Shown piece after piece: positions 1 through 64,000 of a stretch of 64,000 nucleotides of DNA. The notes beneath the pieces were generated by a model that worked only from the letters and a program-made list of their open reading frames with translations, did no database searches and was not told where the DNA came from. Position 1 is the first letter of the stretch. Each line of letters begins with the position of its first letter. This stretch comes from Castor canadensis (taxonomy: Eukaryota > Chordata > Mammalia > Rodentia > Castoridae), in NCBI RefSeq assembly GCF_047511655.1, contig NC_133402.1, positions 59,524,951 to 59,588,950 on the forward strand, written 5' to 3'. Position numbers and translations under genes: made by a program.

Positions 1-547
1 AGGACTCCGGTCTCTGCAGAGCCTCTTCCTTGTGTCACTTGCCCAACCAGCCAATGCACGGAAGACTCCCCAGTTTGCTGCAGACCCCACCACGCCCTGT
101 TGTACCACATCAATCTTTTATACCTCATTTAATTACCTACCTGGCCCTTGAAGCTGCCCTTGCTCAGCGTGTTGCACGTGCCAGCTTGTCCTAGGTGCTA
201 TGGAGGTGCAGGAGAAGGTGAAGTGTCCTCTGTCCCCCCAGGAATAGATGGCAAGACATGCCCTCTGAGACTGCAGCCTGAAATTCTGGGTACACCGTGA
301 CAGCAGTCATGGGATAACAGGCCTGAGGGTTCTAAGCTGGGCCTCCATCGTGGGGGGGTTTGGTTGGGTTAGCAGAAGGGCAGACCTTCCAGCAGGGAAC
401 CTACAACAGCAAGCGTGGGGAGGAAGGACAGTGGCTAAGGTGTCATAGGATGGAGAGATGGCTTTTCTGTGCAGAACTGAAGGAAGTTTGCAAGGTTCCT
501 GTCTTTGAATCCATTTCTACCATGAATATTCACTAGAATTCGCGGCT
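1..547. other. Unique intergenic sequence, no feature recognised
   Basis: No reading frame with family resemblance, no SINE body and no simple repeat of note is visible here. The composition is ordinary mixed mammalian non-coding DNA. Confidence 0.5.
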
Positions 548-735
548 ATGTGTCAATCACCTAATAGGCACTCAACACACCTTATCCAATTTCATCCTCT
601 ACCCTCCTCCATCATTGCCATGGAGTCGGTCCTTTTCCCATTCTACAGATGTGCAAAGATGACTTCACAGATGGGGTCTACTGAAGTCAGTGACTTGCTT
701 CAGCCCAGTCTGGCTCTAAACCCCATGCTTTCCCC
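548..735 (-). repeat. Decayed MIR SINE
   Basis: The order of landmarks (a 'cactcaacacac' start, 'cattctacagatg', then a segment like the 'gtcacacag...ctggctctaaacccca' part of MIR) fits a MIR read on the minus strand. It is heavily diverged, so the edges are approximate. Confidence 0.4.
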
Positions 736-1340
736 ACACTGAAATCTTCTGGGGTCAGGAGAGTTGTGGGTCCACAGTGGGGCAGAGGAGAGGATAAACC
801 CCAGGAGGAAGTGGAAGTGACAGAAACTGTGAGGCAGAGTCAGGAAGTAGGGACCAATTTGGCTGTGCAGCGCAGTCAGTTGGGGAGAGGTCTGATCGAA
901 GCAGAACTTCCTGCTCAGATCCCAGTGCCTATGTTGGGGATCTTGTTTGGTTCACTCACTGGCCGAGCAGCCTGCCTGGTCTGACCTGTGTCTTCCCCAA
1001 CATACTAAACTCTTCTTTGGCCGGCCCTGTCTGCAGACTTTCTGCTAACACTTGGTTCTTTTCTGCCCTTGAACCTTTGCTCTTTCTCCTTCTTGAACGA
1101 CATCCTCTGTCCCCTCTACCTCTCCAAATCCTGCCTGTCCCTTCTGTGTCCACTAGAAATTTTATCTCCTTCTAGAAGTGCTCCCTGACCACTCTAGTCA
1201 TCCTGGTCCTTAGTTGAGGATACCCTAGTTTATAAGCTCCCCAAGTTCAAGCAGGAGGCACAAACTCCACCCAATCTCTGCAAGCGACACAGACATGATG
1301 GGCAGTGTGGACCACTGATGAAGCAGTGTTTGTGAGCTGA
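736..1340. other. Unique intergenic sequence
   Basis: I see no supported gene or repeat. Short open frames on both strands show no family resemblance and no codon structure. Confidence 0.5.
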
Positions 1341-1515
1341 GCAAGGGGCCAAGTCTTTCACACACATACACCTTATTCAGTCCATGGTGCAAGGCAGCCA
1401 TAGCAACGCTTCTCTTTTAAAGGTGAGGCATAGAGACTCAGAGAGGCTGAGTGGCCTGCCTGGAGGAGGAATCCACCCTTGACCCAACCTCACTAAGGAG
1501 CTCACACTCTTGCCC
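1341..1515 (-). repeat. Decayed MIR SINE
   Basis: The block 'aaaggtgaggcatagagactcagagaggctgagtggcc' (split around 1420-1456) matches the MIR hallmark of 'gaggaaactgaggc' followed by 'taagtgacttgcc' on the minus strand. It is old and diverged. Confidence 0.45.
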
Positions 1516-1728
1516 CCTCTGCAAGCCTCTAGCATCCAAAAGCCGGAGCAAGCATTGATCTGCACTAGCCCTGGGTGTAGAAGTGACAGGAACAAGATGA
1601 CTACTCGGAGGCACCCACGGAGGAAATGTGAGTGCAGGGCATTGTGGGCTTGTGGGGTGGTGGGCCACTTGGCAGAGCCCTTACAGCAACCCCCTCCTGT
1701 TTTCTGGTGCTCTGCTTTTGTACGCTTG

Positions 1729-1764
1729 TGGTGTGTGTGGTGTGTGTGTGTGTGTGTGTGTGTG
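1729..1764. repeat. (GT)n microsatellite
   Basis: About 36 bases of almost pure gt dinucleotides, with one interruption near the left end. Confidence 0.9.
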
Positions 1765-1766
1765 TC

Positions 1767-2640
1767 TATAAAACCAGCTCTATCTTTAATCAGTTTTTAC
1801 TTGGAAGGTGAGCTGGAGTGACTACAGCTTGCAGTGGTTTCCATCTTCTGGACGTCAGAACAGTCCCATTTAGGGTGGGCAGGGAAATTTGGGGCACCAT
1901 CTCCAACCCCAGCTGCCCACAGCTTAGGGTTCCTGGCTGCATGAGGCCTTGAGAACCCATCCTCCTGCCCAGGCAGGATGAACCAGGCCGGAGGCAGGCG
2001 GCAGGAGAGGAATGCAGCCTCTGGTGGCTCCTGACAGGGCATCTCTGGAGCCCTCTCCCGCCTCTCAGCAACTCCAGGCCACGGCTGTGCTGGGGATGCT
2101 GGGGATTAGTGGCCTAATTCCACCAAGAATCCTGTTTTTCTTAGCCTCACACGGATTGCTTTTTAGGAAAGGCCCCTCATCTAATCAGCCTGAGTCAACA
2201 GTTCCATTTATTTGGACACGTGATGTTATGAGATGGGCTGTGCTGCTGTGTTTTTGTACCGTATATCTGGTCTGCCCTTCCAGGATGGCATCAGAGAGAG
2301 AGGTGCTGCAGGCCGCCCACTGGCCTGGCCTGGCCTGCAAGCCCTGCCTGAGAGGGGCTCTGCAGAGCCAGAAGGGAGGCCACGGGTCTGCTAGCCAGGC
2401 AGGAGATACCCTCTCCTGGATTTCATAATATGAAAGTGACCCACCCACTGAGGGTCCACATCCCCAGCTTCCTCTCCCGTTGGTGCTATTGAGTCAAAAT
2501 TAAGAAGGCATTAGGGACCCTTTGACCAAAACTCTTTCCTCTGTTCCCCATCGGAATCAGAAGAGACTTCTACCAAGGGCTTTTGATGGAGAGAGCCGCT
2601 TTACCACATCCATAAGTACTCAACACATGCAGAGAAAAAA
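1767..2640. other. Unique sequence with a candidate conserved non-coding stretch
   Basis: No gene is recognised. The part from about 2085 to 2290 is free of SINEs and simple sequence and is dense in factor-like motifs: a TGAGTCA AP-1 type site near 2191, a CACGTG E-box near 2218, and several TAAT cores. A 138-codon open frame crosses it but has no recognisable domain, so I do not call it coding. Confidence 0.35.
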
Positions 2641-2645
2641 AAAAA

Positions 2646-2765
2646 AGTAGCTAGATGTGGTGGTATAACCCTAATCCCAACATTTGGGAAGCTGAGTCAG
2701 GAGGATCATGAGTTCAGGGCCAGCCTGCCCTATATAGCCAAATTGTATCTCCAAAAACCAAGACA
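2646..2765 (+). mobile_element. B1-like (7SL-derived) SINE
   Basis: The order 'agatgtggtggtataaccc', 'gggaagctgagtcaggaggatcatgag', 'ggccagcctgccctatatag', 'tgtatctc' is the B1/7SL layout, including the Pol III box B region. It has an A-rich upstream flank and no clear target duplication. Confidence 0.75.
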
Positions 2766-2789
2766 ACCCCCTCAAAAGTGATAGCTGTT

Positions 2790-3185
2790 GTTGATCAAGC
2801 ACTTACTATCGACAATGTGCTAAGCACACTCTCTGTCTCCCTCTCTCCCCATACTCTGTCGTGGTGCCTATTTGCCTAGTGGAGGTGAATGTCCTTTCCC
2901 CAACTCTGATGCCCTCTTCCATTCCTCCTCATCCTCCCCAACTCTGATGCCCTCTTCCATTCCTCCTCATCCTCCCCAACTCTGATGCCATCCTTCTAGA
3001 ATCTTTTCTGTGCATTTATGTACGTATACATCATATATTATTTCAACCCCATTTTACAGATGAGAAAATTGAAGCAAACAAGGTAAATGATTTGCCCAAG
3101 GTCAAACAGCCAGGACAGAACAGAGTTAGGTGTGAAATCCAGGCCTGTTGTGACCACAGAGACTGACAGGCAACCCTGTCCTTCT
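2790..3185 (-). repeat. MIR SINE split by a minisatellite
   Basis: 'gatcaagcacttactat...gtgctaagcaca' at 2793-2830 is the MIR 3' end read on the minus strand. 'ccattttacagatgagaaaattgaagc' (about 3049-3075) and 'gcccaaggtcaaacagccagg' continue it. The interior holds a 38-bp tandem repeat and T/C-rich sequence not belonging to MIR. Confidence 0.65.
2897..2990. repeat. 38-bp minisatellite, about 2.5 units
   Basis: The unit beginning 'ccccaactctgatgccctct' starts at 2897, 2935 and 2973. The first two copies are identical and the third breaks off after 'gatgcca'. Confidence 0.9.
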
Positions 3186-3627
3186 GGCAACTCCCTGATC
3201 CTGGCAGGCTCCAGACTTGGGGCCTTTGTAAGACCAATGCCATCTACTTCTTATCTGTCTCTCCTATTTGCCACCCCTGTTATGTGACTACCCCAAATAA
3301 AGGGCTGGAGCTCTGCCCTGCTGCCTATTCTTCCTCTGACCTGGAATCATGACCAACCAAACTGTTTTACTCACACCTCTTTCTGCCTAGTGTGCCCCAG
3401 AGCTAGAGGGGGATAGGGGCCACCCTTTGTCCAGAGTATGGGTGGCAAACTCACTCATGTCCCAGACTACAGGGCACTGGTGGCTGAGTATACATCTTTT
3501 TTTTTTTTTTTTTTAACCCAAACAGTATTGCTGGGAACAGCAACGATTCAGCAGTTTTAGGGGCTACCTGCCATACCTAGGGGAGTCTGAGAAGGCAGGT
3601 AGTCATTACTTGCTCCTGCCTCCTGCC
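3186..3627. other. Unique sequence with a poly-T run
   Basis: Unique sequence except for a run of T at 3499-3515. No gene is recognised. Confidence 0.45.
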
Positions 3628-3718
3628 TACAAGATAAAGTTGGTCTTGAACCCTCAATCTTCTTGCCTCAGCCTCCTGAGTGCTAGGATTACAGGTGTGT
3701 ACCACCAGGCCCGGCTTC
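3628..3718 (-). mobile_element. B1-like SINE fragment
   Basis: 'ttggtcttgaaccctcaatc', 'cctcagcctcctgagtgcta' and 'ggattacaggtgtgtacca' are the reverse-strand hallmarks of a 7SL-type SINE. Only about 90 bp of the element is present. Confidence 0.75.
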
Positions 3719-5154
3719 TAAATATTTACATCTTTATAATGAAGGTCTTTGGCCAAGAACTTCTGTGCATGTGTAAGATACAAAAATTAATTCTCACAAC
3801 AGTCTTGGCAAGGGGAGGATGGGGAGAGGCAGGAGTCAAAGATATTCCAATGCTGAGCCTGGAAGCATCTTAAAAAGGTAACAGGACCTTCTTTCCTGTT
3901 GAACTTCCAAACCTTCTGACCCTGTGCTTTTTGCTCTGGAGTTTATCAGGGACACTGGGGCCAGGGGTGTAGCAGAACTAAAGTTACTGGGACAAAGCTG
4001 GAGGCAGGTCAGTGCTCCACAGGGAAGTCCCAAGGGCCTGCAGGCAGCCACTGCCACCAAGAACTTCTAAGGCCAAGAAAGAGAAGTCTCCAAAGCAAAC
4101 ATCCCTGCCTGGTCCCAGGCAAATGTGTTCCTCATCAAGACAGATACAAACAAAGTTTATTAAAAACTCTTCTAAAGGGACATTCCAAATCACCAGCAGG
4201 CCTGCTCGAGGTGACTGTCTATTCTCTTGCTCACACTCATTCCGGCCTTGTGGGGGCTTTTCAAACACCCAGTCACCAATGTGTCCAGGAAGGAAAATAA
4301 ACAGGCGGCTCAGGGTGACCCCGCTCTCAGCGCGAGCCTGCACTTTGTGACACCACAGCCGGGGAGGTTGATAGGAATGACCCCAGAATCCAGCACAAAC
4401 AGGGCAGCGAGGCCTCTTGGTCTGTGGGGGTTTGCACCCCTCCTTCTTTGTGCCCTAATGGCAGCCCACCGGGCAGAGGAAGGGCCCCTGCGGTTCCCAA
4501 AATGGTGGCTTGGTATAGTGGAGTGGAGTGACTAGAAAAGTCCCCAGTCTTTTGCATTCTGGGAGGAGGAGTAGGCTTTGCTTCTCACTAGCTGGAAATC
4601 TTATCTGTGAAATTGGTGACTTTTTCCCAGTAGATGGGAGTGGGGGTTACTCTTGGTGGATTGGGGTTTGGGGGGTCTTAGAGCCTGGCCCACATGTTTC
4701 CCAAAGCATGCTGGGGTAACCATGGATCCCTAGAGTCCTGTGATGCACAGTTTAACCCTCTCCTGGGATTTCAACTAGGATTCTGAGTTCTAAATAATCT
4801 GAGTATACAGGTGACTGATAAGCTCATAAAGGGGAGGAAGAGTCAAGTCTGGGTTGCCTCTGCCTCCTGTGTCTTACTTTAGCATCTTTATTGCAGAAAA
4901 TTCCAGAACCCTGTGAAGAGTGGCATAGTTGCTGCCTCCTGCCATTGGTGTGCGCATCTGTGCTAATTCTAAACTGTTAGCAAAGACCCTTCCACATAGT
5001 CAGGACCTAATGAGTACAACTATTGTTAGTTGCATTGTTGGTCACATTCTAGAACATTTTGGGGAGACCAGGGGGTGTCTAGAGTAAAGGAGGAGAGGAA
5101 GAAGAAGGAGTCCATGGGAAATAGATGGAATTTTGCTGCTGATAAAGCCACACC
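3719..5154. other. Unique intergenic sequence
   Basis: No repeat family and no gene is recognised. Overlapping open frames of up to 119 codons exist on both strands (for example 3984-4343) but they oppose one another and show no domain, so they are taken as chance. Confidence 0.45.
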
Positions 5155-5340
5155 TGAACAATGTATTGAGCGCTTTCTGGGAGCTGTATCATGGGTGGAG
5201 ATTACAGTAAGTCTCCCACACTGCAGGTTACAAGGGAGGAAACTGAGGCTCAGGAAGCTTCAGCAATTGCCCAAATCCAAGGTCTGAAGAGGAGCCTGAG
5301 ATTCAGGCTGTTTGATGCCAAAGTCTGGACTCTCAGCCCC
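5155..5340 (-). repeat. MIR SINE
   Basis: 'caatgtattgagcgctttctggg' (about 5159-5181) followed by 'gaggaaactgaggctcagga' and 'caattgcccaaatccaaggtc' is a good minus-strand MIR. Confidence 0.7.
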
Positions 5341-5829
5341 GCAGAAGTCCCCAATTCTGAGGCAAGGAGTGCTCGCTTCCTAGGTCAATGATAGTGGAGG
5401 TCTTGAAGCACATGTGTTGTCCTGGAAAGAGCACAACTAGGGCTGCCAACTGCAATGGTGGGAAGTCCTCCTGTCTTCCTGTACCAGTGTGATGTTCAAA
5501 GCCAGGGAGTGACTCGGCCAGTTTTGGTGAGCCCAGCTTTCCTGGCTGTAAACTAGTGACCTCAGCTCTAGGAGTTGAGACAATCACACCACACAGACCA
5601 CTTGGACCTAATATGGAAGCATCTCCAGGTGGGGCTGGGGCACCAGCGTCTTGTTAAACTTCCTGGTTTTTCCAAAGAGCATCTAGGCCCGAGGAGGCCT
5701 AGAAAGAGAATTAGCTGGAGCTTTTATTCTCTTTTGTGGAGAGGCTGGGGTGTGCGTTGGAAGAGCAGGACATGTATTGAGGCACAGATTGTGTATGGGT
5801 AAGGAGGCGTAAAAAAAGGAGAGATCAAA

Positions 5830-6113
5830 GACTGACAAAGGTGGCTCAAGGTATAGGCCCTGAGTTCAAGCCTGAGTACTGAAAAAAACAAAAAACAAAA
5901 AAAACCAAAAGACTGACAAAGGGGCTGGAGGTGTGGTTCAAGCGGTAGAGCACCTGCTTTGCGAGCTCAAAGCCCTGAGTTAAAAAACCAGTTCCATTAA
6001 AAAAAAAACAGGGTTGGCAGAGTGGCTCAAGTGGGAGAGTGTCTGCCTAGCAAGTATGAGGTCCTGAGTTCAAACCCCAGTACAGCCAAAAAAAAACCAA
6101 AAGACTGACAAAG
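5830..6113 (+). mobile_element. Three ID-like SINEs, head to tail
   Basis: Three tRNA-derived ID-like units lie in the same orientation: a partial one at about 5841-5880, one at 5921-6010 and one at 6011-6096. Each carries the 'ctgagtt(caa)' box-B-side motif and an A-rich tail. The same 11-base word gactgacaaag occurs at 5830, 5911 and 6103, that is, before the first unit, between the first and second, and after the third, as expected of shared target-site duplications. The second and third units are directly joined. Confidence 0.8.
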
Positions 6114-6560
6114 AACTCTCGGGACTCTGAGATTCAGGCAGGCTAAGTGTCTGGGTTCAGGTCATGGGCTCAGGGCAAGTGGCAAAGCTGGGACTCACAT
6201 CTCCTAGGTGATGACCAAAGGACTGGAATTTTTAAGATTGGTGTCTTATTTTTTACTTGGTGATGAAGTTCTGCCCTTGACCTTCTCACACTCTCTCTCT
6301 ACCCAATCAGATTCAGTCATGACCAGAGCTCCCACACCGCCTGACTCCCAAGTTTTTCTTTCCAATCTAGACAGTTCCTTGGAGCCTCAACCCATTTTAC
6401 AGTGACTCACTTGATATCTCCATTTGGATGGTGCCAAAAGGCACCCAAGACCCCAAGTGGGTCCTTCCGGTGGGTGGCACCAAGACCCAGACTGGACTCT
6501 TCCTTCTCACTGTCTGCATGTCCACCAGAAGTAACTCTCAGTACCTGTCCTTCTGGTACC

Positions 6561-6656
6561 TTTTTTTTTTTTCTTTTTGACAGTACTGGGGTTTGAACTC
6601 AGGGTCTCATGCTTGCTTGGCAGGTGCTCTACCACTTGAGCCACTCCACCAGCCCA
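6561..6656 (-). mobile_element. ID-like tRNA-derived SINE
   Basis: Poly-T at the left, then 'tactggggtttgaactcagg', 'tctcatgcttgcttggcagg', 'tgctctaccacttgagccac' and 'ccagccc'. This is a full reverse-oriented ID-like unit. Confidence 0.85.
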
Positions 6657-7046
6657 TCCTGGTATTTCGTAAGGAGTTGTCCTTCTTGTCTTCTCTCAAT
6701 TTTCCTTGTCACCACTCTAGCAAAGTTACCATCATCTTTGGTCATTTATTCTTTTTATTTTTTGGTAGTTTATTCTTGCTGACATGATTATTTGATATGT
6801 ATCTGCCTCCTCACTAGTTTATACTCTGTGACAAGGCAGGGACTGCCTCTTCTGTATTCTTAGCACTTTACCTGGCCATCAGGAAACACTTGTTGAGGGT
6901 TATTCATATAATGATGATTCCAGAATAGGCTGCTGCTATCCAAGCTGAAACTGTGCTCAGTGAGGTATAGGCACATGGGCTGAACAAGGGGATTTGAGGT
7001 CACCACATGCTCTGAGATGAGACCCAGCCACACGACAAGGCAGGTG

Positions 7047-7093
7047 AACACACACACACACACCCACACACATTCCACACACACACACACACA
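7047..7093. repeat. (CA)n microsatellite, interrupted
   Basis: Two CA runs are separated by 'cccacacacattcca'. Confidence 0.9.
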
Positions 7094-7171
7094 TATCCAT
7101 CCTTGGTCAGCTCTTGCTTGTTTATTTGGTAGGCCTTATCTTTACTTGGTAATTCAATTATGAAATCAATA

Positions 7172-7261
7172 TTTGTTTTTTTGTGTGTGGTACTGGGGCT
7201 TGAACTCAGGGCCTCATGCATGCAAGGCAAACACTAAACCACTGAGCTATATCCCCAGCCC
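7172..7261 (-). mobile_element. ID-like SINE with a target-site duplication
   Basis: A reverse ID-like body ('ggtactggggcttgaactca' ... 'accactgagctatatcccca') is flanked by near-copies of aattcaattatgaaatcaat (ending about 7170) and aattcaattataaaatcaat (from about 7264), differing at one base. Confidence 0.85.
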
Positions 7262-8036
7262 GGCAATTCAATTATAAAATCAATCTATAACTGTTTCTCA
7301 AAGTATGTAGTTAATAAAAAGAAAAGCTATTTTGATGGTTTTCAGCTAAAAAGAGGGTCGAAATAGCAATTTTATCAGCTGCCCTTCAAAAGTGCTTCTG
7401 TCGGTCACAGTATTTCACAGAGGGAAATACAATATTTCCTATTCCACTTGATATGGGCTCTTGCCTGAGGTGACAGATTGTGTTACCTCTGGACCAGGAC
7501 ATCCGTGGGTAGCCTGCAAGGTCAAGTCAAGGTTACATTATGCTGCCTCTGTCATCAGAACATGGTCCAGTCTTCCCTCCATTGTTTGTTCCAGTGAAAA
7601 GTCAAAAGAGTGCATCTCTGGGATTCTAGCAGAGTGAGCCATGGGATACAAGCTCCTTTTCCAGAACCTTCTCTTCTAACATACTTCTCCAAGAAAACTA
7701 CCCAACCTCATGGTCCTCCTGGTGGCAACTCTGATGCTGTTCCTGCCCCCACGCAGAACAAAATGTCCTCAAGGTCAGAAATCACGGTCTTTCCACTCCT
7801 TTCCTTCACCAGTTTGGTCCTTCATGGTTGTTAGGACTTCCTTGGTGGAGGGTGGAAGTTGTTAAAATTTAACTACTGGGGTCAGAAAGACTAAGTTTCC
7901 GCTAAATATGCTGAAAAAGCCCTCTGCTGATGGACATGTAATTTTCTAAAGAAAAAAAAAACACAAAAGAATAAAAGGAATCATTCATGTGTTATTTCTG
8001 AAAAAAAAAAAAAAAAAAAAAGAAAGACTAAGTTTC
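7262..8036. other. Unique intergenic sequence with A-rich runs
   Basis: No gene is recognised. A-rich runs lie at about 7950-7962 and 8001-8021. The word 'aaagactaagtttcc' is repeated at about 7885 and 8022, on either side of the A-runs, which may mark an old retroposition. Confidence 0.4.
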
Positions 8037-8255
8037 CTTCTGAACCTGCAACTTGCTGGCTAGAATTTTGGGCAAGTTCCTTAATATTGCTTTGCCTCAC
8101 TTTTCTCCCCAGTAGGAAGGGACCAGAATAGTGGTTGTTATTTGCGTAAGTACTGTAAGAGTCTACTTGTGAGGCAGATTCCATGACATGGGCAGATAAC
8201 CCCCTTAGTGCAGTGCCTGGAAGCAGGAATTGCATAAGAAATGCCCATTTATGGC
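8037..8255 (+). repeat. MIR SINE
   Basis: 'acttgctggctag...gggcaagttccttaa' and 'cagtgcctggaagcaggaat' are plus-strand MIR landmarks at the expected distance from each other. Confidence 0.6.
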
Positions 8256-8569
8256 ATGCACAGAGGGTGGAGATGCCCCTCCTTCCTGGAACCGGGGTCG
8301 AGGGAGATGCTGGCATATTATGGCACCCACCGGAGGTGAATTCTCAGGCTTTCCAAGTGTTTCACTCCTTTGTATCAAAAAATAGAAAATAGACCATTGC
8401 TCTCCACTGCCATCTTACTAAAATCAGATTTAGAAAGCACATATTTTGCAGATTAAATGCTATCGGTGTCCCTCACCAGCGGTTTGTTATTTGCATATGT
8501 ACCACAGATTATGGTAGTTAATTTTATTTATTATCTCTTAATTTACTTGTATTTTTTTCAGGATTTTTA

Positions 8570-8741
8570 ACATTTTTTGTTGGTACTGGGGATTGGACTC
8601 AGGGCTTCACACATGCTTAGTAAACGCTCTTTTGAGACAAAGTCACACTAAATTGTTTAGGCTGGCTTTGAACTTGAAATCCTCCTGCATCAGTCTTCCA
8701 AGTAGCTGGGATTATAGGTGTGTACCACTATGCCCAGATTC
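8570..8741 (-). mobile_element. Composite ID/7SL-like SINE
   Basis: An ID-like right half ('tactggggattggactcagg') is joined to a 7SL-like left half ('aggctggctttgaacttgaa', 'agtagctgggattataggtg'). The ID half lacks its central part. Confidence 0.8.
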
Positions 8742-9225
8742 TCTGGGGCTCTTACTTTATCAAAGAGGCATTTAAAAGGAGCTCTTCAATTGTTCTTCGG
8801 CACCAGGGTAGACAGATGCACAAGCCTCACTTTCTTAGGCTAAAACTCCAAGCATCCTGGATTGACACTCCCATGAGGTCAAGAACACATGCTATGAATT
8901 GGTTCTTGTGCACAGCCAGTCCTAGCCCCAGCATTAATGAGACCTGGACAGGCATGGGATGGCTGAGAAACTTGGGACCAGGCATGACTCAGAGGAGGTC
9001 TGCTTGTGGCTACTTCTTAGGCTGCCATCTTGTGGCAGTTGCTCTGAGGAGAGTCTGCCTGTGGGTCCTAAGGTCTCCAAAGACACCGCTCCCCTGTGTT
9101 TTGTACAGTTCAGCACTGGCATGCATTGTTCTCACTTCCTCTGAAGGAAAAGTAGAATGGACAAGATAACCTCAGAATGGGGCCTCCTCCAAGTGATATG
9201 GCAGGGGCAGTAGGTGGCCCATCAT
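8742..9225. other. Unique intergenic sequence
   Basis: No family is recognised. Opposed open frames of 60-150 codons occur without supporting features. Confidence 0.4.
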
Positions 9226-9425
9226 TTGTGGAGCACTTATTATGCACCAGGTGTGGCTAAGCATAATGAAATATTATTTCATTGAATCCTAACCACAGTC
9301 TCAGCTAAGCTCCGCTATTTCCCCATTTTACAGATGAAGAAGCCAAGGTAGAAAGAAGATAAGGTGTATGACAAAATTTTGAAGCTAATTTGTGGTAGAG
9401 TTGGGACTCAAAATAACCTCGTTTT
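9226..9425 (-). repeat. MIR SINE
   Basis: 'gagcacttattatgcaccagg', 'catttcattgaatcctaacc'-like text and 'ccccattttacagatgaaga' give a well-preserved minus-strand MIR. Confidence 0.8.
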
Positions 9426-9494
9426 GACCCAAAAGCCCATGCTTTCATCCTCCCTTTACAGCCCTAGTGGGCTGTGGAGCCACAAGGATCAGAA

Positions 9495-9630
9495 AACCTG
9501 TCCTGGCTTAGCCACTTGGATCATGTGAATTTGGCTTAGTCCCTTGACCTCTCCCACCTTGTTTTTTCATCTGTAAAATGAAGCGTCCTCATAGGAAGGT
9601 TACAAAGATCAAACAAGATAATCAGATGAG
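9495..9630 (+). repeat. MIR SINE
   Basis: 'tagccacttggatcatgtga', 'tcccttgacctctcccacc' and 'ttcatctgtaaaatgaagcg' are the plus-strand MIR core. It faces the MIR that ends about 70 bp to its left. Confidence 0.7.
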
Positions 9631-10365
9631 GGTTTCTTCTCCCCTACCCTGGGAAGGGAAGAAATGGGAGGGGCCGCCTCTGTCGTTGGTCCTTCTACCA
9701 TTTCTGCCTTCTCTTCCTCCCCTGGGCTCTACAGAACGTTCTATACCAGCACCAGGAGGTCCTTGACCACTGACAATATGGTCTATTTCTCATTCTAGGC
9801 TGCCTGGGCAATTCAGCTCTTCACTGGATGGTGTGAAGAGGTCTGGACTAGAATCTAGGAGAACTTGCTGCTAGTTCAGTCTCAACGCTGAGACTGGGGT
9901 GACTTCTGATCCTCAGTCTCCTTATCAGGGAGATGGGAGGTTTGTCCGTATACAGAGCTGAAGTGCATGTGTGGTACATATGCAGCCACTTCCCCACTCC
10001 GCACCCACGTAGACCGTGATTAATCATTTACAGCATCTTGCGGTGATGCTGAATGGGCACAGAGCCCTCCCCCACACATGGAGGCAATCACTGTCAACTG
10101 CTTAGCGTTGAAATGACAGTTAGAATCTCTCGGATATTCCTGGAACCATTTGTTGGCCAAACACCATTTAAAAGCTCTGCCATTCTGGTTGTACTTCCGA
10201 ATCTTTGGTCCTCTGAGGGTAGTGCAAAGAGTGGGTCCGAAAGGAGGGGAGTTAGCCTATCTACAGGCACATCCAGCAGCTGTGTGACCTTGGGCACGTT
10301 GTGTGACCTTGAACAAGTTACTTACAATCACTCAGCCCTGTTGTCTTAGTTATAAGAAGGGAATC
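9631..10365. other. Unique intergenic sequence
   Basis: No gene or repeat is confidently recognised. 'ctgtgtgaccttgggcacgttgtgtgaccttgaacaagtta' at about 10280-10320, spanning two near-copies, resembles the MIR core duplicated in place. Confidence 0.4.
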
Positions 10366-10621
10366 TTTTTTTTTTTTGCTTTCTGTTTGCTTATTGAATT
10401 TATTTTTATAATACAATGAAAATGATATACATACCACTTTAGTATAAAAGTTAATCCTTTGAAAATTTCTTTTTAGGTGAAATTGATATACTTTTACTAG
10501 TTTACTGAGTCCAGATTAAAAAAATACTGGATGATATTAAATCCCCTTAGGAATTATTCTGATTGGTAAAGGGAAAAAAAAGGTATGATAGAGATTGCTG
10601 TGCATGGAAAATGCTTTTTTA
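10366..10621. other. AT-rich sequence starting with poly-T
   Basis: T11 at about 10367 is followed by AT-rich sequence that looks like an old retroelement remnant. I do not assign a family. Confidence 0.3.
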
Positions 10622-11378
10622 AAATGAATACATTTTTATTTTATTCATATGTGCATACAATGTTTGGGTCATTTCTCCCCCCTTCCCCCCACCCCCTCCC
10701 TTACCCCCCACTCTGCCCCCTCCCTTTCCCCCTCACCCCCTCAATACCCAGCAGAAACTATTTTGCCCTTATTTATAATTTTGTTGAAGAGAGAGTATAA
10801 GCAATAATAGGAAGGAACAAGGGTTTTTGCTGGTTGAGATAAGGATAGCTATACAGGGCATTGACTCACATTGATTTCCTGTGCATGGGTGTTACCTTCT
10901 AGGTTAATTCTTTTTGATCTAACCTTTTCTCTAGTTCCTGGTTCCCTTCTCCTTACTGGCCTCAGTTGCTTTTAAGGTATCTGCTTTAGTTTGTCTGCAT
11001 TAAGGGCAACAAATGCTAGCTAGTTTTTTAGGTGTCTTACCTATCCTCACACCTCCCTTGTGTGTTCTTGCTTTATCGTACGATCAAAGTCCAATCCCCT
11101 TGTGTTTGCCCTTGATCTAATGTCTGCATATGAGGGAGAACATACAATTTTTGTCTTTTGGGCCAGGCTAACCTCACTCAGAATGATGTTCTCCAATTCC
11201 ATCCATTTACCAGCGAATGATAACATTTCGTTCTTCTTCATGGCTGCATAAAATTCCAATGTGTATAAATACCACATTTTCTTGATCCATTCGTCAGTAG
11301 TGGGGCATCTTGGCTGTTTCCATAACTTGGCTATTGTGAGTAGTGCTGCAATAAACATGGGTGTGCAGGTGCCTCTGG
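10622..11378 (-). mobile_element. 5'-truncated L1, 3' end
   Basis: Read on the minus strand this is the last part of ORF2 plus the 3' UTR of the young L1 family seen elsewhere in the window. It includes the peptide '[20 protein letters not shown]' (about 11275-11335), the text 'tcattctgagtgaggttagc', and the G-rich tract (C-rich on the plus strand, 10676-10750) before the 'gcacatatgaataaaa' tail. Confidence 0.9.
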
Positions 11379-11617
11379 AAAAAAGGGAATTAAAATATGC
11401 TCTGCCCAAAGGCCTTGCTGTGAGCCTGAAATCACTGTAACTTCCCTGTAGGCAGCGCCTGAGTTCCTGCCAAGGCTGCACCCTCTGTCTTAGGACAGGG
11501 CGTGGCTTGGAGAAGGCCCTCTATAAACTTTTGCTGAATTGAAGTCTAGTAGAATATTGAATCTGTAGAAATAGAAGGAGCTATAACCTGGAGCAATGTG
11601 CCCTTGGGAAGTGGCTC

Positions 11618-11853
11618 TCAGTTTTCTTTTTTGGTGGCACTAGGGTTTGAACTCAGGGTCTCGTGCTTGCTAGGCAGGCACTCTTACCTCTTGAGCCACT
11701 CCACCAGGCCCCTTTTTTTTTGTATTTGTAGTGGGTATTTTTGAGATAGGGTTTCAGGAACTATTCGACAGGGGCTGGCTTTGAACCTTGATCCTCCTGA
11801 TTTCTGCTTCCTGAGTAGCTAGGATTACAGGAGTGAGCCACCGGTGCCTGGCT
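11618..11853 (-). mobile_element. Composite ID/7SL-like SINE
   Basis: Both halves are complete: ID-like at 11630-11712 and 7SL-like at about 11730-11850, separated by a T-run. Confidence 0.9.
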
Positions 11854-12384
11854 GGCTCTCAGTGTTTATGGAGCACAGAGCTGGTTAGGGGAACCCACTC
11901 CAGGGAGCTGAGGCAAGATGACTGGGGTGGGATTGAGGAACTTCTGAGTTCTATAGGCTCTCCTGGGAGGGCTCTGTGGGGGTGGAGGGGGGGAAGAGGA
12001 AGGAAGGAGAAGGCAGGGGAGGAGATTCTTCTGTAGATTTGGCTATTTATGAGGTTCCCAAATAAACTGAGTAGAAAGTAGAAAACAAACGTAATATTTG
12101 GGATTTTTTTTTCTCTGCGTGTTGCTAAACAGGCATCTTTGCAAACATCCCTGTGTTAAGTGGAAATTGAAGCATTTCGTCCTTTTCTTTAGTGTGTGAT
12201 AATGTAGCTTGCGTGGAAACAAATGATAGAAACTATTTGGGGTTGATATTTTAATTCACAGTCATAACCATCATTATTGTCACCCTCATTATTCAGGCTG
12301 AATTATGAATTATTGAGAGACAGATGGATTTTGAATTCATGTTAGCAATTCAAAATAAAACCAAATTTAACAAAAAAATATGAA
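11854..12384. other. Unique sequence, with a possible conserved non-coding block
   Basis: From about 12110 to 12384 the sequence is AT-rich, repeat-free and not simple. It holds homeobox-like TAATT/AATTA cores and a TTTGCAAACA forkhead-like site near 12138. This texture is often seen in conserved non-coding elements, but no alignment was possible. Confidence 0.3.
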
Positions 12385-12470
12385 TTTTCTTTTTGAGATA
12401 GTCTTGGTGGCCTTGAACGTCAATCCTCTTTGCCTCAGACTCCCAAGTTCTAGGATTACTATGAAAGGTT
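12385..12470 (-). mobile_element. 7SL-like SINE remnant
   Basis: 'tttttgagatagtcttggtgg', 'ccttgaacgtcaatcctc' and 'tcccaagttctaggattac' are degraded reverse 7SL-SINE landmarks. Confidence 0.55.
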
Positions 12471-14814
12471 AAAAGTATGATTCTTTTCTTTACTTTTCAT
12501 CACAGGGCCTTTCCTCCATAGTCAACAAGTTCTGTTAACCTCACGAGGGAGGCATGAGTTAATCTGTGAACTGTACTTACAATGCTGCTGGTAAATTCTC
12601 ATAAAATGGTGTCTATTGCTCCTTATTACACTACAACAATCCTGTTAACATAAATCTAACTTCAGAAGCTACCTGGTTATCCCACACCAGTGGAGAATTA
12701 TTTGACTCACAGGCATTAAATTCCCTGCCAACAGAACACTTCTATTTTACGAGTAGAAACTTGTGTACTCTGAGCCACCTGGATGGAAGCAAGTAGACTC
12801 CCGTGCTTCAGAAGTAGGGCTTGATGGGCACAGCCCCATATTCTCCTGGTCCCCAGGAGGAGTGGAGATTTCAGAACCCTAGCTGGTGGTTGTCACATGG
12901 CTACACCACCCACACAAGGGCTCCTTGAGTTCTTTTTCTATGGTGTCCCTTCCCCTTTCAGATTCTTAGCTGTCTCTGCTCAGAGACTGTTCTGTGCTCT
13001 TCCTTTTAACTTGCTGCTCCCAATTCCATCAGGGACAAGCAAGGCATAGTTGAACTCATATAAAAAATAAGAGTAGGTCTGTCTATTCAGAGCCAGAGTG
13101 TTCGTTCAGTCCTAGGAATTATGATTGCTATACAAACACTTTACAGAGTTGAAGTGTTACCTGGACATTACCCTCGAGGAACACTGAAGAAGAGCCTGCT
13201 GTGCTCAACCCCTAGCCTGCCCAACATGCCATTCAGCCTCATTTAGGCCTCCTAACTACCCGAGTCTATGCAGCCTGTCTCACAAGTGAAACCAGATGGC
13301 CAGGATGGGCAGAGAGAGACCTACAAAGATCAGGGAAAACTGAGCTCACCCACAGCCCCAAACTGCTTCTGAATCGGATCATCCATGAACAAACCCCCAA
13401 ACTCCTTTTATCTCCCAATCACCAAGAACCTGATCCTTTATTTAGTCCCGAAAGTCGGAAACTAATCTTTTATTTATCTCTACTGTAATCCCACTTCAGG
13501 CCGTGTATGGAATATACCACTTGGGAACAGACCTCTAGGATTTCAGAAGGACCCTCCGTTGGGGAAGTGTGAGGGATTTAGGAGGGAAAGTAAAACCAGG
13601 CCCAAGATGTTTTGGCTCCCTATGTGAACTGGAAGAAGAATGCAAGTCATTTGGGATCCTGTGATGGGGACTGAGTGGAGGCTGAGGAAATGGGGCTGGC
13701 ATGAGGCACGATGGTTGGAACAACCTCCCAGGTTTCCTTGGACACCATCTTGGCCCTCAAGTTAGGGCAAAGAATCACTGATAAAGAGTCATGGCTGCTT
13801 TAAGTTGTAGGGTTTGCCCTCTTTGGTGGATCAGGGAACAAAATGTATGGCCAAAGTGGCAGGTGAGGTGCCAGTCAACATCCCAGCTCTCACTGGGGTC
13901 CTCATAGGAACACCTTCACCTCTGGAGCACTTCCAGACCACCACCTCTGCCCTCTTTTGCTCATTCTGGTATCCAAAGAATATTTTCTGAAGTGTGTGCT
14001 AGGGCCAGGGTGGCACTTGCCTTTAGTGGTGAGCAGGCACTATGGGTGCCTCATAGAGCTCAAAGGCTGTGCAGAGAAAGCAACCACAGACAGAATGAAC
14101 AATTTATTAAACTGTGATGGAAAGAGGGGAGGGGTTATATGGTTTTTGGGAGTTCCTATCGGTGGAGAGAAGCTTGTACTGCAGTCAGACAAGTCAGCTG
14201 ACTATTGCGGGGTGAGTAGGTGTGAACAAGGTGCACAGTTAGGGGTCAGGGAGTCTTTGAACACTCTTCCTCACTCCTTTTTAGTTTCTCCATACTTCTT
14301 CCAAATCTTCGTTCATACTTGGGCCTCAGGAGTTCAATTCTAGCACCTGTTTCTGGGCCCCAAGTCCCTGGCACCACCTCTGGAACTAGTCAGTTGGCCT
14401 GTCCCTTGGTAAGCCCCCTGCTTAGGAGGTGGCTGCCCAGACTTGGTCCTCACCTCTCCCATATACTCACAAATCAGTAATCCACACTCCATGTTGGCCA
14501 AAATCTACAGGGCTTACCCAGTACCTGCTGGCCCCATATGGGTTACAGAACATGCCATTCTTTGTCTCTCAAGCATTTTTGTCTCAAGTTTGCTCCTTCA
14601 CTTCCCCCATGTTCCCTCTGCTAGGGACAGATCTTGCTCTGGGCACTGGCTGAGTGGTGAAAGGAGACTGGAAGAGGGTTAGGATGTGGGGCCAGTGAAG
14701 GCTTCCTGGAAGGGGTGACACCTGGGAGAATTGCATTACCCTTCTGTCCATTTTTGCCTCTCTCACACGTGTCCACTCATCTCTCTGACCTGGCCTGGGT
14801 GTTTCTGGGCTCCA
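12471..14814. other. Unique intergenic sequence
   Basis: About 2.3 kb with no recognised repeat and no supported gene. The longest open frame (13957-14343, 128 codons) has no domain or compositional sign of coding. Confidence 0.45.
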
Positions 14815-14935
14815 GCTTCAAGAGTCAGAGCTGGAAGGGCCTCTGGAGATCTTCTAGTCTGACAGGTGGAGATAATGAGGTCTCCAGAGGAGGACGGATT
14901 TGCCCAGAGTCATGTGCTCAAGGAAACATGATGAC
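14815..14935 (+). repeat. Old MIR/MER-type repeat fragment
   Basis: 'agagctggaagggcctctgg' followed by 'agataatgaggtctccagagg' and 'tttgcccagagtcatgtg' fits a common old mammalian repeat. The family is uncertain. Confidence 0.4.
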
Positions 14936-15222
14936 CAGTTACTACTATCGTTCCACAGTCTGTGTGGAGGACTGACTCCCTCCCCAGTTGTAAATGTTTT
15001 CTTGAAGCTGACATCCGTCCTGAGTGAGTGATAGGGCCTTCTCATCTACTCTGCCCCTCCTTCCCCTTGATTTAGCATTGTCTGATGGTCTCCAGAGAGA
15101 GGTTTGCAGGGCGTTTCAATGCCTTTCTGCCCCTGGACAGGAGAGCCTGGCTGGGAGGTGTGCTGGGATTCTTAGGGAGGACCCTTCCGGGCTGCTGTCC
15201 ATTTAAGCTTCCTCAGGTATAG

Positions 15223-16440
15223 TGTCTATGAGCCCATTCCTGGTGCTATAACAAAATACCCAAGACTGGATGGCTTATAAACAATAGGAATTTATTTCTT
15301 ACAGTTCTGAAAGCTGGGAAGTCTAAGATTAAGGAACCAGCAGATTCTACATCTGATGAGGACCTGCTTCCTGCTTCATAGATGGCACTTCAGGGCATCC
15401 TCACATGGTGGAAGGAGCCAGGCAGCTCTCTGGTCTTTTTAAAAATAGCTAAATGTAACTTTTTTATTAGCTCGTATTAATTGTACAAAGGGGCTTCATT
15501 GTGATATTTCTATACATGCATATAACATACCTTCTCAAATTCAGTCTATACTTTATTTCCCACCCTCTTTTTTGAACAATTTTTAATGGGTTTCATCCTT
15601 CTCTGTTCATACACACATATGAAATATTTTGATCATATTCACATCTCTTTATCCTCACCTTTCACCCTTCCCTCTCCTCCTGGTTCTCACCCACAAACAA
15701 CCCTCCTGTTTTATGTTCATGTCATTTTTTTAGGTGTAGATTCCACAGCTAAGAAAGAACACCTCTTGTTACCATCTTCCACCCAGACACTGTGGTGGGT
15801 GTCCCTTCCTGAGCCATGATTGTTCTTTGTTTTCAAGCCCCCCAGAGTTTCTCAGTCTCAAATAATAGGCCCTCTCTCAAGATCGCCTCTTACTATACTC
15901 TCAGAAATGAGGGGAGTGACAGAATGTCTTTCTTTGCTAACCCTAAACTTTCACACCAGAGAAATCACTGTCTCAACCAGTCACTGCACTGGGTTTAAGG
16001 CTTGCAGGAGGTATGGGCTTATCTTGCAGCTAGAGGCCATGTGGCTTACCTTGTGATGGCATCTTCAGCTTCCCCTCCCCGCTCCAGGGAGCTGGGATGG
16101 GGCTTGGAACTGTTTGCTGCTTTTCTCTGTTGTCTCAGTTTCTCTGTGCTTTTTTGTTGTCCTGCTCTCTCTTTCATGATTCACAATGATCTTCCTCTCT
16201 TTCTGTCTTCAGAACATATCCTGTCCTGTATTATCATACTCTTCTCATTTGTGGCATCAAAACAGTGATGCTTCCAATCCACTATCTTGCCCTACCTCTT
16301 CTCTAGTCTTCTACAAAGGCACTCCTAATTCATGAGAACTCCTTCCTCATGATATAATCACCCCACCCCCAAAGGCCCTGGCTGTTTTTACCAAAAGGTT
16401 TTCAACTATGAATTTGGAGAAATACAAGCGTTCAGATAAT
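15223..16440 (+). repeat. Old mammalian interspersed repeat, split by a later insertion
   Basis: The left part (15223-15437: 'cctggtgctataacaaaata', 'acagttctgaaagctgggaa', 'ctcacatggtggaaggagcc') and the right part (16316-16440: 'actcctaattcatgagaact', 'caactatgaatttggagaaa') are the two ends of one old repeat common in placental genomes. I recognise it by texture but do not assign the family. An L1-type element lies between them. Confidence 0.55.
15438..16315 (-). mobile_element. L1-type 3' end inserted into an older repeat
   Basis: 'attgtacaaaggggcttcatt', 'tgtgatatttctatacatgc' and 'aatttttaatgggtttcatcc' match the T-rich repeat found again at about 22640-22850, 32580-32815 and 42510-42745. 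That repeat resembles a minus-strand L1 3' UTR known from squirrel/beaver-type rodents. Confidence 0.6.
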
Positions 16441-16707
16441 AAAAGCAGCAAAGCTTCATTTTCAAGAGCTGTGAGACCCAGGGTACCCTACTTCAACATT
16501 CCATAATCCTCAGCAAAATGAAGGTAAGAATAGTGATGCCGATGAGGCCATTGGATCTCATTCTCCTTGTCAGCACTTCCTCAATCCTTTCCCACCTCCA
16601 AACCTCAATAAAATGATTTGAACTATAAAAGCTGGTGTTAGCATTGGAGCTTGAATTAAGTCATGTTTGAGAACTGCCTGATATATAGCAAGTGTACATC
16701 AATTGGT

Positions 16708-16800
16708 ATTCTTCTTTTTTTCTTGTAGTGTTGGGAATTGAACCTAGGGCCTCATGCATGCTAGGCAAATGCTCTACCATTGAGCTACAGACCTAGCCAG
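16708..16800 (-). mobile_element. ID-like SINE with a target-site duplication
   Basis: A reverse ID-like body. The flanks 'tcaattggtattctt' (about 16699) and 'tcaattgctattctt' (about 16802) are near-identical direct repeats. Confidence 0.85.
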
Positions 16801-17284
16801 GTCAATTGCTATTCTTGAAGTTCCTGTTCATCCCTGATCCTTATGGTCATGGCCAGTGGTCAGGGAAGATATGACAGCTGCAGGAATGCTGTGTCCAGAG
16901 GCCTGGGAATTGGCTGGTAGGCCAGGCTGCTAACAAGGCCTCTGGGGAATTAGATCTTCTTCCCACCTGAGTTTGATTAGTGGGTTGGTGAAGGCTGGGG
17001 TGAACTTTGAGGGCCTCAGATAAATAAGCAATAATCTCCTGGGGTGTTTGCCAATTTGATAGGAAAACAAAGAAAAAAAAAAAAAAGACACTCCGTAAGT
17101 GTCTAAAAGCCTTTCTAATGAGCATGACAGGTAAGGATATTTGTATCTCCAACCCATTGTTTGTGCACAGGATTTCTAATTCCATGAAGCCTCAACTTGC
17201 AAGGCTTTGAGCCTGTGGTGGCAGTAGAGTGCAGGCCTCACTCGGCCTGGCCTGATGGATAGGTTTAAGAGGAACCCAGTTTGC
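16801..17284. other. Unique intergenic sequence
   Basis: No gene or repeat is recognised apart from A15 near 17072. Confidence 0.4.
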
Positions 17285-17505
17285 TTGGCGCCAGTAGCTC
17301 ACACCTGTAATCCTAGCTACTCAGGAGGCCTAGATCAGGAGGACTGTGGTTTGAAGCCACCACTGGCAAATAGTTCCTGAAACCCTATCTCAAAAATAAA
17401 CAATTCAAAAAAGGGCTGTTGGAGTGGCTCAAGTGGTAGAGTGCCTGCCTAGCAAGTGTGAGGCCTTGAGTTCAATCCCCAGTACCACTCCCCCCACTCC
17501 CCAAA
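17285..17505 (+). mobile_element. Composite 7SL/ID-like SINE
   Basis: 'cagtagctcacacctgtaat' and 'ctactcaggaggcctagatc' form the left half. 'ctgttggagtggctcaagtg' and 'ccttgagttcaatccccagt' form the ID-like right half. Confidence 0.9.
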
Positions 17506-17607
17506 AAAGGGGATCACAGCTCAGAACAAAAATGTTGGTGTGCTCCAGCACTGAAAAAGAGAAACAAAAACCCCAAACAAAATAATAACAACAATGAAAC
17601 ACCCTTT

Positions 17608-17716
17608 AAAAAAATTTGTTTTGAGACAGGGTCTTACAATGTAACCTAACTGGCATCCAATTCGTGATCCTCCTGAGTGCTGGGATTATAGGTGTGCCCC
17701 CATTATGCTCAGTTTT
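17608..17716 (-). mobile_element. 7SL-like SINE
   Basis: 'ttttgagacagggtcttaca', 'gatcctcctgagtgctggga' and 'ttataggtgtgc' identify a reverse B1-like element. Confidence 0.75.
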
Positions 17717-18017
17717 AAGAGTTCTTGCTAGAACCAGGCCTTTGTGGGGGCAGGGCACAAATGATTATCTGGATGGATTTCTGAGGGCACACACACCAGC
17801 TGGTGAACCTTTCCAGAGAGCCATGCGCCCATATAGTGCCCAATTAGAGCAAGGGAATTGAGGCACAGAGCTCGGTGCCCCATCTTTTGGACTGGAATCC
17901 AAACTTGTGGACTCATCTGTTCTTCTGTTCTTTTTGTTTTTGGTAAGAAATTAGATTTTTATTCCAACTGTACTGAGAAGCAATTATGTTAAGCTGGAGA
18001 GTGAGGTGACCTGATTT
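17717..18017. other. Unique intergenic sequence
   Basis: No feature is recognised. Confidence 0.4.
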
Positions 18018-18252
18018 TCTTTTTTATTTTATTTATTTATTTGGCATGATGGGGTTTTGAACTCAGGGCTTCAAGCTTGCAGAGCAGGTACTGTACCACT
18101 TGAACCATAGCTCCAGTCTATTTTGCCGTGGTTATTTTGGAGATGGGGGTCTTGTGAAGTCTTTGCCTGGGCTGGCCTTGAATCATGATCCTCTTGATCT
18201 CAGCCTCCCAAGGAGCTAGGATTATAGGCGTGGATTATACTGGTGCCCAGCA
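18018..18252 (-). mobile_element. Composite ID/7SL-like SINE
   Basis: Both halves are present, ID-like 18040-18120 and 7SL-like 18125-18250, with a T-rich left end. Confidence 0.85.
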
Positions 18253-18532
18253 TTAAAAGGCTAGTTTTATTTTGAGATAATTCATAGGCCATAAAATCCA
18301 CCCTTTGAAAGTGTACCATTGAGTGAATTTTAGTTATTTCAGAGAGTTGTGTTACTGATAACCACTATCTAATTCAAGAACATTCATTTCCTCCAAAAGA
18401 AACTCATACTCATTAGCAGTCATCCTCCAACCCTCCTTCCCTCAGCCCCGGCCATAATCTATATTCCTCCTCTGTGGATTTGCCTGTCCTGGACATTTGC
18501 ATAATGTAATTGTGTTTGCATGTGTGCATTTG

Positions 18533-18616
18533 TGTGTGTTTGTGGTGCTGGGGATTCAACCCAGAGCCTCATGCATGCTAAGCAAGCACTTTACCACTGA
18601 GCCACACTTCAGCCCT
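18533..18616 (-). mobile_element. ID-like SINE inside the L1M
   Basis: 'ggtgctggggattcaaccca' to 'taccactgagccacacttca' is a reverse ID-like unit. Confidence 0.85.
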
Positions 18617-18712
18617 GTATCATGCTTATGTGGTTTTTGTGTCTGGCTTCTTTGCACTCAGCATGTTTTCAAAATTCATCCACACCAGAGCCTATATTAA
18701 TACTTCACCCCC

Positions 18713-18915
18713 CTATTTTTTTTTGTACTAATGGAGATTGAACCCAGGGTCTCATGTTTGTGTGCTCTACCACTGCACTCATAGCCCTTTCAATTTAATT
18801 TTGTTTCTGAGATAGGGTCTCCCCAGTGTTGCCCAGGCTGGCCTCAAACTCAAGATCCTCCTATCTCTGCCTCCTGAGTAGCTGGGATTACAGTTGTGTA
18901 TACCTTGACCAGCCA
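18713..18915 (-). mobile_element. Composite ID/7SL-like SINE inside the L1M
   Basis: Both halves are recognisable. The ID part is shortened ('ggtctcatgtttgtgtgctc'). Confidence 0.85.
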
Positions 18916-18959
18916 CGTTTTTCTTTTCTTTTCTTTTTTTTTGCTAAATAATATTCTAT

Positions 18960-19061
18960 GCTTTTATTTTTATTTTTTTCTGGTACTAGGAATCAAACCT
19001 CAAACCCAGGGTTTTGGGCATGCTAGGCAAACACTAAACCACTGAGCTACATCCACAGACT
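18960..19061 (-). mobile_element. ID-like SINE inside the L1M
   Basis: 'tctggtactaggaatcaaac' to 'ccactgagctacatccacag'. The host word 'taatattct' occurs on both sides (about 18947 and 19061), as expected of a target duplication. Confidence 0.8.
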
Positions 19062-19560
19062 GTAATATTCTATTATATGGCTATACATTTTCCTTATCTG
19101 TTCACCAGTTAGTAGTCACATTTGGGTTATTTCCACTTTTTTGGCTGTTTCAAATATTTGTATGCAGGTTTTGGTGTGGACATATATTTTCATTTCTCTT
19201 GGATATATACCTAGGAGTGAAATTGCTGTGTCATATGACAACTCTGTTTAACATTTGAGGAACTGCCAGACTGTTTTACAAAGTGACCGTCGCCAATGAA
19301 GAGCCTCACCAGCAATGTGTGAGAGTTCTACTTTCTATAGATTCTCACAGACACTTGCTGTTAATTGCCTGTTTGGTTTTAATGATCCCAGTGAGTATGA
19401 AGCATTAGCTCACGATGGTTTAGAACGAGATTTCCCTAATTCCTAATGAAATTGAGCTTCTTTTCATGAGCCTATTAGTTAGTTGTATGTATTTGGAGAA
19501 TTATCTACTCCAATTCTTTGCCTGATTTTTAATTGTGTGATTTGTTGTTCTCATCTTTTC

Positions 19561-20135
19561 TGAAATGTACTGGTGGGCGATTATCTGATCCTGTGGCCTA
19601 CAGGGGTTTCCTATCTCTTTGAAGTGCAGAGCTCACCATAGGAACCACCCTGCTGGTTCTATATTGCCCTCTGAGGTTTCTAACCCTGGCTTTAGAATCC
19701 CTGGGAGTGGGCCACGGTCACAGTTTGGGACCAGGTGATTGAGAAAAATCAACGTGGGGGAAAAAGCCAACAGCTTTCTGACTTGTCTTGTGACCTCTAT
19801 GAGTTTTAATCCAGTTGGTGACACCAAGCTTAAACCTGTGTAATAACTAGGAGAGGGCATGAGAGGAAGTTGGAAGGTGTATCAGGGTTGGCATCGATCT
19901 ATACAGTCCGGATGGCTTGGCACAGTCATGGCAGCTTTGCTCAGGTCTCCTGTCTGCTGCTGTATAGGACAGACTTTCTTTTGACCCACCACTTGGCCCC
20001 GGATAGCGTTTCCTGGCCTAGACTTTCTGTCCTCTGGTGAGATCTTAGCTATCTGGAGACTTCAGCCCTCCATGTCATCCCCAGTGACTGCCCAGTCATA
20101 GAGACTTCCCTTCTCTGGTCTCTTCTTCCTCCTTC
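19561..20135. other. Unique intergenic sequence
   Basis: No feature is recognised. Confidence 0.4.
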
Positions 20136-20448
20136 TTTTTGACAGTCTGGGGTTGGAATTCAGAGCTTGTACTTGCTTGTCAGTCAAGTGCTTTACCACT
20201 TGAGCTCTCCCTTCAGCCCTTCTTGCTTTTTTAGTTATTTTCAGGTAGGATCTGAAAGTTTTTTGCCTGGGTGGGCCTTGACTGCATTTCTTCTACTTAA
20301 GCCTCCTGGGTAGCTGGGTGAGTTACCACACCCAGTTTTGTTTTTTTAGAGGAGGTCTTGCTAACTTACTGCCTGGGTTGGCCTCGAAACTTGATCCTTT
20401 GATCTCTACTTCCTGAGTAGCTGTGATTATAGGTGTGAGCCACCTCTC
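20136..20448 (-). mobile_element. Composite SINE with a second 7SL-like monomer
   Basis: An ID-like part (20140-20220) is followed by two successive 7SL-like parts, ending near 20328 and 20448. It may be an extended composite or an element inserted beside another. Confidence 0.75.
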
Positions 20449-20467
20449 TCTTAGAAATGATTTCTAG

Positions 20468-20552
20468 ATTTTTTTTTTGTGGCACTGAGGTTTGAACTCA
20501 GGGCCTCATGCTAAGAAGGCACAATACCACTTGAGCCATGTCTCTAGCCCTC
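20468..20552 (-). mobile_element. ID-like SINE
   Basis: Poly-T, then 'tggcactgaggtttgaactc' to 'ccacttgagccatgtctcta'. Confidence 0.85.
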
Positions 20553-20659
20553 CTCCGCTGACTTTCACACTTACCTTCTCAGGAACTTGCTCCTTTCTTC
20601 CTGGATAGATGGGCCTTAAAGTACAAAATTACTAATTTTTTTCCTCTCAAAACCTAAAA

Positions 20660-20868
20660 CGGCTGGTGTGGTGCTTCATGCCTGTAATCCCAATTAGTCA
20701 GGAGGCAGATGTATGAGGATCTCCATCTGAGGCCATCCCAGGCAAAGCTGGCATGATACCTTATCTGAAAAACACACTAAATGAGAAAGGACTGGGGGCG
20801 GGGTTCTAGTGGCAGAGAACTTGCCTAGAAACGTTGAGGCCCTGAGTTTAATCCCTAGTACCACAAAA
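20660..20868 (+). mobile_element. Composite 7SL/ID-like SINE
   Basis: 'ggctggtgtggtgcttcatg' opens the 7SL half and 'ccctgagtttaatccctagt' closes the ID half. Confidence 0.85.
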
Positions 20869-20888
20869 CAAGTAAATAAAAACTTAAA

Positions 20889-21105
20889 ATCACCTTTGCA
20901 TTGGTGGCTCATGCCTGTAATTCTAGCTACTCAGGAGGCAGAGATCAGGAGGATCTCAGTTCAAAACCAACCTGGGCAAATAGTTCAAGAGACTCTATCT
21001 CAAAAAATATCCAATGTATAAAGAACTGGTGGATTGGCTCGGGTGGTAAAGCCCCTTCCCAGCAAGCATGAGGCCCTGAGTTCAAGTACCAGTACCACCA
21101 AAAAA
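20889..21105 (+). mobile_element. Composite 7SL/ID-like SINE
   Basis: A complete element: 'ggtggctcatgcctgtaatt', 'ctactcaggaggcagagatc', then 'ccctgagttcaagtaccagt' and an A tail. Confidence 0.9.
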
Positions 21106-21617
21106 ATCCCCTGACAAACTGTGGTGTCAGCTCCATACTTTGCAAAGCATTGGCTGAACACTTTTTTTTTTTTTTTTTTTGCCAACGCCTGTCTTCTGTC
21201 TATAACCTCTTGGATGATAAAAATGGGGCCTACTCTGAGTCTGCTCTTTCCTTTACTGTTCATTGTCTGACCCCCAAACCCATTCCTCCATCCTGCTGAA
21301 CCTCCACTTGTGCTGAACATTAAGCTAGTCTCTCAAATGAATTGTAAATCAGAAAGAACAAACATAGCAGAAGCCAGAGAAATAAACACCAGTGCTACCA
21401 AAAAGGAAAAAAAAAAAACTTCTGCGACAGTTAAGACTGAAGTTCACCTCCTCCTAAGACTAAAAGCATTTCTGAAGACAGAGTTGGCATGCACAAGTTG
21501 ATAAGACACACTACACTCAGGTATCTTGGCTTTTGCCAAATCCCTAAGTAGCAAGCAAAGGAAGGGTAATTTGCACTTGCATCGTAGTGTTCTGAGAACA
21601 TCCCAGAAAATCCAGTG
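21106..21617. other. Unique intergenic sequence
   Basis: No feature is recognised beyond T18 at about 21162 and a short A-run at about 21410. Confidence 0.4.
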
Positions 21618-21845
21618 GTTTTTTTTTTTTTAAATGACACTGTAGTTCGAACTCAGGGCTTCTGTCTTGCAAAACAGTCATTCTACTGCTTGAGTCACAC
21701 ATCTAGTTCATTTAGTTCTGGTTATTTTGCAGATGGAGTCTCAAGAACTGTTATCCCAGGCTGTCCTTGAACTGGAACCCATATTCTCCTGATCTCTGCC
21801 TTCTGAGTAGCTAGGATTACAGGCGTGAACCACCAGCACCAGGCC
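21618..21845 (-). mobile_element. SINE at the left edge of the segmental duplication
   Basis: A reverse composite SINE. Its right part ('cctgatctctgccttctgag', 'caccagcaccaggcc') is shared with the SINE at 31582-31768, and the DNA just after both ('cagtgcttttcttcaggtgc') is the start of each duplicated unit. The DNA to its left is not shared. Confidence 0.85.
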
Positions 21846-22629
21846 AGTGCTTTTCTTCAGGTGCCTGCAGAACTGCTGCATCCATCTGCTTTAGAAATGT
21901 TCTAGATATTTGTTTCTGGAATCATGGAGAGCTGCAGACTTTCCTCCTTAATAGAGCCTGGTGCTGAAAAGGACCTCCAGCAATTTTGTCCCTTCTAGTA
22001 CTTGTGGATGAGATGTACCAAGTGGTCAAGTGTACAGGAATGCATCATGTTTATTATTCCCCTATTGTTCCAGGCCTAAGTTATTTTCCTCTCATTTTTA
22101 CTGCCCTGGACCAGTACCTCCCAAACAGACAATTGCACTTGACCTCTAACTTAGACTGCTTTCCAGGGAATTCACTAAGGCATTCCTCATGTAACCCCCA
22201 CTTTACTCAAGAGGACCTCCCTTGCTGCCTGCTAGTCATCACCCTGTCCTACTGCCCCAAGGCATTGAATCTCTATTCCAATCTAACATCATAGATTATT
22301 TTCCTAGTCTAAAAGGTAAATATTCTATGTATGCAAATAATATATAAAGTACTCATATTTTTATGTGTGGCTTTTTTCACTTAACATTATGGTTGTGAGA
22401 TTTATTCAAGGTGGTTTAAAAGGTTAAGGTGTAACTTTTCTGCCAGGAGAAAAATTGACTCTCCTGATATTTAATAATGGATTAAAAAAGAGTCAGCTTT
22501 GAGACATCAGATTGAAAGGTAACCAATTTAATCAAGGTTATACCTGTCCTTCCCACTGACAAAACTATTATATTTGATATGTGAGCAATTAAAAGAGAGC
22601 GAGACTGACAATATATGAAAATAACAAAT

Positions 22630-22850
22630 GAACTTTTTTAAAATTAAAATTTTATTTATTAAAAATGCATTAATTAATGGTGCAAAGGGGTTTCGTTGTG
22701 GTATTTACATGCATGCATATAATGTACTTTAATCAAATTCCTCTGGACTATATTAATCTTTCTTAGCTTCGCTTTGTCCTACTCCCTCCTTTTAAACAAT
22801 GGTGGGTTTTATATATATATAGTATAAAATTATCACCTGTACACATGAAA
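22630..22850 (-). mobile_element. L1-type 3' end, same family as at 15438
   Basis: 'ggtgcaaaggggtttcgttg', 'catgcatgcatataatgtac' and 'gtgggttttatatatata' parallel the sequence at 15470-15600. It is present in all three units (also 32580-32815 and 42510-42745), so it predates the duplication. Confidence 0.6.
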
Positions 22851-23218
22851 AATTACATTATTATACCCGTAATTGGGAAAGTGCAACATTTGAAATTGAA
22901 ATAACATTGGCAAAGAACTTCAAGTGTTTCACCATCTGTCTGGGCAAACCCGGATGAACCCAAAACTGCTCTAAAATTCAGGAATGCCCATGTGATTAAA
23001 GTAGAGCAGAGCTGGTTTGGAATGAAATAACATCACAGCTTCATCTCTTCCTTTCCTCCCCCCAAGAGTTATTACTTTTTCTATTTTTTAAATCTTAATT
23101 TCAGAAATATTTCCACTACATTCATATATCATTTATTCACTTATTTATTCACTAGATTATTTATCCCAATTACTCAGATCCAGGAAAAGAAGTTAAGGAG
23201 AAAGAGAGGAATGAAATT

Positions 23219-23421
23219 GGTCTACTCAGGAGGGGGAGATCAGGAGGATTAAGGTGCAAAGCCAGCCTGGGCAAATAGTTTTTGAGACTCTATCTCAAAA
23301 ATGCCCAACACAAAAAAGGGCTGGCTGGTGGAGTGGCTCAGGTGAGAAAGCATCTGTCTAGCAAGACTGAGACCCTGAGCTCAAACTCTAGTACCACTAA
23401 TAAATAAATAAATAAATAAAA
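23219..23421 (+). mobile_element. Composite SINE with (AAAT)n tail, unit 1
   Basis: 'tctactcaggagggggagat', 'caaagccagcctgggcaaat' and an ID-like half ending in a (taaa)n run. Orthologous elements lie at 33149-33345 and 43078-43275. Confidence 0.8.
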
Positions 23422-23477
23422 CACATAAGTAAGTTAAAAAACTTAGAAAATAAAATTGGTGACTAGAAGTACCTTCT

Positions 23478-23798
23478 CAGGGACAAGCTCAAGCCTGTAA
23501 TCCTAGGTACTCTGGAGAGATAGGGAGGATCACCATTGGAGGCCAAGCCTGGCAAAAAGTTCTGGAGACCCTATCTCAACCAGTAAAAAGGCAGGTGACC
23601 TGGCAGGCACCTGTGGTCCCAGCTACCAGGGAAACATAAATAGGAGGGTGCCCGCTGGGCATAAAACGTGAGATCCTATGCATGCAGACATGAACTGAAA
23701 ACAAAAAGGGCTGGGGAGTTGCTCAACTGGTGGACAGAATGCCTGGCAAGTGGGGGACTCTGAGTTCAAACCCCAGGGCCGCCAAAAAAAAAAAAAAA
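23478..23798 (+). mobile_element. Long composite SINE, unit 1
   Basis: A 7SL-like left part ('cctgtaatcctaggtactct'), an extra middle segment ('caggcacctgtggtcccagc') and an ID-like end ('gagttcaaaccccagggccg'), then A18. Copies at 33409-33730 and 43338-43659 have A19. Near-identity between units 1 and 2 begins inside this element. Confidence 0.8.
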
Positions 23799-24165
23799 AA
23801 AGTACCTCTGGGGATGTTGGGGAAACGCAGGGGTAAATTCATCATTAAAAAAAGAAGGAAAACAACAACGTGGATTGGAGAACAGAGAAGCATGGAGAAA
23901 CGGTGAAAACCAGGGTAAAGCTGAAAGTATATTGAGGTGAGTTTTAAGCAAGAAGTGGGGTGAAACACGGGAACCAGAAATGCCTAGAAGGAACAACTCA
24001 GCCAGCAGAGCAAGGGAAGTCAAAGTCCATGTTGGCTGTCTGTCTGTCTGTCCTCCCTGGGATTCCCAAAGGCGCTTTCCTGGAGCGGCTTGTCTCATGG
24101 ATGTCTTTATGGGCTTCTGACCAAGGCGTCCTACTAAAAAGGCAAAGGAGAAACCGACTAGAACG
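23799..24165. other. 3' flank of PRR23-A
   Basis: This unique sequence is shared by units 1-3 and unrelated to the 3' flank of PRR23-D. It holds a short gtct tetranucleotide run near 24037. A 143-codon minus-strand frame (23766-24197) runs through it and into the A tail of the SINE. I see no family in it and treat it as chance. Confidence 0.5.
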
Positions 24166-24945
24166 TCAAAGCAAAGCAAGAGGAAAAAAGCAGCCACCCA
24201 CTGTCCCCCACTGAAGAAGATGGGTATCCAGATGCCAAAGTGGGGCGCTCATTCCTACCTGGAACAGGCGTCTGCGGGCCTTGCAGGCAGGGCGGGGAGG
24301 GCGCCGAGGGCGCGCGTGGGGACCCGGGCTCCTGCGTGGGCTCGGAGAGGGAGGCAGAGGCTGCAGCGGTGAGCCTGGGAAGGGCCTCGGAAGGTCGAAG
24401 ATGGAGTGCCAAGGGCCTCCGTCTGGGTCGTCGCTGGGCGATGGCATCGGGCCCAGGCACCAGGGGCTGGACAGCCTTGCGCTCAGGACGCCGGGGTCCC
24501 AGTCCTCTTCGTAGGCCGGTCGTTGGGCGGCGGCCGGGTAGAAGAAGCCGTGCTGGACGCCGCCGTCCTCCATGGGAGCGCCCGCGAAGGCGCCCAGCTC
24601 CAGGCCATCGGGCCAGTGTCCCTGCGCTCCCAGGTGCTGCTCGGCGAAGTCCAGGAGGCCCTCAGGGACGACGATGAGCTTGTGTCCCTGCAGCGCGACG
24701 GTGAGGACGTTGGCGGGCCCGGGCTCCAGCACCAGGTCGACGTGGCCCAGGGGCACCCGCAGGGCGCAGCCGGCGGCCAGGACCACCAGGGAGGTGGTGG
24801 GGTGTTGCAGGGCGAGCAGCGGGCCGGGGTCGGGGCCGGCGGGCTGGTCCAGTCGGGGGCGCTTGGCAGGGCCGGGCCCTGCGGGCTGCGGTGCCCACCC
24901 GGGCTCAGGGTGGGCGCTGGGGCTGCGGGGCCGGATGCCCACCAT
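24166..24945 (-). CDS. PRR23: PRR23 copy A (proline-rich protein 23)
   Basis: A single-exon frame of 259 residues. It is recognised by the PRR23/DUF2476 layout as I remember it: N-terminal RPRSPSAHP (residues 5-13), a basic nuclear-signal-like AKRPRL (27-32), a hydrophobic core LVVLAAGCALRVPLGHVDLV (53-72), SPLQPLPPSPSP (192-203) and a basic end CKARRRLFQ (221-229). The start is the ATG that begins MVGIRPRSP, in a CCACATGG context. The same frame stays open 62 codons upstream, but that part is not conserved in the family. No biochemical function is known. The normal end is LFQE then stop. Here the codon after Q229 is GTA and translation runs 30 further residues. The CAG/GTAGGA junction at 24259/24258 also looks like a splice donor. 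The protein is identical to copy B. Confidence 0.88.
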   Translation of the reverse strand: MVGIRPRSPSAHPEPGWAPQPAGPGPAKRPRLDQPAGPDPGPLLALQHPTTSLVVLAAGCALRVPLGHVDLVLEPGPANVLTVALQGHKLIVVPEGLLDFAEQHLGAQGHWPDGLELGAFAGAPMEDGGVQHGFFYPAAAQRPAYEEDWDPGVLSARLSSPWCLGPMPSPSDDPDGGPWHSIFDLPRPFPGSPLQPLPPSPSPRRSPGPHARPRRPPRPACKARRRLFQVGMSAPLWHLDTHLLQWGTVGGCFFPLALL

Positions 24946-25020
24946 GTGGACGCGTGCGGGCTCCCGGGGCCTGGCGACGCGGTGGGTCGTGCACGGGTGA
25001 CCGTCACGGGTGGCTGCCAC
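24240..25020. other. CpG-rich block over PRR23-A
   Basis: Very GC- and CpG-rich, in sharp contrast to the AT-rich flanks. It coincides with the coding region and its 5' edge. The same islands occur at 34170-34950, 44100-44870 and 61370-62470. Confidence 0.8.
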
Positions 25021-25173
25021 TCTAGGTGGGCGAGTGGGGCCTACAGTCCTGTCGTCTGGCAGTCTCTGGGCACCGTCTAGGCCTCGCACCTTGTAGTCTT
25101 TGGCCGTCCTCACGCAGAGCTGGATGTGCACAGGAGTGCTGAAACCGTCTGCCAGAAGACCCCAGCACCCTCT

Positions 25174-25235
25174 GTATATATACTCAGCTTCCAGCCTTAG
25201 CTCCGCCCAGGGGCGTGGCCTACTGGGGATTGGTC
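25174..25235 (-). promoter_or_regulatory. Predicted PRR23-A promoter: TATA, GC box, CCAAT
   Basis: Reading toward the gene on the minus strand: CCAAT (plus-strand attggtc, 25229-25235), two GC/KLF-type boxes (ggggcgtggcc at 25210-25220, ctccgccc at 25201-25208) and a TATA box (gtatatatac, 25174-25183). A start site would fall near 25145-25150, giving a leader of about 200 nt. Confidence 0.6.
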
Positions 25236-26382
25236 AGTGCAGTGCTTTGGATGAAGGCTTCCTGGAAGTGTGGGTAGAAAATTTCTTGAATAGCCTTTTA
25301 TGGTTTTTAATGCTTTTATCCTTGCTTAACAAAGTAAGAGCCCACCCAATCTTGTAACTGTTTGCCTATGCCTGATCTCTCTGTTTAAGTTTCTTATAAA
25401 TGAAAGTCACAAGTGTTCTCACTGATAATATAGAAACATAGAAGATAGCTGAACTGGTTTAAGAACATAACGCCCCTAAACTTGACATGATAATTATGCA
25501 AACTACATAAATGAATATTGTCTTCTTATAAAAAGAAGATAGTTTATTTCAAATAATTATCAATATCTGTGAAAACAGAGAAGTTTCTATTAAATAACTG
25601 AAACTGTTAAAAAAAGAACATTTTCCTTTCCGTGTCCTTTAAAAAGGGAAATTATAATTTAAAACGATATTTAGTAAAGAAAATTTGAAAAGTATAAAAT
25701 GTTTAAGTTTGATCAACCTCCAGCATGAAGTGTGCCACTACCCGTGGACCCGATCCCTTGCTGGAGTCTATGGTGCTGCGCTCTAGGCAGGCGCTCTGCA
25801 CTGGAGCCACTCTGCCAGCTATGGTGTTAACTCCTTCTTGTGAATTTTTCTTTGGTTCTTTTAACATTTCTTGGGTTTCTTTTTGAGAATGGTTAATGAA
25901 AAGATCTTCAATTTGATCACATATCAGTGAACAGTCATCAAGGAAACTGAAATATCAGATTTTTTTCTTTTATTTGCCTCGATTTCTTCCTTTAGCTCTA
26001 TGATTCTACTCATTTTCAGTGTAAATTTGTTTATCTTTTGTTGATCTTCCACTTGCTCTTAGCCTGAAGGCGGAGAAGCACTCTTTGGTTGATTATCCAA
26101 AGCAATATTGACATCTTTTTGCAGTGGCCATCTTGTAATTTGCCATCTTGGATCTGCCTTCCTGGAGTCTGCCATCTTGAAGTCTGCCATCTTGCAGGCT
26201 GCCATCTTGGAACTATCTAATGTCTAAGATTTCCCAGAAGTCTATGAAAAAGATCTTCTGTATCATCACCCATCATTCCTTCTCCAGCTCATGTACGAAT
26301 CTGTCAAAATTTTTTTCATTTATGACAGAAATTAAGAATACAATTTTTACGTTGGCAAAAGGTTTTAAAATATAATGAAGTG
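25236..26382. other. Upstream flank of PRR23-A
   Basis: AT-rich. It includes an ID-like remnant at about 25760-25822 ('aggcaggcgctctgcactgg') and the GCCATCTT repeat at 26127-26208. Read on the minus strand, the part around 25850-26080 resembles a decayed coiled-coil-like coding remnant of a retroelement. The family is uncertain. Confidence 0.45.
26126..26215. repeat. 15-bp minisatellite of YY1-type motifs, unit 1
   Basis: GCCATCTT (reverse AAGATGGC, the YY1 core) starts at 26127, 26142, 26171, 26186 and 26201, with a decayed copy (gccttcct) at 26156. The spacing is 14-15 bp. It lies about 0.9 kb upstream of the predicted PRR23-A promoter. It is copied in unit 2 at 36056-36137. Unit 3 has only about three degenerate copies (45970-46005). 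Confidence 0.85.
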
Positions 26383-26505
26383 AAGCTGGGTATGATGGGG
26401 CCCATCTGCCATCCCAGCACTTGGGAAGCTGAGAGAGCAGTATTGTGAGTTCATGACCAGCCTGGGCTACAATGTAAGGCATCCCTGTGTCAAAAATCAA
26501 AAAAC
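26383..26505 (+). mobile_element. B1-like SINE, unit 1
   Basis: 'aagctgggtatgatggggcc', 'cccagcacttgggaagctga', 'gaccagcctgggctacaatg'. The orthologous copies are at 36312-36434 and 46163-46290. Confidence 0.85.
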
Positions 26506-27246
26506 AGCAACATCAAGGCAAAACGAAACAAAAACAAAGAGAAAATTACTTCAGTTTTTTGTTGGAGGTTAAGTTGTGATTATTAAAGAAGAGAAGTTAA
26601 CTTTTTTCCTTTGAAACTTGGTATTTGACCAGCCTTATATTGAGTGTAAAGGTTCATTTATCCTCACAAGTAGTTCAGAGAAAGGAAGTGAATTTTAAAA
26701 AATTAAATATACAGTTTATGTTGGATATGGGACTTAACCATAGGCCTGTCTACCTTTATAATAGGGACCTTTGATTTTTTTAACTCATACTTTATGTGAA
26801 AACATTAGATATGTAGCTTCTAGGTCCTTTGCCACTCTCTCAAGTTTAGGGTTTCTCCTTCTCATTCCTTGAACAGTTTCTCCTCTTACTCTGTTTCTCT
26901 CTCCCTCATTGATTTGGTCATAATTCCTGCTGATTTCAAAATATGCCTGGGTGGTTCTTCCAAAACTTTGGTTTATCTCCATCTGTACCATTCTCATTCA
27001 ATCCAGAGTCCCTATCCTACTTCCTAGTCATTATTTCTGCTTGTGTTATAGGTACCTCAAATGAGACACATCTAATTGAACTCATATATATATTTTTAAA
27101 ATAATTTTTTCCCCTCAAGGTCTTTGCAACCTCAGAAAATAAAAATTTGCTTTTAAAAATAATGCTCAGTCTCCAAACCCTCAATTTATTCTCTGAATTA
27201 CCCCCTGAGTCTTCCTCTCTTTTTACTCTGAGAAATCCTGTTTTCT
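26506..27246. other. Unique sequence, unit 1
   Basis: AT-rich. It contains the empty-site equivalent (about 26695) of the L1 insertion seen in unit 3. No gene. Confidence 0.5.
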
Positions 27247-27365
27247 AGCCAGGTGTGGTGGCATAAATCTATAATATCAGCACTCACAAGACTGACGCAT
27301 GTGGTTTGAGGGATTGAAGCCAGTCTGGACTACATAGGGATACCCTTTCTCAAAAATCAATATCC
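27247..27365 (+). mobile_element. B1-like SINE, unit 1
   Basis: 'agccaggtgtggtggcataa' to 'accctttctcaaaaatcaa'. Also at 37176-37294 and, diverged, at 52962-53080. Confidence 0.8.
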
Positions 27366-28570
27366 AAGAAAATGATACTTCAGATCACTCTTCCTGCCAC
27401 TGTTTTCATAAGATGGTATCATTTCTTGTGGGAATTATTACACTCCATGAAGGTAATGATTTTTAACTGATTTGTTCTTGGCTGTATTGCCAGAATTTGG
27501 AAAAATGTCTGTACATACTAGGTACTTAATGATTGAGTGAAGTTTTCTGACATTACATCTTGAGTGTCCTCATTTCTTATCTCTGTGATAATGCCCCCAT
27601 CTTGGTGCTCACCATCTCCATTTCCAACAATCACATGGGAGAACAGATACTGCTGTCTAATATCTGTGACCTTATTTCATATATGTAAGTATTTTATATA
27701 TTTTTGGCCTGCTGCTTAGAGTTATGGATGCCTTCTTTATTCCAGCACAGTATTTCCGTTTTTCACTTCTCCCCAGTCTATGGTTTAAGATCTTAATTAT
27801 ATTTACCCTCCAACGTTTACATATTTCATACTTGGCAACTTACTTCATTCCTATTTAAAGCTGCCATATTGTGTAATATTTTTCATTGCTACACTATTTT
27901 ATTCTCTCATGTCCTCAAATTGCATTTATTTGAAATATCCTATAACTGACAGTCTATAACTGACAGTCTACCTATCTACTATTCCAGAGAGCAATTTTTC
28001 TTTTCCTTTTCTCAGGCTCACTCTCATTTATTCCCACTTACTGTGATTTGTTTCCTTATGTGTTCTTTAATTTTGGATTAAGAATTAAGAATCACTGGGA
28101 CATTATTACCAATAAGATTCTTAGCCCCAGCTATTAAATATATTCTCAGAGAAGGTTTGTTTTGCTTTTTCCAGGTCTACCATCAACTAGGGAATATCTT
28201 AAAGTAAATTCTCACCTTTTACCCTCAAAGCACACGTATTTCATCCTTTCTCAAGCCTGAGAAAGACATGTTTCATTCTCATTTCCTTCTGTACTGAGCC
28301 CCCACCCCTTTTTTTGTTAGCTTACTTACAAGAGTTACCACGTTTTGGAAGTCAGGGTGTGTGACCATGGAAGTTTCCTTCTGTTTTCCATAAGTAGGCT
28401 CTTACAACCACAGTTCTAGGTTACCTTAACTTCTCAGTTACCCTCGAACACACACTGACCTCTGGGATTCATGATTTGTTACCATTTTTGGCTTTAGGCA
28501 ATTTTGCTTATATTTTTATAAGCTGTGTGTGCCTTTAAAAAGAGTGACATTTTTTTCTCCATCACTTTCA
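27366..28570. other. Unique sequence, unit 1
   Basis: No gene is recognised. A 16-base word (tataactgacagtcta) is directly repeated at about 27950 and 27966. Confidence 0.45.
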
Positions 28571-28772
28571 AGAATTTGTTTTTTTTTTGCGGTACTGGGC
28601 CCTGAATTTGGGGCCTACATTTTGAGCCACTCCACCAGCCCTTTTTTATAATGGATTTTTTTCAAGATAGGGTCTTGGAACTATTTGCCCTGGCCAGCTT
28701 TGAACCACAATCCTCCTGATCTCTGCCTTCTGAGTAAGTAGGATTACAGGTGTGAGCTGCCAGCCTTCAGCC
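28571..28772 (-). mobile_element. Composite SINE private to units 1 and 2
   Basis: A reverse ID/7SL composite between two copies of 'caagaat(t/g)tt'. Unit 3 has the uninterrupted site (about 54280), so it inserted after the old duplication. Confidence 0.8.
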
Positions 28773-28883
28773 TCAAGAATGTTGTTTTTGATGGTTCCTT
28801 AGGACTGTTTGGTCACATATTGCAGAAAATGAATGTCCTTAGTGTCTAGATTATGAAGCTCTTTGAATAGAAAGTTTGCAGAT

Positions 28884-29911
28884 ATAAAGGAAATGCAAAT
28901 TAAAACCACGCTAAGATTCCATCTCACCCCTGTTAGAATAGCCATCATCAACAACACCACCACCAACAGGTGTTGGCGAGGATGCGGGGAAAAAGGAAGC
29001 CTCTTACACTGTTGGTGGGAATGTAGACTAGTACAACCACTCTGGAAAAAAATTTGGAGGCTACTTAAAAAGCTGGACATTGATCTACCATTTGATCCAG
29101 CAATACCACTCTTGGGTATTGCTGTTACTCCAGAGGCACCTGCACATCCATGTTTATTGCGGCACTATTCACAATAGCCAAGTTATGGAAACAGCCAAGA
29201 TGCCCCACCACTGACGAATGAATTAAGAAAATGTGGTATCTATACACAATGGAATTTTATGCAGCCATGAAGAAGAATGAAATGTTATCATTCACTGGTA
29301 AATGGATGGAATTGGAGAACATCATTCTGAGTGAGGTTAGCCTGGCCCAAAAGACCAAAAATCGTATGTTCTCCCTCATATGTGGACATTAGATCAAGGG
29401 CAAACACAACAAGGGGATTGGACTTTGAGCACATGATAAAAGCGAGAGCACACAAGGGAGGGGTGAGGATAGGTAAGACACCTAAAAAATTAGCTAGCAT
29501 TTGTTGCCCTTAACGCAGAGAAACTAAAGCAGATACCTTAAAGCAACTGAGGCCAATAGGAAAAGGGGACCAGGTACTAGAGAAAAGGTTAGATCAAAAA
29601 GAATTAACCTAGAAGGTAACACCCATGCACAGGAAATCAATGTGAGTCAATGCCCTGTATAGCTATCCTTATCTCAACCAGCAAAAACCCTTGTTCCTTC
29701 CTATTATTGCTTATACTCTCTCTACAACAAAATTAGAAATAAGGGCAAAATAGTTTCTGCTGGGTATTGAGGGGGGGGAGAAGGAGGGGGCGGAGTGGGT
29801 GGTAAGGGAGGGGGTGGGGGCAGTGGGGAGAAATGAACCAAGCCTTGTATGCACATATGAATAATAAAAGAAAAATGAAAAAAAAATGAAAAAAAAAACA
29901 ATAAAAAAAAA
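28884..29911 (+). mobile_element. 5'-truncated L1 (1.03 kb) private to units 1 and 2
   Basis: The ORF2 C-terminus (the Cys motif [18 protein letters not shown] is encoded at about 28970-29025), the 3' UTR with its G-rich tract and the A tail. Perfect 15-bp target duplications agaaagtttgcagat lie at 28869-28883 and 29912-29926. Unit 3 has the empty site near 55590. Confidence 0.95.
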
Positions 29912-29926
29912 AGAAAGTTTGCAGAT

Positions 29927-30475
29927 GGCTGTTGGCCCTCTCTGGTGAATGACCAGATAATTAGGCAGAGACTTTTGATCACTTGACTGCTGTGCTATTA
30001 GCAGAGACAGGAGGATTTCTTGAGTTGTGCTGGGAACTGTGGATAAGATGAGTGAACAAAGCGATTCCATCTTCTGGAGGCAGAGCATGGATAGGAAATA
30101 CTGAACCATACTGAAAGGGAGGATGCCAAGATGGCAGATTTGAAGTACCCAGCGATTGCTACCTTCTCCAGGGGACAGCAGTAGCTGAAGAGCAGCTACT
30201 GTTCGAAGCTCACAGCTGGAAAGAAGGTGGCTGGAGTCTCAGATGAAATGTTGGACTTGGATTTTGAGTGACACTGGAGTGAGACTTTGGGAGTGTGGGG
30301 ATGGATGGATATATGTTGTAGTGTGAGGAGGACATGAATTTTGGTGGGCAGGTGCCAAAGGCTCTGGTTTGTGTATGGTGTGAATATAGTTTGTCTCTCA
30401 AAATTCTGTACTTCTTCCTTTCCTCCCTCTTCCACCTTCCCCATTCCTTTCTTTCTTTCCTTTCTTTAAAGAAAT
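29927..30475. other. Unique sequence, unit 1
   Basis: No gene. 'gccaagatggcagat' at about 30124 carries a YY1-type core like that of rodent L1 5' ends. The same stretch occurs at about 40053 and 55808. Confidence 0.4.
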
Positions 30476-31125
30476 TTATTTTTGGTGGTACTGAGGATTC
30501 AACTGAAGGTCTCATGCTTGCTAAGCAGGTGCTCTATCTCTTGAACCACTCTGATAGCCTTTTTAATTTTTGAGATAGGGTCTCACTTAATGCCTGGGCT
30601 GATCATCCTTCTATTTATGACTCCCATTGTTTCTTGGATGACAGGCATATGTTACTGTGTCCAACTTTTTTTTTGTGCTAGTTCTTGAGTTTGAACTAAG
30701 AGCCTTGTTTTTGCAACTCCACCAGCCTTGTGTTCAGCCTTTATTAGTTGAGTTGGGTTCTCACTAATTTTTGCCTGAGCTCTCCTCAAACCAAGATCCT
30801 CCTAATCTGTGTTTCCCAAATGGTAGGATCACAGACCTGAACCACTGTATTAGCTTCCTTCCCTCCCTCCATTTCTTCTCCCTCCCTTCCTCCCTTACTT
30901 GTCTCCTCTCCTCTCTTTTCTCTTTATTTTCTTGTAGTGGGGATTGAACCCATGGTCTCTCACTTGCTCTCTACCACTTGTGCTATGCCCCCACCCTTTT
31001 TGGTTGTATTTTGTTGTTGAGATAGGGTCTCATTAACTTTGCCCAGGCTGGCCTCATATTCTCAATCCTCCTATCTCTTTCTCCCAAGTTGCTGGCATTA
31101 CATGCATGTGTCTCCATGCTCAGCT
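30476..31125 (-). mobile_element. SINE cluster, absent from unit 3
   Basis: Three reverse composite SINEs: about 30476-30660, 30662-30857 and 30930-31125, with C/T-rich DNA between. Unit 3 lacks about 1.1 kb here (30412-31499 has no match between 56098 and 56110). Confidence 0.7.
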
Positions 31126-31307
31126 TTCACAATGTTGTGCTGGAAGTTTGGTCTCAGTGTGGTGATGTTAGGAGATGGTGGAAATTCTAAGAGGAGGAGA
31201 ACTACTGGAAATTAATTAGGTCCCTGAAGGCATCACCCTAAAAAAAGATTAGTGCAGTTCCCATAGGACGCTGGTCAGTTCCTGCAAGAATAGTTTGCTA
31301 TAAGGCA

Positions 31308-31440
31308 GGGTGGGGTGGTATATTCCTTTAATCCCAGCACTTGGGAGCTGGAGGCAGAATGACCTGAAGTATTAGGCCAGCCTAGGTTAAACAATGAGCT
31401 CCAGTTAGTATAGGCTACAATACCAGGTCACAAAAAACCA
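31308..31440 (+). mobile_element. B1-like SINE
   Basis: 'cagggtggggtggtatattc', 'atcccagcacttgggagctg', 'taggccagcctaggttaaac'. Confidence 0.75.
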
Positions 31441-31581
31441 AAAAGAAGGAGCAGAAAAGATAAAAGGAGGAGAAAGAGAGTGTTGTTATGAAAAGAGAAA
31501 ACCTGGCCCCTGAATTTTTCTGGTTGCTTTTATCACCATGTGACATCTCCATCTTTTTTATTATTTATTTATTTATTTATT

Positions 31582-31768
31582 TTGCAGTACTGGGGCTTGA
31601 ACTCAGGCTCTACACCTTGAGCAACTCTACCAGTCCATTTTTGTATAGGGTTTTTAGAGATAGGGTCTCTAGAACTATTTGCCTGCACTGTCTTGGAACC
31701 CATATCCTCCTGATCTCTGCCTTCTGAGTAGCTAGGATTACAGGCGTGAGCCACCAGCACCAGGCCAG
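31582..31768 (-). mobile_element. Chimeric SINE at the unit 1/unit 2 junction
   Basis: Its left part ('gctctacaccttgagcaact') shares with the SINE at 56152 the same deletion of the ID centre. Its right part ('cctgatctctgccttctgag', 'agccaccagcaccaggccag') matches the SINE at 21618. This is what recombination between those two SINEs would leave. An identical copy is at 41511-41697. Confidence 0.75.
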
Positions 31769-34094
31769 TGCTTTTCTTCAGGTGCCTGCAGAACTGCTGC
31801 ATCCATCTGCTTTAGAAATGTTCTAGATATTTGGTTCCAGGAATCATGGAGAGCTGCAGACTTTCCTCCTTAATAGAGCCTGGTGCTGAAAAGGACCTCC
31901 AGCAATTTTGTCCCTTCTAGTACTTGTGGATGAGATGTACCAAGTGGTCAAGTGTACAGGAATGCATCATGTTTATTATTCCCCTATTGTTCCAGGCCTA
32001 AATTATTTCCCTCTCATTTTTACTGCCCTGGACCAGTACCTCCCAAACAGACAATTGCACTTAACCTCTAATTTAAACTGCTTTCCAGGGAATTCACTAA
32101 GGCATTCCTCATGTAACCCCCACTTTACTCAAGAGGACCTCCCTTGCTGCCTGCTAGTCATCACCCTGTCTTACTGCCCCAAGGCATTGAATCTCTATTC
32201 CAATCTAACATCATAGATTATTTTCCTATTCTAGAAGGTAAATATTCTACATATTTAAATGACATACCATACACTCACATTTTTATGTGTGGCTTTCTTC
32301 ACTTTACATTATGCTTGTGAGATTAATTCGAGGTTGTTTAAAAAGGTAGGGTGTAACTTTTCTGTGTGGAGAAAATTTGATTCTCCTGATATTTCCTTAG
32401 TTGCACTGAAACAGAATCAGCTTTGAGACACCAGGTTGAAAGATTATAACTTAAATTCAGGTTTTACCTATCCTTCCCATTGAAAAGGTGAAAACCATAA
32501 TATTTGATATGTGATCAATTGAGAGAGAGAGTGAGATTGACAATGTATGGAAATAATGAATGAAATTAACTAATTTTTAAAATAAAAAATTTTATTTATT
32601 AAAAATGCATACGTTAATTATGTAAAGGCATTTCATTGTGATATTTACCTACATGAATATAATGTACTTTAATCAAATTCCCCCCACCCATGTTACTCTT
32701 TCTTAGCCTCCCTTCCTCCTTCCCCTCCTTTTTAACAGTTTTTGTGGGTTTCATTATGTTTTTCCATGCATATACATACATATGTATATAGTATAAAGTT
32801 ACCACTTGTACACGTGAAAAATTACATTACTATACCGAAATGAGGAAAGTGAAACATTGAAATTGAAACACTATTGGCAAACAATTTAAAGTGTTGCACC
32901 ATCTATCACTCTAAAATTCAGGAACACCCATGTGATTAAAGTAGAGCAAAGCTGGTTTGGAATGAAATAACACAGTTTCCTCTCTTCCTTTCCTGCCATG
33001 AAATAGTGCTCTTGCTATTTTTTAAATTTTAATTTTAGAAATATTTCCACTACACTCATGTATCATTTATTCACTTATTTATTCAATAGATATTTATTCA
33101 GATGGCTGAGATCCAGAAAGAGGTGTTAAGGAGAAAGAGGGTAATTGGTCTACTCAGGAGGAAGAGGTCATGACGATCCTGTTTCAAAACCCACCTGGGC
33201 AAACAGTTTTGTTTTTTTTCTCAAAAGTACCCAACAAAAATAATAAGGGCTGGATGGTGGAGTGACTCAGTTGGGAGAGCATTTGCCTAGTAAGTGTGAG
33301 GCCCTGAGCTCAAACTCTAGTACCACTAATAAATAAATAAATAAAACACATAAAGAAAAAAATTAAAAAGCTTAGAAAATAAAACTGGTGACCAGAAGTA
33401 CTTCTCAGGTACAAGCTCAAGCCTGTAATCCTAGGTACTCTGGAGAGATAAGGAGGATCACCATTGGAGGCCAAGCCTGGCAAAAAGTTCTGGAGACCCT
33501 ATCTCAACCAGTAAAAAGGCAGGTGACCTGGCAGGCACCTGTGGTCCCAGCTACCAGGGAAACATAAATAGGAGGGTGCCCGCTGGGCATAAAACGTGAG
33601 ATCCTATGCATGCAGACATGAACTGAAAACAAAAAGGGCTGGGGAGTTGCTCAACTGGTGGACAGAATGCCTGGCAAGTGGGGGACTCTGAGTTCAAACC
33701 CCAGGGCCGCCAAAAAAAAAAAAAAAAAAAGTACCTCTGGGGATGTTGGGGAAACGCAGGGGTAAATTCATCATTAAAAAAAGAAGGAAAACAACAACGT
33801 GGATTGGAGAACAGAGAAGCATGGAGAAACGGTGAAAACCAGGGTAAAGCTGAAAGTATATTGAGGTGAGTTTTAAGCAAGAAGTGGGGTGAAACACGGG
33901 AACCAGAAATGCCTAGAAGGAACAACTCAGCCAGCAGAGCAAGGGAAGTCAAAGTCCATGTTGGCTGTCTGTCTGTCTGTCCTCCCTGGGATTCCCAAAG
34001 GCGCTTTCCTGGAGCGGCTTGTCTCATGGATGTCTTTATGGGCTTCTGACCAAGGCGTCCTACTAAAAAGGCAAAGGAGAAACCGACTAGAACG

Positions 34095-34874
34095 TCAAAG
34101 CAAAGCAAGAGGAAAAAAGCAGCCACCCACTGTCCCCCACTGAAGAAGATGGGTATCCAGATGCCAAAGTGGGGCGCTCATTCCTACCTGGAACAGGCGT
34201 CTGCGGGCCTTGCAGGCAGGGCGGGGAGGGCGCCGAGGGCGCGCGTGGGGACCCGGGCTCCTGCGTGGGCTCGGAGAGGGAGGCAGAGGCTGCAGCGGTG
34301 AGCCTGGGAAGGGCCTCGGAAGGTCGAAGATGGAGTGCCAAGGGCCTCCGTCTGGGTCGTCGCTGGGCGATGGCATCGGGCCCAGGCACCAGGGGCTGGA
34401 CAGCCTTGCGCTCAGGACGCCGGGGTCCCAGTCCTCTTCGTAGGCCGGTCGTTGGGCGGCGGCCGGGTAGAAGAAGCCGTGCTGGACGCCGCCGTCCTCC
34501 ATGGGAGCGCCCGCGAAGGCGCCCAGCTCCAGGCCATCGGGCCAGTGTCCCTGCGCTCCCAGGTGCTGCTCGGCGAAGTCCAGGAGGCCCTCAGGGACGA
34601 CGATGAGCTTGTGTCCCTGCAGCGCGACGGTGAGGACGTTGGCGGGCCCGGGCTCCAGCACCAGGTCGACGTGGCCCAGGGGCACCCGCAGGGCGCAGCC
34701 GGCGGCCAGGACCACCAGGGAGGTGGTGGGGTGTTGCAGGGCGAGCAGCGGGCCGGGGTCGGGGCCGGCGGGCTGGTCCAGTCGGGGGCGCTTGGCAGGG
34801 CCGGGCCCTGCGGGCTGCGGTGCCCACCCGGGCTCAGGGTGGGCGCTGGGGCTGCGGGGCCGGATGCCCACCAT
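34095..34874 (-). CDS. PRR23: PRR23 copy B (proline-rich protein 23)
   Basis: A 259-residue single-exon frame identical in protein to copy A, including the read-through tail after LFQ and the splice-donor-like CAG/GTAGGA. The start is the same conserved MVGIRPRSP codon. It lies in the hybrid middle unit. Its downstream DNA (lower coordinates) comes from the unit 3 side and its upstream DNA from the unit 1 side, so the recombination point falls in or next to this gene. Its promoter is a copy of that of A. Expression cannot be told apart from A by coding sequence. Confidence 0.88.
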   Translation of the reverse strand: MVGIRPRSPSAHPEPGWAPQPAGPGPAKRPRLDQPAGPDPGPLLALQHPTTSLVVLAAGCALRVPLGHVDLVLEPGPANVLTVALQGHKLIVVPEGLLDFAEQHLGAQGHWPDGLELGAFAGAPMEDGGVQHGFFYPAAAQRPAYEEDWDPGVLSARLSSPWCLGPMPSPSDDPDGGPWHSIFDLPRPFPGSPLQPLPPSPSPRRSPGPHARPRRPPRPACKARRRLFQVGMSAPLWHLDTHLLQWGTVGGCFFPLALL

Positions 34875-35102
34875 GTGGACGCGTGCGGGCTCCCGGGGCC
34901 TGGCGACGCGGTGGGTCGTGCACGGGTGACCGTCACGGGTGGCTGCCACTCTAGGTGGGCGAGTGGGGCCTACAGTCCTGTCGTCTGGCAGTCTCTGGGC
35001 ACCGTCTAGGCCTCGCACCTTGTAGTCTTTGGCCGTCCTCACGCAGAGCTGGATGTGCACAGGAGTGCTGAAACCGTCTGCCAGAAGACCCCAGCACCCT
35101 CT

Positions 35103-35164
35103 GTATATATACTCAGCTTCCAGCCTTAGCTCCGCCCAGGGGCGTGGCCTACTGGGGATTGGTC
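35103..35164 (-). promoter_or_regulatory. Predicted PRR23-B promoter
   Basis: An exact copy of the TATA (35103-35112), GC boxes (35130-35149) and CCAAT (35158-35164) arrangement of PRR23-A, at +9,929. Confidence 0.6.
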
Positions 35165-38100
35165 AGTGCAGTGCTTTGGATGAAGGCTTCCTGGAAGTGT
35201 GGGTAGAAAATTTCTTGAATAGCCTTTTATGGTTTTTAATGCTTTTATCCTTGCTTAACAAAGTAAGAGCCCACCCAATCTTGTAACTGTTTGCCTATGC
35301 CTGATCTCTCTGTTTAAGTTTCTTATAAATGAAAGTCACAAGTGTTCTCACTGATAATATAGAAACATAGAAGATAGCTGAACTGGTTTAAGAACATAAC
35401 GCCCCTAAACTTGACATGATAATTATGCAAACTACATAAATGAATATTGTCTTCTTATAAAAAGAAGATAGTTTATTTCAAATAATTATCAATATCTGTG
35501 AAAACAGAGAAGTTTCTATTAAATAACTGAAACTGTTAAAAAAAGAACATTTTCCTTTCCGTGTCCTTTAAAAAGGGAAATTATAATTTAAAACGATATT
35601 TAGTAAAGAAAATTTGAAAAGTATAAAATGTTTAAGTTTGATCAACCTCCAGCATGAAGTGTGCCACTACCCGTGGACCCGATCCCTTGCTGGAGTCTAT
35701 GGTGCTGCGCTCTAGGCAGGCGCTCTGCACTGGAGCCACTCTGCCAGCTATGGTGTTAACTCCTTCTTGTGAATTTTTCTTTGGTTCTTTTAACATTTCT
35801 TGGGTTTCTTTTTGAGAATGGTTAATGAAAAGATCTTCAATTTGATCACATATCAGTGAACAGTCATCAAGGAAACTGAAATATCAGATTTTTTTCTTTT
35901 ATTTGCCTCGATTTCTTCCTTTAGCTCTATGATTCTACTCATTTTCAGTGTAAATTTGTTTATCTTTTGTTGATCTTCCACTTGCTCTTAGCCTGAAGGC
36001 GGAGAAGCACTCTTTGGTTGATTATCCAAAGCAATATTGACATCTTTTTGCAGTGGCCATCTTGTAATTTGCCATCTTGGATCTGCCTTCCTGGAGTCTG
36101 CCATCTTGAAGTCTGCCATCTTGCAGGCTGCCATCTTGGAACTATCTAATGTCTAAGATTTCCCAGAAGTCTATGAAAAAGATCTTCTGTATCATCACCC
36201 ATCATTCCTTCTCCAGCTCATGTACGAATCTGTCAAAATTTTTTTCATTTATGACAGAAATTAAGAATACAATTTTTACGTTGGCAAAAGGTTTTAAAAT
36301 ATAATGAAGTGAAGCTGGGTATGATGGGGCCCATCTGCCATCCCAGCACTTGGGAAGCTGAGAGAGCAGTATTGTGAGTTCATGACCAGCCTGGGCTACA
36401 ATGTAAGGCATCCCTGTGTCAAAAATCAAAAAACAGCAACATCAAGGCAAAACGAAACAAAAACAAAGAGAAAATTACTTCAGTTTTTTGTTGGAGGTTA
36501 AGTTGTGATTATTAAAGAAGAGAAGTTAACTTTTTTCCTTTGAAACTTGGTATTTGACCAGCCTTATATTGAGTGTAAAGGTTCATTTATCCTCACAAGT
36601 AGTTCAGAGAAAGGAAGTGAATTTTAAAAAATTAAATATACAGTTTATGTTGGATATGGGACTTAACCATAGGCCTGTCTACCTTTATAATAGGGACCTT
36701 TGATTTTTTTAACTCATACTTTATGTGAAAACATTAGATATGTAGCTTCTAGGTCCTTTGCCACTCTCTCAAGTTTAGGGTTTCTCCTTCTCATTCCTTG
36801 AACAGTTTCTCCTCTTACTCTGTTTCTCTCTCCCTCATTGATTTGGTCATAATTCCTGCTGATTTCAAAATATGCCTGGGTGGTTCTTCCAAAACTTTGG
36901 TTTATCTCCATCTGTACCATTCTCATTCAATCCAGAGTCCCTATCCTACTTCCTAGTCATTATTTCTGCTTGTGTTATAGGTACCTCAAATGAGACACAT
37001 CTAATTGAACTCATATATATATTTTTAAAATAATTTTTTCCCCTCAAGGTCTTTGCAACCTCAGAAAATAAAAATTTGCTTTTAAAAATAATGCTCAGTC
37101 TCCAAACCCTCAATTTATTCTCTGAATTACCCCCTGAGTCTTCCTCTCTTTTTACTCTGAGAAATCCTGTTTTCTAGCCAGGTGTGGTGGCATAAATCTA
37201 TAATATCAGCACTCACAAGACTGACGCATGTGGTTTGAGGGATTGAAGCCAGTCTGGACTACATAGGGATACCCTTTCTCAAAAATCAATATCCAAGAAA
37301 ATGATACTTCAGATCACTCTTCCTGCCACTGTTTTCATAAGATGGTATCATTTCTTGTGGGAATTATTACACTCCATGAAGGTAATGATTTTTAACTGAT
37401 TTGTTCTTGGCTGTATTGCCAGAATTTGGAAAAATGTCTGTACATACTAGGTACTTAATGATTGAGTGAAGTTTTCTGACATTACATCTTGAGTGTCCTC
37501 ATTTCTTATCTCTGTGATAATGCCCCCATCTTGGTGCTCACCATCTCCATTTCCAACAATCACATGGGAGAACAGATACTGCTGTCTAATATCTGTGACC
37601 TTATTTCATATATGTAAGTATTTTATATATTTTTGGCCTGCTGCTTAGAGTTATGGATGCCTTCTTTATTCCAGCACAGTATTTCCGTTTTTCACTTCTC
37701 CCCAGTCTATGGTTTAAGATCTTAATTATATTTACCCTCCAACGTTTACATATTTCATACTTGGCAACTTACTTCATTCCTATTTAAAGCTGCCATATTG
37801 TGTAATATTTTTCATTGCTACACTATTTTATTCTCTCATGTCCTCAAATTGCATTTATTTGAAATATCCTATAACTGACAGTCTATAACTGACAGTCTAC
37901 CTATCTACTATTCCAGAGAGCAATTTTTCTTTTCCTTTTCTCAGGCTCACTCTCATTTATTCCCACTTACTGTGATTTGTTTCCTTATGTGTTCTTTAAT
38001 TTTGGATTAAGAATTAAGAATCACTGGGACATTATTACCAATAAGATTCTTAGCCCCAGCTATTAAATATATTCTCAGAGAAGGTTTGTTTTGCTTTTTC

Positions 38101-38812
38101 CAGGTCTACCATCAACTAGGGAATATCTTAAAGTAAATTCTCACCTTTTACCCTCAAAGCACACGTATTTCATCCTTTCTCAAGCCTGAGAAAGACATGT
38201 TTCATTCTCATTTCCTTCTGTACTGAGCCCCCACCCCTTTTTTTGTTAGCTTACTTACAAGAGTTACCACGTTTTGGAAGTCAGGGTGTGTGACCATGGA
38301 AGTTTCCTTCTGTTTTCCATAAGTAGGCTCTTACAACCACAGTTCTAGGTTACCTTAACTTCTCAGTTACCCTCGAACACACACTGACCTCTGGGATTCA
38401 TGATTTGTTACCATTTTTGGCTTTAGGCAATTTTGCTTATATTTTTATAAGCTGTGTGTGCCTTTAAAAAGAGTGACATTTTTTTCTCCATCACTTTCAA
38501 GAATTTGTTTTTTTTTTGCGGTACTGGGCCCTGAATTTGGGGCCTACATTTTGAGCCACTCCACCAGCCCTTTTTTATAATGGATTTTTTTCAAGATAGG
38601 GTCTTGGAACTATTTGCCCTGGCCAGCTTTGAACCACAATCCTCCTGATCTCTGCCTTCTGAGTAAGTAGGATTACAGGTGTGAGCTGCCAGCCTTCAGC
38701 CTCAAGAATGTTGTTTTTGATGGTTCCTTAGGACTGTTTGGTCACATATTGCAGAAAATGAATGTCCTTAGTGTCTAGATTATGAAGCTCTTTGAATAGA
38801 AAGTTTGCAGAT

Positions 38813-39840
38813 ATAAAGGAAATGCAAATTAAAACCACGCTAAGATTCCATCTCACCCCTGTTAGAATAGCCATCATCAACAACACCACCACCAACAGGT
38901 GTTGGCGAGGATGCGGGGAAAAAGGAAGCCTCTTACACTGTTGGTGGGAATGTAGACTAGTACAACCACTCTGGAAAAAAATTTGGAGGCTACTTAAAAA
39001 GCTGGACATTGATCTACCATTTGATCCAGCAATACCACTCTTGGGTATTGCTGTTACTCCAGAGGCACCTGCACATCCATGTTTATTGCGGCACTATTCA
39101 CAATAGCCAAGTTATGGAAACAGCCAAGATGCCCCACCACTGACGAATGAATTAAGAAAATGTGGTATCTATACACAATGGAATTTTATGCAGCCATGAA
39201 GAAGAATGAAATGTTATCATTCACTGGTAAATGGATGGAATTGGAGAACATCATTCTGAGTGAGGTTAGCCTGGCCCAAAAGACCAAAAATCGTATGTTC
39301 TCCCTCATATGTGGACATTAGATCAAGGGCAAACACAACAAGGGGATTGGACTTTGAGCACATGATAAAAGCGAGAGCACACAAGGGAGGGGTGAGGATA
39401 GGTAAGACACCTAAAAAATTAGCTAGCATTTGTTGCCCTTAACGCAGAGAAACTAAAGCAGATACCTTAAAGCAACTGAGGCCAATAGGAAAAGGGGACC
39501 AGGTACTAGAGAAAAGGTTAGATCAAAAAGAATTAACCTAGAAGGTAACACCCATGCACAGGAAATCAATGTGAGTCAATGCCCTGTATAGCTATCCTTA
39601 TCTCAACCAGCAAAAACCCTTGTTCCTTCCTATTATTGCTTATACTCTCTCTACAACAAAATTAGAAATAAGGGCAAAATAGTTTCTGCTGGGTATTGAG
39701 GGGGGGGAGAAGGAGGGGGCGGAGTGGGTGGTAAGGGAGGGGGTGGGGGCAGTGGGGAGAAATGAACCAAGCCTTGTATGCACATATGAATAATAAAAGA
39801 AAAATGAAAAAAAAATGAAAAAAAAAACAATAAAAAAAAA
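38813..39840 (+). mobile_element. 5'-truncated L1, unit 2 copy
   Basis: The same insertion as at 28884, with target duplications at 38798-38812 and 39841-39855. It was copied by the recent duplication rather than inserted separately. Confidence 0.95.
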
Positions 39841-41510
39841 AGAAAGTTTGCAGATGGCTGTTGGCCCTCTCTGGTGAATGACCAGATAATTAGGCAGAGA
39901 CTTTTGATCACTTGACTGCTGTGCTATTAGCAGAGACAGGAGGATTTCTTGAGTTGTGCTGGGAACTGTGGATAAGATGAGTGAACAAAGCGATTCCATC
40001 TTCTGGAGGCAGAGCATGGATAGGAAATACTGAACCATACTGAAAGGGAGGATGCCAAGATGGCAGATTTGAAGTACCCAGCGATTGCTACCTTCTCCAG
40101 GGGACAGCAGTAGCTGAAGAGCAGCTACTGTTCGAAGCTCACAGCTGGAAAGAAGGTGGCTGGAGTCTCAGATGAAATGTTGGACTTGGATTTTGAGTGA
40201 CACTGGAGTGAGACTTTGGGAGTGTGGGGATGGATGGATATATGTTGTAGTGTGAGGAGGACATGAATTTTGGTGGGCAGGTGCCAAAGGCTCTGGTTTG
40301 TGTATGGTGTGAATATAGTTTGTCTCTCAAAATTCTGTACTTCTTCCTTTCCTCCCTCTTCCACCTTCCCCATTCCTTTCTTTCTTTCCTTTCTTTAAAG
40401 AAATTTATTTTTGGTGGTACTGAGGATTCAACTGAAGGTCTCATGCTTGCTAAGCAGGTGCTCTATCTCTTGAACCACTCTGATAGCCTTTTTAATTTTT
40501 GAGATAGGGTCTCACTTAATGCCTGGGCTGATCATCCTTCTATTTATGACTCCCATTGTTTCTTGGATGACAGGCATATGTTACTGTGTCCAACTTTTTT
40601 TTTGTGCTAGTTCTTGAGTTTGAACTAAGAGCCTTGTTTTTGCAACTCCACCAGCCTTGTGTTCAGCCTTTATTAGTTGAGTTGGGTTCTCACTAATTTT
40701 TGCCTGAGCTCTCCTCAAACCAAGATCCTCCTAATCTGTGTTTCCCAAATGGTAGGATCACAGACCTGAACCACTGTATTAGCTTCCTTCCCTCCCTCCA
40801 TTTCTTCTCCCTCCCTTCCTCCCTTACTTGTCTCCTCTCCTCTCTTTTCTCTTTATTTTCTTGTAGTGGGGATTGAACCCATGGTCTCTCACTTGCTCTC
40901 TACCACTTGTGCTATGCCCCCACCCTTTTTGGTTGTATTTTGTTGTTGAGATAGGGTCTCATTAACTTTGCCCAGGCTGGCCTCATATTCTCAATCCTCC
41001 TATCTCTTTCTCCCAAGTTGCTGGCATTACATGCATGTGTCTCCATGCTCAGCTTTCACAATGTTGTGCTGGAAGTTTGGTCTCAGTGTGGTGATGTTAG
41101 GAGATGGTGGAAATTCTAAGAGGAGGAGAACTACTGGAAATTAATTAGGTCCCTGAAGGCATCACCCTAAAAAAAGATTAGTGCAGTTCCCATAGGACGC
41201 TGGTCAGTTCCTGCAAGAATAGTTTGCTATAAGGCAGGGTGGGGTGGTATATTCCTTTAATCCCAGCACTTGGGAGCTGGAGGCAGAATGACCTGAAGTA
41301 TTAGGCCAGCCTAGGTTAAACAATGAGCTCCAGTTAGTATAGGCTACAATACCAGGTCACAAAAAACCAAAAAGAAGGAGCAGAAAAGATAAAAGGAGGA
41401 GAAAGAGAGTGTTGTTATGAAAAGAGAAAACCTGGCCCCTGAATTTTTCTGGTTGCTTTTATCACCATGTGACATCTCCATCTTTTTTATTATTTATTTA
41501 TTTATTTATT

Positions 41511-41697
41511 TTGCAGTACTGGGGCTTGAACTCAGGCTCTACACCTTGAGCAACTCTACCAGTCCATTTTTGTATAGGGTTTTTAGAGATAGGGTCTCTA
41601 GAACTATTTGCCTGCACTGTCTTGGAACCCATATCCTCCTGATCTCTGCCTTCTGAGTAGCTAGGATTACAGGCGTGAGCCACCAGCACCAGGCCAG
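41511..41697 (-). mobile_element. Chimeric SINE at the unit 2/unit 3 junction
   Basis: A copy of the SINE at 31582-31768, made by the recent duplication. Confidence 0.85.
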
Positions 41698-43337
41698 TGC
41701 TTTTCTTCAGGTGCCTGCAGAACTGCTGCATCCATCTGCTTTAGAAATGTTCTAGATATTTGGTTCCAGGAATCATGGAGAGCTGCAGACTTTCCTCCTT
41801 AATAGAGCCTGGTGCTGAAAAGGACCTCCAGCAATTTTGTCCCTTCTAGTACTTGTGGATGAGATGTACCAAGTGGTCAAGTGTACAGGAATGCATCATG
41901 TTTATTATTCCCCTATTGTTCCAGGCCTAAATTATTTCCCTCTCATTTTTACTGCCCTGGACCAGTACCTCCCAAACAGACAATTGCACTTAACCTCTAA
42001 TTTAAACTGCTTTCCAGGGAATTCACTAAGGCATTCCTCATGTAACCCCCACTTTACTCAAGAGGACCTCCCTTGCTGCCTGCTAGTCATCACCCTGTCT
42101 TACTGCCCCAAGGCATTGAATCTCTATTCCAATCTAACATCATAGATTATTTTCCTATTCTAGAAGGTAAATATTCTACATATTTAAATGACATACCATA
42201 CACTCACATTTTTATGTGTGGCTTTCTTCACTTTACATTATGCTTGTGAGATTAATTCGAGGTTGTTTAAAAAGGTAGGGTGTAACTTTTCTGTGTGGAG
42301 AAAATTTGATTCTCCTGATATTTCCTTAGTTGCACTGAAACAGAATCAGCTTTGAGACACCAGGTTGAAAGATTATAACTTAAATTCAGGTTTTACCTAT
42401 CCTTCCCATTGAAAAGGTGAAAACCATAATATTTGATATGTGATCAATTGAGAGAGAGAGTGAGATTGACAATGTATGGAAATAATGAATGAAATTAACT
42501 AATTTTTAAAATAAAAAATTTTATTTATTAAAAATGCATACGTTAATTATGTAAAGGCATTTCATTGTGATATTTACCTACATGAATATAATGTACTTTA
42601 ATCAAATTCCCCCCACCCATGTTACTCTTTCTTAGCCTCCCTTCCTCCTTCCCCTCCTTTTTAACAGTTTTTGTGGGTTTCATTATGTTTTTCCATGCAT
42701 ATACATACATATGTATATAGTATAAAGTTACCACTTGTACACGTGAAAAATTACATTACTATACCGAAATGAGGAAAGTGAAACATTGAAATTGAAACAC
42801 TATTGGCAAACAATTTAAAGTGTTGCACCATCTATCACTCTAAAATTCAGGAACACCCATGTGATTAAAGTAGAGCAAAGCTGGTTTGGAATGAAATAAC
42901 ACAGTTTCCTCTCTTCCTTTCCTGCCATGAAATAGTGCTCTTGCTATTTTTTAAATTTTAATTTTAGAAATATTTCCACTACACTCATGTATCATTTATT
43001 CACTTATTTATTCAATAGATATTTATTCAGATGGCTGAGATCCAGAAAGAGGTGTTAAGGAGAAAGAGGGTAATTGGTCTACTCAGGAGGAAGAGGTCAT
43101 GACGATCCTGTTTCAAAACCCACCTGGGCAAACAGTTTTGTTTTTTTTCTCAAAAGTACCCAACAAAAATAATAAGGGCTGGATGGTGGAGTGACTCAGT
43201 TGGGAGAGCATTTGCCTAGTAAGTGTGAGGCCCTGAGCTCAAACTCTAGTACCACTAATAAATAAATAAATAAAACACATAAAGAAAAAAATTAAAAAGC
43301 TTAGAAAATAAAACTGGTGACCAGAAGTACTTCTCAG

Positions 43338-43659
43338 GTACAAGCTCAAGCCTGTAATCCTAGGTACTCTGGAGAGATAAGGAGGATCACCATTGGAGGC
43401 CAAGCCTGGCAAAAAGTTCTGGAGACCCTATCTCAACCAGTAAAAAGGCAGGTGACCTGGCAGGCACCTGTGGTCCCAGCTACCAGGGAAACATAAATAG
43501 GAGGGTGCCCGCTGGGCATAAAACGTGAGATCCTATGCATGCAGACATGAACTGAAAACAAAAAGGGCTGGGGAGTTGCTCAACTGGTGGACAGAATGCC
43601 TGGCAAGTGGGGGACTCTGAGTTCAAACCCCAGGGCCGCCAAAAAAAAAAAAAAAAAAA
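43338..43659 (+). mobile_element. Long composite SINE, unit 3
   Basis: The same element as at 23478 and 33409, with A19. It lies just downstream of PRR23-C. Confidence 0.8.
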
Positions 43660-44022
43660 GTACCTCTGGGGATGTTGGGGAAACGCAGGGGTAAATTCAT
43701 CATTAAAAAAAGAAGGAAAACAACAACGTGGATTGGAGAACAGAGAAGCATGGAGAAACGGTGAAAACCAGGGTAAAGCTGAAAGTATATTGAGGTGAGT
43801 TTTAAGCAAGAAGTGGGGTGAAACACGGGAACCAGAAATGCCTGAAGGAACAACTCAGCCAGCAGAGCAAGGGAAGTCAAAGTCCATGTTGGCTGTCTGT
43901 CTGTCTGTCCTCCCTGGGATTCCCAAAGGCGCTTTCCTGGAGCGGCTTGTCTCATGGATGTCTTTATGGGCTTCTGACCAAGGCGTCCTACTAAAAAGGC
44001 AAAGGAGAAACCGACTAGAACG

Positions 44023-44802
44023 TCAAAGCAAAGCAAGAGGAAAAAAGCAGCCACCCACTGTCCCCCACTGAAGAAGATGGGTATCCAGATGCCAAAGTGG
44101 GGCGCTCATTCCTACCTGGAACAGGCGTCTGCGGGCCTTGCAGGCAGGGCGGGGAGGGCGCCGAGGGCGCGCGTGGGGACCCGGGCTCCTGCGTGGGCTC
44201 GGAGAGGGAGGCAGAGGCTGCAGCGGTGAGCCTGGGAAGGGCCTCGGAAGGTCGAAGATGGAGTGCCAAGGGCCTCCGTCTGGGTCGTCGCTGGACGATG
44301 GCATCGGGCCCAGGCACCAGGGGCTGGACAGCCTTGCGCTCAGGACGCCGGGGTCCCAGTCCTCTTCGTAGGCCGGTCGTTGGGCGGCGGCCGGGTAGAA
44401 GAAGCCGTGCTGGACGCCGCCGTCCTCCATGGGAGCGCCCGCGAAGGCGCCCAGCTCCAGGCCATCGGGCCAGTGTCCTTGCGCTCCCAGGTGCTGCTCG
44501 GCGAAGTCCAGGAGGCCCTCAGGGACGACGATGAGCTTGTGTCCCTGCAGCGCGACGGTGAGGACGTTGGCGGGCCCGGGCTCCAGCACCAGGTCGACGT
44601 GGCCCAGGGGCACCTGCAGGGCGCAGCCGGCGGCCAGGACCACCAGGGAGGTGGTGGGGTGTTGCAGGGCGAGCAGCGGGCCGGGGTCGGGGCCGGCGGG
44701 CTGGTCCAGTCGGGGGCGCTTGGCAGGGCCGGGCCCTGCGGGCTGCGGTGCCCACCCGGGCTCAGGGTGGGCGCTGGGGCTGTGGGGCCGGATGCCCACC
44801 AT
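44023..44802 (-). CDS. PRR23: PRR23 copy C (proline-rich protein 23)
   Basis: A 259-residue single-exon frame. It starts at the conserved MVGIRPRSP codon, written here MVGIRPHSP. It differs from A/B at three residues: Arg7 to His, Arg63 to Gln and Pro170 to Ser, with at least one silent change. It shares Ser170 with copy D. Like A and B it lacks the family stop after LFQ and has the 30-residue tail. Unlike A, the frame is not open far upstream of the ATG, which supports this start for all copies. The coding block is almost identical to A, but the leader begins to diverge about 55 bp upstream of the ATG (44858). Confidence 0.87.
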   Translation of the reverse strand: MVGIRPHSPSAHPEPGWAPQPAGPGPAKRPRLDQPAGPDPGPLLALQHPTTSLVVLAAGCALQVPLGHVDLVLEPGPANVLTVALQGHKLIVVPEGLLDFAEQHLGAQGHWPDGLELGAFAGAPMEDGGVQHGFFYPAAAQRPAYEEDWDPGVLSARLSSPWCLGPMPSSSDDPDGGPWHSIFDLPRPFPGSPLQPLPPSPSPRRSPGPHARPRRPPRPACKARRRLFQVGMSAPLWHLDTHLLQWGTVGGCFFPLALL

Positions 44803-45028
44803 GTGGACGCGTGCGGGCTCCCGGGGCCTGGCGACGCGGTGGGTCGTGCACGGGTGACCGGCAGGTGAGGTGGGCTGGAGAACCCGGGGACCTCAGTCCT
44901 ATGGTGTGAGCTGGTCTCTGGGCTCTGTGCAGGCCTCACACCTTGTAGTTTTAGACTTTCTCAAGCTGACCAGGAAGTCCACAGGAGTGCTGACAGCTGC
45001 CTACCAGAAAAATCTCAGTGGCCTTGGT

Positions 45029-45088
45029 GTATATACCCAGCTTCCACCCTTAGCTCCGCCCAGGGGCGTGGCCTACAGGGGATTGGTC
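45029..45088 (-). promoter_or_regulatory. Predicted PRR23-C promoter, diverged
   Basis: The layout of PRR23-A is kept: CCAAT (attggtc, 45082-45088), GC boxes (45055-45073) and a shortened TATA-like word (gtatatac at 45029-45036 in place of gtatatatac). The surrounding leader has many substitutions relative to A. Confidence 0.5.
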
Positions 45089-46494
45089 AGTGCAGTGCCT
45101 TAGATTGCTTGGTTTTCCAGAAGTGTGTGTTTAAAATTTCTTGGATGACCTTATGGTTTTTAACGCTTTTATCCTTTGTTAAAAAAAAAAAAAGTTAACA
45201 CAATCTCAAAACTTCTTGCCTATGCCTAATCTCTCTAAAATTACTTTATAAATAAAAATTGCAACAAGTGTTCTCAATTATAATATAGAAACAGAGAAGA
45301 TAGCTTAACTAATTAATAACATAACACCCCTAAAGTTGATATAATTGTGCAAACTACATAAATGGATATTGTTTTCTTATAAAAAGAAGATAGTTTATTT
45401 AAAATAAATAATCAAGATATGTATTATAGGCAAGTTTCTGTTAAATAAATGAAATTGTTTATAAAGAATGTTCTAATTTGCATGTCTTTTAAAAAGGTAA
45501 ATTATAAAAAAGAAAAAAGGGAAATTATAATTTTAAATGATATTAAACAAAATTTAGAAAGTATAAAATATTTAAGTTTTATCATCTTCAGTGCTTCTTT
45601 TTCTGCTGACTTTTGCATGTAACTGAACTTTCAAATCTAATACTCAGTAATCCAATTCCACTCTGGATAACGGTGTTTACCTTTTTTTTGCAAATTTTCC
45701 TTCGGTTCTTCTAACATTTCTTTTGAGAATGGCTAATGAAAAGATCCGCAATTTGACCAGGTATCAGTAAACAGCCATTAAGAACCCTCTTCTAAATTTT
45801 GGAGGGTTTTTTAAAAAAAACTTTTGTTTTTTCTTTTAGTTTTTTGAGTCTACTGGTTTTCTGTGCAAATTTGCTTGTCTTTTGTTGATCTTCCACTCCA
45901 TCTTACCCTGAGGGCCTAGAAGTGATCCTTTGTTGATCTTCTGAAGCAAAATTGACCTCTTCTGCAGTGGCCATCTTGGAGGCCACCGTCTTGAAACCAT
46001 CTCGTCTCTTCTAAGTGTTTCCAGAAGGCTATGAAAAAGAGCTTCTGTATCATCACTCATCAGTCCTTTCCTGTCTTTCTTACCTGTTTGTCAAAATTTC
46101 CTTAGTTTATGAGAGAAATTAGGAATACAATTTTTACTTCAGGAAAAAAGGGTTTTGAAAATAATGTAGTGAAGCTGAGTGTGGTGGTGCCCACTGGCAA
46201 ATCCCAGCACTTGGGAGGCTCAGGGAGGAGGAGTGTGAGGTGAAGGCCAGCCTGGGGGTACATAGGGGTTCTGTCTCAAAAAGTAGAAACAACTCAAAAA
46301 GTAGAACAAAAAAACAAAGTGAACGTTACTTCAATTTTTTTTGTTGGAAGTTAAGCTGTGGTTATTAAAAACAGTAGTAAAAAATTAACATGAGGTTAAT
46401 TTTCTTTGTATTGAAACTTGATATTTGACCAGTTATATTGAGTGTAAAAAGTTGTTCATCCTCTCAAGTAGTTCAGAGAAGGGAAGTGTGTTTT
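45089..46494. other. Upstream flank of PRR23-C
   Basis: A diverged paralogue of 25236-26700. It has a contracted YY1-motif repeat at about 45970-46005 and a B1-like SINE at 46163-46290. The frame at 45836-46060 is a decayed remnant, not a gene. Confidence 0.5.
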
Positions 46495-46862
46495 AAAAAA
46501 TTAAATACTTGGGGATTCCAAGATGGTGGCTAGAGCCGGCACAGAGAATCTCCACTTCACGTTAAACGGAGAAACAAGGAGGGCCCCTGGGCCGCCAGAG
46601 GCCGGCACCCACTGGGAAGATGCGGACCAACTTACTGTCAATTAGTACACTAACACTCCCTGTTTATATCTTTGAAACTCTCTTGTCTGATACCTTGTTC
46701 TGCTTTCTCCCTCTTGTCTGTATATTTGTTTTCCCTTTTTCTTTAACTTCTTGCTTTCCATCTCAGCTCACCCTTCCATTCTAAATATTACCATTGTTGT
46801 TATTACAAGCTAGAAAATACTTAATTGCACCCAGTACAGGGACAGTAACAACACCAACGACA

Positions 46863-48050
46863 ATGACGGGAAGACAGAAAAAACAGGGAAACCAGTTTCC
46901 CCACAGCAAAAAATTAGTACAGGAACCAGAGGGGAATGAAGAGAACAGAAACTCAGATCCAGACTCCAACAAAATGAAGATAAACTATGCCAAAGGACCC
47001 AATGAAGCCCACAAGAATAATTTAAAAGAAGGCATACTACAAGTACTCAATGAGAATTTTATAGAGATGATACTGGATAGGGTCAACCAAAATGTACAGG
47101 AGACACTAAAGAAATTCCAAGACAACAAAAATAGAGAATTTGAAAAACAAAAGAAGAAATAAAGGAAACCATAGAAACACTGTATAAACACCAAAGTGAA
47201 AGAGAGAACACAATGAATAAACGGATAAATGAACTCAGGACAAAAATAGACAACATTAAAGAGGAAAACTGCCAGGATATGGAAAACCTCAGAAAAAAGA
47301 ATGAAACAGAACTGCAAAACAAAACAGAAGGCCAATCCAGCAGAATAGAACAAACAGAAGACAGAATCTCAGAACTTGAAGATGAAACAGTAATTAAAGG
47401 AAAAACCAAAGAACTATTAATTAAACAACTCAAGACCTGTGAAAAGAAAATGCAAGAACTCACTGACTCCATCAAAAGACCAAACTTGAGAATCATGGGC
47501 ATCGAAGAAGTAGAAGAGGTGCAAGTGAAGGGAATGCATAATATATTCAACAAAATAATAACGGAAAATTTCCCAAATCCAGAGAAAGATATTCCCATAC
47601 AGATGCAAGAGGCCTCCAGGACACCAAACAGATCAAAATAGAACTACTCCACGAAATATCATCATTAAAACAACAAGTTCAGAAACTAAGGAAAGAATAT
47701 TGAAGTCTGTAAGAGAGAAAAAACAAGTAACATACAAAGATAAACCCATCAAAATCACAGCAGACTTCTCAACAGTAACATTAAAAGCAAGAAGAGCGTG
47801 GGGTGAGATCTTCCGGGCACTGAATGAAAATAACTTCAACCCCAGGATACTCTACCCAGCAAAGCTATGATTCAAAATAGATGAAGCAATAAAAGTCTTC
47901 CATGATAAGCAGAAACTAAAACAATGTGTGACCACAAAGCCACCACTACAAAAGATGATTCTGCACACAGAAAGTGACACCCAACTTAACCATGAAAAGG
48001 CAAGCAGCACCAAACCACAGGAAAAGAAAAAGCAAGACAGTAGAGAGTAA
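46863..48050 (+). pseudogene. L1 ORF1, broken
   Basis: This encodes the RNA-binding, coiled-coil ORF1 protein of L1. The start codon at 46863 opens MTGRQKKQGNQFPHSKKLVQ. A heptad-rich coiled coil follows (about 47213-47420, INELRTKIDNIKEENCQDME), then RRM-like text (PNLRIMGIEEVEEVQVKG, about 47485-47540) and the C-terminal domain (VTYKDKPIKITADFSTVTLK, about 47729-47790). It ends near 48050. There is a one-base frame change in an A-rich run near 47148, a stop at 47639-47641, and another stop in the C-terminal domain near 47868. Confidence 0.85.
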
Positions 48051-48100
48051 CCTCAACTTAGGTACACACAATCACACCTTCAAACAACTAAGACAACTAA

Positions 48101-51100
48101 ATGGCAGGAATCACCACATACCTATCAGTACTAACGCTTAATGTTAATGGACTTAATTCACCCATCAAAAGACACCGTTTGACAAAATGGATGAAAAAAG
48201 AAGATCCAACAATTTGTTGCTTACAGGAGACTCATCTCACCGACAGAAATAAGCATAGGCTTAGGATGAAAGGCCGGAAGAAGATTTACCAAGCCAATGG
48301 CCCCCGAAAACAGGCAGGAGTAGCAATACTTATCTCTGACAAAGTAGACTTCAAACCTACATTGATCAAATGAGATAAAGAAGGACATTCCATACTAATA
48401 AAAGGGGAAACAGACCAAAAGGAAATAATAATCATCAATCTGTATGCACCCAATGTCAATGCACCCAATTTCATCAAACATACCCTGAAAGACCTAAAAG
48501 CATATATAAACGCCAACACAGTGGTTGTGGGAGACTTTAACACCCCATTATCATCAATAGATAGGTCATCCAAACAAAAAATCAATAAAGAAATCCAAGA
48601 TCTAAAATATGCAATAGATCAAATGGACCTAGTAGATGTCTACAGAACATTTCATCCAACTTCTACACAATATACATTCTTCTCAGCAGCCCATGGAACC
48701 TTCTCCAAAATAGATCATATCCTAGAGCACAAAGCAAGCCTCAGCAAATATAAGAAAATACAAATAATACCATGCGTACTATCTGACCATAATGCAGTAA
48801 AAGTAGAACTCAACAACAATAGTAAAGACAAAAAACATGCAAACAGCTGGAAACTAAATAACTCATTACTTAATGAAGGATGGATCATCGATGCAATAAA
48901 AGAGGAAATTAAAAAGTTCCTGGAAGTCAATGAAAATGAAAACTCAACCTACCAGAACCTATGGGACACAGCTAAGGCAGTCTTGAGAGGAAAGTTTATA
49001 GCCATGAGTGCATATATTAAAAAGATTGAAAGATTCCAAATCAATGACCTAACGATACATCTCAAACTCCTAGAAAAACAAGAACAAGCAAATTCCAAAA
49101 CAAATAGGAGAGAAATAATAAAAATAAGAGCTGAAATCAATGAAATAGAAACCAAAAAAACCATACAAAGAATTAATGAAACAAAAAGTTGGTTCTTTGA
49201 AAAAATAAACAAGATCCATAGACCCTTGGCAAACCTGACTAAAATGAGGAGAAAAAAAAACCCAAATTAGTAGAATTAGGAATGCAAAAGGGGAGATAAC
49301 AACAAACACCATGGAAGTCCAGGAAATCATCAGAGACTACTTTGAGAACCTATATTCAAATAAATTTGAAAATCTTAAAGAAATGGACAGATTTCTAGAT
49401 ACATATGATCATCCAAAACTGAACCAAGAGGAAATTAATCACCTGAATAGACCTATAACACAAAATGAAATTGAAGCAGCAATCAAGAGTCTCCCCAAAA
49501 AGAAAAGTCCAGGACCTGATGGATTCTCTGCTGAATTCTATCAGACCTTTAAAGAAGAACTGATACCAACCCTCCTTAAACTGTTCCATGAAATAGAAAG
49601 GGAAGGAAAACTGCCAAACACATTTTATGAAGCCAGTATTACACTTATCCCAAAACCAGGCAAAGACACCTCCAAAAAGGAGAACTATAGGCCAATCTCC
49701 TTAATGAACATTGACGCAAAAATCCTCAACAAAATAATGGCAAACCGAATTCAACAACACATCAAAAAGATTATTCACCACGACCAAGTAGGCTTCATCC
49801 CAGGAATGCAGGCATGGTTCAACATATGAAAATCAATAAACGTAATAAACCACATTAACAGAAGCAAAGACAAAAACCACTTGATCATCTCAATAGATGC
49901 AGAAAAAGCCTTTGATAAGATCCAACATCATTTCATGATAAAAGCTCTAAGAAAACTAGGAATAGAAGGAAAGTTCCTCAACATTATAAAAGCTATATAT
50001 GACAAACCTACAGCCAGCATTATACTTAATGGAGAAAAACTGAAACCATTCGCTCTAAAATCAGGAACCAGACAAGGATGCCCACTATCTCCACTCCTAT
50101 TCAACATAGTACTGGAATTCCTAGCCAGAGCAATTAGGCAAGAAGAAGGAATAAAAGGAATACAAATAGGTAAAGAAACTGTCAAAATATCCCTATTTGC
50201 AGACGACATGATCCTATACCTTAAAGACCCAAAAAACTCTATTCAAAAGCTTCTAGACATCATCAATAGCTATAGCAAGGTAGCAGGATATAAAAATCAA
50301 CATAGAAAAATCATTAGCATTTCTATACACTAACAATGAGCAAATGGAAAAAGAATGTATGAAAACAATTCCATTTACAATAGCCTCAAAAAAATCAAAT
50401 ACCTAGGTGTAAACCTAACAAAAGATGTGAAAGACCTCTACAAGGAAAACTATACACTTCTGAAGAAAGAGATTGAGGAAGACTATAGAAAGTGGAGAGA
50501 TCTCCCATGCTCATGGATTGGTAGAATCAACATAGTAAAAATGTCGATACTCCCTAAAGTAATCTACATGTTTACCATCAAAATTCCAGTGACATTCATT
50601 AAAGAGATTGAAAAATCTACCATGAAATTTATATGGAAACACAAGAGGCCACGAATATCCAAGGCAATACTCAGTCAAAAGAACAATGCAGGAGGTATCA
50701 CAATACCTGACTTCAAACTATATTACAAAGCAATAACAATAAAAACAGCATGGTACTGGCACAAAAACAGACATGAAGACCAGTGGAACAGAATAGAGGA
50801 CCCAGATATGAAGCCACACAACTATAACCAACTTGTCTTTGACAAAGGTGCTAAAAATATACAATGGAGAAATAGCAGCCTCTTCAACAAAAACTGCTGG
50901 GAAAACTGGTTAGCAGTCTGCAAAAAACTGAAACTAGATCCATGTATATCACCCTATACCAAGATTAACTCAAAATGGATCAAGGATCTTAATATCAGAC
51001 CCCAAACTCTTAAGTTGATACAGGAAAGAGTAGGAAATACTCTGGAGTTAGTAGGTATAGGTAAGAACTTTCCCAATGAAACCCCAGCAGCACAGCAACT

Positions 51101-51949
51101 AAGAGATAGCATAGATAAATGGGACCTCATAAGGCTAAAAAGCTTCTGTTCATCAAAAGAAATGGTCTCTAAACTGAAGAGAACACCCACAGAGTGGGAG
51201 AAAATATTTGCCAACTATACATCAGACAAAGGACTGATAACCGGAATATATAGGGAACTTAAAAAACTAAATTCTCCCAAAACTAATGAACCAATAAAGA
51301 AATGGGCAAGTGAACTAAACAGAACTTTCTCAAAAGAAGAATTCAAATGGCCAAAAAACACATGAAAAACTGCTCACCATCTCTAGCAATAAAGGAAATG
51401 CAAATTAAAACCACGCTAAGATTCCATCTCACCCCTGTTAGAATAGCCATCATCAGCAACACCACCAACAACAGGTGTTGGCGAGGATGTGGGGAAAAAG
51501 GAACCCTCTTACACTGTTGGTGGGAATGTAAATTAGTACAACCACTCTGGAAAAAAATTTGGAGGCTACTTAAAAAGCTGGACATCGATCTACCATTTGA
51601 TCCAGCAATACCACTCTTGGGGATATACCCAAAAGACTGTTACTCCAGAGGCACCTGCACATCCATGTTTATTGCGGCACTATTCACAATAGCCAAGTTA
51701 TGGAAACAGCCAAGATGCCCCAGCACTGACGAATGGATTAAGAAAATGTGGTATCTATACACAATGAAATTTTATGCAGCCATGAAGAAGAACAAAATGT
51801 TATCATTCGCTGGTAAATGGATGGAATTGGAGAATATCATTCTGAGTGAGGTTAGCCCGGCCCAAAAGACCAAAAATCATATGTTCTCTCATATGTGGAC
51901 ATTAGATCAAGGGCAAACACAACAAGGGGATTGGACTTTGAGCACATGA
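48101..51949 (+). pseudogene. L1 ORF2 (endonuclease and reverse transcriptase), broken
   Basis: The start is at 48101 (MAGITTYLSVLTLNVNGLNS). The APE-type endonuclease is visible as QETHLT (about 48222) and SDHNAV (about 48783). Reverse transcriptase motifs are [10 protein letters not shown] (about 49640), GFIPGMQ (about 49790) and the catalytic FADD (about 50195). The C-terminal Cys motif [18 protein letters not shown] lies at about 51477-51530. The frame is interrupted by a stop at 48371-48373, a frame change in the A-run near 49255, a stop at 49827-49829, frame changes between about 50295 and 50395, and one near 51355. Confidence 0.9.
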
Positions 51950-52419
51950 TAAAAGTGAGAGCACACAAGGGAGGGGTGAGGATAGGTAAGACACCTAAAA
52001 AACTAGCTAGCATTTGTTGCCCTCAATGCAGAGAAACTAAAGCAGATACCTTAAAAGCAACTGAGGCCAATAGGAAAAGGGGAACAGGAACTAGAGAAAA
52101 GGTGAGATCAAAAAGAATTAACCTAGAAGGTAACACCCACGCACAGGAAATCAATGTGAGTCAACGCCCTGTATAGCTATCCTTATCTCAACCAGCAAAA
52201 GCCCTTGTTCCTTCCTATTATTGCTTATACTCTCTCTACAACAAAATTAGAAATAAGGGCAAAATAGTTTCTGCTGGGTATTGGCGGGGGGGGGGGGGGA
52301 GAGGGAGGGGGCGGAGTGGGTGGTAAGGGAGGGGGTGGGGGCAGTGGGGAGAAATGAACCAAGCCTTGTATGCACATATGAATAATAAAAGAAAAAGGAA
52401 AAAAAAATTAAATACTTGG

Positions 52420-54343
52420 TTTATTTTGGGTATGGAACTTAAGCCCAGGCATGACTAGCTTTATAGCAGGGAACTTTGAATTTTTTTACCCATATTTTTA
52501 TGGCAAAAAACTAGATGTGAAATTTCTGGGTCCTGTGCTACTTTCTAACCTTTAGGGCTTCTCCTTCTCATTCCTTGAATGGTTTCTCTTCTTACTCTGT
52601 CACTTTCTCTCCTACATTGAATTGGTCATAATTCCTTCTGATTTCAAAATATTTCTAGGTGGATTTTCCCAAACTTTGGTTTATCTCCATCTGTACCACT
52701 CTCACTCAATTTAGAGTCCCATATCGCACGTCCTAGTCATTATCTGTACTTGTATTACAGACATCTCAAATGATACAGGTACAAAATTCAACTTATGTTA
52801 TTATTTTGTAATATAATTTTTTTCCTCAAGGTCTTTACAATCTCAGGAAATGACAGTTCTACCTTTTCAAAAAAAAATGCCCTGGCTCAAAGCCCTCAAG
52901 TTGTTTTCTGAATTATCCCTGGGTCTTCTTCACCTTTTACTCTAAGAAATCCTGTTTTCTAGACAAGTGTAGTGGCATAAGCCTATAATCACAGCCCTAG
53001 TGAGACTGAGGCAGGAGGTTTGAGAAATTGAGGCCTGGGCTACATAATGACACCTTGTCTCAAAAATCTAAGGCCAAGAAAATGCTACTTCAAATCACTC
53101 TTCCCGCCACTGTTTTCATTTAAGTCGGTATCATTTCTTGTGGGAATTATTGCACTCCATGAAGGTAGTGATCTTTAACTGATTTGTTCTTGGCTGGATC
53201 CCCAGAGTTTGAAAAAAAAGTCTGTAAGCAACAGGTACTTAATGAATGAGTGACGTTTTCTGTCATTATATCTTGAGTGTCCTCATTTCTTATCTGTGTG
53301 ATAATGCTCCTCCCCCACCATTCCTCCATTTTCAACATGGTGGAACAGATCCTGCCGTGAGCTTCGCTTGCATATCTTGTGTATTTTTGCCTCTCTCCCT
53401 TAGCTTCATGGCGGCTTTCCTTACTCCAGCACAGTATTTCCGTTTTTCAGTTCTCTCCAATCCTTTGTATAACACCTTCCTTAGATTTTGCACTTCAATG
53501 TTTACATATTTCATACCTGGAAATTTCCTTTCATTCCTATTAAAAGCAACTATATTGTGTGATATTTCTCATAGCTATACTTATGTTATTTTCTTTTATG
53601 TCCTCAAATTACATTTATTTAAAATATTCTGTAACTGACAGTTCACCTACCTACCATTTGAGGGAGTGATTTTTTTTTTTCTTCTTGTTTAGGATCTCTC
53701 TCACTTATTCTCACTTATTGTGGTTTGTTTCCTTATGTGTTCTTTGATTTTGGAGTAAGAATTTAGAATCATTAGGACATTATCATCGATAAGATCCTAA
53801 GCCTTGGTGCTAAGATATATTTTTAGAGAAGGTTTGTTTTGCTTTTGCCAGGTCTACCATCAACTAAGGAATATCTTAACATAAACTCTCAGTTTTTCTC
53901 CTCAATGCAGATGTGTTTCATCCTATCTGGAGCCAAGCCTGACACAGACACCTTTCATTTTTATTTCCTTTTGTATTGAGTTTCTCCTTCCCTACCCGCT
54001 TTTTGTTTAGTTTACTTATAGGAGGTACCAGGTTTTGGAAGTCAGGGTGTGTGACCACTGAATTTTCTCTCTCTTTTCAGAAATAGGCCATTACAACCAC
54101 AATTCTAGGTCACCATTAGTTCTTAGGTACCCTCAGGGCAATGTCTTGTCCTCAGCACCCACTGACTTCTCCACGTTCAGGATTTGCCACTGCATTTGCC
54201 TCTAGGGGTTTTCTCATATTTTTATAAGCTGTATTTTGCCTTTAAAAAGAATGGCTTTCTTTTCCTCCATCACTTTCAAGAGTTTTATTTTTGATGGCTC
54301 TTTAGGATGGTTTATATCACCATTTGATGCAAACATATTGCGG
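52420..54343. other. Unit 3 body, no gene
   Basis: A diverged match to 26700-28840, including the B1-like SINE at 52962-53080. The frame 53246-53638 (130 codons) lies in AT-rich DNA, is broken at the matching place in units 1 and 2, and is not taken as a gene. Confidence 0.55.
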
Positions 54344-54345
54344 AA

Positions 54346-55538
54346 CACCACAACCACCAGGTGTTGGCGAGGATGCAGGGAAAAAGGAACCCTCTTACAC
54401 TGCTGGTGGGAATGTAAACTAGTACAACCACTCTGGAAAAAAATCTGGAGGCTACTTAAAAAGCTAGACATTGATCTACCATTTGATCCAGCAATACCAC
54501 TCTTGGGGATATACCCAAAAGACTGTGACTCAGGTTACTCCAGAGGCACCTGCACACCCATGTTTATTGCAGCACTACTCACAATAGCCAAGTTATGGAA
54601 ACAGCCAAGATGCCCCAGCACTGACGAATGGATCAAGAAAATGTGGTATCTATACACAATGGAATTTTATGCAGCCATGAAGAAGAACGAAATGTTATCA
54701 TTCGCTGGTAAATGGATGGAATTGGAGAACATCATTCTGAGTGAGGTTAGCCTGGCCCAAAAGACCAAAAACCTTATGTTCTCCCTCATATGCGGACATT
54801 AGATCAAGGGCAAACACAACAAGGGGATTGGACTTTGAGCACATGATAAAAGTGAGAGCACACAAGGGAGGTGTGAGGATAGGTAAGACACCCAAAAAAC
54901 TAGCTAGCATTTGTTGCCCTTAACGCAGAGAAACTAAAGCAGATACCTTAAAAGCAACTGAGGCCAATAGGAAAAGGGGACCAGGAACTAGAGAAAAGGT
55001 TAGATCAAGAAGAATTAACCTAGAAGGTAACACACACGCACAGGAAATTAATGTGAGTCAACTCCCTGTATAGCTATCTTTATCTCAACCATCAAAACCC
55101 TTGTTCCTTCCAATTATGGCTTATACTCTCTCTACAACAAAGTTAGAAATAATGGCAAAATAGTTTCTTCTGGGTATTGAGGGGGTAGGGGGGAGAAGGA
55201 GGGGGTGGAGTGGGGGTTAAAGGAGGGGGTGGGGGCAGAAATGACCCAAGTGGGGAGAAATGACCCAAGCCTTGAATGCACATATAAATAAAAAAAAAGG
55301 TATAAAAATTGGAAAAAAAACCCAAAACCTTGTTCCTTCCTATTATTGCTTATACTCTCCTTTCAGCAAAATTAGAAATAAGGGCAAAATAGTTTCTGCA
55401 GGGTGAGGGGGAGAGGGAGGAGGTGGAGTGGGTGGTAAGGGAGGGGGTGGGGGCAGGGGGAGAAATGACCCAAGCATTGTATGCACATATGAATAATAAA
55501 GCAATAAAAATTTAAAAAATGCCCAATACAAGAAAAAA
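54346..55538 (+). mobile_element. 5'-truncated L1 with two 3' ends
   Basis: ORF2 C-terminus and 3' UTR to an A-rich tail near 55320, followed directly by a second L1 3' end (55329-55520) with its own G-rich tract and tail. A short target duplication (atattgcgga at 54336, atattgcaga at 55539) encloses both. Units 1 and 2 have the empty site (about 28818). Confidence 0.8.
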
Positions 55539-56151
55539 ATATTGCAGAAAATGAATGTCTTTAGTATCTAGATTATGAAGCTCTTTAAATAGAAGACAGT
55601 TTTGCAGACAAGGCTATTGTCCCTCTTGAGAATGACCAGAAAATTAGGCAAAGACTTTTGATCACTTGACTGCTGTGCTATCAGGGGAGACAGGAGGATT
55701 GCTTGAGTTGTGCTGGGAACTGTGGATAAGATGGGAGAACAAAGTGATTCCATCTTCTGTAGGCAGAGCTTGGATAGGAAATATTGAACCATATTGAAAG
55801 GGAGGATGCCAAGATGGCAGATTAGAAGCACCCAGCGATTGCCAGCTTCTCCAGGGGACAGAATCCAAACAGCTGGAGAACACCAACCCTTCAAGGCGCA
55901 CATCTGGAAAGAAGGTGGCTGGAGTCTCAGATGAAATGTTGAACTTGGATTTTGAGTGATACTGGAGGGAGACCTTGGGAGTATGGGGATGGATGGATAT
56001 ATGTTGCAGTGTGAGGAGGACATGAATTTTGGTGGATAGGTGCTGAAGACTCTGGTTTGTGTATGGTGTGAATGTGGTTTGTCTTTCAAAATTCCTAGTG
56101 CCTGATTTTCTCTGTCTGCTTGTATCACCATTTGATCTCTCCTTTTATTTT
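55539..56151. other. Unit 3 right part, no gene
   Basis: A diverged match to 28845-30410. The frame 55568-56131 on the minus strand (187 codons) has a broken counterpart in units 1 and 2 and no domain, so it is not called. Confidence 0.5.
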
Positions 56152-56344
56152 TTTCCTTTGTGCTACTGTGGTTTGAACATAGGGTCTACACCTTAAGCCA
56201 CTCCACCAACCCTTATTTCTGAAGATTTTTTTTTTGAGAGGGTCTCAAGGAACTCTTTGTCCAGGCTGGCTTTCAACCTTGATCCTCTTGATCTGTGCCT
56301 CTTGAGTAGCTAGGATTACAGGCATAAGCCACTTGTGCCTGGCT
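56152..56344 (-). mobile_element. SINE at the right edge of the segmental duplication
   Basis: A reverse composite SINE whose ID part lacks its centre ('gggtctacaccttaagccac'). It is the orthologue of the left half of the chimeric SINE at 31582. The DNA to its right has no match in the other units. Confidence 0.8.
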
Positions 56345-57396
56345 CAAGTACACCTCTTTATAAAGTAAAAAATAAACACCTGAAATAGGCTCTGGTTCCA
56401 AAAGAAAAATATAAAACTTCAGGGACCAGAAATGGAGTAGAACACTCAATCTCTGCCTAGTCAGCTGATACTTTGATATACTCATGGTACTGAGACTGAA
56501 AGATATTGTGACAATTAGGATTTCCACTCTTTGAGGGACTGAAAATTGGCCTACTACCTACAGTCAGAGCTGAAAAGGCATTCACCACTATTTCATGGTG
56601 GTGAAATTTCTGTGGTCGATCAAAGAAAGGCAGATTGAAACTGGAAATAAGCAATTGTGTCATTGCTTGGAGGTTAGACTTGTGATTTTCAAGAGAGGCA
56701 AATCAGTAGTTCCCAAGGTCAGATTAGGTTGTGGTCTTTGGAGAACTAGGAAGTAGAAATTGTTAGGATTATAAATATATAATGCAAAAGATGAATTTTT
56801 TTCCAGTGTTTAACCCAGGGCCATGGACAAAGATGAATTCCTACTCACACCATACTCATGTATAAAAACTACTAAGCATATGAGGCAATCCAGTGTAATT
56901 AAAAATAAATGAACAATTTTACTTATAAGGAAATTGAAATAATTGAGTTGTTAGTTAACACTGAAAAATTTCAAAACTTAAGTGGTGAAATAACATCCAT
57001 GAAATAAACCTGGGATATTGGGATACCAAATGGAGGGGATTTTAAAATAAGAGGGAGGTAAAAATCTTGAAAAACAAATACAATCTTGAAATTAAAACTT
57101 CCTTATAGAAGTATAAACTGAATACTGGAAGCAGCTTAGGAGCAGCCAGTTATAGGATGTGGTAGTAACTTCTTAAGGTAGTAAGTCATAAGGATGAATT
57201 GAGCAGTGTTATTATATATTTGATTGGATTTTCAAATGGGGATCTGTGGAGATATTTTAAGATAGAGCCTAAGATTTTTGCAGGATTTCAGGCAAGAGGA
57301 AATTTCCAAGATTGGCAGTTAACTAAATTTCATGAAGCCACATGGAAATAGAGTCTAGCACTAGACACATTATAGTGAAACTATAGAACACCAGAG
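56345..57396. other. Unique AT-rich sequence
   Basis: No gene and no repeat family is recognised. Confidence 0.4.
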
Positions 57397-57411
57397 GCAA
57401 ATAAGCATTTT

Positions 57412-57546
57412 CTTTTATTATTCATATGTGCATACAAGACTTGGGTCACTTCTCCCCCCTGCCCCCACCCCCTCCCTTACCACCCACTCCGCCCCCTCCC
57501 TCTCCCCCCCACCCCCTCAATACCCAGCAGAAACTATTTTGCCCTT
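57412..57546 (-). mobile_element. Very short L1 3' end (135 bp)
   Basis: Only the L1 tail and the G-rich tract (C-rich on the plus strand) are present. Perfect 15-bp target duplications gcaaataagcatttt lie at 57397-57411 and 57547-57561. Confidence 0.95.
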
Positions 57547-57578
57547 GCAAATAAGCATTTTAAAATATACAAAAATGA

Positions 57579-59337
57579 TATGGAAACACAAGAGACCACG
57601 AATAGCCAAGGCAATGCTCAGTAAAAAGAAAACACTGGAGGTATCACAATACCTGACTTCAAACAATATTACAAAGCAATAACAATAAAAACAGTATGGT
57701 ACTGGCACAAAAACAGACATGAAGACCAGTGGAACAGAATAGAGGACCCAGATATGAAGCCACACAACTATAACCAACTTATCTTTGACAAAGGAGCTAA
57801 AAATATACAATGGAGAAATAGCAGCCTCTTCAACAAAAACTGCTGGGAAAACTGGTTAGCAGTCTGCAAAAGACTGGAACTAGATCCATGTATATCACCC
57901 TATACCAAGATTAACTCAAAATGGATCAAGGATCTTAATATCAGACCCCAAACTCTAAAGTTGGTACAGAAAATAGTAGGAAATACTCTGGAGTTAGTAG
58001 GTATAGGTAAGAACTTTCTCAATGGAAACCCAGCAGCTCAGCAACTAAGAGATAGCATAGATAAATGGGACCTCATAAAACTAAAAAGCTTCTGTTCATC
58101 AAAAGAAATGGTCTCTAAACTGAAGAGAACACCCACAGAGTGGGAGAAAATATTTTCCAGCTACACATCAGACAAAGGACTGATAACCAGAATATATAGG
58201 GAACTCAAAAAACTAAATTCTCCCGAAATTAATGAACCAATAAAGAAATGGGCAAGTGAACTAAACAGAACTTTCTCAAAAGAAGAATTCAAATGGCCAA
58301 AAAACACATGAAAAAATGCTCACCATCTCTAGCCATAAAGGAAATGCAAATTAAAACCACACTAAGATTCCACCTCACCCCTGTTAGAATAGCCATCATC
58401 AGCACCACCACCACCACCAGGTGTTGGTGAGGATGCGGGGAAAAAGGAACCCTCTTACACTGTTGGTGGGAATGTAGACTAGTACAACCACTCTGGAAAA
58501 AAATTTGGAGGCTTCTGAAAAAGCTAAACATAGATCTGCCATTTGACCCAGCAATACCACTCTAGGAGATATACCCAAAAGAATGTGACCCATGTTTATT
58601 GGAGCACTATTCACAATAGCCAATTTATAGAAACAGCCAAGAAGCCCCACTACTGGCTAATGGATTAAGAAAATGTGGTATTTATACACAATGGAATTCT
58701 ATGCAGCCATGAAGAAGAATGAAATGTTATCATTCGCTGGTAAATGGATGGAATTGGAGAATATCATTCTGAGTGAGATTAGCCTGGCCCAAAAGACCAA
58801 AAATCGTATGTTCTCCCTCATATGCGGACATTAGATCAAGGGCAAACACAACAAGGGGATTGGACTTTGATCACATGATAAATCGAGAGCACACAAGGGA
58901 GGGGTGAGGATAGGTAAGACACCCAAAAAACTAGATAGCATTTGTTGCCTTCAATGCAGAGAAACTAATGCAGATACTTTAAAGTGACAGAGGCCAATAG
59001 GAGAAGGGGACCAGGAACTAGAGAAAAAGTTAGTTCGAGAAGAATTAATTTAGAAGGTAACACACATGCACAGGAAAGCAATGCAAGTCAACTCCCTGTA
59101 TAGCTATCCTTATCTCAACTAGCAAAAACCCTTCATCCTTCCTATTATTGCTTATACTCTCTCTACAACAAAATTAGAGATAAGGGCAAAATAGTTTCTG
59201 CCGGGTAGCGAGGGGGTGGGGGGGAGGGGAGAGAGGGGGTGGGAGGTAAGGATGGGGTGGGGGAAGGGGGGAGAAATGACCCAAACATTGTATGCACATA
59301 TGAATAAAGGAAAAATAAATAAATAAAAAATAAATAA
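57579..59337 (+). mobile_element. 5'-truncated L1 (1.76 kb)
   Basis: ORF2 C-terminal half and 3' UTR with a G-rich tract and an A-rich (aaat)n tail. 12-bp target duplications atacaaaaatga lie at 57567-57578 and 59338-59349. ORF2 is broken. Confidence 0.95.
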
Positions 59338-59476
59338 ATACAAAAATGAATAAACAAAATGCACACAAAAGGAGTAACAATTTGATTGGCAGACTTTTTT
59401 TTAATCTGGAACAAAAATAGTAAAACAATGGATTAATATATTGAAATGTCATTTTAGAATTAAGAATGAGTATTTA

Positions 59477-59710
59477 AGCTAGGTGCTGGTGACTCTTGCC
59501 TGTAATCCAGCTACTCAGGAGGCAGAGATCAGGAGGATCAAGGTGCAAAGGCAGATTGGGCAGTTACTGAAACCGCATCTCTAAAATAGTCAATACAAAA
59601 AAGGGCTGGAGGAGTGGCTCAAGCAGTAGAGTGCATGTCTAGCAAAAGTGAGGCCCTGAGTTCAAGGTCCAGTACAGCCAAAATAAGCAAACAAATAAAT
59701 AAAATTAAAA
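59477..59710 (+). mobile_element. Composite 7SL/ID-like SINE with target duplication
   Basis: Both halves are complete with an A-rich tail. 15-bp target duplications aagaatgagtattta lie at about 59463-59477 and 59712-59726. Confidence 0.9.
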
Positions 59711-59726
59711 AAGAATGAGTATTTAG

Positions 59727-59842
59727 CTGATGGTGTTGGTGCATGCCTGGGATACCATTACTCAGGAAAGAAAAGCAGGAGGATCATGAGTTCAAGGTCA
59801 GCCTGGGCTATATAGCAAGACCTTATCTCAAAAACAAGAGTA
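59727..59842 (+). mobile_element. B1-like SINE
   Basis: 'gctgatggtgttggtgcatg', 'aggaggatcatgagttcaag', 'gtcagcctgggctatatagc'. Confidence 0.8.
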
Positions 59843-60890
59843 TGGAATAAAAACATGTTTCAGGCATGTAAACTGAGAGATTATCACACAACACATGTAA
59901 AAACACATGTTTATACTTACAGAATCAAGATGGTTTACTACAGATAGGATACAGTAGAAATAACTATTAAAAATGAGGAATATTGAGGATGACTTAGGGA
60001 GTGTAAAAACAAAAATACAAGAAAGAATTGGTAAGGTATGGTGATAAATTTTATTGACATTTTGAAATGAAATGATCTTATTGACTACAGTTTTACAAGT
60101 AACATTTTATTTTCTTCATAGAAATGGAGCAAATGTGGTATTAACAATTTAATATTACAAGTTCGGCTTGCATGAGAAAAAAAACCTCTGGTCAGAATTT
60201 GAAAGGTATAAAATAATATGGAAGAGAAGTAATGGAAACATTTTCCATCCATGCATTGAAATCACCAGATGAACAGATTTAAAAAGAAGTATATACTTAG
60301 GCATGCTGATAATCTACACAAAACTCATTCAAAAGTGAGAACTAGATGGACTAGAGGACAGCGTCTCAGAAGGTGAAGAGATCGCTATGAAGAAACACTA
60401 TAAATCACGTACAGTAATATCATACAAGGAGATGCCCGAGAGCAGTTAGAAACACCAGGGAGGAGATAAGTCATGGCTAAAAGTCTTCATGAATGCATGG
60501 AAAGCATACAAGGAACTCACAACATAAGAAATGGTGTGATTTATTGGTTTGGGGAGAAACAGGAAGGGCAGCGATATGAAGTTGGAGAAACAGTGGATTT
60601 TTAAGAGAAAATAGCTGATGCAAAACAAAGGGGGATGATGGAACGCCTTGAGAATGAGTTTATGAAGTCCAGAAATCTCAAAGTACATTTTCTGGTCTCC
60701 TTAGGAAATATTTGATTTCAAAGACAGGAGGTAGAATGTTTTCCTTATCTGCTACCATTGGAAGTGTGCATGGAAAACACAATTGCCTGCACACAATTCC
60801 AGGTTGCTGGATGCTCCATGTGAAGGTCTCTGAGAATCACACAGGGCCTCCAGGAAAGTGGCCAGAGTTGTGTTAGTGTCCGAGCCAGCG
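59843..60890. other. Unique sequence downstream of PRR23-D
   Basis: No gene. A minus-strand AATAAA (plus-strand tttatt near 60540) lies about 0.92 kb past the PRR23-D stop and could end its transcript. Confidence 0.4.
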
Positions 60891-60891
60891 G

Positions 60892-61462
60892 TTCATTCAT
60901 TCCTGAACAGACAAGAAATTTCACTAACAAATCACAGGAGAAACAAACTGCCACCTCAAACCCAACCTAAATGAAAAATGCAACTGTCCATGGACCCCCA
61001 AGGATGATGTTAATACGTAGGAGGTGCATGGAGTCCACCCGGTAGGATCACTAGTACCCCCAGCTAGATTGGGAAGGAATCCTGGAGCAGTTCATTCATT
61101 TCTAGAACAGGCAAGAAATTCTGCTCAAAAGTCACGGAGAAACAAACTGAAATCTCCAACCAAACCAAAACGAGAAACGCAGCTGCTCAGTGTCTCTGAA
61201 TGACGACGTCAGTATCTAGGTGGTGCATGAAGATCAACCCTGTAGATACCAGACAGCGAGCAACTGTGGAATGGTTCATGCATTCCAGGAGCAGGCAAGA
61301 AATCTGAAAAAAAAAAAAAATTAGAGGAGAAACAAACTCGAACCTCAAACCAACCCCGATGGAGTTGCCCAGTGTCCGCGAATGTAGATGTCACACCTCG
61401 GGGCGGTGCTCGGGACATACCTGCGACATCACGAGATGGCGAGGAATCGCGGGGCGCTCCAC
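60892..61462. repeat. Diverged tandem repeat, about 190-bp units, at the 3' flank of PRR23-D
   Basis: Three units start at 60892, 61091 and 61275 with ttcattcatt or ttcatgcatt followed by a form of 'ctggaacaggcaagaaat'. Each then carries 'ggagaaacaaact' and a 'gcatg/gtgct' block in the same order. A fourth start, at 61463, is the 3' end of the PRR23-D coding sequence itself ('tcactcctggaacaggcgtc'). The periods are 199, 184 and 188 bp. Confidence 0.8.
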
Positions 61463-62155
61463 TCACTCCTGGAACAGGCGTCTGCGGGCCTTGCAGGCAG
61501 GGCGGGGAGGGCGCCGAGGGCGCGCGTGGGGACCCGGGCTCCTGCGTGGGCTCGGAGAGGGAGGCAGAGGCTGCAGCGGTGAGCCTGGGAAGGGCCTCGG
61601 AAGGTCGAAGATGGAGTGCCAAGGGCCTCCGTCTGGGTCGTCGCTGGACGATGGCATCGGGCCCAGGCACCAGGGGCTGGACAGCCTTGCGCTCAGGACG
61701 CCGGGGTCCCAGTCCTCTTCGTAGGCCGGTCGTTGGGCGGCGGCCGGGTAGAAGAAGCCGTGCTGGACGCCGCCGTCCTCCATGGGAGCGCCCGCGAAGG
61801 CGCCCAGCTCCAGGCCATCGGGCCAGTGTCCCTGCGCTCCCAGGTGCTGCTCGGCGAAGTCCAGGAGGCCCTCAGGGACGACGATGAGCTTGTGTCCCTG
61901 CAGCGCGACGGTGAGGACGTTGGCGGGCCCGGGCTCCAGCACCAGGTCGACGTGGCCCAGGGGCACCCGCAGGGCGCAGCCGGCGGCCAGGACCACCAGG
62001 GAGGTGGTGGGGTGTTGCAGGGCGAGCAGCGGGCCGGGGTCGGGGCCGGCGGGCTGGTCCAGTCGGGGGCGCTTGGCAGGGCTGGGCCCTGCGGGCTGCG
62101 GTGCCCACCCGGGCTCAGGGTGGGCGCTGGGGCTGCGGGGCCGGATGCCCACCAT
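61463..62155 (-). CDS. PRR23: PRR23 copy D (proline-rich protein 23), canonical end
   Basis: A 230-residue single-exon frame that starts at MVGIRPRSP (CCACATGG context) and ends in the family's normal CKARRRLFQE followed by TGA. It differs from A/B only at Gly25 to Ser (next to the basic AKRPRL signal) and Pro170 to Ser. The frame is open 66 codons upstream, with a sequence unlike that upstream of A. It lies outside the 10-kb duplication and both flanks differ from A-C, yet the coding block is almost identical to theirs. Of the four it looks most like an ordinary PRR23 gene. Function is unknown; the basic stretch suggests a nuclear location, by inference only. Confidence 0.9.
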   Translation of the reverse strand: MVGIRPRSPSAHPEPGWAPQPAGPSPAKRPRLDQPAGPDPGPLLALQHPTTSLVVLAAGCALRVPLGHVDLVLEPGPANVLTVALQGHKLIVVPEGLLDFAEQHLGAQGHWPDGLELGAFAGAPMEDGGVQHGFFYPAAAQRPAYEEDWDPGVLSARLSSPWCLGPMPSSSDDPDGGPWHSIFDLPRPFPGSPLQPLPPSPSPRRSPGPHARPRRPPRPACKARRRLFQE

Positions 62156-62344
62156 GTGGACGCGTGCGGGCTCCCGGGGCCTGGCGACGCGGTGGGTCGT
62201 GCACGGGTGACCGGCAGGTGCGGCTGCCAGGTGAGGCGGGCTGGGGGATCTGGGGGACCTGAGTCCTGTCTTCTGAGGCGTCCTGGGCTCCCGCTGGGCT
62301 CGGGCTCGCGCCTTGGAATCTTGGGCCTTCTTCACGCAGACCTC

Positions 62345-62690
62345 CACAAGCACTGGACGCCAATTCTGTTGCTAGTGACGTAGCGGAACGCCGTAGGGAA
62401 GTGTCAGGCTAAGCCCCGCCCCCTCGAGTCTCCGCCCCCATCGGCGGCTCTGATTGGTGGGTTACTGAGCGAACTACTTTCATAGGCCTCTAGGTGGCTG
62501 AGCAAGTGTGTTTTCTAGCGCTTGACTTCCGGACGCCAATTGCAATGGTTTGTGTGGAAAGGAAGTGTCACCCTAGGCTCCGACCCCTGGAGGTTTGCCT
62601 TTGACTAAAAGGCATTGTGATTGGTTGATGACTGTCAGGATGTACTTTTATGGCCTATAGGGTTGAAAGGATTTGCATAGCTTATTTTTA
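62345..62690. repeat. Promoter module present twice (176-bp period)
   Basis: The words ggacgccaatt, aggaagtgtca, gattggt and 'tataggcct'-like text occur in the same order at 62355-62500 and again at 62531-62665. The second copy is more AT-rich and its GC boxes are mostly lost. Confidence 0.7.
62375..62458 (-). promoter_or_regulatory. Predicted PRR23-D promoter, TATA-less
   Basis: Reading toward the gene: CCAAT (plus-strand attggt, 62453-62458), GC boxes tccgccccc (62431-62439) and ccccgccccc (about 62413-62422), then a CRE-like gtgacgtag (62375-62383). No TATA word lies between these and the gene. It is embedded in the CpG-rich block. Confidence 0.55.
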
Positions 62691-63539
62691 GAGAAAAAAT
62701 TATAGGCCAGACCTATCATGGCTGACCTTTAGATTGATTTTATGTTTCTCAATGGTTTCAGGGACTCCAGAAAAAAGATCACTCAAAAAGATTCCTCCCT
62801 CCACATTTACCCACTTAAATGGCACTTGGAATTTCTTTAGTGTTTGTTAAATCATTTCATTTTTCTCTTTTTGAGATAGGGTCTCACTGTGTAACCCAAG
62901 CTGGGTTTGAGTTTGCTGTGCAGCCCAGACTCGCCTCCAACTGGAGATTTCCTGCCTCAGCCCAGAACCATCATGGTTGTGCCAGTGTTAATCTTAGCTT
63001 TCTTGAGGCGAAGATCCTGTTGGAAAAAAAAAAGAGTCAGTGGAAAATACAGATTTCTTTCTCCAGCTCCAGGAGAAGTGCTTTAAAAATACTAAAGAGA
63101 AACGTTTGTGGTAATTTTTTCCTGAAGTTTCAGACTTGTAATGATAATTATAACATTAAAAATTAAGAAAATGTCAATATAATTACAAATTTTGATTGAG
63201 CATTTGTATGTCCATCATTTGACCAAGTATTTAATTTTTTTTCAATCCTCACAACAGTTGAGACTTTGAGTGGTAAAGTCCATATTCTGAAATTATATAC
63301 ATAGTTTGTATTGGATGTGGAAATCAAGTGCGGACATATCTGATTTTAAATCAAGGACACTTTCTGTATGTATACATATATGTTACACACAGGAGTCGCC
63401 ATTGGTAAGGTATGTGCCATTTAAATTAAAATGGTTCTTCCCGTTTATATTCCTGTGTGCCAAATGTGTTTCAATTTCACGACACCCTTACATTTTTCAT
63501 AGTCAGATTCTTAAATCTTTTCCAACCTCTTATGGTATT
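62691..63539. other. Upstream flank of PRR23-D
   Basis: It holds a reverse 7SL-like SINE at about 62862-62990 ('gagatagggtctcactgtgt'). The text around 63210-63380 ('atttgacca', 'cctcacaa', 'tttgtattggatgtgg') resembles 26630-26760 upstream of PRR23-A, which suggests that the D locus is an older paralogue of the same block. No gene. Confidence 0.4.
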
Positions 63540-63745
63540 TTGTGTTTTTACTTTTCATTTCTGATTACTTAGGAAGTAGATAATTTTTCATATGCTTATT
63601 GGCCATTCTTATATCTTCCTTTTTGAAATATTCCTATCAGCTATTTTTTGTTTTAAAAAATTGAATATCAAAATATTGTATGCCATTTATTTATCAGACA
63701 TATGTATAGCATATGTCTCTATCACTTTCCCATAGTCTTCAATGA
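63540..63745 (-). mobile_element. Old L1 fragment
   Basis: 'atttctgattacttaggaag', 'tttttcatatgcttattggc' and 'ccatttatttatcagacata' follow the reverse complement of an old mammalian L1 ORF2 end. Confidence 0.5.
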
Positions 63746-64000
63746 TTTTAACACCTAATTCCCTGTTATACTCATCAGTTCTACTGGCATACCTTGTGAT
63801 GATTTTAATATTCTCATAGACTTTCCTGGAATCCTGGCCTTAGTTCTCTTTCCCTTCAACAATTTTATCCTCCCTCCTATTCACTGATTCATACTCGCCT
63901 TTGTAATTATCCCAAGTTGCAATCCTCTTATAAACTCTCTTGACTTAAATCCCTCCAGTTTTGGCACTATTTTTCTTCTTTATATATGAAACTCTTGTAT
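63746..64000. other. AT-rich sequence to the window edge
   Basis: No feature is recognised. It may continue the old L1 fragment. Confidence 0.3.

Follow-up and report, generated by a model that had tools for sequence, protein, structure and literature searches.

The GC-rich coding block of the mammalian Hsp70 genes was reportedly the subject of a gene conversion study by Kudla et al. in 2004. For HSPA1A/HSPA1B (Hsp70), the coding sequences are described as homogenised by gene conversion, and variation collects in the UTRs (PMC5865164). According to a review, conversion takes place mainly above 80% sequence identity and has a low rate below (PMC3924818); human conversion events are given an average length of 6.26 kb (PMC10172114). 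In the PRR23 family, the function of which is not known, expression in the testis is described for people and mice, and human PRR23A-C are reported to be testis-specific (PMC7436996).

Here, we analysed a stretch of 64,000 nucleotides of Castor canadensis (contig NC_133402.1), referred to as the window, in which four PRR23 genes (A to D) are found as intact minus-strand reading frames (Table 1). The three copies scanned, A, C and D, match Pfam PF10630 (DUF2476), which we take to be the PRR23 family, at E-values of about 1e-55 and with 188.6-189.2 bits compared to a curated cut-off of 27, which assigns them to this family. A DNA search of the assembly (2,814,775,274 bases in 181 contigs) revealed five places, i.e. 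A to D and a fifth copy, E. The PF10630 search of the assembly, which scores best candidates only, gave 10 matches, two per gene, all confined to these five places, and each of the five copies exceeds the cut-off. Among bacterial and archaeal genome contigs, none of 386 pattern matches was a PRR23 relative by tblastn. As judged from the comparison of the copies, the PRR23 array very probably undergoes concerted evolution, in which repeated interlocus gene conversion was followed by a crossover inside a converted tract.

Table 1 Features of the PRR23 array and its surroundings. Positions refer to the window; fractions are matching positions unless stated otherwise.
Feature	Position	Strand	Description
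PRR23 gene A	24166-24945	minus	259-aa ORF, 30-aa tail after ...RRRLFQ
PRR23 gene B	34095-34874	minus	coding sequence identical to A
PRR23 gene C	44023-44802	minus	259-aa ORF, 4 substitutions vs A
PRR23 gene D	61463-62155	minus	230-aa ORF ending in LFQE, without tail
Fifth PRR23 copy E	86792-87537		contig 59611742-59612487, 24.6 kb beyond the window; 230-residue frame ending in LFQE
D block near-identical to A	61468-62213 (A 24258-25003)	minus	746 bp, 2 differences
D leader	62215-62357	minus	diverged homologue of A 25005-25135, 98/145
D 3' flank	61315-61388	minus	diverged colinear homologue of A 24136-24217, 52/82
Putative A-C conversion tract in A	23524-25003	minus	1,480 bp, 4 substitutions in 1479 aligned columns
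Putative A-C conversion tract in C	43381-44860	minus	
Second A-C near-identity tract	21773-22327		12/555 differ; from segmentation
Exact 10,131-bp repeat, first copy	23784-33914		tandem period 9,929
Exact 10,131-bp repeat, second copy	33713-43843		tandem period 9,929
Switch zone in unit B	33713-33914		C-like leftward, A-like rightward; within the A-C tract
Insertion splitting the C duplicon	46507-52402	plus	about 5.9 kb, ~18-bp target-site duplication, absent from A and B
tRNA-Ala-like Rfam hits (four)	6015-6089, 6577-6651, 11631-11706, 18540-18611		

Overall, A and C differ at 644 of 4,857 aligned columns. Outside the near-identical tract around the gene, the 3' side has 240 differences in 1792 positions and the 5' side 400 in 1586, with K2P distances of 0.148 and 0.312, respectively, and of 0.230 in the piece past the insertion in C. 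By these distances, A and C are evidently old duplicates, the surroundings of which have drifted 15 to 31% apart. A single-segment change-point model, which gains 236 log-likelihood units, delimits a segment (A 23487-25002) with 5 differences in 1,515 positions, and the longest stretch with at most four differences comprises 1479 columns, compared to a permutation maximum of 179 (n = 2000). Besides the reading frame, the tract takes in 58 bp upstream of the ATG and 642 bp downstream of the stop codon. Down to A 23524, this 3' flank shows no substitution, apart from which a 1-bp indel at 23986 and a difference in poly-T length near 23802 were found, and it is of ordinary composition (GC 0.49, CpG observed/expected 0.31; 23540-24255). 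The pair thus presents a near-identical tract within clearly diverged homologous flanks, the pattern expected from gene conversion.

The second tract of near-identity between A and C contains a single CpG and begins with ~60 bp that are similar to a repeat from elsewhere in the window. Its longest stop-free run comprises 108 codons, a length attained in 54 of 400 pieces drawn at random from the window, and had no match in a Pfam scan, and the tract looks non-coding. We read both A-C tracts as conversion tracts of different ages. The preliminary description of the locus had proposed sharp edges of identity at both ends of the reading frame and conversion (or very recent copying) that does not extend beyond the CpG-rich coding block. 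The 5' edge at A 25003 is indeed sharp in both the A-C and the A-D comparison, but on the 3' side the A-C identity runs on to A 23524, and a coding-only conversion is ruled out by the ordinary 3' flank included in the A-C tract together with the second tract.

The substitutions within the genes bear on the alternative that the blocks stayed alike without any exchange, through purifying selection or a low mutation rate, for which it speaks that the identity covers reading frames and that all four of these are intact. However, among the 229 shared codons, with about 186 synonymous sites, only one synonymous difference separates A from C and none separates A from D. Most differences are nonsynonymous, i.e. 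three of the four substitutions in C relative to A and both of those in the shared part of D, the edges of identity are sharp, and the 642 bp of 3' flank in the A-C tract also lack substitutions. Selection alone is therefore hardly credible, and we rule it out on the synonymous sites.

In the 746-bp block, C differs from both A and D at 4 positions, and the counts given in the preliminary description, about two differences between D and A and about four between C and A, were confirmed, as was the strong divergence of the A, C and D leaders just outside the block. Adjoining the block, the leaders of C and D align at 89 of 129 positions. The flank homology was scored against dinucleotide shuffles (n = 300), and each of the four D flank alignments (98/145, 89/129, 52/82 and 76/113) exceeded all of them, with a small margin for the colinear 3' flank of D and A (score 44, best shuffle 39). 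This means that the 3' flank of D, previously considered unrelated to those of A-C, is instead a diverged homologue of that of A. In the stronger downstream match between D and A (76/113), it is the second unit of a tandem repeat in D that aligns with A, so that this match is not colinear. The 3' flank of D (60900-61400) contains short tandem repeats (roughly 190 bp), which are about 70-75% alike. Farther upstream of D, homology was not significant, as 30 and 6 of 300 shuffles reached the A-D and C-D scores, respectively. Judging from these alignments, D is a relative still older than the A/C duplication and has its own promoter, and its comparison with A again reveals a near-identical block in diverged homologous flanks, albeit weak on the 3' side, as gene conversion would leave it.

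Alternatively, D could be a recent insertion of an A- or C-type gene, either a retrocopy or a copied segment, rather than a converted locus. This would explain why the A-D identity stops abruptly at both ends, and D and E together do resemble a segment of ~1.27 kb with unrelated surroundings on the 5' side. However, the leader and the near 3' flank of D are colinear diverged homologues of those of A, which is unexpected for an inserted copy and differs from the unrelated flanks on both sides that characterise a retrocopy; moreover, the promoter and leader of D are those of E and not those of A. We consider such an insertion very improbable and reject it on the flank homology to A.

The fifth copy allows a comparison within the genome. 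D and E are 98.1% identical across 1,276 bp (D 61258-62532) including the promoter, with 6 differences in the 746 positions of the block, 1 in 319 upstream and 11 in 205 downstream. Beyond the ends of this segment, no significant homology was found, with 31, 127, 15 and 15 of 200 shuffles reaching the four scores (31 of 200 past D 62532); because of this, D and E may owe their similarity to the copying of a segment and are not a clean case of conversion. The promoter and leader of D group with E and differ from A by about a third, whereas in the coding block E (6/746) is no closer to D than A (2/746) is. Block and flanks of D thus give conflicting relationships, although the counts are small, and 2 compared to 6 differences in 746 are too few to rank the relatives of the D block firmly. 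Nine sites of the block vary among the five copies, three of which are informative, grouping D with E (A 24873), C with E (A 24758) and C with D (A 24438), and all three pairs of these sites are incompatible (four-gamete pattern, five copies). The discordance between block and leader of D and the three incompatible sites point to repeated gene conversion; since two of the three sites (A 24873 and A 24758) lie in a CpG context, recurrent mutation could in part mimic such an exchange. As far as it goes, the comparison with E agrees with conversion.

A and B represent a different case. They are 100% identical across 10,131 bp, 202 bp more than the tandem unit of 9,929 bp; this identity includes the flanks, so that the earlier picture of near-identical genes with diverged flanks applies to A-C and A-D but not to A-B. 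Likewise, gene conversion, put forward for all copies, would account for A-C and for the block shared by A/C and D, but A-B requires the duplication of a 9.9-kb unit. Where the units vary, B agrees with C at A 23523, at A 23802 and further left, and with A at A 23986 and further right, from which we conclude that B is apparently a hybrid unit. In A coordinates, the switch zone is A 23803-23985 (A 23523-24438 if bracketed by substitutions alone). An extra unit that is a hybrid of its two neighbours, with the switch in their shared tract, is what unequal crossover (NAHR) produces, and the switch zone is likely to be the crossover interval. With no difference in 9,929 bp, the A-B duplication would be very young; if 2.2e-9 substitutions per site and year are assumed, its age has an upper bound near 70,000 years by the rule of three.

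The origin of B by unequal crossover is supported by the sequence, but an assembly loop would leave an identical structure. If the assembler had gone twice round a loop via the near-identical A-C tract, the window would hold three real genes. The perfect identity across 10,131 bp, the period running exactly from tract to tract and the switch inside the repeat would take the same form in a graph loop. However, unequal crossover predicts this structure as well, and the 70-Mb contig and the 181 contigs for 2.81 Gb suggest long reads, which would be able to span the 10-kb unit. Such an artefact therefore appears unlikely to us, though it is a serious contender.

The history that we favour, concerted evolution by conversion and crossover, starts with an old duplication that gave rise to copy 1, today's A, and copy 2, today's C. 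Interlocus gene conversion would then have overwritten A/C and D in the coding block, and A and C in both the coding block and the 3' flank; both conversions are strongly supported. After conversion, the hybrid unit B would have arisen when copies 1 and 2 recombined by unequal crossover within the converted tract. The tract ends were probably set by the loss of homology: the flanks of D are well below 80% identity to A and the block is well above. The exchange between D and A would be confined to the coding block because a good resemblance between them exists only there, and the A-C similarity downstream would be high enough for the tract to run on past the frame. At the 5' edge, C resembles D over a few bases more than A does, and at A 24438 both C and D carry T, while the C of A is shared by E. 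As E carries the base of A at this site, the shared bases do not amount to evidence for a simple D-C-A chain or for any one direction of conversion.

With regard to regulation, the CCAAT, GGGCGG and TATATA elements are located 288, 263 and 237 bases upstream of the ATG in A and 284, 259 and 233 bases upstream in C, and 48 of 50 bases match between the two at A 25240-25191. D shares the CCAAT and GGGCGG elements but lacks a match to TATA. The suggestion that regulation drifts in each copy is hence only partly right: the regulation of D probably differs in kind from that of A/C, but A and C themselves keep the order and the near-equal spacing of their elements and have therefore not freely drifted. 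The A and D blocks have a GC content of 0.748 and a CpG observed/expected ratio of 0.77, compared to 0.432 and 0.26 in the window, and GC at fourfold sites is 0.82. The high GC of the block would fit GC-biased conversion but is no test of it. In the leaders, the CpG ratio is 0.68 for D, 0.49 for A and 0.23 for C. A rather doubtful extension of our reading is that repeated conversion makes the single block shared by two promoter classes a self-maintaining homology island, in which conversion from D/E restores CpG to blocks with leaders that are losing it. Equally tentatively, the classes would be a TATA type (A/B/C), to which the 30-aa tail was added, and a CpG-rich TATA-less type (D/E).

The C-terminal tail of 30 residues is present in A (24166-24258), B (34095-34187) and C (44023-44115) and missing from D, E and the Pfam profile. 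In both fragments, the profile end (259/259) falls on residue L of RRRLFQ, so that the family match extends to the C-terminus; past this point, D stops 3 residues on and A 32 residues on. A profile search with the tail alone found no match. Since D ends in LFQE near the profile end and the tail of A-C lies outside the profile, we infer that D retains the older, family-usual C-terminus. Near the A-C tail, the block ends in CAG|GTAGGA, a candidate splice donor by eye.

Among the neighbouring elements, the insertion in C is presumably LINE-1-like, although a Pfam scan of four ORFs, from the insertion and one more, gave nothing at E-values up to 0.1. The six Rfam hits are all tRNA-like; the four tRNA-Ala-like ones are probably tRNA-derived SINEs rather than tRNA genes. 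A run of 96 N, possibly a gap, is located just outside the window (coordinates -435 to -340).

The family name used here is linked to other PRR23 genes via the equation of DUF2476 with PRR23 made above. The array resembles human PRR23A/B/C and mouse Prr23a1-a3 in being tandem and multi-copy (PMC7436996). In the literature searched, a single paper mentions both PRR23 and gene conversion, and the passages concerned deal with beta-defensins rather than with conversion of PRR23. Conversion among the PRR23 copies would be a neat instance of a known, ordinary process, and at 0.7 to 1.5 kb, its tracts are by no means long given the average of human events (PMC10172114). The locus is a compact example in that conversion, tract ends limited by heterology and a crossover seeded in the converted tract can all be read from one sequence, and PRR23 copy counts and trees built from the coding sequence alone will mislead. 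The LHB/CGB cluster is similar in that its GC-rich tandem duplicates cluster within species as a result of conversion, but the evidence described there includes two species, whereas the PRR23 case comes from one genome (PMC2478647). The closest precedent is Hsp70, with intronless tandem genes and homogenised coding sequences (PMC5865164), from which our locus differs in that PRR23 is uncharacterised, the A-C tract extends well into the 3' flank and the duplication of a 9.9-kb unit is added.
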